From positions 1 through 32,913 of IMG/VR virus record IMGVR_UViG_3300027896_000135: a stretch of DNA of 32,913 bases. One strand, 5' to 3'. The notes under the pieces are model-generated. The model made no database searches, had not been told where the DNA came from, and saw only the letters and a program-made list of their open reading frames with translations. Source of the stretch: a virus. This document shows positions 1-32,913 of this stretch, piece by piece. How positions within the stretch are numbered: the first letter of the stretch is position 1; the number at the start of each line of letters is the position of its first letter. Both the position numbers and the translations under genes were made by a program.

Positions 1-127
1 CCATTCGTAAAGCATAATCATTTATTGCATGCACATCTGCTCCAGCATCCAACAACAATTGCACCACTTCAACATGCCCATTGCCGCTTGCCCATCGCAG
101 AGCCTCATCATTATCTGCATGCACATC
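1..127. repeat. 127-bp terminal direct repeat (copy at 32787-32913)
   Basis: The first 127 bases match the last 127 bases of the window exactly. The repeat lies inside ankyrin-repeat coding sequence, and the reading frame is the same in both copies. Such an exact overlap is typical of an assembler closing a contig on a k=127 overlap. Because the sequence is one to two ankyrin units long, it could also come from a longer genome collapsed at a repeat. A natural terminal repeat of exactly this length is possible but less likely. Confidence 0.95.
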
Positions 128-358
128 CGCTCCAGCATCAAGCAGCAGCTTAACAACTTTAGCGTGCCCGTATATACTTGCCAATTGTAAAGCATAATCA
201 TCTCCTGCATGCACATCTGCTCCAGCAGCAATTGCATCTTTGACAAGCCAGACTATACCTTGACTAGATCCAGTCTCTAGCTTTTCTTGAGGAGACAGAT
301 TCTTGTATATAGCTTGAAGTTCTTGTTCGGATCTTGGTGTTAAGTGTTTGATACTCAT
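1..358 (-). CDS. Ankyrin-repeat protein with KHLTPRSE N-terminal tag (runs off window; continues at 32786)
   Basis: The ATG is at 358 and the product starts MSIKHLTPRSEQELQ, the tag shared by many genes here. Next come a linker (KNLSPQEKLETG), a degenerate first unit (IVWLVKDAIAAGADVHA) and 33-residue ankyrin units with the core GHxxVVKLLLDAGADVHA. The frame is open to base 1. Through the 127-bp terminal repeat it continues in frame into 32786-31777, giving one 455-residue protein if the contig really is circular. It is the last gene of an operon that starts at 1953 and begins 1 nt after the stop of the membrane-protein gene. Ankyrin units bind proteins; the partner is unknown. My inference is that it acts on host proteins, possibly as virion cargo. 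Confidence 0.85.
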   Translation of the reverse strand, partial: MSIKHLTPRSEQELQAIYKNLSPQEKLETGSSQGIVWLVKDAIAAGADVHAGDDYALQLASIYGHAKVVKLLLDAGADVHADNDEALRWASGNGHVEVVQLLLDAGADVHAINDYALRM

Positions 359-359
359 T

Positions 360-560
360 TTAAAAAATTATCAAAAAAACTATTATAGTAACAGCAATGC
401 ATGTCCATAGAACATTGAATGTAAAGAACGCTGATTTCAGACATCCTTGCATCCAAGTCTCATCATCGTCTACAACAAACACCCAATCAATCATAAAAAG
501 ACAAGCAAACGGGAGATACATCCACCACTTAGTTGTCTTCAAAAATTTCAGATTTTTCAT
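360..560 (-). CDS. Small two-helix membrane protein
   Basis: This encodes 66 residues. A first hydrophobic stretch lies at about residues 14-30 (YLPFACLFMIDWVFVV) and a second at about 44-66 (ending TIIVFLIIF), with an acidic loop (DDDE) between. It would be an inner-membrane protein with two helices and no further domain. It sits 3 nt after the ligase gene and 1 nt before the ankyrin gene, so it is surely co-transcribed with them. I do not recognise a family. Small membrane proteins in phages often alter the host envelope or exclude other phages, but nothing in the sequence shows that here. Confidence 0.6.
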   Translation of the reverse strand: MKNLKFLKTTKWWMYLPFACLFMIDWVFVVDDDETWMQGCLKSAFFTFNVLWTCIAVTIIVFLIIF

Positions 561-563
561 ATA

Positions 564-1184
564 TTAAAAATTATAGTTCTTTGTCTCTTTCCTGCATTTT
601 ATCTGAGTTCTCATATTGTTTGCTGCAGTTGTCCCATTCTCAAGCTTTCCATCTCTGCGCTTCATGACTAAGCCCTCATACATGTCATACTTGACGATCT
701 TCGAAAATACATCATTAAAGTCTTTTTCTATTGCTTCTATCCTAAAGCAGTTTTCAGTTATCTGGTGCAAGTGAGGTTTGACTAGATTATCTGGATAGAG
801 AGACTTGAGCAATACATACCGTTCCTCGAATGTAGTTCCTAACAGATGCTTTCCATTATACATGATGATGTCCCAGATAACGTACTTATGATTCCAAGGC
901 TTGCTAGTTTCATCTTTCTGATTTTTGTTCATATACTCTCCACACAAGATCATCTGGTCTTCTCCATGATAGAGAGCCAAAAGCTCTTCTTTTGCAATTT
1001 TACAAGAAATCGGTTCTTTGTGTCGATTCATTGTCTTGATCTCGTTTTGCAAGAAATAAACTTCCATCGAGCTTCCATTAAGCTTAGGCTGAGCAAAATA
1101 TAAATTCATATTCTCAAACAGTGCCAAGCTCGAGGAAGCTATCTTTGTTTCAGGACGAGGAGGATATATGTATGAGAAACTCAT
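564..1184 (-). CDS. ATP-dependent DNA/RNA ligase-type nucleotidyltransferase
   Basis: The 206-residue protein carries the covalent nucleotidyltransferase motifs in order: motif I KLNG with the probable AMP-accepting Lys34, motif III GE at 82-83, motif IIIa VIWDI at 102-106, motif IV YEGLVMKR at 169-176 and motif V QIKCRK at 194-199. It should seal nicks through an enzyme-AMP intermediate. It ends right after motif V, so it has no OB-fold domain and is shorter than typical DNA ligases; it is close to a minimal adenylation domain. Motif I reads KxNG rather than KxDG, which occurs in both RNA ligases and some phage DNA ligases, so the substrate is open. The start ATG overlaps the stop of the 55-aa gene upstream (ATGA). 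A separate NAD+-type ligase lies at 12914-14818. Confidence 0.8.
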   Translation of the reverse strand: MSFSYIYPPRPETKIASSSLALFENMNLYFAQPKLNGSSMEVYFLQNEIKTMNRHKEPISCKIAKEELLALYHGEDQMILCGEYMNKNQKDETSKPWNHKYVIWDIIMYNGKHLLGTTFEERYVLLKSLYPDNLVKPHLHQITENCFRIEAIEKDFNDVFSKIVKYDMYEGLVMKRRDGKLENGTTAANNMRTQIKCRKETKNYNF

Positions 1185-1348
1185 CTTAAAAAATTAGGCA
1201 TTTCTGAGTGTTTCATTTCTTCGACTCTCATAATTATTTGAGCGTCTTCTTCCACTTCTTGATATTGAAAATCAAAGTCTTCAGCGTTCTGTGATTCTGC
1301 TATTCCTTTACAGATTTCTTCAAAGTAAAATTCTTTAAGTGCTCCCAT
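1181..1348 (-). CDS. Acidic 55-residue hypothetical protein
   Basis: This is a short frame with an ATG at 1348 (MGALKEFYFEEICKG) that ends at a TGA overlapping the ligase start as ATGA. The product is strongly acidic (EVEEDAQ and similar). It is supported by tight spacing: 5 nt after the coiled-coil gene and a 4-nt overlap with the ligase, so translation is probably coupled. No family is recognised. It may be a small partner of the ligase, but that rests on position alone. Confidence 0.55.
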   Translation of the reverse strand: MGALKEFYFEEICKGIAESQNAEDFDFQYQEVEEDAQIIMRVEEMKHSEMPNFLR

Positions 1349-1353
1349 GATTT

Positions 1354-1953
1354 CTATTCTTTTATTGCTTTTACTGAGAAAATTGGTCTGATGTCTTCAA
1401 CTATGCTGTTGATGCTGAATTTTGCATAAACTGCATTTCTGAGCTTTTCGATTATGCCTTTGGCGACTGTCCAAGTTGTGTTGCTTTCGATGAGTTTTTC
1501 TTTGTCTTGTTCTGAGATTTTTTTGCTCTTTAAGATAAGGTCGCTAAGGACTTCAGCATATTTGTCAACCATTTCAGAATTCAGTGTGAAAACTGTTTTT
1601 TCGGTTGCAATTTCTTCACCATATTTTGCTATAAGTTCCTTTGCTCTAGCTTCATCGATCTTGATGTACTTGTCGGCTGTGATGAACAAAAATGACCTTT
1701 TGCCAGCCATTACTTTGATAGTTCCAGGAAATGAATTTTTGTTGGCATAAAGCTCTATCATTGCAGTTTTAGCTTCTTCTCTTATGCCTGCATCAAGAGT
1801 GGATCTTTCAGCTTCAAGTTCTGCAAGTTTGGCGTCTATTTCAGCCATCCGAGTCAAGTCTTTTTCATAAGTCTTTGCTATTTCAACGACTTCATGTTTT
1901 TCAGCTTTTTTAACTGTTGCTGTAGCTTTCGATTTGTCGAATAAGTTTGCCAT
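1354..1953 (-). CDS. Conserved-looking coiled-coil phage protein, function unknown
   Basis: The 199-residue protein starts MANLFDKSKATATVKKAEK. A coiled coil lies at about residues 25-65 (MAEIDAKLAELEAER). The rest is a mixed alpha/beta region containing FITADKYIKIDEARAKEL and a Lys/Glu-rich helix near 140-160. The N-terminal coil is loosely like Mu Gam-type proteins, but the C-terminal part does not convince me, so I leave the function open. It is the first gene of the operon 1953-1 and has its own promoter (1990-2022), suggesting strong early expression. The length and layout suggest an abundant DNA-metabolism protein. Confidence 0.65.
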   Translation of the reverse strand: MANLFDKSKATATVKKAEKHEVVEIAKTYEKDLTRMAEIDAKLAELEAERSTLDAGIREEAKTAMIELYANKNSFPGTIKVMAGKRSFLFITADKYIKIDEARAKELIAKYGEEIATEKTVFTLNSEMVDKYAEVLSDLILKSKKISEQDKEKLIESNTTWTVAKGIIEKLRNAVYAKFSINSIVEDIRPIFSVKAIKE

Positions 1954-1989
1954 GTCTGTATGTTTTTTTAATTATGTTTAAATATGATA

Positions 1990-2022
1990 TAAATATAATC
2001 ATAATTCTTGATATAAAAAATA
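1990..2022 (-). promoter_or_regulatory. Early-type promoter, family member 1
   Basis: Read on the minus strand, an upstream ATATCAAG box is followed after 9 nt by TATATTTA. This is one mismatch from TATATTTG, seen at six other sites with the same spacing (near 6442, 8281, 10754, 15323, 16022 and 24211). TAnnTTTG is the -7 element of Bacteroidota primary-sigma promoters. The site lies 37 nt before the ATG at 1953. Confidence 0.6.
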
Positions 2023-2074
2023 TTTTTAACAAAAATTTTAATTTTTTATGCATTAATTGCGCTTTTCATCATTG

Positions 2075-2103
2075 TTTGCATTAATATATAGAATATATGT
2101 TTA
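2075..2103 (+). promoter_or_regulatory. Possible promoter of the TnpB-like gene
   Basis: On the plus strand, TTTG at 2075-2078 and TATGTTTA at 2096-2103 resemble the Bacteroidota TTTG / TAnnTTTG pair, with a 17-nt gap that is slightly short. The -7 element ends 7 nt before the ATG at 2111, so the transcript would be nearly leaderless. The region is very AT-rich, so this could be chance. Confidence 0.3.
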
Positions 2104-2110
2104 TATAACA

Positions 2111-3508
2111 ATGCAAACAATAAAGCTTAAATATAAAACATCAGATGAAAATCTTTCTGTGATTCTTGACTATCAGAGACAATATAGTTCTTGTTTACAT
2201 TTTGCATATAACAGATTTTTAGAAGAAGAACACATTTCTTCAATGTTTAATTATCTAAAATCTGATTCATCTATCTTACAAAAGATCAAGAAGCTTAATA
2301 ACATATCTCTAATAAACTCTTGGTTCATGTTGAGTTTAATTCGAGAAGCATACCAGATAATAGAAGCTAGAAAAGATCAGAAAATTATCTTCGGCGGCAA
2401 GAAAAATTTCTTTATGCGGATGAAAAATAAGATCACTAAAGAAGAATATAAAATCTTGAAGTTAAATCCACTATGTAATATCGGATGTGCTAATTCTAAA
2501 GGCAATAGATTTTTTAAGATAGATCAAGAATTAAATAGTATTTTATTTAAGCCAAATAGAGCTACAAAAATTCAACTATATCTAGAAAACTTAAGAGGCA
2601 AATATCGAGATATATTGAAAAATCTCTATTTGAGACAAGAGAATAAAAATCTGTCAATAACTTATAAGCTTGATTCTAAACATATTTACTTGACTTTTGA
2701 TGAAGCCAAGCTGACCACATTTCAAGAAACTGCTAAAATAGAAAACAGAGTCTTGGCCCTAGATCTTAATCCTAACTACATTGGTTGGTCGATTGTTGAT
2801 TGGGCTTCTGAAAATCAATTTAAAGTCATAAAGTCAGGAATATATTCTTTTAAAGCATTGAATGACAAAGAGTATAGCTTTAAAGAGATGAAGCTAGATT
2901 CTTCAGATTCTAGACGCATTCATCTTAGTGATAAGAGAAGATTTGAAGCATTTGAAGTGTCAAAGAACATCATAAATAAAGCGCTCTATTATAAAGTTGA
3001 GATGATTGCTATTGAAGATTTATTTATTGTTTCTTCAGATAAAGCTAATGGCAAAAACTTTAATCGTCTATGTAACAATCAATGGCTTCGTAATGATTTT
3101 GTCAATAATTTAACCAAGAGATGCAACATATTCAAGATAAAGCTTCTAAAAATTAAACCAGAATATAGTTCTTTCATCGGCAACTTTCTATATAGAAGCC
3201 TAAATCTACCAGACATGATCTTATCTTCTATAGAGATTGGTCGTCGAGCCTATGAGTTTAACTTGCAATATATCATTAAAACAAAAGAAAAAAAGAAGAA
3301 TATAGTTCAACCAGATTTAACTCTGTTTAAATCTTTAGTTATCAAGTCGTTGGAAGAATTTGATATCAAAGAAGAGCTTAAGTCTTTAATAGAACTATAT
3401 TATTTCTTCAAAAAGTCTAAAAAGATGTATAGACTTTCTTTGGATCAATTTAAAGATCTAAAGTTTTCTAGATTCTCTTCAAAGTGCTCGGGCATTAATG
3501 TTGCATAG
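2111..3508 (+). CDS. TnpB/Cas12-superfamily RuvC nuclease without zinc ribbon
   Basis: This 465-residue protein has a C-terminal split RuvC fold. RuvC-I is LALDLNPNYIGWSIVD with Asp218. RuvC-II is MIAIEDLFI with Glu302. RuvC-III is LPDMILSSIEIGRRAYEF with Asp368. The motif IKPEYSSFIGNFLY at 348-361 matches the PxYSS/TSxxG segment of TnpB and TnpB-related proteins. The usual four-Cys zinc ribbon of TnpB is missing, as in the 'TnpB-related accessory protein' group. TnpB relatives are RNA-guided DNA nucleases; whether this one uses a guide RNA is unknown. A TTG at 2057 is in frame, but I chose the ATG at 2111 because the protein begins in good family register there (MQTIKLKYKT). It is on the opposite strand to its neighbours, has no TnpA beside it, and is probably a recent arrival. 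Confidence 0.8.
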   Translation: MQTIKLKYKTSDENLSVILDYQRQYSSCLHFAYNRFLEEEHISSMFNYLKSDSSILQKIKKLNNISLINSWFMLSLIREAYQIIEARKDQKIIFGGKKNFFMRMKNKITKEEYKILKLNPLCNIGCANSKGNRFFKIDQELNSILFKPNRATKIQLYLENLRGKYRDILKNLYLRQENKNLSITYKLDSKHIYLTFDEAKLTTFQETAKIENRVLALDLNPNYIGWSIVDWASENQFKVIKSGIYSFKALNDKEYSFKEMKLDSSDSRRIHLSDKRRFEAFEVSKNIINKALYYKVEMIAIEDLFIVSSDKANGKNFNRLCNNQWLRNDFVNNLTKRCNIFKIKLLKIKPEYSSFIGNFLYRSLNLPDMILSSIEIGRRAYEFNLQYIIKTKEKKKNIVQPDLTLFKSLVIKSLEEFDIKEELKSLIELYYFFKKSKKMYRLSLDQFKDLKFSRFSSKCSGINVA

Positions 3509-3591
3509 GAGAATTATCGTTTATATTTACTCTACAATTAAAAATGATAAACTTGACACGAAGAAATATTTTGATACTTATTTTTAAAAAT

Positions 3592-4224
3592 TTAAATAAT
3601 ATTTAACTTTTCTAATAAAAAATGTTGATATATAGATCCTTTTCTCATAACTTTTTTACTGCCTATTATAATTTGCATTTTATCAGCATCTTCTAATGGA
3701 ATTCGTAACGTAGAGTAATTAACTTTTGCACTGCCATGTTTCCATATAGTTTTACATTTACTTAAATCAATAATTCCTACAAACATAGATGAAATTCTAT
3801 TTGTCTCGAAATCTAAAAAATATGATATTAAAATAAGTTTTGATGTTTTGGGGAATTTATTTCCACTCCATGATGATATAGTATGCGAACCATTTTTTTC
3901 TAATTTAGCTCGAGTTACTTTGATTTCATGAAGTAAAGCAAATAATAAACAATCATATCCACTTGTTTCTTTTTGAATTATATCTAAACATATATTTTGA
4001 CATTTTCTAAAAAAAACATCTAATATATAATAATTAAAGATTTTTGTCATATCTTGAGATATTTGATTTGTATATTTAAATATATCTTTAAACTCAAGTA
4101 TATGTTGATCATCTTCACTTCGAGATTCACGATATTTATCAAGTGAACGCCCTAAATCAATATAAGAATGATTTAATAAAATTTCTCGTAATTCTCGTAA
4201 TTTATTTAATTCTTCATTATTCAT
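3592..4224 (-). CDS. Putative PD-(D/E)XK restriction/homing-type endonuclease
   Basis: The 210-residue protein contains GYDCLLFALLHEIKVT at about 89-104. Asp91, Glu100 and Lys102 fit the D...ExK active site of PD-(D/E)XK nucleases. It is followed by a Ser/Trp-containing segment (HTISSWSGNKFPKTSK) and hydrophobic strands (LILISYFLDFE), an order seen in type II restriction enzymes. The N-terminal 80 residues are helical. It lies tail-to-tail with the TnpB-like gene and head-to-head with the SiaC-like gene, and no partner methylase is fused. The Dam gene at 5151-6017 is near but not adjacent. It could be an orphan restriction enzyme, a homing nuclease or a host-DNA degrading nuclease. The match is by motif only. 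Confidence 0.5.
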   Translation of the reverse strand: MNNEELNKLRELREILLNHSYIDLGRSLDKYRESRSEDDQHILEFKDIFKYTNQISQDMTKIFNYYILDVFFRKCQNICLDIIQKETSGYDCLLFALLHEIKVTRAKLEKNGSHTISSWSGNKFPKTSKLILISYFLDFETNRISSMFVGIIDLSKCKTIWKHGSAKVNYSTLRIPLEDADKMQIIIGSKKVMRKGSIYQHFLLEKLNII

Positions 4225-4249
4225 AAATAACTTTTTAAAATGTAGTTAT

Positions 4250-4257
4250 TATAAATA
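4250..4257 (+). promoter_or_regulatory. Late-type TATAAATA element before the SiaC-like gene
   Basis: An exact TATAAATA, the T4 late promoter core, sits 46 nt before the ATG at 4303; GATAAATA follows at 4280-4287. A 7-bp inverted repeat (AATAACT at 4226-4232, AGTTATT at 4244-4250) lies between the divergent genes and could be an operator. AT-rich sequence produces such octamers by chance, so support is modest. Confidence 0.35.
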
Positions 4258-4302
4258 AAAAAATGAATAAAGTTTTTAAGATAAATAAAATAAACTTTTC
4301 TT

Positions 4303-4680
4303 ATGGTGATAGACGCTAATGATGACAACACTCTACCTTCAATAGATTTTGATGAAAAAGCTGGGACGATATTGATCACTGGAAAATCTACATTTGTTTG
4401 TCCTGAAATTTTCTATGAGTCATTTACAGAATATCTGAAACATTATTTAACAAAACATGCTAAAGATCTTGAGGTGACAATAGACTTGGATTATTTCAAC
4501 ACACGGAGCGCTAGGCCCCTATTGAATTTTTTCAAGGCATGTCAGACAGTCGTTAACAAGGGGTTTAAGCTTAAAATAAATTGGATAATCGAAGAAAATG
4601 ACTTATCTATGGAAGACGCAGGCCTAGATTTCTCTAATATACTGAAAATCCCGTTCAGCATTATTGAGAAGCCCGAGTGA
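4303..4680 (+). CDS. SiaC-family (DUF1987) regulatory phosphoprotein homologue
   Basis: The 125-residue protein matches the SiaC/DUF1987 family over its whole length: an N-terminal LPSIDFDEKAGTILITGKS, then FYESFTEYLKHYL, the signature LDYFNTRSARPLLNFF and the C-terminal NWIIEENDLSMEDAGLDFSN. In Pseudomonas SiaC (about 126 residues) the Thr in the YFNT motif is phosphorylated by SiaB, dephosphorylated by SiaA, and controls the diguanylate cyclase SiaD. The equivalent Thr67 is present here. None of the Sia partners is in the window, so the likely role is acting on host signalling, such as c-di-GMP or stress control; this is inference. It is on the plus strand, alone, and ends 4 nt from the converging ankyrin gene. 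It looks like a captured bacterial gene. Confidence 0.8.
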   Translation: MVIDANDDNTLPSIDFDEKAGTILITGKSTFVCPEIFYESFTEYLKHYLTKHAKDLEVTIDLDYFNTRSARPLLNFFKACQTVVNKGFKLKINWIIEENDLSMEDAGLDFSNILKIPFSIIEKPE

Positions 4681-4684
4681 GCTG

Positions 4685-5119
4685 CTACATATACTGCTTC
4701 AGCAATTTTACAATCTCTGTGTGTCTTTCTCCTCTTGCCCATCGCAAAGGTTCATCATTAGCTGCATGCACATCTGCTCCAGCATCTAACAATAATTTCA
4801 CTATTTTATAATATCCGTGAAAACTAGCATGTCGCAAAGCATAATCACTAAAATGATGCACATTTGCGCCATTATCGATTAAAAGTTTAGTTATTTCATA
4901 GTATCCATTATCACATGCATTTTTTAATGGCCAATCATCACCATAATGTATATTTGTTGCTCCAGCAGCAATTGCATCTTTGACGATCCAAGTTATGCCT
5001 TGTTCAATTCCAGTCTTAAACTTTTCTTCAGGAGATAGATTCTTAAATATAGCTTGAAGCTCTTCTTCAGATCTTGGCGTCAAGTGTTTGATGCTTTCAT
5101 TCACAAGTTTAGCTCTCAT
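4685..5119 (-). CDS. Ankyrin-repeat protein with full N-terminal tag
   Basis: The 144-residue protein starts MRAKLVNESIKHLTPRSEEE, the full form of the shared tag. A linker KNLSPEEKFKTGIEQ and the degenerate unit ITWIVKDAIAAGA follow, then three 33-residue ankyrin units (GYYEITKLLIDNGANVHH, GYYKIVKLLLDAGADVHA, HTEIVKLLKQYM). It is more diverged from the other ankyrin genes than they are from each other. The upstream region (minus strand) has TATATAAAAC about 16 nt before the ATG, close to the late-type element. It probably binds a protein, with host target unknown. Confidence 0.85.
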   Translation of the reverse strand: MRAKLVNESIKHLTPRSEEELQAIFKNLSPEEKFKTGIEQGITWIVKDAIAAGATNIHYGDDWPLKNACDNGYYEITKLLIDNGANVHHFSDYALRHASFHGYYKIVKLLLDAGADVHAANDEPLRWARGERHTEIVKLLKQYM

Positions 5120-5150
5120 TAAAAATAATAGTTTGTTTTATATATCTTCA

Positions 5151-6017
5151 CTAAAACAAAACTACATTACTATTTTTCTCTTTGAAGTTAAAATAAACTG
5201 CTTCAGATATTTTTTGATTGTTTTTGCCTGGCTTTCCCGAGCCCATAGATTGTCTTAGAATTTTATGGCTCCAGTTAGCTCCCAATTTTTCCAGTTTTTC
5301 CATAGAAAAGACATCAGTGTATATGACAGGCCCGGGCCATTCTTTGATAAGATTTAAAAATTTTTCATATTCTGTTCCTAAGATCGTATATGTTCCCGAT
5401 TCTTTATCAAGATAAGGAGGATCCATAAATAGCATTGTTTCATGATTGACATAACTAGGCAGCCATTCTAGATAATCTTGATTAAACAATTTTATGTCTT
5501 TATATGCATTATGAATTTCATTAAATCTTTGCTCATTCATATTTCTAGTTGCAGCTGTTCTGCCTATGCCTCGAAAACCCCAGCCTTGATTAAATCCGTT
5601 AGGCCCGAAACGCATCAACGAGTTTATTGCAAAGCTGCTAATAGCCCAATAGTACATGCCTTCTTTATTTCCAGTGTTTGTTCTATGATATTTCTCATTT
5701 AGAGCAGTTCTAGCTGCATAATAATCTTCTTTTATTTGCATGGGATTTCCGAATGACCAGACTTCTTCGATGACTTCATTGAGCTCTTCATAGCTTCCGT
5801 GCTTGAATGCATCATGGATCTTGAAGACATGATAATCAATGTCATTAAGAATAATGTGATGAAATAAGTGAGAGACTGCAAGTGAAACAGTTCCAGATCC
5901 AGCAAAGGGCTCGATAAAAGTAGTCACAGAATTCTTGACGCTGTTGACGAGGTTCAAAATAATAGGTAAGAAAAGAGTTTTGTTTCCCGGATAAACTATG
6001 TAATTGAGATTTGACAA
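5151..6017 (-). CDS. dam: DNA adenine N6-methyltransferase, D12 class (Dam-like)
   Basis: The 288-residue protein has the D12-class layout: YPGNKTLFLPII at 9-20, the SAM-binding motif EPFAGSGT with FAGSG at 38-42, the acidic LNDID at 57-61 and the catalytic DPPY at 199-202. It transfers a methyl group from S-adenosylmethionine to N6 of adenine; target GATC is typical of the class but not provable here. In a phage it would protect the genome from restriction. Length is in the usual 260-300 range. It follows the terminator at 6074-6102, and I see no clear early-type promoter right before it. It lies upstream of an ankyrin gene on the same strand. Confidence 0.9.
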   Translation of the reverse strand: MSNLNYIVYPGNKTLFLPIILNLVNSVKNSVTTFIEPFAGSGTVSLAVSHLFHHIILNDIDYHVFKIHDAFKHGSYEELNEVIEEVWSFGNPMQIKEDYYAARTALNEKYHRTNTGNKEGMYYWAISSFAINSLMRFGPNGFNQGWGFRGIGRTAATRNMNEQRFNEIHNAYKDIKLFNQDYLEWLPSYVNHETMLFMDPPYLDKESGTYTILGTEYEKFLNLIKEWPGPVIYTDVFSMEKLEKLGANWSHKILRQSMGSGKPGKNNQKISEAVYFNFKEKNSNVVLF

Positions 6018-6073
6018 ATTTTTATCTTTTTTATTATATTGCTTGAGACTTACTTTGTTTCTCTTTTAAAGAC

Positions 6074-6102
6074 AAAAAAACCCTGAACTCTAAAGTCCAG
6101 GG
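6074..6102 (-). terminator. Intrinsic terminator after the 82-aa gene
   Basis: Inverted arms CCCTGAACT (6081-6089) and AGTCCAGGG (6094-6102) pair with one mismatch around a CTAA loop. On the minus strand the hairpin is followed by a run of seven T. It ends the transcript of the gene at 6158-6406. Confidence 0.8.
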
Positions 6103-6157
6103 TTTGCACAATTAAAAACACACAAACATGAAAAATTTTATTCTTCCCGAGTAACTT

Positions 6158-6406
6158 TTACTCCGTGTTTGTATTTTTTTGTAGAAAATCTTTTACTGCC
6201 CACGTTTTTTCCTGATAAAAACAAACGTAGGCACTTAATGTTTTTTGAAGTTGTTCATTAGTCATGTTTGCTTTTTTCCAGACTGTAAAAGACGATTTTG
6301 GATCCATGACAGCTAAAGTCTTGTCGACTTTTGTCCTGAATTGTGAGGGCTTTCTTCCCCTTTGTGGAGAAACATCATTTGAATTAACAATTTTGTAATA
6401 ATTCAT
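6158..6406 (-). CDS. 82-residue hypothetical protein
   Basis: The product starts MNYYKIVNSNDVSPQRGRKP and holds a basic stretch QRGRKPSQFRTKVDK, then a short helical C-terminal half ending QKNTNTE. RGRKP resembles an AT-hook core, but one copy without more basic context is weak. It forms its own small unit: an early-type promoter at 6442-6472 and a terminator at 6074-6102 bracket it. No family recognised. Confidence 0.65.
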   Translation of the reverse strand: MNYYKIVNSNDVSPQRGRKPSQFRTKVDKTLAVMDPKSSFTVWKKANMTNEQLQKTLSAYVCFYQEKTWAVKDFLQKNTNTE

Positions 6407-6441
6407 AGTCTTAAATTTTAATTAATTAATTAATATGAATA

Positions 6442-6472
6442 CAAATATAATCATAATTCTTCAATTAAAAAT
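6442..6472 (-). promoter_or_regulatory. Early-type promoter, family member 2
   Basis: On the minus strand, TTGAAGAATTATGAT runs directly into an exact TATATTTG (6449-6442), followed by TATTC. It lies 36 nt before the ATG at 6406. It is nearly identical to member 1 over the stretch AAGAATTATGATTATATTT. Confidence 0.7.
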
Positions 6473-6493
6473 ACATTAAGTGTTAAACTTTTG

Positions 6494-6688
6494 TTAAAGT
6501 TCCAGCCAAAAATAAAATATGTTTTTTCCTGTGAAAATCCAATAAAAAACCCAAATGAAGGTGAAAAATATAATAGGAGCAAAAATAATAAACGAAACTG
6601 TTTTAAAAACAAATGCAAATCTTTGCTGAGGTGTTTCCCATTTTACAATATTATTTTCGTCACGCTCAATTTTAAAAATATTTTTCAT
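6494..6688 (-). CDS. Small membrane protein (64 aa)
   Basis: A soluble N-terminus (MKNIFKIERDENNIVKWE) is followed by one long or two short hydrophobic helices at about 25-64 (FIIFAPIIFFTFIWVFYWIF then FYFWLEL). It ends the operon that starts at 8260, 2 nt after the preceding gene. The opposite strand is also open here, but the minus frame fits the operon and starts with ATG. Function unknown. Confidence 0.55.
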   Translation of the reverse strand: MKNIFKIERDENNIVKWETPQQRFAFVFKTVSFIIFAPIIFFTFIWVFYWIFTGKNIFYFWLEL

Positions 6689-6690
6689 AG

Positions 6691-6918
6691 TTAAATTTCT
6701 TTTACTTCATAACTTGTATAGCTTTCTTTATCTTCGGGATTGAAATAACGATAAAAAATTTTCCAATATTCGTCTCCATTTTCATTGATTGCGATATCTT
6801 GATAGTCATATTCATATTCAGTCACCCATTTATCAGCATCAACAAAACTGTCAAATTTTTGTTTGACAGTTTTTTCTTCTCCACTAATGCTGCTAAAAAA
6901 AATAACTTCGTATCTCAT
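6691..6918 (-). CDS. 75-residue hypothetical protein, acidic and aromatic
   Basis: It starts MRYEVIFFSSISGEEKTVKQ, probably a beta strand-helix-strand fold, with FDSFVDADKWV and a Tyr-rich C-terminus (RYFNPEDKESYTSYE). The layout resembles small phage proteins with one alpha/beta unit. It lies between the zinc-finger gene and the membrane-protein gene. Function unknown. Confidence 0.55.
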   Translation of the reverse strand: MRYEVIFFSSISGEEKTVKQKFDSFVDADKWVTEYEYDYQDIAINENGDEYWKIFYRYFNPEDKESYTSYEVKEI

Positions 6919-6939
6919 AATTTCAAATCTTTTGTTGTT

Positions 6940-7137
6940 TCATTGCATCTGTTTGTGATCATTTAATAAATGGCATCTAAGTTCATCAGCATTTCCAGAA
7001 TATCCACAAAAGGGACACCATGAACTATTATCTTTTGGTTTATTTACTCTGTCAAATCTATCATCATAATCATCTTCTGTTAAATCTGGCAAAGGAGTTG
7101 TTATTATTTCCCATAATTTTTTCAAAAATGTTTTCAT
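6940..7137 (-). CDS. Small C2H2 zinc-finger protein
   Basis: The 65-residue protein has a basic hydrophobic N-terminus (MKTFLKKLWEIITTPLPDL), an acidic linker (TEDDYDDRFD) and a single finger CPFCGYSGNADELRCHLLND followed by His. The spacing C-x2-C-x11-H-x4-H fits a C2H2 fold. It may bind nucleic acid or protein as a small transcription modulator; this is inference. It sits in the operon 8260-6494. Confidence 0.65.
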   Translation of the reverse strand: MKTFLKKLWEIITTPLPDLTEDDYDDRFDRVNKPKDNSSWCPFCGYSGNADELRCHLLNDHKQMQ

Positions 7138-7145
7138 AGTCTATT

Positions 7146-7364
7146 TCATAATTTATATAATTTATAATTTCCTGTTTTTGCGAACATCAATCTTGTTTCT
7201 CCGGCATAAATAATAACATTTTCAAGAGATCGAATGTCATTTTCTTTTATGAACTCTTGTGCCTCGACAAGAGAAACTTTCTTGAGTTTCTGTTTAAATG
7301 GCAACATTACAATACCGTTACAATAACAATCAAGAACATCATATGTAGCTTTCTTTCTGCTCAT
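7146..7364 (-). CDS. 72-residue hypothetical protein
   Basis: I place the start at the ATG at 7364 (MSRKKATYDVLDCYCNGIVM) because it overlaps the stop of the upstream gene as ATGA, the pattern used throughout this region. A longer frame to 7445 would overlap the upstream gene by 85 nt. The product is a small alpha/beta protein with VSLVEAQEFIKENDIRSLEN. No family recognised. Confidence 0.6.
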   Translation of the reverse strand: MSRKKATYDVLDCYCNGIVMLPFKQKLKKVSLVEAQEFIKENDIRSLENVIIYAGETRLMFAKTGNYKLYKL

Positions 7365-7927
7365 CTTGTAAATGACATTTCTGCTCTCCAAGATGAAGCC
7401 TGCTGTCTTTCGTCTGACCAGCCCTTCCAGTTTTTGTATGTGCAAACTCGAACATCAAAATATTTGACTCCTTCCCTTATCTTGTAAGCAGCCTTGAGTG
7501 TCACATTGATCTCATGCTCAGATAATTTTCCACAACTATAAAAAACAACACCACCATTGCCCTCTTTTGTTCGAAGAACATAATCATCATCATTGGGTTC
7601 TTTTCCTTTTTCTACTAAAGCATAATTGAAGCTTTCTATAAGTTCTTCTGCTAAAGCTGATTTGTCTTCTTTTCTTCCTACAGATAAATCTAGTTTGCCG
7701 AATAGATTGAACTTACGAATGTTAGTCTTGAGATAGCTTCCAAAATTGCTCGAAGCTTTGAATTCATTTGTGTCAAAATTGGGTTGTGATAAGAGATAGT
7801 TATAAAGCTCTCGAACATTTAAGATCCCGACATTAGTCCAAAAAGAGGATTTTCCTTCAGTGTTAAAATTGCTCAATGCTTTATTAACTGCTTGTCTGAT
7901 AATTTCTTCGTTTGCTTCGTTTTTCAT
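7361..7927 (-). CDS. 188-residue hypothetical protein
   Basis: It starts MKNEANEEIIRQAVNKALSN. An N-terminal helical region (FWTNVGILNVRELYNYLLSQ) is followed by KASSNFGSYLKTNIRKFNLF and a C-terminal strand-rich half (EGNGGVVFYSCGKLSEHEIN, KYFDVRVCTYKNWKGW). There is no catalytic motif I can name. It lies 9 nt downstream of a tagged gene and is coupled to the next gene by ATGA. Confidence 0.6.
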   Translation of the reverse strand: MKNEANEEIIRQAVNKALSNFNTEGKSSFWTNVGILNVRELYNYLLSQPNFDTNEFKASSNFGSYLKTNIRKFNLFGKLDLSVGRKEDKSALAEELIESFNYALVEKGKEPNDDDYVLRTKEGNGGVVFYSCGKLSEHEINVTLKAAYKIREGVKYFDVRVCTYKNWKGWSDERQQASSWRAEMSFTR

Positions 7928-7936
7928 GTTTACTTT

Positions 7937-8260
7937 TTATCTTAATAAACTATAACTTATATTCCACCTAAATCCTTCATCTTCTCTTACTGAAGCACTT
8001 TTGTTATTGAGCCTCATAATTATGCCTTGATGCTCTCCACCGTCTCTTCCGCTCCAATTGACAACTTGACCTCTATGAAAAGGTGATTTTGCGGCTCGTC
8101 TTTTCATATTGATTTTTGCATTCCACGCTGGATTGACAAGATGAATGATTTCAGACAGTTCATCAAAAGACATTTCCTTTAACAATTTTCCTGAGAACAA
8201 TGATCTTTCATGGGCTTCTAGTTCTTTGGGGCTTCTGGGTGTCAAATGCTTTATGCTCAT
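7937..8260 (-). CDS. Tagged SH3-like small protein
   Basis: The 107-residue protein starts MSIKHLTPRSPKELEAHERS, the short form of the shared tag. The middle is helical (FDELSEIIHLVNPAWNAK). The C-terminus (RGQVVNWSGRDGGEHQGIIM) looks like an SH3/KOW-type small barrel, a fold often used for protein or nucleic-acid binding. It is the first gene after promoter 8281-8312, so this tagged gene has an early-type rather than late-type promoter. Confidence 0.65.
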   Translation of the reverse strand: MSIKHLTPRSPKELEAHERSLFSGKLLKEMSFDELSEIIHLVNPAWNAKINMKRRAAKSPFHRGQVVNWSGRDGGEHQGIIMRLNNKSASVREDEGFRWNISYSLLR

Positions 8261-8280
8261 TTCTTTCAGTCTTTAATAAG

Positions 8281-8312
8281 CAAATATAATCAAAAAACTT
8301 GAGACTAAAAAA
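8281..8312 (-). promoter_or_regulatory. Early-type promoter, family member 3
   Basis: On the minus strand AGTCTCAAG is followed after about 9 nt by an exact TATATTTG (8288-8281). It sits 20 nt before the ATG at 8260 and drives the 8260-6494 gene run. Confidence 0.75.
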
Positions 8313-8339
8313 TCTTGAGCAATAAATTTTAACAAAATT

Positions 8340-8717
8340 TTAATTTTTATAAAATTTTATTCTTATTTTTAATATTGTTTTAGTAAAATTATCATTTGTT
8401 TCTTCGTCTTCTATTTCATAGCGTACATTTTCTTTTTTCAATGTTCTGAACAGCTGTTTCCTGTTGTGAAGATCAACTTGCATAGACAATGTATAATAAT
8501 GCACTAAATGATGATGAAGATTATAAATAACATTCTTACTAAAGCCAGTAGACATTAATTTTATGTCAATGATATGCAACCTTTTGCATAGTTCCGTTTT
8601 CGCAAAATCTAAATCCATGTGAAAAAAATCCATAGAAAAAATCAAATCTTTGTATGATATAGTTGCAAGATATGCATTTATCTCCTCTTCTGATCTTGGT
8701 GTAAGATGTTTTATCAT
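8340..8717 (-). CDS. Tagged hypothetical protein, paralogue A
   Basis: The 125-residue protein starts MIKHLTPRSEEEINAYLATI. It matches the neighbouring protein at 8714-9070 along its length: SYKDLIFSMD, ELCKRLHIIDI, HYYTLSMQV, YEIEDEET and a C-terminal KIRIKFYK. The pair is a tandem duplication that has since diverged. The N-terminal tag is the best-conserved part. It is the last gene of the ten-gene operon from 10731. Function unknown. Confidence 0.65.
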   Translation of the reverse strand: MIKHLTPRSEEEINAYLATISYKDLIFSMDFFHMDLDFAKTELCKRLHIIDIKLMSTGFSKNVIYNLHHHLVHYYTLSMQVDLHNRKQLFRTLKKENVRYEIEDEETNDNFTKTILKIRIKFYKN

Positions 8718-9070
8718 TTATAGATTTTCATTCGTATTTTATATACATTTTTTGTATAATCATTATATTCGTCTGATTCTTCATCTTCTATTTCATAATG
8801 TATGTCTTCTTTTTCTAAAGCGTCATACATATATTTTCTGTTATATCCACGCATATGTACTATTACTGTATAGTATTGCACTACGCTATGGATAAAATTG
8901 ACGGCACATATTCTTAAGCCATTCATCCCTATGTCAACGATGTGCAACCTTCGGCATAACTCTTTTTTCATAAAATTTGAATCCATGCCAAAAATCAAAT
9001 CTTTTAAAGATACAGCTGCAAGATATGTCTCTATTTCTTCTTCAGATCTCGGTGTAAGATGTTTGATCAC
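8714..9070 (-). CDS. Tagged hypothetical protein, paralogue B
   Basis: The 118-residue protein starts at a GTG (9070) as MIKHLTPRSEEEIETYLAAV; GTG is chosen because the tag begins there. It shares SLKDLIFGMD, ELCRRLHIVDI, QYYTVIVHM, YEIEDEES and KIRMKIYK with paralogue A downstream, and the two genes overlap by ATGA. A small helical N-terminus and strand-rich C-terminus are likely. Function unknown. Confidence 0.65.
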   Translation of the reverse strand: MIKHLTPRSEEEIETYLAAVSLKDLIFGMDSNFMKKELCRRLHIVDIGMNGLRICAVNFIHSVVQYYTVIVHMRGYNRKYMYDALEKEDIHYEIEDEESDEYNDYTKNVYKIRMKIYK

Positions 9071-9082
9071 AGCTTTTTACTC

Positions 9083-9247
9083 TTAGTCATGAAAAGATTT
9101 ATCTTCATCATTATAAGCTAGCCAAGCATTTTTGCCGAATGTCTTATGGAGAACATCAATTATTTCTTCGTCTGAAGCAAAATCATCTACAGCAACAGTT
9201 TCAGTTGTCTCATTGTCATCGTCTAACGTAACCCAAATCGTTCTCAT
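9083..9247 (-). CDS. Acidic 54-residue hypothetical protein
   Basis: The ATG is at 9247 (MRTIWVTLDDDNETTETVAV) and the stop at 9083. The start overlaps the stop of the preceding zinc-ribbon gene as ATGA. It is strongly acidic (DDDNE, ASDEEIID), probably one strand and one helix with a C-terminal NAWLAYNDEDKS. It fills the gap between two clear genes with perfect operon spacing. Function unknown. Confidence 0.6.
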   Translation of the reverse strand: MRTIWVTLDDDNETTETVAVDDFASDEEIIDVLHKTFGKNAWLAYNDEDKSFHD

Positions 9248-9441
9248 TTTTTAATGCCTTTGTTTATGTGTTTTTTGAGTTCTATGGGTGCACACTTGTC
9301 ACACCAGACAAGATCTGTCTTACCCTCGAACTCTGCTTTTGTCAAATTCTCTTTTATTATCACTCGACACTTGTTGCATAGGATAGCACCATATCCATTG
9401 TTGAATTTTATGATAGGCTTAGGCCCCTTTAATTTTGTCAT
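9244..9441 (-). CDS. Small two-CxxC zinc-ribbon protein
   Basis: The 65-residue protein has two knuckles, CNKC at 22-25 and CDKC at 47-50, about 21 residues apart, as in zinc ribbons. Basic tails flank them (MTKLKGPKPIIKFN and HINKGIKK). It could bind nucleic acid or RNA polymerase; no further motif shows which. It overlaps both neighbours by ATGA. Confidence 0.6.
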   Translation of the reverse strand: MTKLKGPKPIIKFNNGYGAILCNKCRVIIKENLTKAEFEGKTDLVWCDKCAPIELKKHINKGIKK

Positions 9442-9638
9442 TTTTTTATAAATGCTTGTTTAACGTTAGGATCTTTTTTAACTTTGTTGATAAAATTATA
9501 AGGATATTTAATTTTATCATACTCTCTCACTCTTGGACTTGACATCCAATCTTGCAAAACTACTATCACTGAATATCCACCTGGTCTATGGGATAATTCA
9601 TTTTCTCTATATTCATTGCCTACTTTAAATGTTGTCAT
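9438..9638 (-). CDS. 66-residue basic hypothetical protein
   Basis: It starts MTTFKVGNEYRENELSHRPG and contains GGYSVIVVLQDW and a basic C-terminus (VKKDPNVKQAFIKK). It lies 4 nt after the upstream gene and overlaps the zinc-ribbon gene by ATGA. No family recognised. Confidence 0.5.
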   Translation of the reverse strand: MTTFKVGNEYRENELSHRPGGYSVIVVLQDWMSSPRVREYDKIKYPYNFINKVKKDPNVKQAFIKK

Positions 9639-9642
9639 AATT

Positions 9643-9891
9643 TTAACATGCTTTTGATAATTGCTCTAAGTCCTCTCTTGAAAATTTATGATATTGAACA
9701 CAAATAGGAATAAAATCTTCTTCATGTAAATACTTTTTATAAAATTTGATTGCATCTTTAAAAGATTTGCATTCATTAAGTGGGCAAAAACAATGAATAT
9801 GTTTATGATATTTTTTATCATATACAAACACGTCATACCACAAGATGCAGTCTCCGTTTTCCAGATTGTCTTTGATTGGAATTACTTTCAT
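9643..9891 (-). CDS. 82-residue hypothetical protein, Cys/His-rich
   Basis: It starts MKVIPIKDNLENGDCILWYD. It has several Cys and His (HKHIHCFCPLNEC) that might bind metal, and a helix AIKFYKKYLHEED. Its spacing fits the operon (ATGA overlap upstream, 4 nt gap downstream). Function unknown. Confidence 0.5.
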   Translation of the reverse strand: MKVIPIKDNLENGDCILWYDVFVYDKKYHKHIHCFCPLNECKSFKDAIKFYKKYLHEEDFIPICVQYHKFSREDLEQLSKAC

Positions 9892-10085
9892 TGCTTTCTG
9901 AATCTAAAATACACAACTATAGAATCTATAATGTGATACATTATCATTCCCACCAGCAACATGACTATAGTTCTTACATTTAATATAGATGGAAATGCAA
10001 GGCTCACTAACAGCCAACCAATTGTAATAATAAAAGCTGAAGCTACAATAATCACCAATCTTTCTTTTAACGTAAGCTTATTCAT
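9888..10085 (-). CDS. Small two-helix membrane protein
   Basis: I take the ATG at 10085 (MNKLTLKERLVIIVASAFII), which overlaps the upstream gene by 8 nt; the longer frame to 10118 would overlap by 41 nt. The 65-residue product has two hydrophobic helices (about 9-29 and 36-54) and a basic tail (YFRFRKQ). Function unknown. Confidence 0.55.
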   Translation of the reverse strand: MNKLTLKERLVIIVASAFIITIGWLLVSLAFPSILNVRTIVMLLVGMIMYHIIDSIVVYFRFRKQ

Positions 10086-10308
10086 GTTTCTTAATTTTAG
10101 GATATATGCATAATTCATTTTGAAGTTCTTCTTCTGAAACTGGCGATAAATACCAATCTAGATTTAATTCCCAGACTAAGTCATCTTTATGAAACTCTAT
10201 TGCTTCTATCATTACAGAGTTCTTGTATTTGCCATAGATGACCATATCTTCTTTCGGCAAATCACAGGCAGATGTAATTTTGATTTTCTTAAAAAATTCA
10301 CTCATCAT
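10078..10308 (-). CDS. 76-residue hypothetical protein
   Basis: It starts MMSEFFKKIKITSACDLPKE; two ATG codons in tandem make 10308 and 10305 equally possible. Strand-rich middle (MVIYGKYKNSVMIEAIEFHK) and an acidic stretch LSPVSEEELQNEL. It overlaps both neighbours by a few nt. Function unknown. Confidence 0.5.
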   Translation of the reverse strand: MMSEFFKKIKITSACDLPKEDMVIYGKYKNSVMIEAIEFHKDDLVWELNLDWYLSPVSEEELQNELCIYPKIKKHE

Positions 10309-10468
10309 TGAGTTGTGTATAGATTATTACTATTGAAAACACGCCTAAGACAAATCTGGAGAATACACCCCAGTGTGCAAGATTAAAAGACCAATTGCAC
10401 AAAGACAAAAATAGAAACCAGAATAGCATTCCTGCTAACATCCAACCTAATTTTTTTAAGTTTTTCAT
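10298..10468 (-). CDS. Small two-helix membrane protein (56 aa)
   Basis: I choose the ATG at 10468 (MKNLKKLGWMLAGMLFWFLF) because it forms an ATGA overlap with the upstream stop; an ATG 12 nt earlier is possible. Two hydrophobic helices (about 7-23 and 33-50) flank a short loop (NLAHWGVFSR). Function unknown. Confidence 0.5.
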   Translation of the reverse strand: MKNLKKLGWMLAGMLFWFLFLSLCNWSFNLAHWGVFSRFVLGVFSIVIIYTQLNDE

Positions 10469-10731
10469 TTTTTTTGCCATCTTGGTGTTGCTGTCATAGT
10501 TCTATAAGTGTCCCATATTTTAGTTCTATATTCTTTAGGGAAATCTGCAATTTTTAAAGCTCTTGCAAGTGTACACTTACGTCCAAACTCTTTGCTGAAT
10601 TCATCTGTCTTCATGCATCTTGCTTCAGCTATGCTAATAGGGACATTTCCAGTTTCGATAACACAAACAGTTCGATGTGTATCTTTGGCCTTTGGATATC
10701 GCCATCTGATCTTGTAATTGTCAATTATCAT
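10465..10731 (-). CDS. 88-residue hypothetical protein, first gene of a ten-gene operon
   Basis: It starts MIIDNYKIRWRYPKAKDTHR. Beta strands at the N-terminus (HRTVCVIETGN) are followed by basic helices (EFGRKCTLARALKIADFPKE, RTKIWDTYRTM). The style is of small early phage proteins. It follows promoter 10754-10785 and heads ten genes down to 8340, most joined by ATGA overlaps. Function unknown. Confidence 0.55.
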   Translation of the reverse strand: MIIDNYKIRWRYPKAKDTHRTVCVIETGNVPISIAEARCMKTDEFSKEFGRKCTLARALKIADFPKEYRTKIWDTYRTMTATPRWQKK

Positions 10732-10753
10732 AGTTTAAAATATTAATGTAATA

Positions 10754-10785
10754 CAAATATAATCAAAAATTATGACATAAAAAAA
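10754..10785 (-). promoter_or_regulatory. Early-type promoter, family member 4
   Basis: On the minus strand ATGTCATAA, then TTTTTGAT and an exact TATATTTG (10761-10754), 23 nt before the ATG at 10731. The spacing is as in the other family members. Confidence 0.75.
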
Positions 10786-10797
10786 TATTAGCTATTT

Positions 10798-11208
10798 TTA
10801 TTTCATGTGTTGTTTCAAGAGCTTCACCACTTCAGCATGCCCATAAGCACTTGCCCATCGCAGAGCCTCATCATTATCTGCATGCACATTTGCTCTAGCA
10901 TCCAACAACAGTTGCACCACTTCAGCATGTCCATTTAAGCTTGCCCATCGTAAAGCCCCATCATCATTTCCATGCACATTTGCTCTAACGTCTAGCAGCA
11001 CCTTCACCACTTCAGCATGCCCATAAGCACTTGCCCATCGTAAAGCCCCATCATCATTTGCATGCACATTTGCTCCAGCAGCGATCGCATCTTTGACAAG
11101 CCAGGCTATGCCTTGTTCAGCTCCAGTCTCTAGCTTTTCTTGAGGAGACAGATTTTTCATAGTAGTTTGAAGCTCTTGTTCAGATCTTGGCGTCAGATGC
11201 TTTATCAT
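10798..11208 (-). CDS. Ankyrin-repeat protein with KHLTPRSE tag
   Basis: The 136-residue protein starts MIKHLTPRSEQELQTTMKNL, then the first unit IAWLVKDAIAAGANVHA and three nearly identical 33-residue units (GHAEVVKVLLDVRANVHG and similar), ending GHAEVVKLLKQHMK. At the DNA level the units are close copies of those at 1-230 and 32580-32913, showing recent duplication or gene conversion. Several units read DVRAN or DARAN where the canonical sequence is DAGAD, so some loops have drifted. It overlaps the upstream gene by ATGA and ends the operon from 15318. Confidence 0.85.
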   Translation of the reverse strand: MIKHLTPRSEQELQTTMKNLSPQEKLETGAEQGIAWLVKDAIAAGANVHANDDGALRWASAYGHAEVVKVLLDVRANVHGNDDGALRWASLNGHAEVVQLLLDARANVHADNDEALRWASAYGHAEVVKLLKQHMK

Positions 11209-11579
11209 TTTATATCTATTTTAACAACAGCTCTTTCTTTATAAAATTCTATTGGCTTGTTTTCATTTCCAAACCTTGCATCCATTTCGCAAAGCACATA
11301 CAAAGGCTCTTTAAGAATTTTTGCTATTTCTTGTAATTTATTTGAATCATCAAAAAAATCCAAGTCCCCGAACCAGCATTTTCCTCGTGATTCAGTGACT
11401 ATGTTAGCATTAAAAACAACTTCATGATCTGGATATATTTCTCTGTATCCGCTTTTTGATCCAGTGATCATACGCCCAATCATAAGGCCATTTTCTGCGA
11501 ATATCCTTTCTACAGATTCTTCAGCACTGAATTCCGAAGGCATATAACCTTCAAGCTTTACAACTTTTACGTTTTTCAT
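11205..11579 (-). CDS. 124-residue hypothetical protein
   Basis: It starts MKNVKVVKLEGYMPSEFSAE. The middle has YPDHEVVFNANIVTESRGKC followed by WFGDLDFFDDSNKLQEIAKI, and the end YVLCEMDARFGNENKPIEFY. This is a compact alpha/beta protein with a clear hydrophobic core but no nameable active site. It is followed by the ankyrin gene with ATGA overlap. Function unknown. Confidence 0.6.
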   Translation of the reverse strand: MKNVKVVKLEGYMPSEFSAEESVERIFAENGLMIGRMITGSKSGYREIYPDHEVVFNANIVTESRGKCWFGDLDFFDDSNKLQEIAKILKEPLYVLCEMDARFGNENKPIEFYKERAVVKIDIK

Positions 11580-11592
11580 TTTAATATGTGTT

Positions 11593-11967
11593 CTAATAAA
11601 TTAAGATTAAGATTTTCTTGATGTCTTCATCTCCAGGCATCCATTTAGGATCTGATGCTTCCCATTTGTCATTATTGAATTTCCACTTATAGACTATCTC
11701 ATCGAACGTGTCAAAATTGTACTGGCTGTATGTCTCGAAGAACCTGCAGTTCTCGGGCTCTGAACCTATTCTGTTGATGATTTCTGTCGCCAATTGCTCT
11801 GAGGCATTTGTCACAGATGTGCCCTCGTTGATGTCCATGAACAATATGAGGTGCTTAAACACTTCCTTGTCCGATGTGTCAGAGTCGATCCTGACCACGC
11901 AGTGAGATGGGACTCTCCCAAACCCTTTGAATGCATGAATAAATTCTTTTTTAAATTCTTTTTTCAT
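11593..11967 (-). CDS. 124-residue hypothetical protein
   Basis: It starts MKKEFKKEFIHAFKGFGRVP. It contains CVVRIDSDTSDKEVFKHLIL, a helix NASEQLATEIINRI and a Trp/acidic end (KWEASDPKWMPGDEDIKK). Local base composition is less AT-rich than its neighbours, as is the next gene, hinting at a different source. Function unknown. Confidence 0.6.
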   Translation of the reverse strand: MKKEFKKEFIHAFKGFGRVPSHCVVRIDSDTSDKEVFKHLILFMDINEGTSVTNASEQLATEIINRIGSEPENCRFFETYSQYNFDTFDEIVYKWKFNNDKWEASDPKWMPGDEDIKKILILIY

Positions 11968-11968
11968 A

Positions 11969-12229
11969 TCACAGCACTTTAAAGGGTTTCCACTTTATGT
12001 TTTTCGATCCTTCGTCTCTGTTGTATTCGACGTCATCCACTTCTGTGAACTCTCCGTCACAGACGATTCCAGTAGCAGTGAAATGATGCTCACCATCCTT
12101 TGACTCTCCTTCTGTGTGATGCATGAACACGTGCCCATCTCCTGCGTCATCATATCGGTCTCCGAGCTCCCAGATCACTTCTACGTAATTCTCGCCTAGC
12201 TCCTCAGGCAGTTTTTCCCATGTTTTCAT
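11969..12229 (-). CDS. Acidic 86-residue hypothetical protein
   Basis: It starts MKTWEKLPEELGENYVEVIW. Very acidic, His-containing middle (HVFMHHTEGESKDGEHHFTA), strand-rich, likely a small beta fold. It overlaps the membrane-protein gene upstream by 26 nt; no later Met gives a sensible protein, so I keep this start. Function unknown. Confidence 0.55.
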   Translation of the reverse strand: MKTWEKLPEELGENYVEVIWELGDRYDDAGDGHVFMHHTEGESKDGEHHFTATGIVCDGEFTEVDDVEYNRDEGSKNIKWKPFKVL

Positions 12230-12389
12230 TTATCCATTGTTTTATCCAAATGTATCCCACTATAAATTCCAATATCCCCATTATAATAAAAAATATATTA
12301 AAAAATATGGAATATTTTGTATCAGGAAACATCGTAAATCCTGAAATGAATATTAGCAGTATTCCCATGTTAAATTTTAATGTTTTCAT
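12204..12389 (-). CDS. Small two-helix membrane protein (61 aa)
   Basis: It starts MKTLKFNMGILLIFISGFTM. A hydrophobic helix at about 8-22 and a second at about 28-48 (FFNIFFIIMGILEFIVGYIW) with a short loop. It overlaps the upstream gene by ATGA and the downstream gene by 26 nt. Function unknown. Confidence 0.55.
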   Translation of the reverse strand: MKTLKFNMGILLIFISGFTMFPDTKYSIFFNIFFIIMGILEFIVGYIWIKQWINENMGKTA

Positions 12390-12706
12390 TTTCTTCTGTT
12401 TGTTTCCGAAATTAACTCTTTGGCGTCACTCACATTGCCCCCTTTGATGTACTCCATTACTCTTTTCTGCATGTTGTCATATTCTTCACTCGCTTTCTCT
12501 TTGTCTTTTTTAGTCCAGGTGACAACGCCATTGACTTTTATCTTGTCTGGCCAATAGCCATCGTAATTCCACCACTCCTCGACTTCATCTCCAACTTCGA
12601 AGCCAAAACATCCTGTCATCGTTTTATTGCCGTGTTCGTTTGTATAACATGCATAAGTTCCTGAAGGTGTTGACTCAATAGATTCAACTGTAAATTTTTT
12701 GTACAT
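12386..12706 (-). CDS. 106-residue hypothetical protein
   Basis: I choose the ATG at 12706 (MYKKFTVESIESTPSGTYAC), just after the upstream stop; a longer frame to 12739 would overlap it. The N-terminal half looks like a small beta barrel (GCFGFEVGDEVEEWWNYDGY); the C-terminal half is a charged helix (KKDKEKASEEYDNMQKRVM). Function unknown. Confidence 0.6.
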   Translation of the reverse strand: MYKKFTVESIESTPSGTYACYTNEHGNKTMTGCFGFEVGDEVEEWWNYDGYWPDKIKVNGVVTWTKKDKEKASEEYDNMQKRVMEYIKGGNVSDAKELISETNRRK

Positions 12707-12710
12707 AATT

Positions 12711-12917
12711 TTAATAATTATATGAGTTATGTAAAACAAAGGTTTTTTTGCCTACTTTAATAATATAATCAAGCGCATCATAAAACTGCTCTGAATCTTT
12801 ATCAAAGCCATATCCGGCAGATTCCAACATTTCTTGAGCTTCATTATACTGTTTCTCTGTCAAAGCATAAACTATATTTTCGACACTCACATAATATATA
12901 TTTCCTGAGGGTTTCAT
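12711..12917 (-). CDS. 68-residue hypothetical protein
   Basis: It starts MKPSGNIYYVSVENIVYALT, with helix EKQYNEAQEMLESAGYGF and a C-terminal strand (KVGKKTFVLHNSYNY). It overlaps the LigA stop by ATGA, so it is translationally coupled to the ligase. Function unknown. Confidence 0.55.
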   Translation of the reverse strand: MKPSGNIYYVSVENIVYALTEKQYNEAQEMLESAGYGFDKDSEQFYDALDYIIKVGKKTFVLHNSYNY

Positions 12918-14818
12918 ACTTTAAAATCTTTAATAAAATCTTCATATGTTTTTATCGTTATGCCTTTTTTCTCAGCTGTCTTCATCTTGTTGCTCGTTGA
13001 CTCATAAGAGTCTGTAATCAAGAACTGACATTCTTTACTTGAGATTGACACTTCTTCAACATTCTCAAACTGTGAGATGAACTCTTCTTTCGTCGAGTAT
13101 CCGTACCCGCGAGGTGAACCCGTCATACATACTTTAATTGTTTCCATATTATTATTTTTATTAAGTTTAGTTTCTGGCTTATCTACGAGGACACCGAGTG
13201 ATTCGAGATCACTTACTGCTCGTTTTATATAGGATTCTATTTCAGGCTCATGCAATTTAGCTACAAGCGCTCTTTCTAAGCTTGCATAATTAGGCTCCAG
13301 ACCGCAGTGTTCTCTTGCTATTTGAATAGAAAGCTTTCTGCCTACATTATCATATCCTAACATTATGATAATTTGTTCATATGTCAAAGATTTGATATTC
13401 TTGAATGCATTGACAAAAATCTCATGAGAACGAGAGTTAAACTTTATGCCATATTTTTCAATTGAGCGCTCATGCCCGTGAAAATAAACCCATTTCATAA
13501 GTTCGAACATATTCTTGAAGTCTTTGGCAAAGGGCTCAAGCGTTCTTCCTCCTACACTTTTAAGATCTATGACACCACTTGCACTTGCAAGCTTCTTGGC
13601 TATTTTCCCGATGCAATTTTCATTTTGACACATCAGGTGAATTCCGTCAAAAGTAAGCTCATTTTGACATGATGGGCAATGAGTTGGGAGCGTAATAGTC
13701 TCAAATGATTTAACTACAATCTCTTGCACTTCAGGGATGATATCCCCAGCTTTGCTTATTTTAAACACTGCACCCGGTCCTATCTTATTGTTAAGAACAT
13801 ATCCGGCATTATACCCGGAAGCTCTTTTGACAATTGTTCCAGCCAGTTGAACTGGTTTTAAGAGAATCACTGGAGCAAGTTCTCCTGTTTTCCCGACATT
13901 CCAATCTAAGCCCTCAAAACTTGTAATAACTTCATCAGGAACAAATTTTATTGCGATTGACCAAGAAGGCGCATGCTCATTGACTCCAAGCTGAGCTCTA
14001 AGCTCGCAAGGGAATGAAATCACCACGCCATCCAGCTGAAATTGAAAAGTTGCTCGAAGCTTTTCGTAATACTTCATCATGGTGACATAGTCTTTACGAA
14101 AAAAATTCATGTCATATACTTTCGAATACAAAGGATTTGTGAACCAGCGTTGCTCTTGGTGAATTCCGTCTACAATAAAATGCAAAGGAATTATTGTCAA
14201 GTCGTTTATCTTTTCTTCATTATAATCATCCTTTCCGATTACGCCTGCAACAAAGTTTCGAGGGTTTGAGAACTCATCTGCATATTTCTCTGCAAAGACT
14301 TTAGTGTCTATAACTACTTCACATCTGATTTCGACTATCGAGTCTTCATCCACCGTCAAGCCGTTCAGTTTAAGTTCTTCAGGAATAATAGTCTTAAATC
14401 TTTCTGAAACATCTTTACCTGTAAATCCATCACCACGAGTTAAAACTTGAAGAAGTTTAGTTCCTTTATAGATTATGTTAATTGCATTTCCATCAAATTT
14501 TGGAGAACTTATTAAAGCCGGCAAAAAATGAACAAGCGCAGATTTCTTGTTGTACCACGCATTAAAGTCTTCTTCTTTATAAACTGTAGCCTCGGCAATT
14601 TTATATGTTTGAAGCTTATCAAGTGAAAGCATCTTAGTCGGATGCTTGAAATCAAAGTCTTTTCTCTTGCTTCCTACTTGATCTATTACTTTTGATCCAG
14701 CTTCTTTAAGCTGTTGCTCAATATAGTCAAAAGCTGAATCCGACATTATCGGAGTCCCTTCATAATATGCAATCTTAGCTTTAAGATATTGATACTCGAG
14801 ATGTTCTATATTTGTCAT
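12914..14818 (-). CDS. ligA: NAD+-dependent DNA ligase
   Basis: This is a full-length LigA (634 residues from the ATG at 14818; a TTG two codons earlier overlaps the upstream stop). It joins nicks using NAD+. Visible parts in order: the NMN-binding Ia region with the HPTKMLSLDK motif near 59-68; the adenylation domain with SSPKFDG and catalytic Lys107; an OB fold with VGKTGELAPVILLKPVQ near 308-324; a four-Cys zinc finger (Cys381, 384, 397, 402); a helix-hairpin-helix region; and a C-terminal BRCT-like domain from about 558 (METIKVCMTG). Phage LigA genes are less common than ATP ligases, and this genome also has an ATP-type one at 564-1184. The gene follows the papain-like gene in the operon from 15318. 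Confidence 0.95.
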   Translation of the reverse strand: MTNIEHLEYQYLKAKIAYYEGTPIMSDSAFDYIEQQLKEAGSKVIDQVGSKRKDFDFKHPTKMLSLDKLQTYKIAEATVYKEEDFNAWYNKKSALVHFLPALISSPKFDGNAINIIYKGTKLLQVLTRGDGFTGKDVSERFKTIIPEELKLNGLTVDEDSIVEIRCEVVIDTKVFAEKYADEFSNPRNFVAGVIGKDDYNEEKINDLTIIPLHFIVDGIHQEQRWFTNPLYSKVYDMNFFRKDYVTMMKYYEKLRATFQFQLDGVVISFPCELRAQLGVNEHAPSWSIAIKFVPDEVITSFEGLDWNVGKTGELAPVILLKPVQLAGTIVKRASGYNAGYVLNNKIGPGAVFKISKAGDIIPEVQEIVVKSFETITLPTHCPSCQNELTFDGIHLMCQNENCIGKIAKKLASASGVIDLKSVGGRTLEPFAKDFKNMFELMKWVYFHGHERSIEKYGIKFNSRSHEIFVNAFKNIKSLTYEQIIIMLGYDNVGRKLSIQIAREHCGLEPNYASLERALVAKLHEPEIESYIKRAVSDLESLGVLVDKPETKLNKNNNMETIKVCMTGSPRGYGYSTKEEFISQFENVEEVSISSKECQFLITDSYESTSNKMKTAEKKGITIKTYEDFIKDFKV

Positions 14819-14820
14819 AT

Positions 14821-15318
14821 TCAAAATATTTGATGCTTAAAATGTTCGTATAAATCCTCTTTGTATGTATCCTTATATGAATACCCGTGCTTGTTTTTGG
14901 ACGCTTTGGATATTGCTAACTTGGGAGCATGTGGAATAAATTGTTTCAATGTTAAATCAATGAAGTATTCCTGATCTTTGATAATATATCCTATCCAGTA
15001 ATGTTCCCAAAATCCAAAATTACCACTATAAATAACTAATCTTCCTTTGAGTCTTTTATTTTTTAAGATTTTTGCAATATATAAACAAGCATATTCACAC
15101 ATAGAAGATACATCCACTTTGTAATCACCTACAATATCTTCTCCTTCAGTCTTAAGCCATTGTGTGAATTTGTCAGGATTTATAGAAAAATCAAATTTTA
15201 CGTTTTTTTCAAATTTAATCTTAGCAAATGGATCATCCCAAGATACTGGTTTATTTTTGAAATAATCTTCAAACATACTTCCAAAATCAATATTATTAGT
15301 TTTTTGAATAGTTTTCAT
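14821..15318 (-). CDS. Putative papain/transglutaminase-fold protein
   Basis: The 165-residue protein has a possible Cys-His-Asp triad in the order of the transglutaminase-like fold: Cys in SSMCEYACLYIAKIL, His in FGFWEHYWIGYI and Asp in YFIDLTLKQF. The last two segments match the H-x-W ... IDLT-x-x-QF pattern seen in many small proteins of this fold. It could be a protease, amidase or crosslinking enzyme; substrate unknown. The start is uncertain: the promoter -7 element ends 4 nt before the ATG at 15318, so either the mRNA is leaderless or translation starts at the next Met (15276). It heads the LigA operon. Confidence 0.5.
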   Translation of the reverse strand: MKTIQKTNNIDFGSMFEDYFKNKPVSWDDPFAKIKFEKNVKFDFSINPDKFTQWLKTEGEDIVGDYKVDVSSMCEYACLYIAKILKNKRLKGRLVIYSGNFGFWEHYWIGYIIKDQEYFIDLTLKQFIPHAPKLAISKASKNKHGYSYKDTYKEDLYEHFKHQIF

Positions 15319-15322
15319 GATA

Positions 15323-15356
15323 CAAATATAAACAAAATACTTGACACTAAAAAATT
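15323..15356 (-). promoter_or_regulatory. Early-type promoter, family member 5
   Basis: On the minus strand AGTGTCAAG, then nine nt and an exact TATATTTG (15330-15323) followed by TATC. The element nearly touches the ATG at 15318, which implies a leaderless transcript if that start is used. The upstream box lies just before the stop of the gene at 15355. Confidence 0.75.
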
Positions 15357-15621
15357 ATTTGAAGCTTTTTTTCTTTAATTGTTCTTGAAGTTGTTTAAAG
15401 CTATTGACATCCATGCATTCGAGCTCTTCTTCTGTGACTTGTCTTAGACTGTCACAATTTTCAATCTCATATATTGCAGGTGAAGAATATCCAATGTTTA
15501 TTTGTAGTCTGTCAAGAAATTCGTTTCTTCCAACAAACCATAACAAGCCGACTGCTTTTTCATTTTGAAGTGTTAATTCAACAACTTCACCAATTAATTT
15601 TTGTGCTTGCTCTATAATCAT
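15355..15621 (-). CDS. 88-residue hypothetical protein
   Basis: I choose the ATG at 15621 (MIIEQAQKLIGEVVELTLQN), which overlaps the metallopeptidase stop as ATGA; the longer frame to 15642 would overlap by 25 nt. It looks like a small SH3-like barrel (GEVVELTLQNEKAVGLLWFV) with a charged C-terminal helix. The acidic stretch VTEEELECMD recalls the tail of other proteins here. Function unknown. Confidence 0.55.
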   Translation of the reverse strand: MIIEQAQKLIGEVVELTLQNEKAVGLLWFVGRNEFLDRLQINIGYSSPAIYEIENCDSLRQVTEEELECMDVNSFKQLQEQLKKKSFK

Positions 15622-15998
15622 TTTATTCCATATTTTTTGCACGATTTTTTGTAATGCAATTCATGATGCTGCAGGTGAACCGGACAAAGTTTAGTGAATA
15701 TCTCATAAAATTCAGCATTATGTCCCGGTCCTTCAATGCCGTATTTCTTGAATTTTAATTTATGAGATAACTCATGAGCTGTGTAGTAAACAAAATATCC
15801 TTTTGGCCTTTTTGTAATAGTCCAAATCGGAACTGTAAATTGGCCGCCTTCAAAATATGCTCGGCCTCTACTGGAATCTACTACATATCCTTTAATGTCA
15901 CTGACATCTATGTCTTCATCATAAGATGCTAATAAATCTTTAACTGCTTTGTCTATTTGATTCTGAAAATGCGGCTGGATGTTTTTTATTCTTGTCAT
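15618..15998 (-). CDS. SprT-like zinc metallopeptidase
   Basis: The 126-residue protein has the zinc motif HELSH at 75-79 (Glu76 catalytic) and a third likely ligand His93 in GPGHNAEFYEIF, followed by a CP. This is the HExxH...(G)H..EF...CP pattern of small SprT/WLM-like peptidases, which cut proteins bound to DNA or act in phage assembly. It lacks any signal peptide. It is the first gene after promoter 16022-16055 and is coupled to the next gene. Substrate unknown. Confidence 0.7.
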   Translation of the reverse strand: MTRIKNIQPHFQNQIDKAVKDLLASYDEDIDVSDIKGYVVDSSRGRAYFEGGQFTVPIWTITKRPKGYFVYYTAHELSHKLKFKKYGIEGPGHNAEFYEIFTKLCPVHLQHHELHYKKSCKKYGIK

Positions 15999-16021
15999 AT
16001 ACTATTCTTTAATATATGATA

Positions 16022-16055
16022 CAAATATAATCATTATTCTTGACACTAAAAAATA
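16022..16055 (-). promoter_or_regulatory. Early-type promoter, family member 6
   Basis: On the minus strand AGTGTCAAG, nine nt, then an exact TATATTTG (16029-16022) and TATC. It lies 24 nt before the ATG at 15998. Confidence 0.75.
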
Positions 16056-16077
16056 ATTTAAACAGATTATGCAACAA

Positions 16078-16101
16078 AGGGTCTTTTTATTTTAAGACCC
16101 T
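16078..16101 (-). terminator. Hairpin terminator after the coiled-coil fibre gene
   Basis: Perfect 8-bp arms AGGGTCTT (16078-16085) and AAGACCCT (16094-16101) around an 8-nt loop. The minus-strand tail is only partly T-rich (TTTGTTG), so termination may be incomplete. It closes the gene set 18013-16113. Confidence 0.6.
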
Positions 16102-16112
16102 CTGCTCATTTT

Positions 16113-16541
16113 CTATAATCCAAGATGCTTGTTTATGTGCTTTATGTGAAAGTCATGTTCTGCCACGGTTTTTTTCATTGCTGTCACATCACCATTGATT
16201 TTGTCGATGTCTAATTTTATCCCTTTGATTTCCACATTGATAGATTTGATTTCTACATTAATTCCTTTAATTTCTATTCTAAGTTCCTTAATGCTGTCTT
16301 CTATTTTTACTAATGCCTTAAATATTTCTTTTTTGTGTTCGTCAAGCATCTCTTTCACTCCATCGCAAATTATCTTTGCATTATTGCAATATGCACTTTC
16401 TATATTGGCTTGTGTTATCTCATCTTGTCTATCCATCAATAGTTTGAACCATTTTTGATCATCAATATTAATGCTCATTCCACCATTTGTTTTTTCACTT
16501 AGTGGAAGATTTTCATAGTTTTTGCTTATATCATTTGCCAT
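16113..16541 (-). CDS. Coiled-coil protein with repeated heptads
   Basis: The 142-residue protein has a long parallel coiled-coil region at about 80-130 built from near-identical seven-residue units (RIEIKGI, NVEIKSI, NVEIKGI, KLDIDKI). The N-terminus is soluble and helical. It follows the fibre-like gene by 2 nt and ends the unit before a hairpin. A trimeric stalk or fibre-associated protein is the natural reading, but it could also be a chaperone-like coil. Expansion of the units in DNA is plausible since their codons are alike. Confidence 0.6.
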   Translation of the reverse strand: MANDISKNYENLPLSEKTNGGMSINIDDQKWFKLLMDRQDEITQANIESAYCNNAKIICDGVKEMLDEHKKEIFKALVKIEDSIKELRIEIKGINVEIKSINVEIKGIKLDIDKINGDVTAMKKTVAEHDFHIKHINKHLGL

Positions 16542-16543
16542 AA

Positions 16544-17239
16544 CTAATTATTCATTTTTTCTTTTAAATCTTCAATTTCTTTTTCTAATTTATCTATTAT
16601 ATTTATTAACGAACGATTTTGAATTATTACATCTTTTATTGTTAAATTCCCGTTAATAATTAAGTTTCCTTTTGCATCTAACAATAAATTATATTTATCA
16701 TAATTTGCAGATGTTACTCCTAAAATTGGCCTGTTTGTTAATTTATTATTATATGTATTTCTTCCATCTAAAATTATCAACGGAATGTTTGAAGGAGTGT
16801 TATTTCCCGCAATTCCAACAAAATAAAGACCTGCGTCATTCTCATCACTCCCCATGCCTATGATTTCAGGAACAAAACCGACTGTTGTTCCGTTTCCCAT
16901 TGAAAAACCGAATGACCCATCTCCAATATGCAAAGCTGTCATTATGGTGTTCTTCGGAACTGCAATGTCAAATTTGTAATTGAACAACGGAGATCTACCT
17001 AAGCCCACGCTTCCGTTGTCATAATATATGTTTGTGTCTTTGAATTTGTTATTTGTCAATATGTTAAGAGAAAAATCTAATGTCATCCAAAAAATGTTTC
17101 CCTCTATGTCTCTAGACAACTGTTTGACTGTGTCTCTATTGTCATCGAATAACGGAATAGTTTCCTTTAAAAATAGATTTTTGTTGTCAGAACGATTGAT
17201 TTGATTCAGCAACAGATTTTTATCGTCGTGTTGATACAT
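16544..17239 (-). CDS. Tail-fibre/receptor-binding-like structural protein
   Basis: The 231-residue protein contains NGSVGLGRSPLFNYKFDIAV, the VGIGxxxPxxKLDV-type unit typical of phage fibres and their tail appendages, followed by Gly/Asn-rich strands (GDGSFGFSMGNGTTVGF) and LLLDAKGNLIINGNLTIKDV, the motif usually next to the intramolecular chaperone domain. A short coiled coil (IIDKLEKEIEDLKEKM) ends the protein. There is no full S74 peptidase domain. It is likely a short fibre or fibre tip with the coiled-coil partner downstream. The local codon use is like the rest of the window. Confidence 0.6.
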   Translation of the reverse strand: MYQHDDKNLLLNQINRSDNKNLFLKETIPLFDDNRDTVKQLSRDIEGNIFWMTLDFSLNILTNNKFKDTNIYYDNGSVGLGRSPLFNYKFDIAVPKNTIMTALHIGDGSFGFSMGNGTTVGFVPEIIGMGSDENDAGLYFVGIAGNNTPSNIPLIILDGRNTYNNKLTNRPILGVTSANYDKYNLLLDAKGNLIINGNLTIKDVIIQNRSLINIIDKLEKEIEDLKEKMNN

Positions 17240-17242
17240 GTT

Positions 17243-18013
17243 TTAGATATTGGCAGAGGGTTTTTTGCTCTTTCTCTTCTTTGATTCTTTGAGCATCTTG
17301 TTCCAGTTTGATATCATTGACACTAGTTCCTTGCAGATCTCATATTGCTCAGTTTTTTTGAACTTCTCGAGTATCTTGTTTATGAGAATCGGCACATTTT
17401 GTGTATTGACTATGATGATAGCTTTCTTGTCAGCATAGATAGTGAAGGGCTCTTCATCTTGAGTGTGCGTATGTATGTAGTCATAAACTTTTTTTGAGAA
17501 TGAATTGAACTCATCGTTTTCGTAGAACTCTGAATATTGATCGCTGGGGTTGAACGAGAATAAAATTCTTTTGTCTTTTGTCGGCCCTATAGTTTCGAGA
17601 ACAGGCAATAATTTTGCAGCATCTTCATTCTCTTCAAAGTTTTTGTATTCATTAATAATGCCAGATGCAGTTGAATCAATTAATCTTTTAATATCAATAA
17701 CGGCTTCACGATAATTTCTATATAATATATTATCTGTAACTTTCCAATCTGGATTGATTTCTGAATCATGGACAAACAAAGCATGAGAATGCACAGCTTC
17801 TTCCAGTATATCAGATATAATCCTGTTTAAATCTTGTGGATCACGTATTGGATTTTCTCCCCAAATGCACCAAGTATTAAGCACTGTTATCAATCTTTTT
17901 GTCCGGATTGTCTTGTATTCAGAAAAAAGAAATACCAATTCTTTTTCAGAGAATGTGTAAGATGTTGGATTATAATCTTCAACTATCCCATTTTGATAAA
18001 TTAAGACACCCAT
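17243..18013 (-). CDS. 256-residue hypothetical protein next to fibre genes
   Basis: It starts MGVLIYQNGIVEDYNPTSYT. The first 60 residues look strand-rich (FSEKELVFLFSEYKTIRTKR, then LNTWCIWGENPIRDPQDLNR); the middle is helical with YNFEENEDAA-like acidic stretches; the end is a basic tail (KESKKRKSKKPSANI). It starts the run 18013-16113. The context suggests a structural or assembly role; no family is recognised. Confidence 0.55.
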   Translation of the reverse strand: MGVLIYQNGIVEDYNPTSYTFSEKELVFLFSEYKTIRTKRLITVLNTWCIWGENPIRDPQDLNRIISDILEEAVHSHALFVHDSEINPDWKVTDNILYRNYREAVIDIKRLIDSTASGIINEYKNFEENEDAAKLLPVLETIGPTKDKRILFSFNPSDQYSEFYENDEFNSFSKKVYDYIHTHTQDEEPFTIYADKKAIIIVNTQNVPILINKILEKFKKTEQYEICKELVSMISNWNKMLKESKKRKSKKPSANI

Positions 18014-18055
18014 CGTATAAATGCTTCTTTATTCTATATATTTACGAAATTATGA

Positions 18056-19132
18056 TTATTTTTGAAATCTTTTCAAAGCATTTTCAGTGATAAACACATA
18101 TTTAGCTTTGCCTATGAAATCATCTAACGTCTTAGCGTTGCAATAGCTCATTGCTGATTTAAGATAGTCTTTGAAGTTCTCGGTCCATTGTTCTAGTGTA
18201 TATTCCACTTTTTGATATTTCGTAATGCCTTCTGCAGTTACAAGTTTGCTTTTTCCCCAGCTTCTTTGCACTGCTTTAGTGCTCATGCCCCTGTATTTCT
18301 TTTTAATCGGAAAGCCCCATCTCCACAGAATTTCAGCTAATTTATAGCTTATCTTGATTTTCCATAGATAATTAAAGCCTGCAGACTCGATAGCTTTGTT
18401 AAAGATAGACCCACACATAACGAAATCTGCGCCCAATGCAAGAGATTTTATTACATCAGAATAGTTTTTGACACCACCGTCTGCTACAATCTTGGTGTTT
18501 ATATCATAATGCTTTCTTAATTCATAACATTCTGAAATTAAAGATCCCATAGGATAATTAACTGACACATTAGCACTTGTAGTGCACCCAGCACCTACAC
18601 CTATCCCTACGCGAACAAAATCTGCCCCAGCTAATGCAAGGTTGATAAAAGTTTCAGGATTTCCAACATTTCCTATCATTAAAATCATTTTTGGCCATTT
18701 TTCCTTTATTTCCTTTATTAAATAAATTAAATTAGACATATGTGCATTGGCTATATCAATGAGAACATTTTTATGATTATAGAATGTTTCATCATAAGAA
18801 CGAGAATTGCGTTCGTCATTTCTTAATTCATGCAATGATTTTTCTATTTCACAAAGACCAAATGCTTGAAAATGTGGATATTCATAATCACAATCAATAT
18901 ATGTGCCTCTTGACAGACATGGAATGATTCCATTTTTTCTATATTTTTTATAATTGTCTTTTGAAGTTACAGTGTCCATGGGCGAGGACATCAAAGGCAA
19001 AGAAAAATATATTATTATACTATGTGGAGTTATAAATCGTAAACTGGTGTCACATTGTCTTCTACTATAGATATCACTTATTTCAGCAGGCATAAGAGTG
19101 ATGTCAGACAAATCCCATTTAATATTATTCAT
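18056..19132 (-). CDS. IMP dehydrogenase / GMP reductase family enzyme
   Basis: The 358-residue TIM barrel has the family hallmarks: PLMSSPMDTVTS at 46-57, IGNVGNPETF at 153-162, GADFVRVGIGVGAGCTTS with catalytic Cys183, IVADGGVKNYSDVIKSLALG at 215-234, FVMCGSIF and KYRGMSTKAVQ at 279-289. It lacks the CBS domains of most IMP dehydrogenases, and its length is near that of GMP reductase (about 346). IMPDH makes XMP from IMP for guanine supply; GMPR returns GMP to IMP. The sequence does not settle which. It is a purine metabolic gene carried by the phage. Phage IMPDH genes are among known split-intein hosts, but this one is intact. Confidence 0.85.
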   Translation of the reverse strand: MNNIKWDLSDITLMPAEISDIYSRRQCDTSLRFITPHSIIIYFSLPLMSSPMDTVTSKDNYKKYRKNGIIPCLSRGTYIDCDYEYPHFQAFGLCEIEKSLHELRNDERNSRSYDETFYNHKNVLIDIANAHMSNLIYLIKEIKEKWPKMILMIGNVGNPETFINLALAGADFVRVGIGVGAGCTTSANVSVNYPMGSLISECYELRKHYDINTKIVADGGVKNYSDVIKSLALGADFVMCGSIFNKAIESAGFNYLWKIKISYKLAEILWRWGFPIKKKYRGMSTKAVQRSWGKSKLVTAEGITKYQKVEYTLEQWTENFKDYLKSAMSYCNAKTLDDFIGKAKYVFITENALKRFQK

Positions 19133-19277
19133 TTTTTATTTATTATATGTGGAAAAAGAAATATTGTTTTTATAGATATATAAAATATATAGTGATTAGC
19201 TTTATAGGAAAATATAAAGCAACATTTGGATAAGTAAATGCTGTCTCACTATAGTTTATATATTTTGGATAAGATCT

Positions 19278-20072
19278 ATGGCAAGTTTAAAAAAATCTTA
19301 TAAGTATTATTACATTTATAAAACATTTAATTTAATAAATAAAAGATGTTATGTAGGTTTTCATGCTACAGATAAAGAATATGAATATGATTATTATTAC
19401 GGAAGCGGAAAATTATTAAAACGTGCTATTAAAAAATATGAAATAAAAAATTTTATTAAAGGTGTTATAGAATATATTGATTTTCAAGAATGGCGAGAAA
19501 AGGAAATATACTGGATTAAAAAAATGCATTCTCATATTAGCGAAGGCGGGTATAATTTAACTAGAGGAGGAGAAGGATCACTAGGACGAAAGCATACTAA
19601 AAAATCAATAATAAAAATGAAAAAATATATACGTACCGAAGAACATAAAAAACATTTAAAAGAAAATAGAGCACATTTATTTGGAGAAAAAAATGGAATG
19701 TTCGGAAAAAAACATAAAAAGAAATCAATAAATAAAATGAAAAAAGCAAAACAAAATATATCTCAGGAAACGCGAGATAAATTACGTAAATCAAAAAAGG
19801 GAAAACCTAATTACAAACTTCGCGGAAGAATTAGATCTAAAGAACACTGCGAAAATATTAGAAAATCAAAATTAAATATGTCTCAAGAAACACATGATAA
19901 AATAAAAAATAATACTCGTATTGCAATGCAAAAACCTGAAATTAGAGAAAAAATAAGAATTGGTTTGAAAAAAAGAGAAAAATTAACATGTCCCATTTGT
20001 CATAAAACGATGGATCCTTCAAATTTTAAAAAATATAAACACGGTGATAATTGTAAAAATAAAAGATTATAA
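19278..20072 (+). CDS. GIY-YIG homing endonuclease with NUMOD3 repeats
   Basis: The 264-residue protein begins with a GIY-YIG-like nuclease domain: YYYIYKT at 10-16, YVGFH at 25-29, YYGSGKLLKRAIKKY at 40-54 and a Glu-containing WREKEIYWIKKM. Then come NUMOD3 DNA-binding units (SLGRKHTKKSIIKMKK, NGMFGKKHKKKSINKM) and basic helices (SQETRDKLRKSKKGK). A C-terminal CxxC...C finger (CPICHKTMDPSNF...DNC) ends it. It cuts DNA site-specifically and copies itself into cut alleles. It is on the plus strand, free-standing, with no intron traces nearby; its end overlaps the converging gene by 6 nt. Confidence 0.9.
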   Translation: MASLKKSYKYYYIYKTFNLINKRCYVGFHATDKEYEYDYYYGSGKLLKRAIKKYEIKNFIKGVIEYIDFQEWREKEIYWIKKMHSHISEGGYNLTRGGEGSLGRKHTKKSIIKMKKYIRTEEHKKHLKENRAHLFGEKNGMFGKKHKKKSINKMKKAKQNISQETRDKLRKSKKGKPNYKLRGRIRSKEHCENIRKSKLNMSQETHDKIKNNTRIAMQKPEIREKIRIGLKKREKLTCPICHKTMDPSNFKKYKHGDNCKNKRL

Positions 20073-21320
20073 ATTTTTTGCGTCAATGTTCTCAAGATCT
20101 TGATTACCTTTTATTATATGTGGAATCTGAGGTTTAGTTTCAGGCTTTTTGGGGCTTTCTGGAATTTCGGGCTCTTCTGGATTGTGTAAATTTGCTATGT
20201 TTTCTTCACTATAATCGTGCTCTTCTGGCGTTTCTAGATGCCAATCTTTACCCAATTCTTTCAGTTTCTTGATCACGTCTTTAGGTGTCATTTCTACAGT
20301 TTGTGCTGCACCAGTTACAGGATTCTTGAAGTGAAAAGTCTTAGTCATTGCAGTTTTCTCTATAGGCTTAACTTTTGACACTGTAGGAATCACAGGCTCT
20401 CCGGGTTCTCGAATAATCGGTTGTTCAGCAGGCTCTTCAATAGGTGTCCCATTGACAGAAATTTCAGGTTGCTCATATCTGTGCAAGCGCTTTAGTCTTT
20501 CATTTGTCAGCAAGATATCTTTATTCGAATCTTCCGTTCTTCCCCAATATCCTTGATCATCTTTATTTGTGATCTCTATAGTTGTGAATATCTTGTCACC
20601 GTTTTTGTCGAGTTTTGCAAATTCATATTCATCACCGACTTCTACAAGTTTTCCTAAGCGCTTCATTCTTTCAGGTGTCAGAAGGATATCAATCTCTGAG
20701 CCTGCAGTTTTGCCCCACCAGCCTTCATCAGTTTTACGAGTAATAGTAATAAACGTTGGAAGATGATGTTGCTTAGTTTCTCCAGACTTATAATGTATAT
20801 TAGTAGATTTTGAGAATTGGAACACATCACCAATGTTGATTTCTCTTTCTTGAGGAGCAACTTCATGTGTAACAGGAGCTTCTGCTGGAATTTCTGGGCC
20901 TTTGGGTTTGTCTTTGACCATAACAACAGGCTTGCCAGTCTCACCCCTTTTAAGAACTATTTCTTTGCTATCCTGAGACACAGATCTCCAATCGTGCTTC
21001 TGCAAGTCATAGAATGTTGCAACTTTAGGTGATGAAGGCCTGATGCCCTTAGGATGTTGACGCTGCGGAACATAACGCATCATGAGCGTGCCAATCGCGG
21101 GCCGGATCTCATTGTTCAATTTGATAAACTCAAAGTTGACTATTTTCTTACGCAAGAGATTTCGAAGCTCGGGAACTGTCAGTGGCTCACCGATGAGCAA
21201 GCGCTCTAATAACAATGTGTCATAAAGATAATTTACAACAAAATGATTTTCTTCTGATTCACAGATTCTATTTTCAAAAAGGATCTCAGATATTATATTC
21301 TTAATAAGAAGCTCGGTCAT
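20067..21320 (-). CDS. WYL_2 (DUF2693)-domain protein with two SH3-like repeats and Pro-rich tail
   Basis: The ATG at 21320 (MTELLIKNIISE) is preferred over a GTG three codons earlier; it gives 417 residues. Residues about 48-121 match the Sm-like WYL_2 domain of T4-type phages (LRNLLRKKIVNFEFIKLNNE, RPAIGTLMMRYVP, FYDLQKHDWRS). Two tandem barrels follow at about 162-224 and 227-280 (GWWGKTAGSEIDILLTPERM and GYWGRTEDSNKDILLTNERL). The last 130 residues are Pro/Glu-rich and probably disordered. It may act as a scaffold or nucleic-acid-binding protein. A late-type TATAAATA lies 12 nt before the ATG. Its 3' end converges on the GIY-YIG gene. Confidence 0.7.
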   Translation of the reverse strand: MTELLIKNIISEILFENRICESEENHFVVNYLYDTLLLERLLIGEPLTVPELRNLLRKKIVNFEFIKLNNEIRPAIGTLMMRYVPQRQHPKGIRPSSPKVATFYDLQKHDWRSVSQDSKEIVLKRGETGKPVVMVKDKPKGPEIPAEAPVTHEVAPQEREINIGDVFQFSKSTNIHYKSGETKQHHLPTFITITRKTDEGWWGKTAGSEIDILLTPERMKRLGKLVEVGDEYEFAKLDKNGDKIFTTIEITNKDDQGYWGRTEDSNKDILLTNERLKRLHRYEQPEISVNGTPIEEPAEQPIIREPGEPVIPTVSKVKPIEKTAMTKTFHFKNPVTGAAQTVEMTPKDVIKKLKELGKDWHLETPEEHDYSEENIANLHNPEEPEIPESPKKPETKPQIPHIIKGNQDLENIDAKNL

Positions 21321-21331
21321 TAAAAACACTT

Positions 21332-21973
21332 TTATTTATATATTTTAATAAATTTTTTATTTTTGGAATCCCAACCATACCCTCGCTTCCTCATTACTTC
21401 ATATCTTTCTGGGATATCTAACCACTTTCCAAGTTCTTCATCCCAATTATATTCCCATGATCCTTCATAATAACTACCTTTATCGTATGATCTATCATGT
21501 TTATAATTATTATCTTTAATCCATTGACTGTCTTTTTTATGTATTTCTGCTTCATGTGCTGCATAATGTTTTTGATTTTCTTGATAAGTTTCTTCATCAA
21601 AGCCTATATACTCTGATATATCTTTAACTACTTGTTTCCACATTTTTTTTGTAAAAGATTTTATAGGTATCCAATCTAATTCATTTTGATATTCATCATC
21701 ACTGCTAATTCCATTAAATGCCACAGTATCATAATAAAATTTAATTTCGACTCCTTCTTCTCCTTCTGAAACATATAATGAAATAGTTTCATGTATTTCT
21801 GGAACATCTACAGAAAATTGTGTGCCTGACTCAAAATTACCGTCAAATTCAGCATTTAAATATGGCAAATATTTTTTAACTGCATCTTTTAATGCTTTTA
21901 TATTTTTATCAATTTCCTCTTCAGATCTTGGTGTAAGATGCTTTATTGCTTCATTTACAAATTTTGCTCTCAT
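21332..21973 (-). CDS. Tagged hypothetical protein with Trp/Tyr-rich C-terminus
   Basis: The 213-residue protein starts MRAKFVNEAIKHLTPRSEEE, the full tag. The middle is strand-rich (GTQFSVDVPEIHETISLYVS, VEIKFYYDTVAF). The C-terminus has aromatic, charged segments (YYEGSWEYNWDEELGKWLDI, RKRGYGWDSKNKKFIKIYK). It lies 5 nt downstream of the gene at 21979 and carries the promoter of the next gene in its last codons. Function unknown; cargo role inferred from the tag only. Confidence 0.65.
   Translation of the reverse strand: MRAKFVNEAIKHLTPRSEEEIDKNIKALKDAVKKYLPYLNAEFDGNFESGTQFSVDVPEIHETISLYVSEGEEGVEIKFYYDTVAFNGISSDDEYQNELDWIPIKSFTKKMWKQVVKDISEYIGFDEETYQENQKHYAAHEAEIHKKDSQWIKDNNYKHDRSYDKGSYYEGSWEYNWDEELGKWLDIPERYEVMRKRGYGWDSKNKKFIKIYK
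21333..21340 (-). promoter_or_regulatory. Late-type promoter element TATAAATA
   Basis: An exact minus-strand TATAAATA followed by AAAG, 12 nt before the ATG at 21320 and overlapping the end of the upstream gene. The element and spacing recur before 22407 and 26704, with variants before 23150, 23718 and 31753. It matches the T4 late-promoter core. Confidence 0.55.
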
Positions 21974-21978
21974 TTTGA

Positions 21979-22407
21979 TTATTCTTCATTTAATTCAGGA
22001 TACATCTTTAATAAAGCTTCTAGAGTTATTTGTCTATCTGTTTTATCATATATAAGCATCTTCTTATCTGAAATATTAGGATAAACAGTTATAACATATT
22101 TTTCTTTTTTTAATAAATCAATTAAAAAATAACATTTATTATAACTACTTAACTGATACTGATCAAAATATCTTGCTGCTTCTCGAAGATTTCCTTTATT
22201 AGAAATTGACCATTCACTTGTTCCTAATTCTAATGCTGCTTTTACTGAAGGAATATCTATCAAAAAAACATAATCATTATTAAAAATTATTTTAGCTCCA
22301 GTTTGTTTTATTTTTCTAATTAGTGGCGCTTTTCCTAAGCCAATGCCCATGTCTTCTATAGGATCAGATTCATCTGTAAACTTTTCATATATAAATTTAG
22401 CTCTCAT
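21979..22407 (-). CDS. Tagged hypothetical protein, variant tag
   Basis: The 142-residue protein starts MRAKFIYEKFTDESDPIEDM, a variant of the tag that keeps MRAKF and an acidic turn. An alpha/beta body follows (AKIIFNNDYVFLIDIPSVKA, CYFLIDLLKKEKYVITVYPN). A late-type TATAAATA stands 10 nt before the ATG (22418-22425). Function unknown. Confidence 0.65.
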   Translation of the reverse strand: MRAKFIYEKFTDESDPIEDMGIGLGKAPLIRKIKQTGAKIIFNNDYVFLIDIPSVKAALELGTSEWSISNKGNLREAARYFDQYQLSSYNKCYFLIDLLKKEKYVITVYPNISDKKMLIYDKTDRQITLEALLKMYPELNEE

Positions 22408-22417
22408 TGAGTTGTTT

Positions 22418-22425
22418 TATTTATA
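22418..22425 (-). promoter_or_regulatory. Late-type promoter element TATAAATA
   Basis: An exact minus-strand TATAAATA within AGATATATAAATAAAAC, 10 nt before the ATG at 22407 and just after the terminator of the upstream gene. The implied 5' leader is only about 5 nt. Confidence 0.6.
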
Positions 22426-22430
22426 TATCT

Positions 22431-22460
22431 AAAAACAAAAGCTCTAATTTCTTAGAGCTT
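22431..22460 (-). terminator. Intrinsic terminator with GAAA tetraloop
   Basis: Perfect 9-bp arms AAGCTCTAA (22439-22447) and TTAGAGCTT (22452-22460) around a loop that reads GAAA on the minus strand, followed by TTTTGTTTTT. It ends the transcript of the gene at 22473-22832, and the next late-type promoter starts 6 nt further on. Confidence 0.85.
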
Positions 22461-22472
22461 CATTTTGATAGT

Positions 22473-22832
22473 TTAGTTTGGAGAATTAATATTTCCATCC
22501 CAATAATTTCCAAATTCTTTATTTTTTTGTTTAATCCATTTAAATACTTCTCTGGCAAATTTATTATCAGATATTGGTTCAGTTATATTCCATTGCATAT
22601 CATCAGCCCAATCATCGTTAATTAACCATTGTATAAATTCTCCTCTACCAAATACGTTTTCATGCATATCAGTTTCTACATTACCAAATCCGGCGCAGTC
22701 ATATGCGCTGGATAAATCAAGATCGTGACTTTTAATTATCATTTCATCTACTAAAGATGCTATTCTTTCAGCTCTTTCAGGAGTCATAAAACGTTCTTCG
22801 TTTAGACTCTCTTTAACTAATTTTGCTTTCAT
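22473..22832 (-). CDS. Tagged hypothetical protein (MKAKLVKESLNEE)
   Basis: The 119-residue protein starts MKAKLVKESLNEERFMTPER, followed by AERIASLVDEMIIKSHDLDL and an acidic, Trp-rich C-terminus (FIQWLINDDWADDMQWNITE). The tag contains L-N-E, which fits a gp21-type cleavage site. A terminator follows directly. The upstream AT-rich stretch lacks an exact late element. Function unknown. Confidence 0.65.
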   Translation of the reverse strand: MKAKLVKESLNEERFMTPERAERIASLVDEMIIKSHDLDLSSAYDCAGFGNVETDMHENVFGRGEFIQWLINDDWADDMQWNITEPISDNKFAREVFKWIKQKNKEFGNYWDGNINSPN

Positions 22833-22841
22833 ATTTTTCTT

Positions 22842-23150
22842 TTATTTTAAATCATTTACATTTAAAACAACAAAATCATCATCAGGAAATCCATCTATAA
22901 ACGAATAACTTATGTTATTATTATTTAATTCTTCTAATAACTCATCCCAATCAACAGATTCATTCCATGAACTAACAAATACAGCGTCTTTTTCATCAAT
23001 TCCCAACGCATTAATTGCATCATAAAATTTTCCGCGAAATTTCTTTGCATACACATTTTTCACCTCACTGAAATAAGTATAATCTAATTCATCTTTATTA
23101 AGAATTGACGAAGAATCATTAAGACTCTCTTTAACTAATTTTGCTTTCAT
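22842..23150 (-). CDS. Tagged hypothetical protein (MKAKLVKESLNDS)
   Basis: The 102-residue protein shares MKAKLVKESL with its neighbours and then diverges: SEVKNVYAKKFRGKFYDAIN, SWNESVDWDELLEELNNNNI and an acidic end. It probably folds as a small alpha/beta protein. The element TATAAATT stands 9 nt before the ATG. Function unknown. Confidence 0.65.
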   Translation of the reverse strand: MKAKLVKESLNDSSSILNKDELDYTYFSEVKNVYAKKFRGKFYDAINALGIDEKDAVFVSSWNESVDWDELLEELNNNNISYSFIDGFPDDDFVVLNVNDLK

Positions 23151-23159
23151 ATCTTTTTT

Positions 23160-23167
23160 AATTTATA
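23160..23167 (-). promoter_or_regulatory. Late-type promoter variant TATAAATT
   Basis: Minus-strand TATAAATT in the stretch AGATATATAAATTAAAAAAG, 9 nt before the ATG at 23150. The same 20-nt stretch recurs before 23718. Confidence 0.5.
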
Positions 23168-23176
23168 TATCTACTT

Positions 23177-23211
23177 AAAAAAACAAAAAGCTCCTATTTC
23201 TTAGAGCTTTT
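23177..23211 (-). terminator. Intrinsic terminator
   Basis: Arms pairing AAAAGCTC with GAGCTTTT (23187-23193 region and 23204-23211) around a GAAA-containing loop, followed on the minus strand by TTTTTGTTTTTTT. It closes the gene at 23233-23718 and is a near copy of the terminator at 22431-22460. Confidence 0.8.
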
Positions 23212-23232
23212 GTTAATGCCTCTTAATATCAT

Positions 23233-23718
23233 CTAATCTTGATCTTCAGATTCAATATCTTCAATCATTTCATCATATATAGATTTGGTCAAATATTTCA
23301 CATTTATATGATCTGGAATTAAACTTTGGTACATTGATCTCCCTCTTCCTAGTTTTACATGAGCTGAAGTCATTAAAGGTTGAGAACCATCATAAAATTG
23401 AAATCCGTTTTGTTCATCTAATATAAGAGCAATACCTCCTTCTTCATTATTATGGAATTTAAGTCTTTCATCTTCTACAAGAAATATTAAACATGCTATT
23501 TCTTTATCATTTTCATCTAAAGCAAGTTCATCTGGAAAATCTTCGTCGCTTTCTGTTAATTTAATTGCTAATTTTTTTTCTAATTGTTTAGCTAATGAAC
23601 GAATTTGCGGATATTTTTTTGAAAATTCTCGCAGTTCATTTTTACGTTCATCACTAAAGTATCTTGAATTTTGAATTTTTTCATCATCAAGAGATTCTTT
23701 AACTAATTTTGCTTTCAT
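23233..23718 (-). CDS. Tagged hypothetical protein (MKAKLVKESLDDE)
   Basis: The 161-residue protein has the tag MKAKLVKESLDDEKIQNSRY, a charged helix (LAKQLEKKLAIKLTESDEDF) and a strand-rich region (GIALILDEQNGFQFYDGSQP, KLGRGRSMYQSLIPDHINVK). It ends very acidic (EDIESEDQD). It is one transcription unit of its own: late-type TATAAATT upstream and a terminator downstream. Function unknown. Confidence 0.65.
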   Translation of the reverse strand: MKAKLVKESLDDEKIQNSRYFSDERKNELREFSKKYPQIRSLAKQLEKKLAIKLTESDEDFPDELALDENDKEIACLIFLVEDERLKFHNNEEGGIALILDEQNGFQFYDGSQPLMTSAHVKLGRGRSMYQSLIPDHINVKYLTKSIYDEMIEDIESEDQD

Positions 23719-23727
23719 ATCTTTTTT

Positions 23728-23735
23728 AATTTATA
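23728..23735 (-). promoter_or_regulatory. Late-type promoter variant TATAAATT
   Basis: Minus-strand TATAAATT, 9 nt before the ATG at 23718, in the same upstream block as at 23160-23167. The two blocks are identical over 20 nt, pointing to duplication of the whole promoter-plus-tag unit. Confidence 0.5.
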
Positions 23736-23762
23736 TATCTACAAAAAAAACACTATTTTTCA

Positions 23763-24182
23763 CTATTTTTCATAATCTAAAAATACAGCGCATTTAGATA
23801 TACAATACATCGCTGTAGATATTACGGCTTCTTCATGAGATAAATCTCCATAATAAGTTCCATCTTCAAATTCCCAACCATTATAAGTTTCTGCTCCAAA
23901 TAATTCTCCTGATGAACCTTTATGATCTAATACTTTTTCTATTTCCAGGATTATTTCATGATTTTTTATTTCTCCAGAAGGCTCAACCGCCCTTTCGACA
24001 AGCGAATTAAGTTCATCCATTAAATCTTTAGCAAATTTTTTGGGAACATCTTTCCAAAATTCCGGATAAAAATAAACTTCATCATCCACAAATTTTCCAA
24101 GTTCATTATGAACAGCTAGTTCATCTGGTTCTCCATAATATTCAATATTAACTAAACCGCTTTTAAGACTAATTTTTTCCAT
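23763..24182 (-). CDS. Acidic 139-residue hypothetical protein
   Basis: It starts MEKISLKSGLVNIEYYGEPD. The protein is acidic and strand/helix mixed, with FVDDEVYFYPEFWKDVPKKF, a Gly/Glu turn GSSGELFGAETYNGWEFEDG and a C-terminal helix with two Cys (MYCISKCAVFLDYEK). No tag is present. It lies 29 nt after an early-type promoter. Function unknown. Confidence 0.6.
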   Translation of the reverse strand: MEKISLKSGLVNIEYYGEPDELAVHNELGKFVDDEVYFYPEFWKDVPKKFAKDLMDELNSLVERAVEPSGEIKNHEIILEIEKVLDHKGSSGELFGAETYNGWEFEDGTYYGDLSHEEAVISTAMYCISKCAVFLDYEK

Positions 24183-24210
24183 GATTTTATACTTTAATTA
24201 AATTATAGTA

Positions 24211-24243
24211 CAAATATAATCAAAATACTTGACAAAAAGAAAT
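24211..24243 (-). promoter_or_regulatory. Early-type promoter, family member 7
   Basis: On the minus strand TTGTCAAG, then about nine nt and an exact TATATTTG (24218-24211), 28 nt before the ATG at 24182. Confidence 0.75.
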
Positions 24244-24258
24244 GTTTTACTGTTTATT

Positions 24259-25902
24259 TTATCCGCATTTACTAAATGTGCATTGCGAACAATGTCTGCA
24301 ATTTTCTTCTTGAACCATACTGCTGCCACATTCCGGACATTTCTCTAATGTTAATTCATCATCAATATATCTTGATAATGTTCTTCTAAGAGCAGATGAA
24401 AAAGAAGTTACATTTTCATCTATTTTTGATATAACATGATTCACGTATTTAACAGGAGCACCGTGTCTCAATATCATTGATGCAGACAGTGTCAGTGTTT
24501 TTTCCTCCACTCTGCTCATTGCCAAATTCAGATCTGAGATTTCAAATTCTCCATTCACAAATTTATACTCTCCTTTCTTAACTTTAATTGTTTTTCCTTT
24601 TGTGTTTTTCTCCATTGGTGGATTTTCAAATGCAAAAACTTCCCAAGGTCTGTTTGTTCCTGGCCATAGTCCCACGATAACGGCAAATTTTACTCCTTTA
24701 ACAGTTGCAACATAATAATCTGCTTCAAGAACTTTAGGTCTTTTAGGCGCATGATTGATTTTGAATTCTTCTTCTTTCTTGATCAAGACCCCAGAACGAG
24801 AGCCTTCTCTATAAACTGTAAATCCTTTGCAGCCTAGTTCCCATGCTTTCATATATAGATCTGATACAGTTTCTTTAGTTACATCTGATTTTAAATTAAC
24901 AGTTTTGCTTATGCTATGATCTATCCAATGCTGAGCAGTTGATTGGATATCTATACCTTTTAAAAAATCTATTTCATTGGCAGTTGCCTTATAATATGGA
25001 GATTTTGTTATGTCTGTTTCACCCGTTATTTCCATCCATTTTTTTAAACCATGGTGATAGACAACATACTCTTGCCATTTATCTCCATTTTGATCAATAA
25101 AATCGGGCTTTATTTCAACATTCATTATTTTTTTTCTTCTTTTATATTCCAACATAAAAATTGGTTCTATGCCAGAAGATGTTTGTGTCATAAGACTTAC
25201 TGTACCTGTTGGACTTTGGGTATTACATGCTATATTTCTTCTTCCATATTTTTTATAATCTTCATATAATTCTTTATCTGCAAGCCATAATTTAGTAAGA
25301 AAAGAATGATCTTTTTCTAATTCTAAATTAAAAATTGGAAAGGTTCCGCGTTCTTTTGCAAGATTAATAGACGATTTATATGTATTTAAAACTAAAGTTT
25401 TATATATTTCATTTACTTCTTTGATAGATTCATCAGAACTATATTTGATATTTAAATAAGCTAACGCATCACCCAAAGATGTTAGTCCTAAGCCTGTTCG
25501 TCTTCCATTAATTGCATTTTGTTTAATTTTGTTCCATAATTCTGTTTCTACTCTTTTAGTTTCATGATTTTCAGGATCATTTTTTATTTTTTTAAGTATT
25601 TTATCAATTTGTTCTAATTCGAGGTCTACTAAATCATCCATCAATCTTTGTGCTATCTGAATATGTTTTGCAAATAGTATGTAATTAAATTTTGCCTTTT
25701 CTGTAAAATAATTTTCTACATAACTAATTAAGTTTAAAACCATTAAACGACAACTATCGTATGAAGATAAACATAATTCTGCACAATTATGAACTAATAA
25801 ATCATTAGCAAAAAAATTATAATTATCTCTAACAGATATGTCATACACGTCTTCATTTTGTATAACATTTATTTTTTTAATCTTGACTTCTTTTATCTTC
25901 AT
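24259..25902 (-). CDS. nrdJ: Ribonucleotide reductase class II (NrdJ), C-terminal part preceded by C-terminal split intein
   Basis: The 547-residue product starts with a 39-residue C-intein (MKIKEVKIKKINVIQNEDVY ... NFFANDLLVHN) and then the extein from Cys40 (CAELCLSSYDSC). The extein carries the class II reductase core: GRRTGLGLTSLGDALAYL at 133-150, ACNTQSPTGTVSLMTQTSSG at 225-244, EPIFMLEYKRRKK and a Cys-rich C-terminal zinc ribbon (522-547). Class II enzymes reduce ribonucleotides using adenosylcobalamin. After splicing to the N-part at 26755-27942 the mature enzyme would be about 799 residues, with the essential active-site Cys as the +1 residue. The start overlaps the endonuclease gene by 26 nt. 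Confidence 0.92.
   Translation of the reverse strand: MKIKEVKIKKINVIQNEDVYDISVRDNYNFFANDLLVHNCAELCLSSYDSCRLMVLNLISYVENYFTEKAKFNYILFAKHIQIAQRLMDDLVDLELEQIDKILKKIKNDPENHETKRVETELWNKIKQNAINGRRTGLGLTSLGDALAYLNIKYSSDESIKEVNEIYKTLVLNTYKSSINLAKERGTFPIFNLELEKDHSFLTKLWLADKELYEDYKKYGRRNIACNTQSPTGTVSLMTQTSSGIEPIFMLEYKRRKKIMNVEIKPDFIDQNGDKWQEYVVYHHGLKKWMEITGETDITKSPYYKATANEIDFLKGIDIQSTAQHWIDHSISKTVNLKSDVTKETVSDLYMKAWELGCKGFTVYREGSRSGVLIKKEEEFKINHAPKRPKVLEADYYVATVKGVKFAVIVGLWPGTNRPWEVFAFENPPMEKNTKGKTIKVKKGEYKFVNGEFEISDLNLAMSRVEEKTLTLSASMILRHGAPVKYVNHVISKIDENVTSFSSALRRTLSRYIDDELTLEKCPECGSSMVQEENCRHCSQCTFSKCG
25786..25902 (-). other. C-terminal half of a split intein (Int-C, 39 aa)
   Basis: Residues 1-39 of the downstream gene: block F DVYDISVRDNYNFFANDL and block G LLVHN followed by Cys +1. 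Terminal Asn and the penultimate His are the residues that cyclise and release the intein. Known split NrdJ inteins have a C-half of nearly the same length and the same NFFANDILVHN end. Confidence 0.9.
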
Positions 25903-26704
25903 GGTTCATTATTCTTTTTAGTTTCCATTCTTTGACATTATTAATATTTTTTTCACAATACGGAGCAATATCAGTTATCAATATAAATTCAATATCTTTT
26001 TTTAATTGTTTTTTTAATTCTTCATATTTATATACTTTATCTTTCCAATATCCCTTTATTTCAACTATCTGTATAATCTTTTTATTATTTATTTTATCAA
26101 ATATAAAAAAATCGGGTCTATATGATTTATTTTCACTTATTTTATATAATGTACATTCTACATCCCATATTATATTTTTTGAATCTAACCATTTGGCGTA
26201 AATATATTCCCAAGAACTTCTTAACCACACATATTTTTTAAAATATTTATTATAATAATACCCCTGAATTCCTCGTGCACATGAATTTTTTATTTTAACT
26301 TTTTTTATACATTCTTCAGATGCCCATCCTATTTTATTTTGTACTTCATATAAAGCTTTTTCTTTTCTTATTTTATGCAAATGATCTGTGATTTCATTAT
26401 GTTTTCTTAGTATAATATCAAAAAAAGATTTCAATGTCATTCTTAAAACAGGATATGTTATTGGCAAATTTAAATACTTTATCATATATTTTATTCCATA
26501 TTCTTTTTCATAATAATAATAATGTAATAATTTTTTACATTCTTGGTATCTTTCATCTTGTTTTATTCCCTCTACATCATGACCTGTATTTCCTCTGCAT
26601 ATAGGTATTCCGTGTTCATTTACAGTATGTTTAATAATAGTAATATAAAACTTTTTATTTTGAATATCACTTAACAAACTTCTTAATTTTAATAATTCAT
26701 CCAT
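25877..26704 (-). CDS. Free-standing PD-(D/E)XK-type homing endonuclease between the two reductase halves
   Basis: The 275-residue protein has an N-terminal helical DNA-binding-like part (LLHYYYYEKEYGIKYMIKYL ...) and a C-terminal nuclease core: VWLRSSWEYIYAKWLDSKNI at about 160-180, RPDFFIFD near 199-206 and IVEIKGYW near 218-225. The PD ... ExK arrangement with RSSWE is typical of phage homing endonucleases of restriction-enzyme or Vsr-like fold. It should cut reductase genes lacking the intein, allowing the split intein locus to spread. It has its own late-type TATAAATA 12 nt before the ATG, like intron endonucleases of T4 that are made late. Its stop overlaps the start of the C-part by 26 nt. 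Confidence 0.85.
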   Translation of the reverse strand: MDELLKLRSLLSDIQNKKFYITIIKHTVNEHGIPICRGNTGHDVEGIKQDERYQECKKLLHYYYYEKEYGIKYMIKYLNLPITYPVLRMTLKSFFDIILRKHNEITDHLHKIRKEKALYEVQNKIGWASEECIKKVKIKNSCARGIQGYYYNKYFKKYVWLRSSWEYIYAKWLDSKNIIWDVECTLYKISENKSYRPDFFIFDKINNKKIIQIVEIKGYWKDKVYKYEELKKQLKKDIEFILITDIAPYCEKNINNVKEWKLKRIMNHEDKRSQD

Positions 26705-26716
26705 AATCCTTGCTTT

Positions 26717-26724
26717 TATTTATA
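26717..26724 (-). promoter_or_regulatory. Late-type promoter element TATAAATA before the endonuclease
   Basis: An exact minus-strand TATAAATA (in ATATATAAATAAAAGC), 12 nt before the ATG at 26704 and 31 nt after the reductase N-part stop. It would uncouple endonuclease expression from the early reductase transcript. Confidence 0.55.
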
Positions 26725-26754
26725 TATTTATATTAAAAGCGAGGATTATTACCC

Positions 26755-27942
26755 TTATTGCATGTCTAATTCTAATAAAATATCGTTTTCTGTAAGTTTT
26801 GCCGCTTCAACCCATCCTCTATTTTTTGTATAGACTTTATGGTCAGGCGTTAATTTAATTCGTTTTCCATCTTCAAGTTCTAATTCAATAACGTTTGCTT
26901 TTATTTTTGTTAAACTAGCATAATCTAAATTTTTATGTTCTAATTGAGATGTTTTTATATTATAAGACATAATATAAATTTCATTTTTCATTTTTTGAAA
27001 ATTATCACTTAATTCACGGATAGTTATTTTTCCTTGTGAAGTTTCAATTAAAGTATCACCTGTTAAGCACGGGTTGACTCCCGTGGTCTGAAAACCATAA
27101 TCTTTATATATGTCTGATGGTGTATTTTTTAATATAGTATCCCAAAATAAAATTCCTGGTTCAGCTTGCTCCCATGTATTTGATATAAATAAATTCCATA
27201 ATTTTTTTGCATCAATCTCTTTAAAAATAATTGGATTTTTTTCTGGCCATTTTTGTACATACATCTTATTATTTTTAACGGCCATCATAAATTCATCATT
27301 CACTCGAATAGAAATATTAGCGCCAGTTACTTTAGTTCTGTCATTTTTTATTGTTATAAATGTTTCTATTTGTGGATGATTAACAGCACATGATAAAATT
27401 AGTGCTCCGCGTCTTCCATTTTGCGCGACTTCTCTAGTTGTATTTGAAAATCTTTCCATGAATATGCCTATGCCGTCTGTAGTTTTTGCAGCATTGTTAG
27501 TTTGCATACCTTTGGGCCTTATGTTTGAGATATCAAAGCCTACTCCTCCTCGTCTTTTCATGAGTTGAGCCTGTTCCTGATCAGTTCTGAGAATCCCACC
27601 ATAAGAATCTGCTGGAGATTCTATAACAAAACAATTTGATAAGCTTTGTAATCTATAATCATTTCCTATGCCCTCCATAGGAGATCCTTGCGGAATAATA
27701 TATTTAAAATGATCAAAGTATGAAAAGATCTCTTCTTCAGAGATTGGATTAGGATATTTTTGCTCTATTCTTGCAAATTCTTTAGCTAATCTTTTATGTG
27801 TGTCTTCGGGAGTTAATTCTTTAAAATTTCCTTCTTTATCTTGTAATGCATATTTTGACATCCAAACATCACAAGCCATTGCATCTCCTGAAAAATATGA
27901 TAATGTAGCTTCTTTGACTTCTTCATGGGTATAGTTTGCCAT
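26755..27942 (-). CDS. nrdJ: Ribonucleotide reductase class II (NrdJ), N-terminal part ending in N-terminal split intein
   Basis: The 395-residue product has reductase extein at 1-291, with NCFVIESPADSYGGI at 103-117, RRGGVGFDISNIRPKG at 130-145, and EPGILFWDTIL near 261-271. It ends at the active-site motif VNP, where the intein begins at Cys292 (CLTGDTLIETSQGK). Residues 292-395 form the N-intein with block B LTPDHKVYTKNRGWVEAAKL and the end DILLELDMQ. There is no ATP-cone domain at the N-terminus. The protein is inactive until spliced to the part at 24259-25902. The arrangement matches 'fractured genes' known from phage metagenomes. Confidence 0.92.
   Translation of the reverse strand: MANYTHEEVKEATLSYFSGDAMACDVWMSKYALQDKEGNFKELTPEDTHKRLAKEFARIEQKYPNPISEEEIFSYFDHFKYIIPQGSPMEGIGNDYRLQSLSNCFVIESPADSYGGILRTDQEQAQLMKRRGGVGFDISNIRPKGMQTNNAAKTTDGIGIFMERFSNTTREVAQNGRRGALILSCAVNHPQIETFITIKNDRTKVTGANISIRVNDEFMMAVKNNKMYVQKWPEKNPIIFKEIDAKKLWNLFISNTWEQAEPGILFWDTILKNTPSDIYKDYGFQTTGVNPCLTGDTLIETSQGKITIRELSDNFQKMKNEIYIMSYNIKTSQLEHKNLDYASLTKIKANVIELELEDGKRIKLTPDHKVYTKNRGWVEAAKLTENDILLELDMQ
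26758..27069 (-). other. N-terminal half of a split intein (Int-N, 104 aa)
   Basis: Begins with catalytic Cys1 in block A (CLTGDTLIETSQGKITIREL) and contains block B TPDH, whose Thr and His help the N-S acyl shift. It stops at the classic split site and has no linker endonuclease domain, so it is a mini split intein with its endonuclease encoded separately. Confidence 0.9.
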
Positions 27943-27983
27943 TCACGATATATTATTTTAGTTCTATAAATGCTTACATTTTT

Positions 27984-28025
27984 AAAAAATTTTAGGCCAA
28001 CATACTTTTTAAATATGTGGCCTAA
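27984..28025 (-). terminator. Strong intrinsic terminator between polymerase and reductase
   Basis: Arms TTAGGCC + ACATA (27992-28004, one bulged A) and TATGTGGCCTAA (28014-28025) form a 12-bp stem with a 9-nt loop; on the minus strand it is followed by AA and six T. It separates the polymerase-side transcript from the reductase gene. Confidence 0.85.
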
Positions 28026-28030
28026 CATAA

Positions 28031-28057
28031 TTATTTGGCGATGTTATTGTTATTCAT
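28031..28057 (-). CDS. Possible 8-codon mini-ORF in a short late unit
   Basis: ATG at 28057, product MNNNNIAK, stop at 28031. It lies 20 nt after a TATAAATA (28078-28085) and 5 nt before a strong terminator. It may be a leader peptide or just a chance frame within a small RNA of roughly 85-90 nt. Coding is unproven. Confidence 0.2.
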   Translation of the reverse strand: MNNNNIAK

Positions 28058-28077
28058 TTAAGTTATGATCTTGTCTT

Positions 28078-28085
28078 TATTTATA
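28078..28085 (-). promoter_or_regulatory. Orphan late-type element TATAAATA
   Basis: An exact minus-strand TATAAATA (in GATATATAAATAAAG) 28 nt after the polymerase stop. No gene of normal size follows before the terminator at 27984-28025, so a short transcript is predicted. Confidence 0.45.
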
Positions 28086-28113
28086 TATCATTTTTAAATT
28101 TTCTTTAACACAA

Positions 28114-29556
28114 TTAGTTTAGTTGTTTACTAACTTCTTTTTTTCTTTGTTTCAAGATTTTTTTAAGTTCATCGGCTTCTTTTTCTGCTAATAAAGAAAC
28201 CTTTTTTGCATCTTTTCTTTGTGTATAGTAATCTGTTAAAATTGTTGATAATAGAGGGTCATAAGATGCATCAAAGACTGCTCCACTATAAGTTTTAATT
28301 TGATCAGCTTTTGGCACATGATTTTTGTCTTTAAACAAGAAATTTTCTATAGATATTTTAAACTGTCGTTGAATGCTTGGATATAGAGAGCTAAAATCAA
28401 ATATTGCTACCCATGGATATATGCCTCTTATAGGCTCAAAAACAAAAGCTCCTTCATATTGCTCTCTTTCTTTTGATTCTTCTCTTTTTGGAAATATTTG
28501 TCCACGTTTATATGCATATCTTGTTAACGTAGCTTCTAGCATTGCAATTGGTGAAAATGCTGTCATTGCTTCTACTCGAGTGATATTTCCTAAGCCTAAA
28601 AATGTTGCCATTGTCTTTAGCTTTAAGTCTAGAAGCTCTATAAGAACCGTGTCAATGCAATTATATATAATATACTTTACATAATCTTTGTTATACATGT
28701 CTTGAAGATTTCCAGAATATTGCAATTTTTTGATTCCTAATGCTTCTTCAGAAACAAAATCTAGAGTGTCATTTTCTTTAACTTCAATAGTTCTATCCCA
28801 TTTTTGATAGATTGCCATGTAATCAATTATCAATTTATGTTGTGGCAGCATTATCTCAACACTTTCGTTATGATCTTTTATTTTTTGTGGAAACCATTGT
28901 CCTGTCGGAGATAACCAGTCTACATTTAAATTTAATTTCTTGCATCTGTTCATCATATATCTCCAATCATATCCCCAGAAATTCCATCCAGTTATCAAAA
29001 TAGCTTGTCTTGCATAATTATAGAGAAAATCATAAAGCATATCTGCTTCATTTTTGTGATATTTATAAATGAAGTTGTACTTCTTATCAGATTTCGAGAT
29101 ATGCTCATTTATGCCACGTTCAATTTCAGCACATTCTTCACCTGATAAAATCTTATTGCCAAATGTAACGATGTCAGGATATTGTGAAAAAGAAATGCTA
29201 TTAATTCTATTATTTGCAGTTGAAGGTTCAGCAAATCCTTCATCTGTGACTTCAACTTCAATATCACAAGCAGATAATATCGGCATGTTTGCTTCGAACA
29301 AATGAGCTGTAGCATCTTCACCTGCATCCATGAAAAACTCTTGAATTCTGTGTCTATTTATAAACTGAGTTGCAATCTTTCTTACCGGTCTAAAATCCCA
29401 AGAAAGCAATCCAGGAATTCCTCTATTCTTTTGAGCATATGCATAGATATATTGATGTGAAGGTGGAATAACTAGTTGTGTAAACCCGATTGTCCCATCT
29501 ATTTTAACATAAGAAATTATAAGTTTTCCTTGGCGCTGCTCAATATTTAAAATCAT
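28114..29556 (-). CDS. B-family DNA polymerase, exonuclease and motif A half (gp43A-like)
   Basis: The 480-residue protein is T4-type polymerase: 3'-5' exonuclease motifs DIE (Asp98/Glu100), GWNFWGYDWRY (Asp197) and YNCIDT (Asp302), then palm motif A DFSSLYPSI at 387-395. It stops at KKEVSKQLN, just before where motif B (KxxxNSLYG) is expected. Motif C (DTD) is absent too, and neither motif is found anywhere in the window. In some T4-related Aeromonas phages gene 43 is naturally split at this point into 43A and 43B, which work as a complex. So the partner is either elsewhere in the genome or lost at an assembly join. The codon use is normal, with no sign of decay. Confidence 0.9.
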   Translation of the reverse strand: MILNIEQRQGKLIISYVKIDGTIGFTQLVIPPSHQYIYAYAQKNRGIPGLLSWDFRPVRKIATQFINRHRIQEFFMDAGEDATAHLFEANMPILSACDIEVEVTDEGFAEPSTANNRINSISFSQYPDIVTFGNKILSGEECAEIERGINEHISKSDKKYNFIYKYHKNEADMLYDFLYNYARQAILITGWNFWGYDWRYMMNRCKKLNLNVDWLSPTGQWFPQKIKDHNESVEIMLPQHKLIIDYMAIYQKWDRTIEVKENDTLDFVSEEALGIKKLQYSGNLQDMYNKDYVKYIIYNCIDTVLIELLDLKLKTMATFLGLGNITRVEAMTAFSPIAMLEATLTRYAYKRGQIFPKREESKEREQYEGAFVFEPIRGIYPWVAIFDFSSLYPSIQRQFKISIENFLFKDKNHVPKADQIKTYSGAVFDASYDPLLSTILTDYYTQRKDAKKVSLLAEKEADELKKILKQRKKEVSKQLN

Positions 29557-29567
29557 ATGTTTTTATA

Positions 29568-29969
29568 TTATAAAGATGAGACGAGAAAAGATTCATCTTT
29601 TTTAATTTCTTCAAATGGATGTGTGTCTAAGTACAAGCACATTTCTTCTATAGTGCTGAATATAAAAACTGGAATTTTTAATGATCTAGCATAAGCTTCC
29701 TCTTTATCAGCACCAGAGCTTGTGATTTCTATGCCATCTCTTACAGGCTTTATTCTGATAAGAACATCGCATAATACTAAAAACTCATTATCTAGTGCAT
29801 ACCAGTCTTCTTCTTTACGATAGTGGCGAAGATGTTGATAATGAGAGAGCAAAGGAGTGTACGGCGCATAGCCTCTGTCCATAAGCTCATTTGCTATGTC
29901 AATCTGCAAATTAACATTTTGTTCCTTGTCTCCATTAGTGTAAGGAGACGCTACATAAATGCGAACCAC
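29568..29969 (-). CDS. Nucleoside 2-deoxyribosyltransferase-like protein (DUF4406 type)
   Basis: The 133-residue protein, from a GTG at 29969, starts VRIYVASPYTNGDKEQNV, the Rossmann-like start of this family. ALDNEFLVLCDVLIRIKP and SSGADKEEAYARSLKIPVF (Ser85, Asp88, Glu90) match the substrate site of deoxyribosyltransferase-like proteins. These move deoxyribose between bases or hydrolyse nucleotides; the phage form may change the nucleotide pool. It lies among polymerase and dUTPase genes, which fits. Confidence 0.75.
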   Translation of the reverse strand: MVRIYVASPYTNGDKEQNVNLQIDIANELMDRGYAPYTPLLSHYQHLRHYRKEEDWYALDNEFLVLCDVLIRIKPVRDGIEITSSGADKEEAYARSLKIPVFIFSTIEEMCLYLDTHPFEEIKKDESFLVSSL

Positions 29970-29974
29970 GTCGT

Positions 29975-30193
29975 TTATGAGTTTAATTGTTGAACTTTAG
30001 GCTTTTCTACATCTTCGACCAATATTCCAAGATCTGTTAATGTTTTAACAGCTAATACATAACTTAATGATTCACCAACTCCAGGATTTGATAGAACCAA
30101 ATCTACCATTGTTTGTAATGTGTTTTGACACACAGGATTATCATAGTGATATTCCTTTTCTACTTTTTGTAATTTTTTAAAATCGATTTTCAT
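29975..30193 (-). CDS. 72-residue hypothetical protein
   Basis: It starts MKIDFKKLQKVEKEYHYDNP and continues as helices (QNTLQTMVDLVLSNPGVGES, YVLAVKTLTDLGILVEDVEK). It is 1 nt after the upstream gene and 5 nt before the deoxyribosyltransferase-like gene. No family recognised. Confidence 0.55.
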   Translation of the reverse strand: MKIDFKKLQKVEKEYHYDNPVCQNTLQTMVDLVLSNPGVGESLSYVLAVKTLTDLGILVEDVEKPKVQQLNS

Positions 30194-30194
30194 A

Positions 30195-30422
30195 TTATTT
30201 TCTTTTTTTAATTAATAAATCTAAGAAAGATTTTGCTGCTTGATTGGCAATTTGATGCACATCTTCATTATTTATATAGCCGTGCATCTTTCCTTTTCTT
30301 TTTCTTGCATATTCATCTTTAAATTGCATGGCTATATTAGCTTGATATGCATAATAAAGTTCTGAATCTTTTTTTAAAGCTTTTGTTAAAGTCTTAATTG
30401 ACTTTTGAAGTTTTGTTTTCAT
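30195..30422 (-). CDS. 75-residue basic helical phage protein
   Basis: It starts MKTKLQKSIKTLTKALKKDS and holds ELYYAYQANIAMQFKDEYAR and VHQIANQAAKSFLDLLIKK. The pattern resembles a small conserved protein I associate with large phages, without known function. It sits between the dUTPase gene and the 72-aa gene. Confidence 0.6.
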   Translation of the reverse strand: MKTKLQKSIKTLTKALKKDSELYYAYQANIAMQFKDEYARKRKGKMHGYINNEDVHQIANQAAKSFLDLLIKKRK

Positions 30423-30437
30423 GATGTATTTTTTTAA

Positions 30438-30974
30438 TTATTTTTTATCTGATGATCCGAAGCCTTTTGATCCTCGGCTTGTTTCTTTTCCATAAAATTC
30501 TGATATAGTTTGTTCTTCTACAATTGATATATATGAATTGATTATTGGCATTTCTATAAATTGTACTATTTTCATGCCTGCTGTAATTGTGACAGTCATA
30601 TTACTTGTGTTTATTAAGCTTAAGTGAATTTCCCCCTGATAATCGGTGTCAACCACAGCACTCCCGACGATCAATCCAAGATTTGCAGCCACACCAGATT
30701 TATTGAATGCAATTAAAGCTCGATGATCTCCGGCCATTTGACAATGAATGCCTGATGGAATCAAAACTCTTTGTTGAGGATACAATACAAATGATTTATC
30801 TTTTATAAAATTCATGATTTTAAATTCTGACATCCATGAATTTTTACTTGCTAAATCTTTGATAAATATCGGAGTAAATTCAGGAACATAGAAATCTATA
30901 CCAGCGTCCGTCTGATTCGCTCGAGTAGGAGATTTAACTTCTCTTGTTTTAAGGAATTTGATTGTTTCTGTCAT
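30438..30974 (-). CDS. dut: dUTPase (deoxyuridine 5'-triphosphate nucleotidohydrolase)
   Basis: The 178-residue protein has all five trimeric-dUTPase motifs: DAGIDFYVPE at 23-32, NKSGVAANLG at 91-100, GSAVVDTDYQGEIHL at 104-118 (with the catalytic Asp), GMKIVQFI at 133-140 and RGSKGFGSS at 167-175. It turns dUTP to dUMP, keeping uracil out of DNA and feeding dTMP synthesis. It is somewhat longer than the usual 150 because of an insert at about 37-60 (KDLASKNSWMSEFKIMNFIK). Its start codon lies within a perfect 10-bp inverted repeat, which may control its translation or transcription. Confidence 0.95.
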   Translation of the reverse strand: MTETIKFLKTREVKSPTRANQTDAGIDFYVPEFTPIFIKDLASKNSWMSEFKIMNFIKDKSFVLYPQQRVLIPSGIHCQMAGDHRALIAFNKSGVAANLGLIVGSAVVDTDYQGEIHLSLINTSNMTVTITAGMKIVQFIEMPIINSYISIVEEQTISEFYGKETSRGSKGFGSSDKK

Positions 30975-30998
30975 ATAATTTGTTTGTTATTATATGAC
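30970..30998 (-). promoter_or_regulatory. Perfect inverted repeat over the dut start codon
   Basis: Arms GTCATATAAT (30970-30979) and ATTATATGAC (30989-30998) are exact complements with a 9-nt spacer; the dut ATG (30974) is inside one arm. As RNA it would hide the start codon in a hairpin; as DNA it could be an operator. The minus-strand TATAAT in the arm could also serve as a promoter element. Confidence 0.65.
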
Positions 30999-31026
30999 AA
31001 GGAGATTTAAAGTTTTAAGAAATAAC

Positions 31027-31254
31027 TTATTTTTTATTGCTTTGTCCTGACATACTCAGGCCAATGGCAATTGCTTGACGTCTGCCAGCTTCAGTTTTAG
31101 GCACTTTCTTTTTTGAACGTCCTATATGTTGCTCACCGGATTTCCAATGATGCATCACTTCATGAAATTTTTTCTCTTTTCCTTTTTTTGTTGTAGGAAT
31201 TTTTCTTTTTTCATTAAGAAAATCATCTACTGATTCATTAACTAACTTTTCCAT
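31027..31254 (-). CDS. Tagged DUF6496-like basic protein
   Basis: I choose the ATG at 31254 because the tag MEKLVNESVDDFLNEKRK begins there and the spacing to the next gene upstream is 4 nt; a longer frame would overlap it. The rest (EVMHHWKSGEQHIGRSKKKV, AGRRQAIAIGLSMSG) matches the MHxxKxGxLxSGS...RQAIAIALS pattern of DUF6496. The protein is 75 residues and very basic, fitting DNA association in the head. Tag ends L-N-E, then K. Confidence 0.75.
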   Translation of the reverse strand: MEKLVNESVDDFLNEKRKIPTTKKGKEKKFHEVMHHWKSGEQHIGRSKKKVPKTEAGRRQAIAIGLSMSGQSNKK

Positions 31255-31258
31255 ATTT

Positions 31259-31534
31259 TTAAAATGCATTTTTAATAAATTTTTCAGAACCTCGTCCTGT
31301 AGGATTAATCCCAGCTTTTTTACTTGCTTTTGCGAATGATTCTCTACGACGTTCCATTTCATCTTGTCCATAATAATATTGATCTAATAAAGTTTGATCA
31401 ATTTCTTTATCATTTGTAACATTCATTTCTCGTCTTAATTCTTTCATTTCTTGTTCAGCCCGTCTATTAAAAGCACGCCCTCGTTTTGCTTCATTTATGA
31501 ATTCTTCTAAGCTTTCATTAACTAGATTTTCCAT
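31259..31534 (-). CDS. Tagged basic helical protein (MENLVNESLEEFINE)
   Basis: The 91-residue protein has the tag MENLVNESLEEFINEAKRGR, then basic/acidic helices (RRAEQEMKELRREMNVTNDK) and YYYGQDEMERRRESFAKASK. The tag ends I-N-E, then A, a good match to a gp21-type site. It sits between two other tagged genes, each separated by about 4 nt. Function unknown; likely a packaged internal protein by analogy with T4 internal proteins. Confidence 0.7.
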   Translation of the reverse strand: MENLVNESLEEFINEAKRGRAFNRRAEQEMKELRREMNVTNDKEIDQTLLDQYYYGQDEMERRRESFAKASKKAGINPTGRGSEKFIKNAF

Positions 31535-31537
31535 ATA

Positions 31538-31753
31538 TTATTTCTTTTTCTTTTTTGCAATACGTCTGAGATTTTTCGCCATATTGTATCGCTTGCTACC
31601 TTTGGGACAACTAGGCCCACCAAAATTGCTCCCAGAACAAACGCCTTCTGTCCCTCTTTTTTTCACATCTTTGAAAGCACCTTGTATCCACTTAGATTTC
31701 TTTTTTCCTTCATTCAGGAATTCATCTAATGATTCATTTACATACTTTGCCAT
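31538..31753 (-). CDS. Tagged basic Gly/Cys-rich protein (MAKYVNESLDEFLNE)
   Basis: The 71-residue protein has the tag MAKYVNESLDEFLNEGKKKS, then KWIQGAFKDVKKRGTEGVCS and a Gly/Cys segment, ending in a very basic tail (NLRRIAKKKKK). It is the first gene of a three-gene tagged set (31753-31027). The tag ends L-N-E, then G. A late-type TATAAAATA stands 11 nt before the ATG. A basic, DNA-binding internal protein is the best guess. Confidence 0.7.
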   Translation of the reverse strand: MAKYVNESLDEFLNEGKKKSKWIQGAFKDVKKRGTEGVCSGSNFGGPSCPKGSKRYNMAKNLRRIAKKKKK

Positions 31754-31764
31754 TTTTATATTTT

Positions 31765-31773
31765 TATTTTATA
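31765..31773 (-). promoter_or_regulatory. Late-type promoter variant TATAAAATA
   Basis: Minus-strand AGATATATAAAATAAAAA, one A longer than the TATAAATA core, 11 nt before the ATG at 31753. The AGATATATAAA block is shared with the sites before 22407, 23150 and 23718. Confidence 0.45.
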
Positions 31774-31776
31774 TAT

Positions 31777-32913
31777 CTAAAACATTCCATAATATTCTAT
31801 AATATCACCTGCATGTAATGTGCTACTGATTCTCTTATCCTTAAGTAAAAGCTTTATCATTTTTAAACCTTCGGGAGAATTTTTCGGCGCCCATGTCAAT
31901 AACGCTGAGCCTATGTGTGAATAAAAATTGGTGTAAGCAGCTCTGGGTTCTATATTCAACCTCGAGTCCTTCAACAATTCTTTGACAACATTATAATGAT
32001 TAGCTTGAATTGCGTGTCTTAATGCAAAATTATTTTCTGTGCTTGGGTCCACTCTTGGATCTTTCAACAACAGCTTAACAATTTCCAGATTAGTTGTGTC
32101 ACCTTCATTATAATATGCGTAAGATGCATGTCTGATCGCTGAATTGTCCTGCACTGTAGGGTCAGCGCCTTCATCTAATGCCTCTTTGACAAGCCATGTG
32201 ATCCCGTACATGTATCCCGCAATCAGCTTTTGATCAGGCTCGGCTTTTTTGGCGCCTTCCTTGACAAGCCAATCAATTTTATGACTACCACCATAGTTCA
32301 ATAATTTATGAGCGCTGAGGTCTTTTTCTTCTAATGCCAATTTTATCAGCCAATCTATTTTATGTGTACATCCAGCTTCAAATTTAATGCTAGGATCTAT
32401 ATGTTCTTCAGAGACAGCTTCTCTGATGACCCAATCTAAGTTGTTTTTGCATCCGAACAAAAACTTGTCTAATGTTGACAGATCTTTAATAGATTGTCTC
32501 ATTTCATCTTCAGATCTTGGTGTAAGATGCTTGATGCTTTCATTGACTTTTTTTGTTACATCTCGTTTTAGCAGCTTCACCACTTCAGCATGCCCATTGT
32601 TGCTTGCCCACCACAATGCCAAATCATCTCTTGCATGCACATTTGCTCCAGCATTAAGCAGCAGCTTCACCATCTCAGCATGCCCATAGTAGCTTGCATT
32701 TTGTAAAGCCCCATCATCCCATGCATGCACATCTGCTCCAGCATCTAGCAGCACCTTCACCATCTCAGCATGCCCATTATCGCTTGCCATTCGTAAAGCA
32801 TAATCATTTATTGCATGCACATCTGCTCCAGCATCCAACAACAATTGCACCACTTCAACATGCCCATTGCCGCTTGCCCATCGCAGAGCCTCATCATTAT
32901 CTGCATGCACATC
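31777..32913 (-). CDS. Ankyrin-repeat fusion protein with an internal tag (5' end outside window)
   Basis: The frame is open to the window end and joins 1-358 in frame through the terminal repeat. From the N-terminus it has several near-identical ankyrin units (GHAEMVKVLLDAGADVHA), then KLLKRDVTKKVNESIKHLTP (bases near 32570-32510), which is the shared tag in mid-protein with no start codon. After it comes a second half: four degenerate units with the core IDWLVKEA, then ankyrin-like units (TNLEIVKLLLKDPRVDP, HYNVVKELLKDSRLN). This looks like two tandem tagged ankyrin genes fused by loss of the first stop. It ends IIEYYGMF. Function unknown. Confidence 0.85.
   Translation of the reverse strand, partial: DVHADNDEALRWASGNGHVEVVQLLLDAGADVHAINDYALRMASDNGHAEMVKVLLDAGADVHAWDDGALQNASYYGHAEMVKLLLNAGANVHARDDLALWWASNNGHAEVVKLLKRDVTKKVNESIKHLTPRSEDEMRQSIKDLSTLDKFLFGCKNNLDWVIREAVSEEHIDPSIKFEAGCTHKIDWLIKLALEEKDLSAHKLLNYGGSHKIDWLVKEGAKKAEPDQKLIAGYMYGITWLVKEALDEGADPTVQDNSAIRHASYAYYNEGDTTNLEIVKLLLKDPRVDPSTENNFALRHAIQANHYNVVKELLKDSRLNIEPRAAYTNFYSHIGSALLTWAPKNSPEGLKMIKLLLKDKRISSTLHAGDIIEYYGMF
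32787..32913. repeat. 127-bp terminal direct repeat (copy of 1-127)
   Basis: Second copy of the exact terminal overlap; see the entry at 1-127. Both copies lie in the same ankyrin frame. Confidence 0.95.

Follow-up and report, generated by a model that had tools for sequence, protein, structure and literature searches.

In Pseudomonas aeruginosa, SiaC contacts the c-di-GMP cyclase SiaD through Asp29, Tyr31, Tyr65, Asn67, Thr68, Ser69, Ile71, and Met75; phosphorylation of Thr68 blocks SiaD binding, and SiaC with the single T68A substitution still supports biofilm formation (PMC8457831). The SiaABCD module is defined by siaA, siaB, and siaD at the siaC locus. Phage influence on this pathway has a precedent, by a different route, in PIT4 of Pseudomonas phage LSL4: in P. 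aeruginosa, this protein reportedly reduces the transcription of siaABCD (PMC10714779). Here, we describe a siaC gene in a stretch of viral DNA (the window), which is a complete IMG/VR record of 32,913 bases with open ends. The features that matter are as follows.

4303-4680, + strand: phage SiaC (PF09345/DUF1987), 125 aa (Pfam, 90.5 bits; fold, Z 18.5 to 6kko; viral clade, 100/99)
4393-4398, + strand: codons 31-32 (Phe-Val), replacing Pro-Glu (alignment)
4501-4503, + strand: Thr67 codon (alignment; secondary structure of the model; phosphosite per PMC7647112)
4504-4506, + strand: Arg68 codon (alignment; Ser/Ala/Val in bacteria, Lys/Arg in the window's clade)
3592-4224, − strand: divergent neighbor, 210 aa, phrog_11812, a family of unknown function (PHROGs; context only)
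4685-5119, − strand: convergent neighbor, ankyrin-repeat protein with a NESIKHLTPRSEEE leader (ORF list, Pfam; context only)
2057-3508, + strand: TnpB-like ORF, divergent in sequence (transposase N-terminal model, weak, E 0.034)

Identity and phosphosite of the window protein

The siaC ORF starts with ATG, and its ends lie exactly at 4303 and 4680; the start codon is backed by alignment to the start of a phage relative. The initial annotation placed the protein in the SiaC/DUF1987 family over its full length, and the profile search bears this out: PF09345 matches with 90.5 bits (E 7.8e-26; cut-off, 24.5 bits) over residues 9-122 of the protein and positions 5-119/120 of the profile. Because the match is so strong and spans the whole length, chance is excluded. 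PF09345 was the only Pfam family returned at E ≤ 1; the profile of STAS anti-sigma factor antagonists (PF01740) gave no match at this threshold. The assignment holds at the level of the family and not at that of the SiaC equivalog (NCBIfam NF038265, biofilm regulation phosphoprotein), for which the window protein scores 53.2 bits against a cut-off of 150. Consistently, a phmmer search of PDB sequences returned at E < 0.001 only entries of P. aeruginosa SiaC (6k4f, 6kko, 6kkp, and 7e6g; E 5e-4). An AlphaFold2 model built from a 34-sequence alignment has a mean pLDDT of 86.9, and its best eight Foldseek matches are all SiaC chains (TM 0.78-0.87). With VIA-align, the model reached Z 18.5 over 123 residues against SiaC, and the next fold relative was RsbV with Z 9.6. 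Thus, the window protein is a PF09345 member with a SiaC-type STAS-like fold.

Thr67, in the motif YFNT, aligns with Thr68 of the Pseudomonas protein, is preceded by Asn66, and marks the start of helix alpha-2 in the model, as Thr68 does in SiaC. Asn-Thr is invariant in the clade that the window protein forms with three other viral proteins (see below), with Thr in 4/4 members. The motif had been described as intact; this is correct for Asn-Thr, but the adjoining SiaD-contact serine is Arg, and the Pro-Glu loop is gone. More precisely, the position after Thr is Lys or Arg in 4/4 clade members, compared with Ser in 79/94, Ala in 13/94, and Val in 2/94 bacterial sequences, and the Pro-Glu of the SYPEN/SIPEN loop, which is near-invariant in bacteria (P in 92/94, E in 93/94), is lost in the clade. 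Both changes lie near the SiaD-binding face. Because the clade keeps Asn-Thr and changes SiaD-contact positions, the phosphosite is kept while the effector-facing surface is partly altered.

The window phage, its relatives, and other viral SiaC proteins

The window is a fragment of a large Lak-related phage. PHROGs matches include an NAD ligase, a DNA polymerase, a ribonucleotide reductase, and a dehydrogenase that is GMP reductase-like by reading; based on the DNA polymerase, the named phages nearest to it are LR756500 and the Prevotella Lak phages (36-37% identity). Each of the three standard stop codons is used to end ORFs. siaC is a lone + strand gene, with oppositely oriented genes on either side. 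The host is probably a member of the Bacteroidota.

In a 41-row tree, the window protein (P0001) forms one clade (100/99) with proteins from the viral contigs G014 (162 kb), G015 (28.7 kb), and L113 (9.9 kb); no bacterial row falls within this clade, and a 31-row tree agrees. G014, which is classed as linear and has a large terminase, preserves the order of the replication block of the window, i.e., NAD ligase (53-60% identical), two unknown proteins (52-64%), reductase (55-82%), ribonucleotide reductase, DNA polymerase (70%), and dUTPase (58%). Relative to this block, siaC is located on the same side in the two contigs, at a distance of ∼20 kb in G014 and of 8.2 kb in the window. The viral setting of the gene, as initially proposed, is supported. 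For the siaC genes of G014 and G015, dN is 0.30 and dS 1.17 (dN/dS ∼0.26), consistent with purifying selection; comparisons involving the window gene are saturated. Because the clade is supported at 100/99, and because the DNA polymerase and the replication-gene order are common to the window and a 162-kb relative, we conclude that siaC is not a stray but is stably kept among related large phages of the Lak type.

Several other features of the window were noted. Many of its small proteins have common N-terminal leaders (IKHLTPRSEEE, MKAKLVKES, and, at 21979-22407, EKFTDESDPI), and such leaders also occur in G014, G015, and L113. Proteins of this type are encoded at 4685-5119, 7937-8260, 8340-8717, 8714-9070, 10798-11208, 21332-21973, 22473-22832, 22842-23150, 23233-23718, and 31777-32910; the T4-like contig L092 has a different shared leader, MKKSELRKIIKEEL. 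These leaders are possibly virion-targeting; SiaC is without them. The ribonucleotide reductase gene (24259-27942, − strand) is in two ORFs with broken ends that resemble intein halves, and the 275-aa ORF between them gives the appearance of a split-intein arrangement. The ORF at 19278-20072, one of the few + strand genes, is homing-endonuclease-like (GIY-YIG by eye) and has several relatives in G014.

SiaC was found in 13 IMG/VR contigs beyond the window and, thus, in at least 14 viral contigs. The productive query was a consensus-like Bacteroidota SiaC probe that served only as bait; the window protein alone gave no match in scans of viral or genome contigs. The final viral scan added no contig, and the survey looks saturated at the sensitivity used; as it is based on short patterns, divergent copies will be missed. 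In named phages, tblastn of the window protein against 50,697 INPHARED phages gave no match, the T4-like viral SiaC gave none in INPHARED, and LR756500 and two Lak phages had no SiaC above the cut-off. Similarly, no PHROGs family matches the window protein, and a fold search of BFVD gave no match at E ≤ 0.001.

In the T4-like group (L011, L092-L098, and L099), the phosphosite residue is Ser. siaC overlaps the upstream gene by 1-4 bases in L092/L093, L096, L098, and L011; in L092 (8430-10381) and L011 (462-2083), the overlapped gene encodes a secreted protein that ends in a sorting tail for type IX secretion and, in L092, has a CUB domain. On the 193.8-kb viral record G008, one of two SiaC copies (L100:6094-6471) carries Ala in place of the phosphorylatable residue, by sequence a putative natural phospho-dead form. 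In L108 (viral, 166.6 kb), SiaC is a recent Bacteroidales-like copy, 75% identical to Bacteroidales SiaC, and directly adjoins an IS605-type TnpB gene. G008 and G013 were judged viral based on helicase, recombinase, tail-fiber, endolysin, and homing-endonuclease matches; a phrog_2 terminase search matched only in G002 and G014. The backbone linking viral and bacterial SiaC groups has weak support in the tree, and an AU test does not reject a common ancestry of the two main groups of viral SiaC (p 0.26). The literature that was searched made no mention of DUF1987 with phage or of SiaC with huge phage. A phage hijack of this pathway had initially been regarded as new; the window is one of at least 14 viral contigs with SiaC, and PIT4 provides the precedent mentioned above.

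Partner genes in viruses and bacteria

As initially noted, the partners are absent from the window: searches for SiaB, SpoIIE, and GGDEF were all empty in this record, which is a fragment, so that partners may lie elsewhere in the genome, and siaA, siaB, and siaD do not accompany siaC. The SiaB kinase (PF19788) was not found in the viral records G000-G009 and G013-G015, a set without L113 (G010, G011, and G012, i.e., loci L024, L018, and L068, are all Bacteroidota), and GGDEF and SpoIIE were not found in the six viral records screened.

Based on searches and trees, the nearest bacterial relatives of the window protein are from Bacteroidota (34% identical), where SiaC is present in 8/148 sampled genomes. 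Its bearers include the laboratory isolate Breznakibacter xylanolyticus (L024/G010). A search for SiaB/SiaD-like genes in such hosts had been proposed. For SiaB, the expectation holds, with SiaB in all 17 SiaC-bearing bacterial genomes tested; SpoIIE domains number 5-11 per genome in 3/3 SiaC-bearing genomes. For SiaD it fails in most: GGDEF above the cut-off is missing in 10/17, Bacteroidales-type genomes among them, so that c-di-GMP is not supported as the general output, contrary to the role first assigned to the pathway. A GGDEF gene adjoins siaC in some Bacteroidota (G140 C6 and G148 C18), and the output thus varies within this phylum. We also observed Bacteroidota fusions of SiaB (DUF6272) and SiaC domains beside a separate siaC (L018:3063-3938 and L016:158-1201).

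Possible function and comparison with known systems

Because the phosphosite is intact, the partners were not found in the viral records searched, and other large phages carry copies, SiaC-bearing phages probably plug into host signaling. We suggest that siaC was acquired from a bacterium, most likely of the Bacteroidota, and then kept by large Lak-related phages. The phage protein would most likely act in trans on the host switch, where SiaB (the DUF6272 kinase) and SiaA (the SpoIIE phosphatase) would treat Thr67 as they do the phosphosite of host SiaC. By competing with host SiaC for SiaA/SiaB or the effector, it may set the switch to an infection-favoring state. The output would be host-specific and, in Bacteroidales-like hosts, would not be c-di-GMP. 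We see about an even chance that the protein is such a phage-adapted SiaC, entering the host SiaA/SiaB switch as a competitor or decoy; we infer the host, the binding to SiaB/SiaA, the phosphorylation, and the effect on infection. Thr in 4/4 clade members, the lack of a viral SiaB in the records searched, SiaB in 17/17 genomes, and the purifying-type dN/dS count in favor of this reading. Two points count against it: with SiaC present in just 8/148 sampled Bacteroidota genomes, the pathway may be missing from the actual host, and the clade changes near the switch face could reflect binding to proteins other than SiaB/SiaA. A bolder reading, which we hold to be less likely than not, is that large Bacteroidota phages captured SiaC more than once and use it as a viral phospho-switch component that usurps host SiaA/SiaB, with an output other than c-di-GMP. 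In G008, with one phosphorylatable copy, the Ala copy could lock the switch.

It is unlikely, but far from negligible, that the SiaC fold was repurposed in the phage for a phage-internal or unrelated host target, e.g., a sigma factor or a GHKL/STAS regulator, and no longer engages SiaA/SiaB. The Pro-Glu loop loss and the Lys/Arg after Thr are confined to the window's clade, an ECF-type sigma factor is encoded ∼5 kb from siaC in L113, the fold is common to anti-sigma antagonists, and anti-phage systems elsewhere are controlled by GHKL/STAS switches (CapK/CapS; PMC13373217). However, Asn-Thr is fixed in 4/4 members, which fits continued recognition of the site by a SiaB-like kinase, and the viral records searched yielded no phage kinase of the PF19788 type; the PF13581 matches in G014 and G015 are weak and sit in frames of 609-616 aa, of which that of G015 resembles a type II topoisomerase subunit by eye.

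That the phage supplies an extra SiaC copy to activate a host c-di-GMP cyclase, as in the Pseudomonas SiaABCD pathway invoked initially, appears improbable. In P. aeruginosa, SiaC is known to activate SiaD (PMC8457831), and siaC adjoins a GGDEF gene in the two Bacteroidota cases above; yet, 10/17 SiaC-bearing genomes, Bacteroidales-type included, are without GGDEF above the cut-off, and SiaD-contact positions are altered in the phage clade. Finally, siaC is very unlikely to be a passenger without a role, brought by a mobile element. The TnpB-like ORF, which had no Pfam match at E ≤ 1, is found upstream of siaC and shares its strand, and L108 provides a siaC gene directly beside TnpB, but siaC is kept in G014, G015, and L113 without a TnpB-like ORF among the nearest neighbors, the clade is well supported, and dN/dS for its closest pair (G014-G015) is low.

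If the host-switch reading is true, a viral protein joins a bacterial Ser/Thr partner switch as a phospho-carrier, and phage SiaC copies would be natural probes of SiaA/SiaB/SiaC control in bacteria without GGDEF proteins. Among known systems, PIT4 differs in that its effect is transcriptional and it targets two-component systems; nothing marks it as a SiaC homologue. The anti-sigma factor antagonists SpoIIAA/RsbV resemble the window protein in the STAS-like fold and the phosphosite at a helix N terminus (Z 9.2-9.6), but this likeness is structural only, as PF01740 does not match. P. aeruginosa SiaC (6k4f, 6kko, and 7e6g) has in common with it the whole-length PF09345 profile, the fold, and Asn-Thr at the start of helix alpha-2; the window protein differs in being ∼18% identical, in having Arg68 in place of Ser69, in the absence of the Pro-Glu loop, in its score under the equivalog cut-off, and in the absence of adjoining siaA, siaB, and siaD. 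Bacteroidales SiaC proteins are the closest bacterial relatives (∼34%), with YFNT and a similar C-terminal IPF..IE; their genes adjoin siaB (DUF6272) and read NTSS and IPEN, whereas the window gene is solitary, with NTRS and TFVC at the corresponding places.

Follow-up and report, generated by a model that had tools for sequence, protein, structure and literature searches.

A two-part N-terminal tag and candidate cargo polyproteins in a jumbo phage fragment and its relatives

Tagged genes of the window

In this study, we analyzed a viral DNA stretch of 32,913 nucleotides (the window; IMG/VR record IMGVR_UViG_3300027896_000135). The stretch represents part of a jumbo phage genome, to which contigs of 405 and 323 kb are related. 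A sequence-only reading had claimed that fourteen proteins of the window begin with one shared tag and then diverge completely. All fourteen starts proved to be real minus-strand ORFs with the N-termini described; the tag is present on them but falls into three sub-types, and five of the proteins have no leader. Complete divergence holds only in part: ankyrin paralogues make up one group (358, 5119, 11208 and 32540), and the proteins at 8717 and 9070 are paralogues as well. All features given below lie on the minus strand, and an arrow marks a predicted cut.

A leader followed by an H module (SIKHLTPRSEEE) was found at 5119, at 21973 and internally near 32540. The ankyrin protein encoded at 4685-5119 begins with MRAKLVNE (5096..5119), a candidate capsid-targeting sequence with a predicted cut after E, and the H module SIKHLTPRSEEEL follows the junction (5057..5095). 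Similarly, the leader MRAKFVNE (21950..21973), with a predicted cut before A, precedes the H module AIKHLTPRSEEEI (21911..21949). The internal copy that had been placed near 32540 is present in frame at about 32500-32559 as VTKKVNE↓SIKHLTPRSEDEM, the junction (32539..32559) and the H module (32500..32538) lying inside an ankyrin polyprotein; because its V codon is GTA, which is not a start, this is a true in-frame internal copy. A leader followed by a D module occurs in the window only at 22407, where MRAKFIYE (22384..22407) precedes KFTDESDPIEDMGIG (22339..22383; tag HMM E=2e-16). This gene carries the same tag form as MKLVREHINE↓KFTEESDPIHDMGIG, which one large relative encodes on 60 proteins.

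Six proteins carry a leader alone, without the second module: MKAKLVKESLNE (22797..22832), MKAKLVKESLND (23115..23150), MKAKLVKESLDD (23683..23718), MEKLVNESVDDFLNE (31210..31254), MENLVNESLEEFINE (31490..31534) and MAKYVNESLDEFLNE (31709..31753). The tags at 23150 and 23718 end in SLND/SLDD, so LVKE↓S is the sole candidate junction that fits the cut motif in these two. The 31254 leader heads a small basic protein whose weak DUF6496 match (residues 24-68) starts past the tag, the predicted mature proteins of 31534 and 31753 have pI values of 9.7 and 10.8, and 31753 has a homologue in L009 that reads MKKLVTESLDEFLNE↓A. Finally, the H module stands without any leader or junction in five proteins, as MSIKHLTPRSEQEL (317..358), MSIKHLTPRSPKEL (8219..8260), MIKHLTPRSEEEI (8679..8717), VIKHLTPRSEEEI (9032..9070, GTG start) and MIKHLTPRSEQEL (11170..11208), and is thus not always tied to targeting. 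When the 358 gene is joined across the 127-bp end repeat, it becomes a 455-aa two-unit ankyrin ORF.

Several tagged genes had also been credited with promoters of the T4 late type. A TATATAA-type box, AGATATATAAA, lies upstream of 31753 (31768..31778) and also precedes 5119, 22407, 23150 and 23718; such a box was found before 23 of 36 tagged lead genes versus 82 of 477 (p=4e-9). The box is only similar to the T4 late promoter, a likeness of sequence that leaves the promoter class unproven. No enrichment was seen when the exact TATAAAT was taken as the late box; it appeared with the [AG]A[TA]ATATAA form alone, and the promoter argument thus depends on a box defined post hoc.

Spread of the tag and modular candidate polyproteins

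Ungapped pairs of the N-terminal 35 residues scoring at least 38 were counted against mid-protein, C-terminal and shuffled controls. The window gave 25 N-terminal pairs versus 2, 3 and 0, respectively, and its 405-kb relative (G011) gave 1732 versus 144, 140 and 19 in the controls, which places the tag far above chance. A tag profile, which the sequence-only reading had suggested building, detected 60 tagged genes in this 405-kb relative, 15 in G003, 14 in G007 and one in the window. Over all loci, overlapping ones included, 395 tags were found on 268 distinct ORFs, and 72 ORFs contained 2-8 tags; 350 tags remained for junction statistics after removal of repeats. Assembly slips were considered as the origin of multi-tag ORFs and rejected, because such ORFs are found repeatedly, with diverged sequences, in numerous independent contigs.

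Leaders were 8-15 residues long, and 90 of the 120 that could be parsed had 10 residues. A single leader is present per ORF, and the second module also recurs within ORFs, up to eight times. Conservation of leader positions is confined to N-termini (up to 1.8 bits vs 0.2-0.8 internally), and the junction and second module are equally conserved at N-terminal and internal copies. The second module, its repetition together with the cut site within ORFs and the clade-wide extent of the system had been missed by the earlier reading.

The multi-tag ORFs contain 2-8 units of differing families, regularly spaced at about 119 residues. By sequence, the downstream units sort into about 100 families, among them ankyrin and zinc-ribbon-like ones; units of ankyrin or LRR-like type are frequent, Pfam assigned mainly ankyrin and no clear enzymes, and the units are basic (median pI 8.8 vs 6.5). 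In 73 representatives, neither Pfam nor PHROGs detected an own peptidase domain or a known conflict domain. One domain occurs alone after MKFVRETLDE↓ in locus L006 and after an internal VKESLINE↓ within a G011 polyprotein. An alignment mixing ankyrin and LRR-like units was discarded ahead of folding, and the one structure model built, of two units, predicted two folded domains with confidence lowest exactly at both junctions; a PDB fold search with it returned no significant match.

Outside these relatives, a phage collection searched with the tag peptides gave no match for the D-tag and only weak, chance-level matches for the H-tag, and a scan of bacterial genomes gave 53 pattern matches, all of which lacked the full module. 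The literature searched did not contain the tag motifs.

Junction, prohead protease and capsid protein

All leader types share an (I/L/V)-x-E end in the same position. This motif was present at the fixed junction in 325 of 350 tags and, strictly, before 104 of 110 internal modules, each against a background of 2.4%. It is broader than the T4 motif because V is common at P3: D junctions have V there in about half of cases, where T4 prefers L/I, and K at P1' in most. The absence of a clean (L/I)-x-E before LTPRSEEE had been regarded as a weak point. All eight junctions found before the H module (window and relatives) have V, L or I at P3, E at P1 and S or A at P1', and V-x-E also occurs at the putative self-cleavage site of the proteases; the objection is thereby largely resolved.

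A gp21-like protease, which had been named as something to look for, was found in relatives: in the two large relatives, a member of the gp21 family (PF03420), fused to a scaffold-like part, adjoins a gp23-type capsid gene. PF03420 is present in G011, G009, G014, G021, LR756500 and Lak-C1; it is missing from the window because the window is a fragment. Five proteases contain a conserved putative self-cleavage site, (V/I)-(N/H)-E↓(G/S/A), for example LHKVNE↓G, LHQIHE↓S, LNRVNE↓A and LDRINE↓S, and [LIV]NE is enriched in four of the five scaffold parts. In addition, the gp23-type capsid protein has a site, HALNE↓AAMGG, assigned by eye, that matches the tag junction. The specificity of the protease, as judged by sequence alone from its putative self-site and the capsid ALNE↓A, thus fits the tag, with cleavage itself inferred, and this prohead protease was the only matching protease found.

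The T4 IPII leader MKTYQEFIAE is annotated as removed by a cut after residue 10. MKLVREHINE has equal length and shares K2, E6, I8 and E10 with it, and processing in T4 is governed by leader residues 8 and 10 (PMC9026906). The capsid-targeting reading of the tag is therefore supported by this likeness, the (I/L/V)-x-E ends and the protease beside the capsid gene; packaging and cleavage remain inferred.

A probable two-part cargo address and its alternatives

We consider it quite probable that the tag is a two-part cargo address combined with polyproteins cut by the prohead protease. The architecture and recurrence of the tag, its junction, the relatives' protease and capsid genes, the match to the protease's putative site and the modularity of the units are established here; packaging, cleavage, injection and the function of the module are inferred. 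The leader, of 8-15 residues with (I/L/V)-x-E as its end, would dock the protein to the prohead core, as the T4 capsid-targeting sequence does, and would be removed after Glu by the gp21-type prohead protease. The module past the cut (KFTEESDPIHDMGIG or SIKHLTPRSEEE) would remain N-terminal on each mature cargo unit, perhaps as a per-unit docking or ejection handle. Many ORFs would be cargo polyproteins with one leader followed by 2-8 units, about 120 residues in length, that each carry the same junction and module at their head; the same protease may cut this chain into separate small proteins in the head, to be injected together with the DNA. Several observations sit uneasily with this proposal: the phages are uncultivated and no proteomics exists, a plain T4-type leader would not be expected to have a second conserved module, five window proteins are leaderless, 23150 and 23718 have LVKE↓S alone, and K at P1' and V at P3 occur.

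The tag might instead be a DNA-level expression cassette (promoter, ribosome site and optimal first codons) copied ahead of new genes, with a peptide that has no destination function. The DNA of 22832, 23150 and 23718 is indeed nearly identical across the tag, and the upstream parts of 23150 and 23718 have box and tag in common; yet the peptide is kept under diverse synonymous codons, most tagged genes of G011 lie inside operons without the box, and the 110 internal copies, which need no start, keep junction and module and have lost the leader. This explanation is largely refuted already, and we give it hardly any credence. Ordinary domain duplication without cleavage, with the module as no more than a motif at the N-terminus of some repeat or domain superfamily, would agree with the regular spacing and the frequent ankyrin and LRR-like units. 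It is also improbable, if less extremely so, given the roughly 100 families among the units, the conserved (V/I/L)-N-E ahead of the module, which matches the protease's putative own site, and the low confidence at the junctions of the single model.

Slightly less improbable, though still doubtful, is that the tag directs proteins elsewhere, such as the phage replication compartment, host membrane or ribosome, its cleavage or retention serving that end. The leader is short and amphipathic-looking, leaderless module proteins exist in the window and many tagged genes lack a late-type box of their own. Against this stand the length, residues 8/10 and junction of the leader, all similar to those of a known capsid-targeting sequence, the prohead protease as sole matching protease, and the tagged genes within the gp25 baseplate operon in two lineages.

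The proposed cargo address resembles T4 IPI/II/III and Alt (Mullaney and Black; PMC9026906) in that a short N-terminal leader, commonly of 10 residues with a hydrophobic-x-E end, is common to unrelated small basic proteins, and the relatives' genomes likewise have a gp21-family protease and a gp23-type capsid. However, T4 has only a handful of leader proteins compared with up to 60 per genome here and neither a conserved second module nor tandem cleavable chains; in the present tags, V is frequent at P3 and K at P1'. In phiKZ and SPN3US, where head proteins are processed by gp175/gp245, a large set of head proteins is also injected, some with N-terminal propeptides cut after x-E, and SPN3US gp53 and gp54 have an identical 15-residue N-terminus (PMC5694885). 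In contrast to the present tags, those propeptides mostly exceed 100 residues, processing is limited to few proteins, A-x-E is the motif in SPN3US and PMC5694885 reports no polyprotein chains. Polyvalent proteins (PMC5512222) are similarly multi-domain, and their packaging and injection at the onset of infection is predicted, but they are long fusions that include enzyme domains and frequently a peptidase domain of their own, whereas the present units have about 120 residues, are mostly unknown or ankyrin and repeat a putative capsid-protease cut site. LR756500.1 (462 kb) and the Lak phages, which by DNA polymerase are the nearest named relatives, likewise put leaders with an (L/I)-x-E end on many unrelated proteins (MKYIKEYEEFLNE↓ in LR756500, ...LLE↓SLFDDYDDIL in Lak-C1); a search of these phages found neither the D module nor cargo polyproteins.

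On balance, we lean toward the broader view that, in a Lak-related megaphage clade, the capsid-maturation protease processes dedicated cargo polyproteins that string together small effector units. Every unit would have its own cut site and a handle that stays on after cleavage, and dozens of different proteins would in this way be produced, packaged and injected for each virion as a set of interchangeable members. If this is true, a tag scan would list from sequence alone the cargo that huge uncultivated phages inject, and in barely annotated genomes it would point to dozens of candidate effectors of the first minute (anti-defence, host takeover). Furthermore, cutting of cargo polyproteins by the capsid protease would put a well-studied maturation enzyme to a new use and provide a ready-made system for loading multiple proteins.

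A two-module tag and its junction

The fourteen tagged starts claimed by the sequence-only reading all proved to be genuine minus-strand ORFs with N-termini as described, and the internal copy claimed near 32540 was located in frame at 32500-32559, where it sits on a GTA codon and is thus not a hidden start. Pairwise comparison of the window proteins gave 25 strong pairs among the first 35 residues, versus 2 for mid-protein segments, 3 for C-termini and 0 for shuffled sequences. Three tag sub-types were distinguished in the window: leader only (22832, 23150, 23718, 31254, 31534 and 31753), leader followed by module H, SIKHLTPRSEEE (5119, 21973 and the internal copy at 32540), and leader followed by module D, KFTDESDPIEDMGIG (22407); five proteins carry module H without a leader (358, 8260, 8717, 9070 and 11208). 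The claim that tagged proteins diverge completely failed for the ankyrin proteins (358, 5119, 11208 and 32540) and the pair 8717/9070, which are related downstream.

A profile search of related phages had been proposed as a check. Genomes of relatives were fetched, genes were called, and a D-tag profile was built and searched, yielding 60 D-tag genes in the 405-kb contig G011, 15, 14 and 4 in the contigs G003, G007 and G004, and 1 in the window. All fetched loci together held 395 tags in 268 distinct tagged ORFs, 72 of which bear two to eight tags; overlapping loci contribute to these totals, and removal of repeats left 350 tags. The median tag-to-tag spacing is 119 residues, and the longest multi-tag ORF (G007, 918 residues) has eight tags.

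Separate alignment of N-terminal and internal copies showed that the tag consists of two separable modules. Conservation of the leader (typically MKLVREH) is confined to N-terminal copies, reaching 1.8 bits per position versus 0.2-0.8 in internal ones, and the junction (I/V/L)-N-E together with the module KFTEESDPIHDMGIG is equally conserved in both. The fixed-junction motif (L/I/V)-x-E was present in 325 of 350 tags and 104 of 110 internal tags, against a background frequency of 2.4% across positions of those proteins. All eight module H junctions (window and the loci L006 and L007) have V, L or I at P3, E at P1, and S or A at P1'. Other leaders (MRAKFIYE, MKFYAYRKWLNE, VKKVREYLGE) differ from MKLVREHINE, yet all share the terminal motif. 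Synonymous codons are mixed beneath the conserved tag residues, Ser using all six, which places the constraint at the level of the peptide rather than the DNA.

A prohead protease and likeness to T4 internal proteins

The gp21-like protease to which tag removal had been ascribed was detected, as PF03420, in the relatives G011 and G009 (323 kb), the window being a fragment of a larger genome. The domain forms the N-terminus of 781- and 796-residue proteins (G011 306658-309003 and G009 209366-211756; homologues in W01 and W02), whose C-terminal part is scaffold-like and whose genes directly adjoin a gp23-type capsid gene. Where the protease domain ends, five diverged proteases share a conserved site: LHKVNE/G, LHQIHE/S, LNRVNE/A, LDRINE/S and LHSVNE/S (slashes mark proposed cut points). 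Since C-terminal processing has been reported for T4 gp21 and SPN3US gp245 (PMC9026906, PMC5694885), this site at the fusion point is inferred to be a putative self-cleavage site. [LIV]-N-E is enriched in the scaffold part of four of the five proteases (G011: 9 observed, 1.0 expected); in LR756500 enrichment was found only for the broader [LIV]-x-E. The capsid proteins carry HALNE/AAMGG near the N-terminus, apparently matching the T4 gp23 propeptide end by eye, the tool alignment being weak. As sequence motifs, all three sites (protease, capsid and tag junction) are consistent with one another.

The T4 IPII leader, MKTYQEFIAE, is an annotated 10-residue peptide absent from the mature protein. 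The commonest leader here, MKLVREHINE, equals it in length and is identical at K2, E6, I8 and E10. For T4 IPIII, a stretch of 10 N-terminal residues is sufficient, residues 4 and 7 controlling targeting and 8 and 10 processing (PMC9026906). The tagged units are basic (median pI 8.8 versus 6.5 for other G011 proteins), with predicted mature pI values of 10.8, 9.7 and 11.0 for 31753, 31534 and 31254, which recalls the small, basic internal proteins of T4.

Origin of the window

The window, 32,913 bases long, is itself an IMG/VR record. Relatives of its DNA polymerase, 58-80% identical, lie on contigs that include G011 (405,016 bp), G009 (322,902 bp) and two others of 162 kb and 111 kb; among named phages, it is related to Lak phages and to the 462-kb LR756500 (about 36%). 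Judged from this kinship and these lengths, the window is a jumbo phage fragment. An exact 127-bp repeat common to both ends (1-127 and 32787-32913), within an ankyrin array, is most likely a k-mer(-127) assembly artefact giving a false circle, by which a 33-kb fragment would look like a complete circular genome.

Several other features were observed. The B-family DNA polymerase looks split: a gene for 480 aa (28114-29556) carries the exonuclease and the first portion of the palm, and distinct genes of roughly 390 aa at other places in relatives (G007 97546-98718, G009 80532-81707) resemble the rest of the polymerase in their N-terminal sequence. The ribonucleotide reductase large subunit (24259-27942) contains an intein that interrupts it, and between the two intein halves lies another gene, apparently a homing endonuclease (25877-26704). 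A 483-aa ORF (2057-3508), with a similar ORF in LR756500, has a motif resembling the RuvC core of TnpB-type nucleases (ALDLNPNYIGWS). A SET-domain protein with a T4-like N-terminus lies beside T4-core-like genes (G011 271813-272517, G009 186819-187493), PF00856 being found in the G011 copy. Repeat family D4 has eight intergenic copies (e.g., 8281-8340, 15323-15382 and 24211-24270), several of which read on the minus strand like TGTCAAG..TATATTTG; their similarity to the Bacteroidota -7 box TAnnTTTG suggests that they may be early promoters and that the host may belong to Bacteroidota.

Putative cargo units, expression and proposed mechanism

By sequence, the 334 downstream units group into about 100 families. 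The largest, of unknown nature, has 47 members and shows the pattern RxF..WL..LPxIL; ankyrin (41), LRR-like (35) and KRGDII (22) families come next. Pfam mainly recognised ankyrin repeats. A solo domain in L006, behind MKFVRETLDE/, shares 67% identity over 129 residues with the end of a D-tagged G011 protein, in which an internal VKESLINE/ precedes it. Zinc-ribbon-like, ankyrin and LRR-like units each occur as single genes and within chains, and solo and chained forms appear interchangeable on sequence grounds. The gp25 baseplate operon holds H-tagged genes in L006 and D-tagged genes in G011. When one two-unit protein was modelled with AlphaFold, two domains were predicted with confidence; scores fell below 50 only near residues 2-11 and 140-144, stretches that include both junctions (E9/K10 and E142/K143).

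T4-late-type promoters had been ascribed to several tagged genes. A box [AG]A[TA]ATATAA within 60 bp was enriched (23/36 tagged versus 82/477 other operon-first genes, p = 4e-9), but the stricter T4 box TATAAAT was not enriched at tagged genes, so late expression is considered likely and has not been shown.

We propose that the leader would dock the precursor onto the prohead core, and that cleavage after (I/L/V)-x-E by the prohead protease would both strip the leader from the precursor and release the units of a chain from one another, although cutting has not been shown. The units, each headed by a D or H module, would stay in the head and then be injected; neither packaging nor injection has been shown. 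The D/H module may serve, as a guess, as a per-unit docking or ejection handle, and the leaderless H proteins of the window suggest that it also acts outside packaging.

In LR756500, about two dozen unrelated proteins begin MKYIKEYEEF(L/I)(N/L)E/. In Lak-C1 (MK250029, read with TAG as Q), about a dozen proteins (e.g., 1557-3733 and 266588-270274) have a leader ending in (L/I)-x-E followed by SLFDDxDDI(L/I), a Lak-C1 tag for which no description was found. The D module was not detected by exact pattern in either genome. The whole clade seems to mark large cargo sets by leader tags, with second modules that are lineage-specific.

Follow-up and report, generated by a model that had tools for sequence, protein, structure and literature searches.

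Fractured genes, in which a phage enzyme gene is interrupted by a split intein, were described by Dassa et al. 2009 from ocean data, for which PMC3653736 summarises seven nrdA and two nrdJ genes as intein-interrupted. NrdJ-1, a split intein of the same host enzyme, is a demonstrated fast trans-splicing intein (PMC7090010). Another natural arrangement is the split phage NrdA (Friedrich 2007), which is said to function as two peptides, according to PMC10448857.

The DNA analyzed here (the window) is a 32,913-base IMG/VR virus record, and all genes considered lie on its minus strand. Judged by its sequence, the nrdJ locus of the window is a fractured gene of the type described by Dassa et al. and a relative of NrdJ-1: the enzyme is encoded in two ORFs, split-intein halves stand at the broken ends and a separate endonuclease ORF lies between them. 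The features are as follows.

27942-26755, minus strand: ORF of nrdJ-N plus N-intein
27942-27070, minus strand: N-extein of the class II ribonucleotide reductase (RNR; NrdJ), 291 aa, with the C-terminal end TTGVNP
27069-26758 plus stop 26757-26755, minus strand: N-intein, 104 aa, CLTGDTLI..., with Cys1 and block B TPDH
26732-26725 and 26724-26717, minus strand: two abutting TATAAATA boxes, T4-late-promoter-like, 12 nt 5' of the endonuclease ATG
26704-25877, minus strand: free-standing endonuclease, 275 aa, a helical N-terminal part with HTH followed by a PD-(D/E)xK nuclease
25877-25902, minus strand: 26 nt shared by the 3' end of the endonuclease gene and the start of the C-half gene
25902-24259, minus strand: ORF of C-intein plus nrdJ-C
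25902-25786, minus strand: C-intein, 39 aa, ...NFFANDLLVHN, with the block F His changed to Tyr
25783-25785, minus strand: +1 Cys codon, aligned with Cys322 of T. maritima NrdJ
25785-24259 (stop 24261-24259), minus strand: C-extein of NrdJ, 508 aa, starting CAELCLSSYDSC, with C-terminal CxxC motifs

Both extein halves matched Pfam Ribonuc_red_lgC (N-extein E 1.3e-31, C-extein E 2.8e-47) and phrog_84 (the C-extein at 9e-53), and the N-extein matched T. maritima NrdJ (1xje) at 1.9e-16. The intein halves matched Pfam Intein_splicing (N-intein E 3.5e-11, C-intein E 9.8e-6) and covered PF14890 model positions 4-93 and 121-155, respectively, as complementary split halves. The initial annotation had placed an N-extein ending VNP ahead of Cys1 and a 104-aa N-intein, and a 39-aa C-intein ending LLVHN ahead of a C-extein beginning CAELCLSSYDSC; all of these elements were found at the expected positions on the minus strand, and the overall description as a fractured class II RNR with a split intein and a free-standing endonuclease is supported by the Pfam matches and the ORFs. 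The RNR is broken directly before the radical cysteine (NP|C), whose position in the NPC motif is that of a class II RNR. The alignment with Cys322 of T. maritima NrdJ, which is the thiyl-radical cysteine, agrees with the earlier proposal that the +1 splicing residue is the active-site Cys. The record is a fragment of 32.9 kb, and the genome may carry further nrdJ copies elsewhere. A candidate second split-intein gene, polB, was rejected: it ends at aa 480 but without intein sequence, and no C-half motif was found within the window.

We read the locus, with a probability of about 0.88, as a phage nrdJ that carries a mobile element of the fractured-gene type, composed of putatively trans-splicing intein halves and a putative homing endonuclease. 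The RNR halves would be made as two separate polypeptides, and the intein halves would then associate and trans-splice, with Cys1 attacking first, the catalytic RNR cysteine acting as the +1 nucleophile and the Asn cyclising, to give a single NrdJ chain with the motif NPCAEL. During co-infection, the PD-(D/E)xK endonuclease would recognise RNR genes that lack the intein and cut them at the NPC codons, and repair would copy the N-intein, endonuclease and C-intein together.

Three viral-contig scans and sequence comparison yielded 58 non-redundant loci, including the window, in which an N-intein, an endonuclease of the window type and a C-intein succeed one another within an RNR gene (a trio). 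The insertion site is the RNR NPC motif in 58/58 trios; 32 have the register NP|C (+1 Cys), while the other 26 are inserted one codon later, as NPC|C (14) or NPC|S (12). One locus, L113, is the natural locus of NrdJ-1, with 104/104 aligned N-intein and 39/39 aligned C-intein residues identical. Its arrangement is that of the window, and the endonuclease between its halves is of the same family; the partner nuclease of NrdJ-1 thus belongs to the endonuclease family of the window. The initial annotation had singled out the pairing of this intein type with this form of endonuclease for comparison. Since the pairing recurs at 58 RNR loci including NrdJ-1, it typifies this class of intein rather than setting the window apart. 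In L021, L022 and L029 this codon is occupied by contiguous mini-inteins without an endonuclease. They may be either ancestral or re-fused; for those of L021 and L029, an AU test against one clade gave p 0.28. Intein-free alleles, which had also been suggested as a target of search, were found in L023 and L024 and also in a cultured phage, Bacteroides phage DAC22. In DAC16 and SJC03, which are relatives of DAC22, the same NP|C codon holds a cis intein of LAGLIDADG type. A stop follows shortly after the C-intein in L028 and L119; no Rfam match was obtained in the window or in these two loci.

Alignment with known NrdJ split inteins, a further suggestion of the annotation, showed the N-intein to be homologous to NrdJ-1 (PDB 8ubs) at 7e-15, far above chance. 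Across the trios, Cys1 and the block B Thr and His are invariant (58/58), and in the C-intein the terminal Asn is kept in 58/58, the penultimate His in 54/58 and the block F His in 42/58. The window has Cys1, the block B Thr and His, the penultimate His and the terminal Asn, while its block F His is replaced by Tyr; 16/58 trios have no His at this position. From these residues, the window copy looks competent, and splicing is expected, although its rate may be slower. Splicing would presumably be needed for RNR activity, a statement that we keep conditional because one phage NrdA that is split in nature reportedly functions as two peptides.

The endonuclease gene between the halves had been called PD-(D/E)xK-type, and its catalytic residues E166, P197-D198 and E215-x-K217 proved to be common to 20/20 aligned endonucleases, giving the signature E...PD...(D/E)xK on a restriction-endonuclease-like fold according to the alignment, the AF2 model (pLDDT 88.5) and VIA-align. 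An EDxHD/Vsr nuclease was ruled out, as the EDxHD motif is absent and the above residues are invariant in the 20 sequences. In VIA-align, TnsA gave the top matches (Z 9.5 and 9.2; next match 6.4), with I-Bth0305I at Z 5.6 and Vsr at Z 5.2. Models without clear matches usually reach a best score of Z 7 to 8, so the lead of TnsA, and with it a TnsA-like nuclease core, is only suggestive. Foldseek alone returned no significant PDB match for the model (best E 0.095), so that leads came solely from VIA-align and from the sequence profile. The sequence profile matched T7 endonuclease I at 3.6e-4; 6/20 relatives matched the T7 endonuclease I family PF05367 at E <=0.1 (best 3.7e-5), with no match for the window protein itself, and several relatives matched HTH families. 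A tblastn search of 50,697 phage records with the window endonuclease found no relatives, and with its relatives as queries only distant domain matches appeared, in two huge-phage records with no split intein nearby. Genome contigs scanned with one peptide pattern yielded no endonuclease relative. A literature search, which did not extend to Dassa et al. 2009, found no paper linking this endonuclease family to split inteins.

The endonuclease stop lies beyond the C-half start codon in 46/52 loci. In 33, the conserved Trp codon in the C-terminal motif of the endonuclease (gaATGGaaa, E-W-K) supplies the C-half ATG in another reading frame, and a Shine-Dalgarno-like stretch precedes the C-half start in 37/52, compared to 15% of random 12-mers. 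By this sequence pattern, the endonuclease gene usually appears to carry the C-half start codon together with its Shine-Dalgarno site. The window is an exception, with the C-half start further downstream, the 26-nt overlap and no clear Shine-Dalgarno. The initial annotation had also given the endonuclease its own TATAAATA. The box is present and finds some support among the relatives, where 9/58 trios have it ahead of the endonuclease and no more than 90 nt past the N-intein stop, vs 1.9 expected from shuffles; it could represent a late promoter of the T4 type.

In four pairs of loci (L065/L077, L065/L079, L114/L100 and L104/L098), the element is 84–90% identical, while the flanks within 600 nt are mostly 63–74% identical; the downstream flank of L104/L098 reaches only 44%, and the C-extein there carries a further insertion. 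The steps in identity coincide with the splice junctions. This gap between element and flanks, with its edges at the splice junctions, indicates that the whole trio jumps between viruses as one unit. Among close pairs, the trio dS ranged between 0.13 and 1.21, whereas the extein dS was mostly saturated or much larger, and the endonuclease dN/dS was 0.06–0.28. Distances among endonucleases follow those among inteins and scarcely those among exteins: for 26 NP|C loci, the Mantel r was 0.72 between endonuclease and intein distances and 0.18 between endonuclease and extein distances, with 0.95 for the N-extein/C-extein control. The contrast was weaker (0.94 vs 0.65) among the 14 nearest NrdJ loci. 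Between the window itself and L018, its sister phage, the exteins are 86.6% alike (N-extein 87%) and polB is 80% alike, but their inteins are only 40% and their endonucleases 50% alike, so the sister phages harbor different elements at the same site. Nucleotide identity between the two drops over the 60 nt that lead up to the site and over ~120 nt beyond it. When only the endonuclease tree was considered, an AU test against the window and L018 endonucleases as sisters was borderline (p 0.05).

Other explanations of the locus were weighed against this reading. The RNR polypeptides might associate non-covalently and work unspliced as genes in pieces, as reported for Aeromonas phage Aeh1 and its split NrdA, where a homing endonuclease insertion is described in PMC10448857 as having given a genes-in-pieces RNR with function retained (Friedrich 2007). 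The invariant Cys1, TxxH and terminal Asn of the 58 loci would not be expected of a non-splicing remnant, and an unspliced radical cysteine would sit behind the 39-aa C-intein; we consider this explanation very improbable. It is just as hard to believe that the window intein is decaying and nrdJ a pseudogene in pieces. The Tyr in block F and a C-half without the embedded start site of most relatives would fit such decay, but the frames are all open, the catalytic residues of the RNR, intein and nuclease are present, and comparison with the sister phage gives a dN/dS of 0.10 for the N-extein and 0.23 for the C-extein.

A passive or domesticated endonuclease, e.g., a resolvase that is simply located between the halves and has no part in driving homing, would agree with the distant relationship of the nuclease core to T7 endonuclease I and PHROG Holliday junction resolvases. 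Against it stand the IMG/VR profile scan, in which every trio-complete match sits between split intein halves of RNR genes, the spread of the trio between diverged hosts with sharp edges, and the HTH-type DNA-binding part of the protein, and we regard a passive role as quite unlikely.

The fractured-gene arrangement is already known, and the window adds a new member to it; what may be new is a dedicated PD-(D/E)xK family and an embedded start site. We propose tentatively, at less than even odds, an undescribed family of homing endonucleases (HTH plus a TnsA/T7-Endo-I-like PD-(D/E)xK domain) that is directed at RNR active-site codons, accompanies NrdJ-1-type split inteins and whose gene also contains the region in which translation of the downstream RNR half begins. 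If this is true, an endonuclease gene doubling as the start region of the C-half would lock the split in place. The nuclease of the trio is predicted to target those codons of ribonucleotide reductase that are most conserved, and NrdJ-1, a widely used split intein, is placed in its natural setting as part of a mobile trio. The 58 natural trios, together with empty sites, contiguous mini-inteins and the one-codon register shift, provide material for the study of intein splitting and are a source of numerous new split-intein pairs and of nucleases that are candidates for site-specific cutting.

Compared with known systems, the window shares with NrdJ-1 (PDB 8ubs, 9omb) homologous halves, a split between blocks B and F and the same host-enzyme motif, and with its natural locus L113 the endonuclease family between the halves. 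NrdJ-1 is inserted at NPC|S (+1 Ser), while the window intein lies one codon earlier, at NP|C (+1 radical Cys); the N-intein identity is modest, and the lengths are 104+39 in the window vs 105+40. I-Bth0305I and other EDxHD homing endonucleases belong to the same nuclease superfamily as the window endonuclease by the VIA-align score (Z 5.6), but its catalytic motif is E, PD, E-x-K, where the I-Bth0305I type has EDxHD. Half of the fractured loci of Dassa and co-workers reportedly carry a Vsr-related (EDxHD) endonuclease, in contrast to the PD-(D/E)xK nuclease of the window; the remaining loci could include the window-type family. T7 endonuclease I and TnsA share the PD-(D/E)xK core; the window endonuclease has an extra helical N-terminal region with HTH, and its family, unlike these two, was found here only inside fractured RNR genes. 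The LAGLIDADG-type inteins of the Bacteroides phages DAC16 and SJC03 have the same NP|C insertion codon but are contiguous cis inteins of ~320 aa within one gene, with the C-terminus TSQ|C, in contrast to the split trio of the window. The fractured genes of Dassa et al. 2009 are alike in overall design, with a phage enzyme gene split by an intein and a free-standing endonuclease between the halves.

Next to the fractured nrdJ, the window encodes a family B DNA polymerase (polB) that terminates ahead of the KxxxNSxYG region, and no polB C-half motif was found within the window. The polB gene likewise stops at ~475-508 aa in the sister phage L018, in L027 and in the huge phage LR756500; the polymerase of this lineage therefore seems to be encoded by two genes. 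The features considered here are as follows.

28114-29556, minus strand, polB, ending at aa 480
19278-20072, plus strand, second homing endonuclease (phrog_314, GIY-YIG-type matches)
18056-19132, intact IMPDH-like gene adjoining this endonuclease
23718-23233, 23150-22842 and 22832-22473, minus strand, three adjacent proteins with a common N-terminus
31777-32910, minus strand, ankyrin-repeat protein (Pfam, 8.5e-33)

The phrog_314 homing endonuclease lies on the strand opposite to nrdJ. The three adjacent proteins share the identical N-terminal peptide MKAKLVKESL and are dissimilar beyond it, and the ankyrin-repeat protein is located at the record edge.

Among the related loci, L028 (7131-7380) and L119 (~5111) carry a stop 3-4 codons past the C-intein. 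The L028 C-extein picks up again ~250 nt downstream of its early stop, as if an intron adjoined the split intein; neither locus gave an Rfam match. Additional intein-like starts were observed within the same RNR gene of L006, L015 and L098, e.g., at VKPAG/C, VKPSG/C and QFC/VSPDTPLIT (slashes mark the intein-like start). Among cultured Bacteroides phages (L054, L055, L056), a large cis intein at the NP/C codon is present in DAC16 and SJC03 and absent from DAC22, which makes them a natural presence/absence pair for this contiguous intein.
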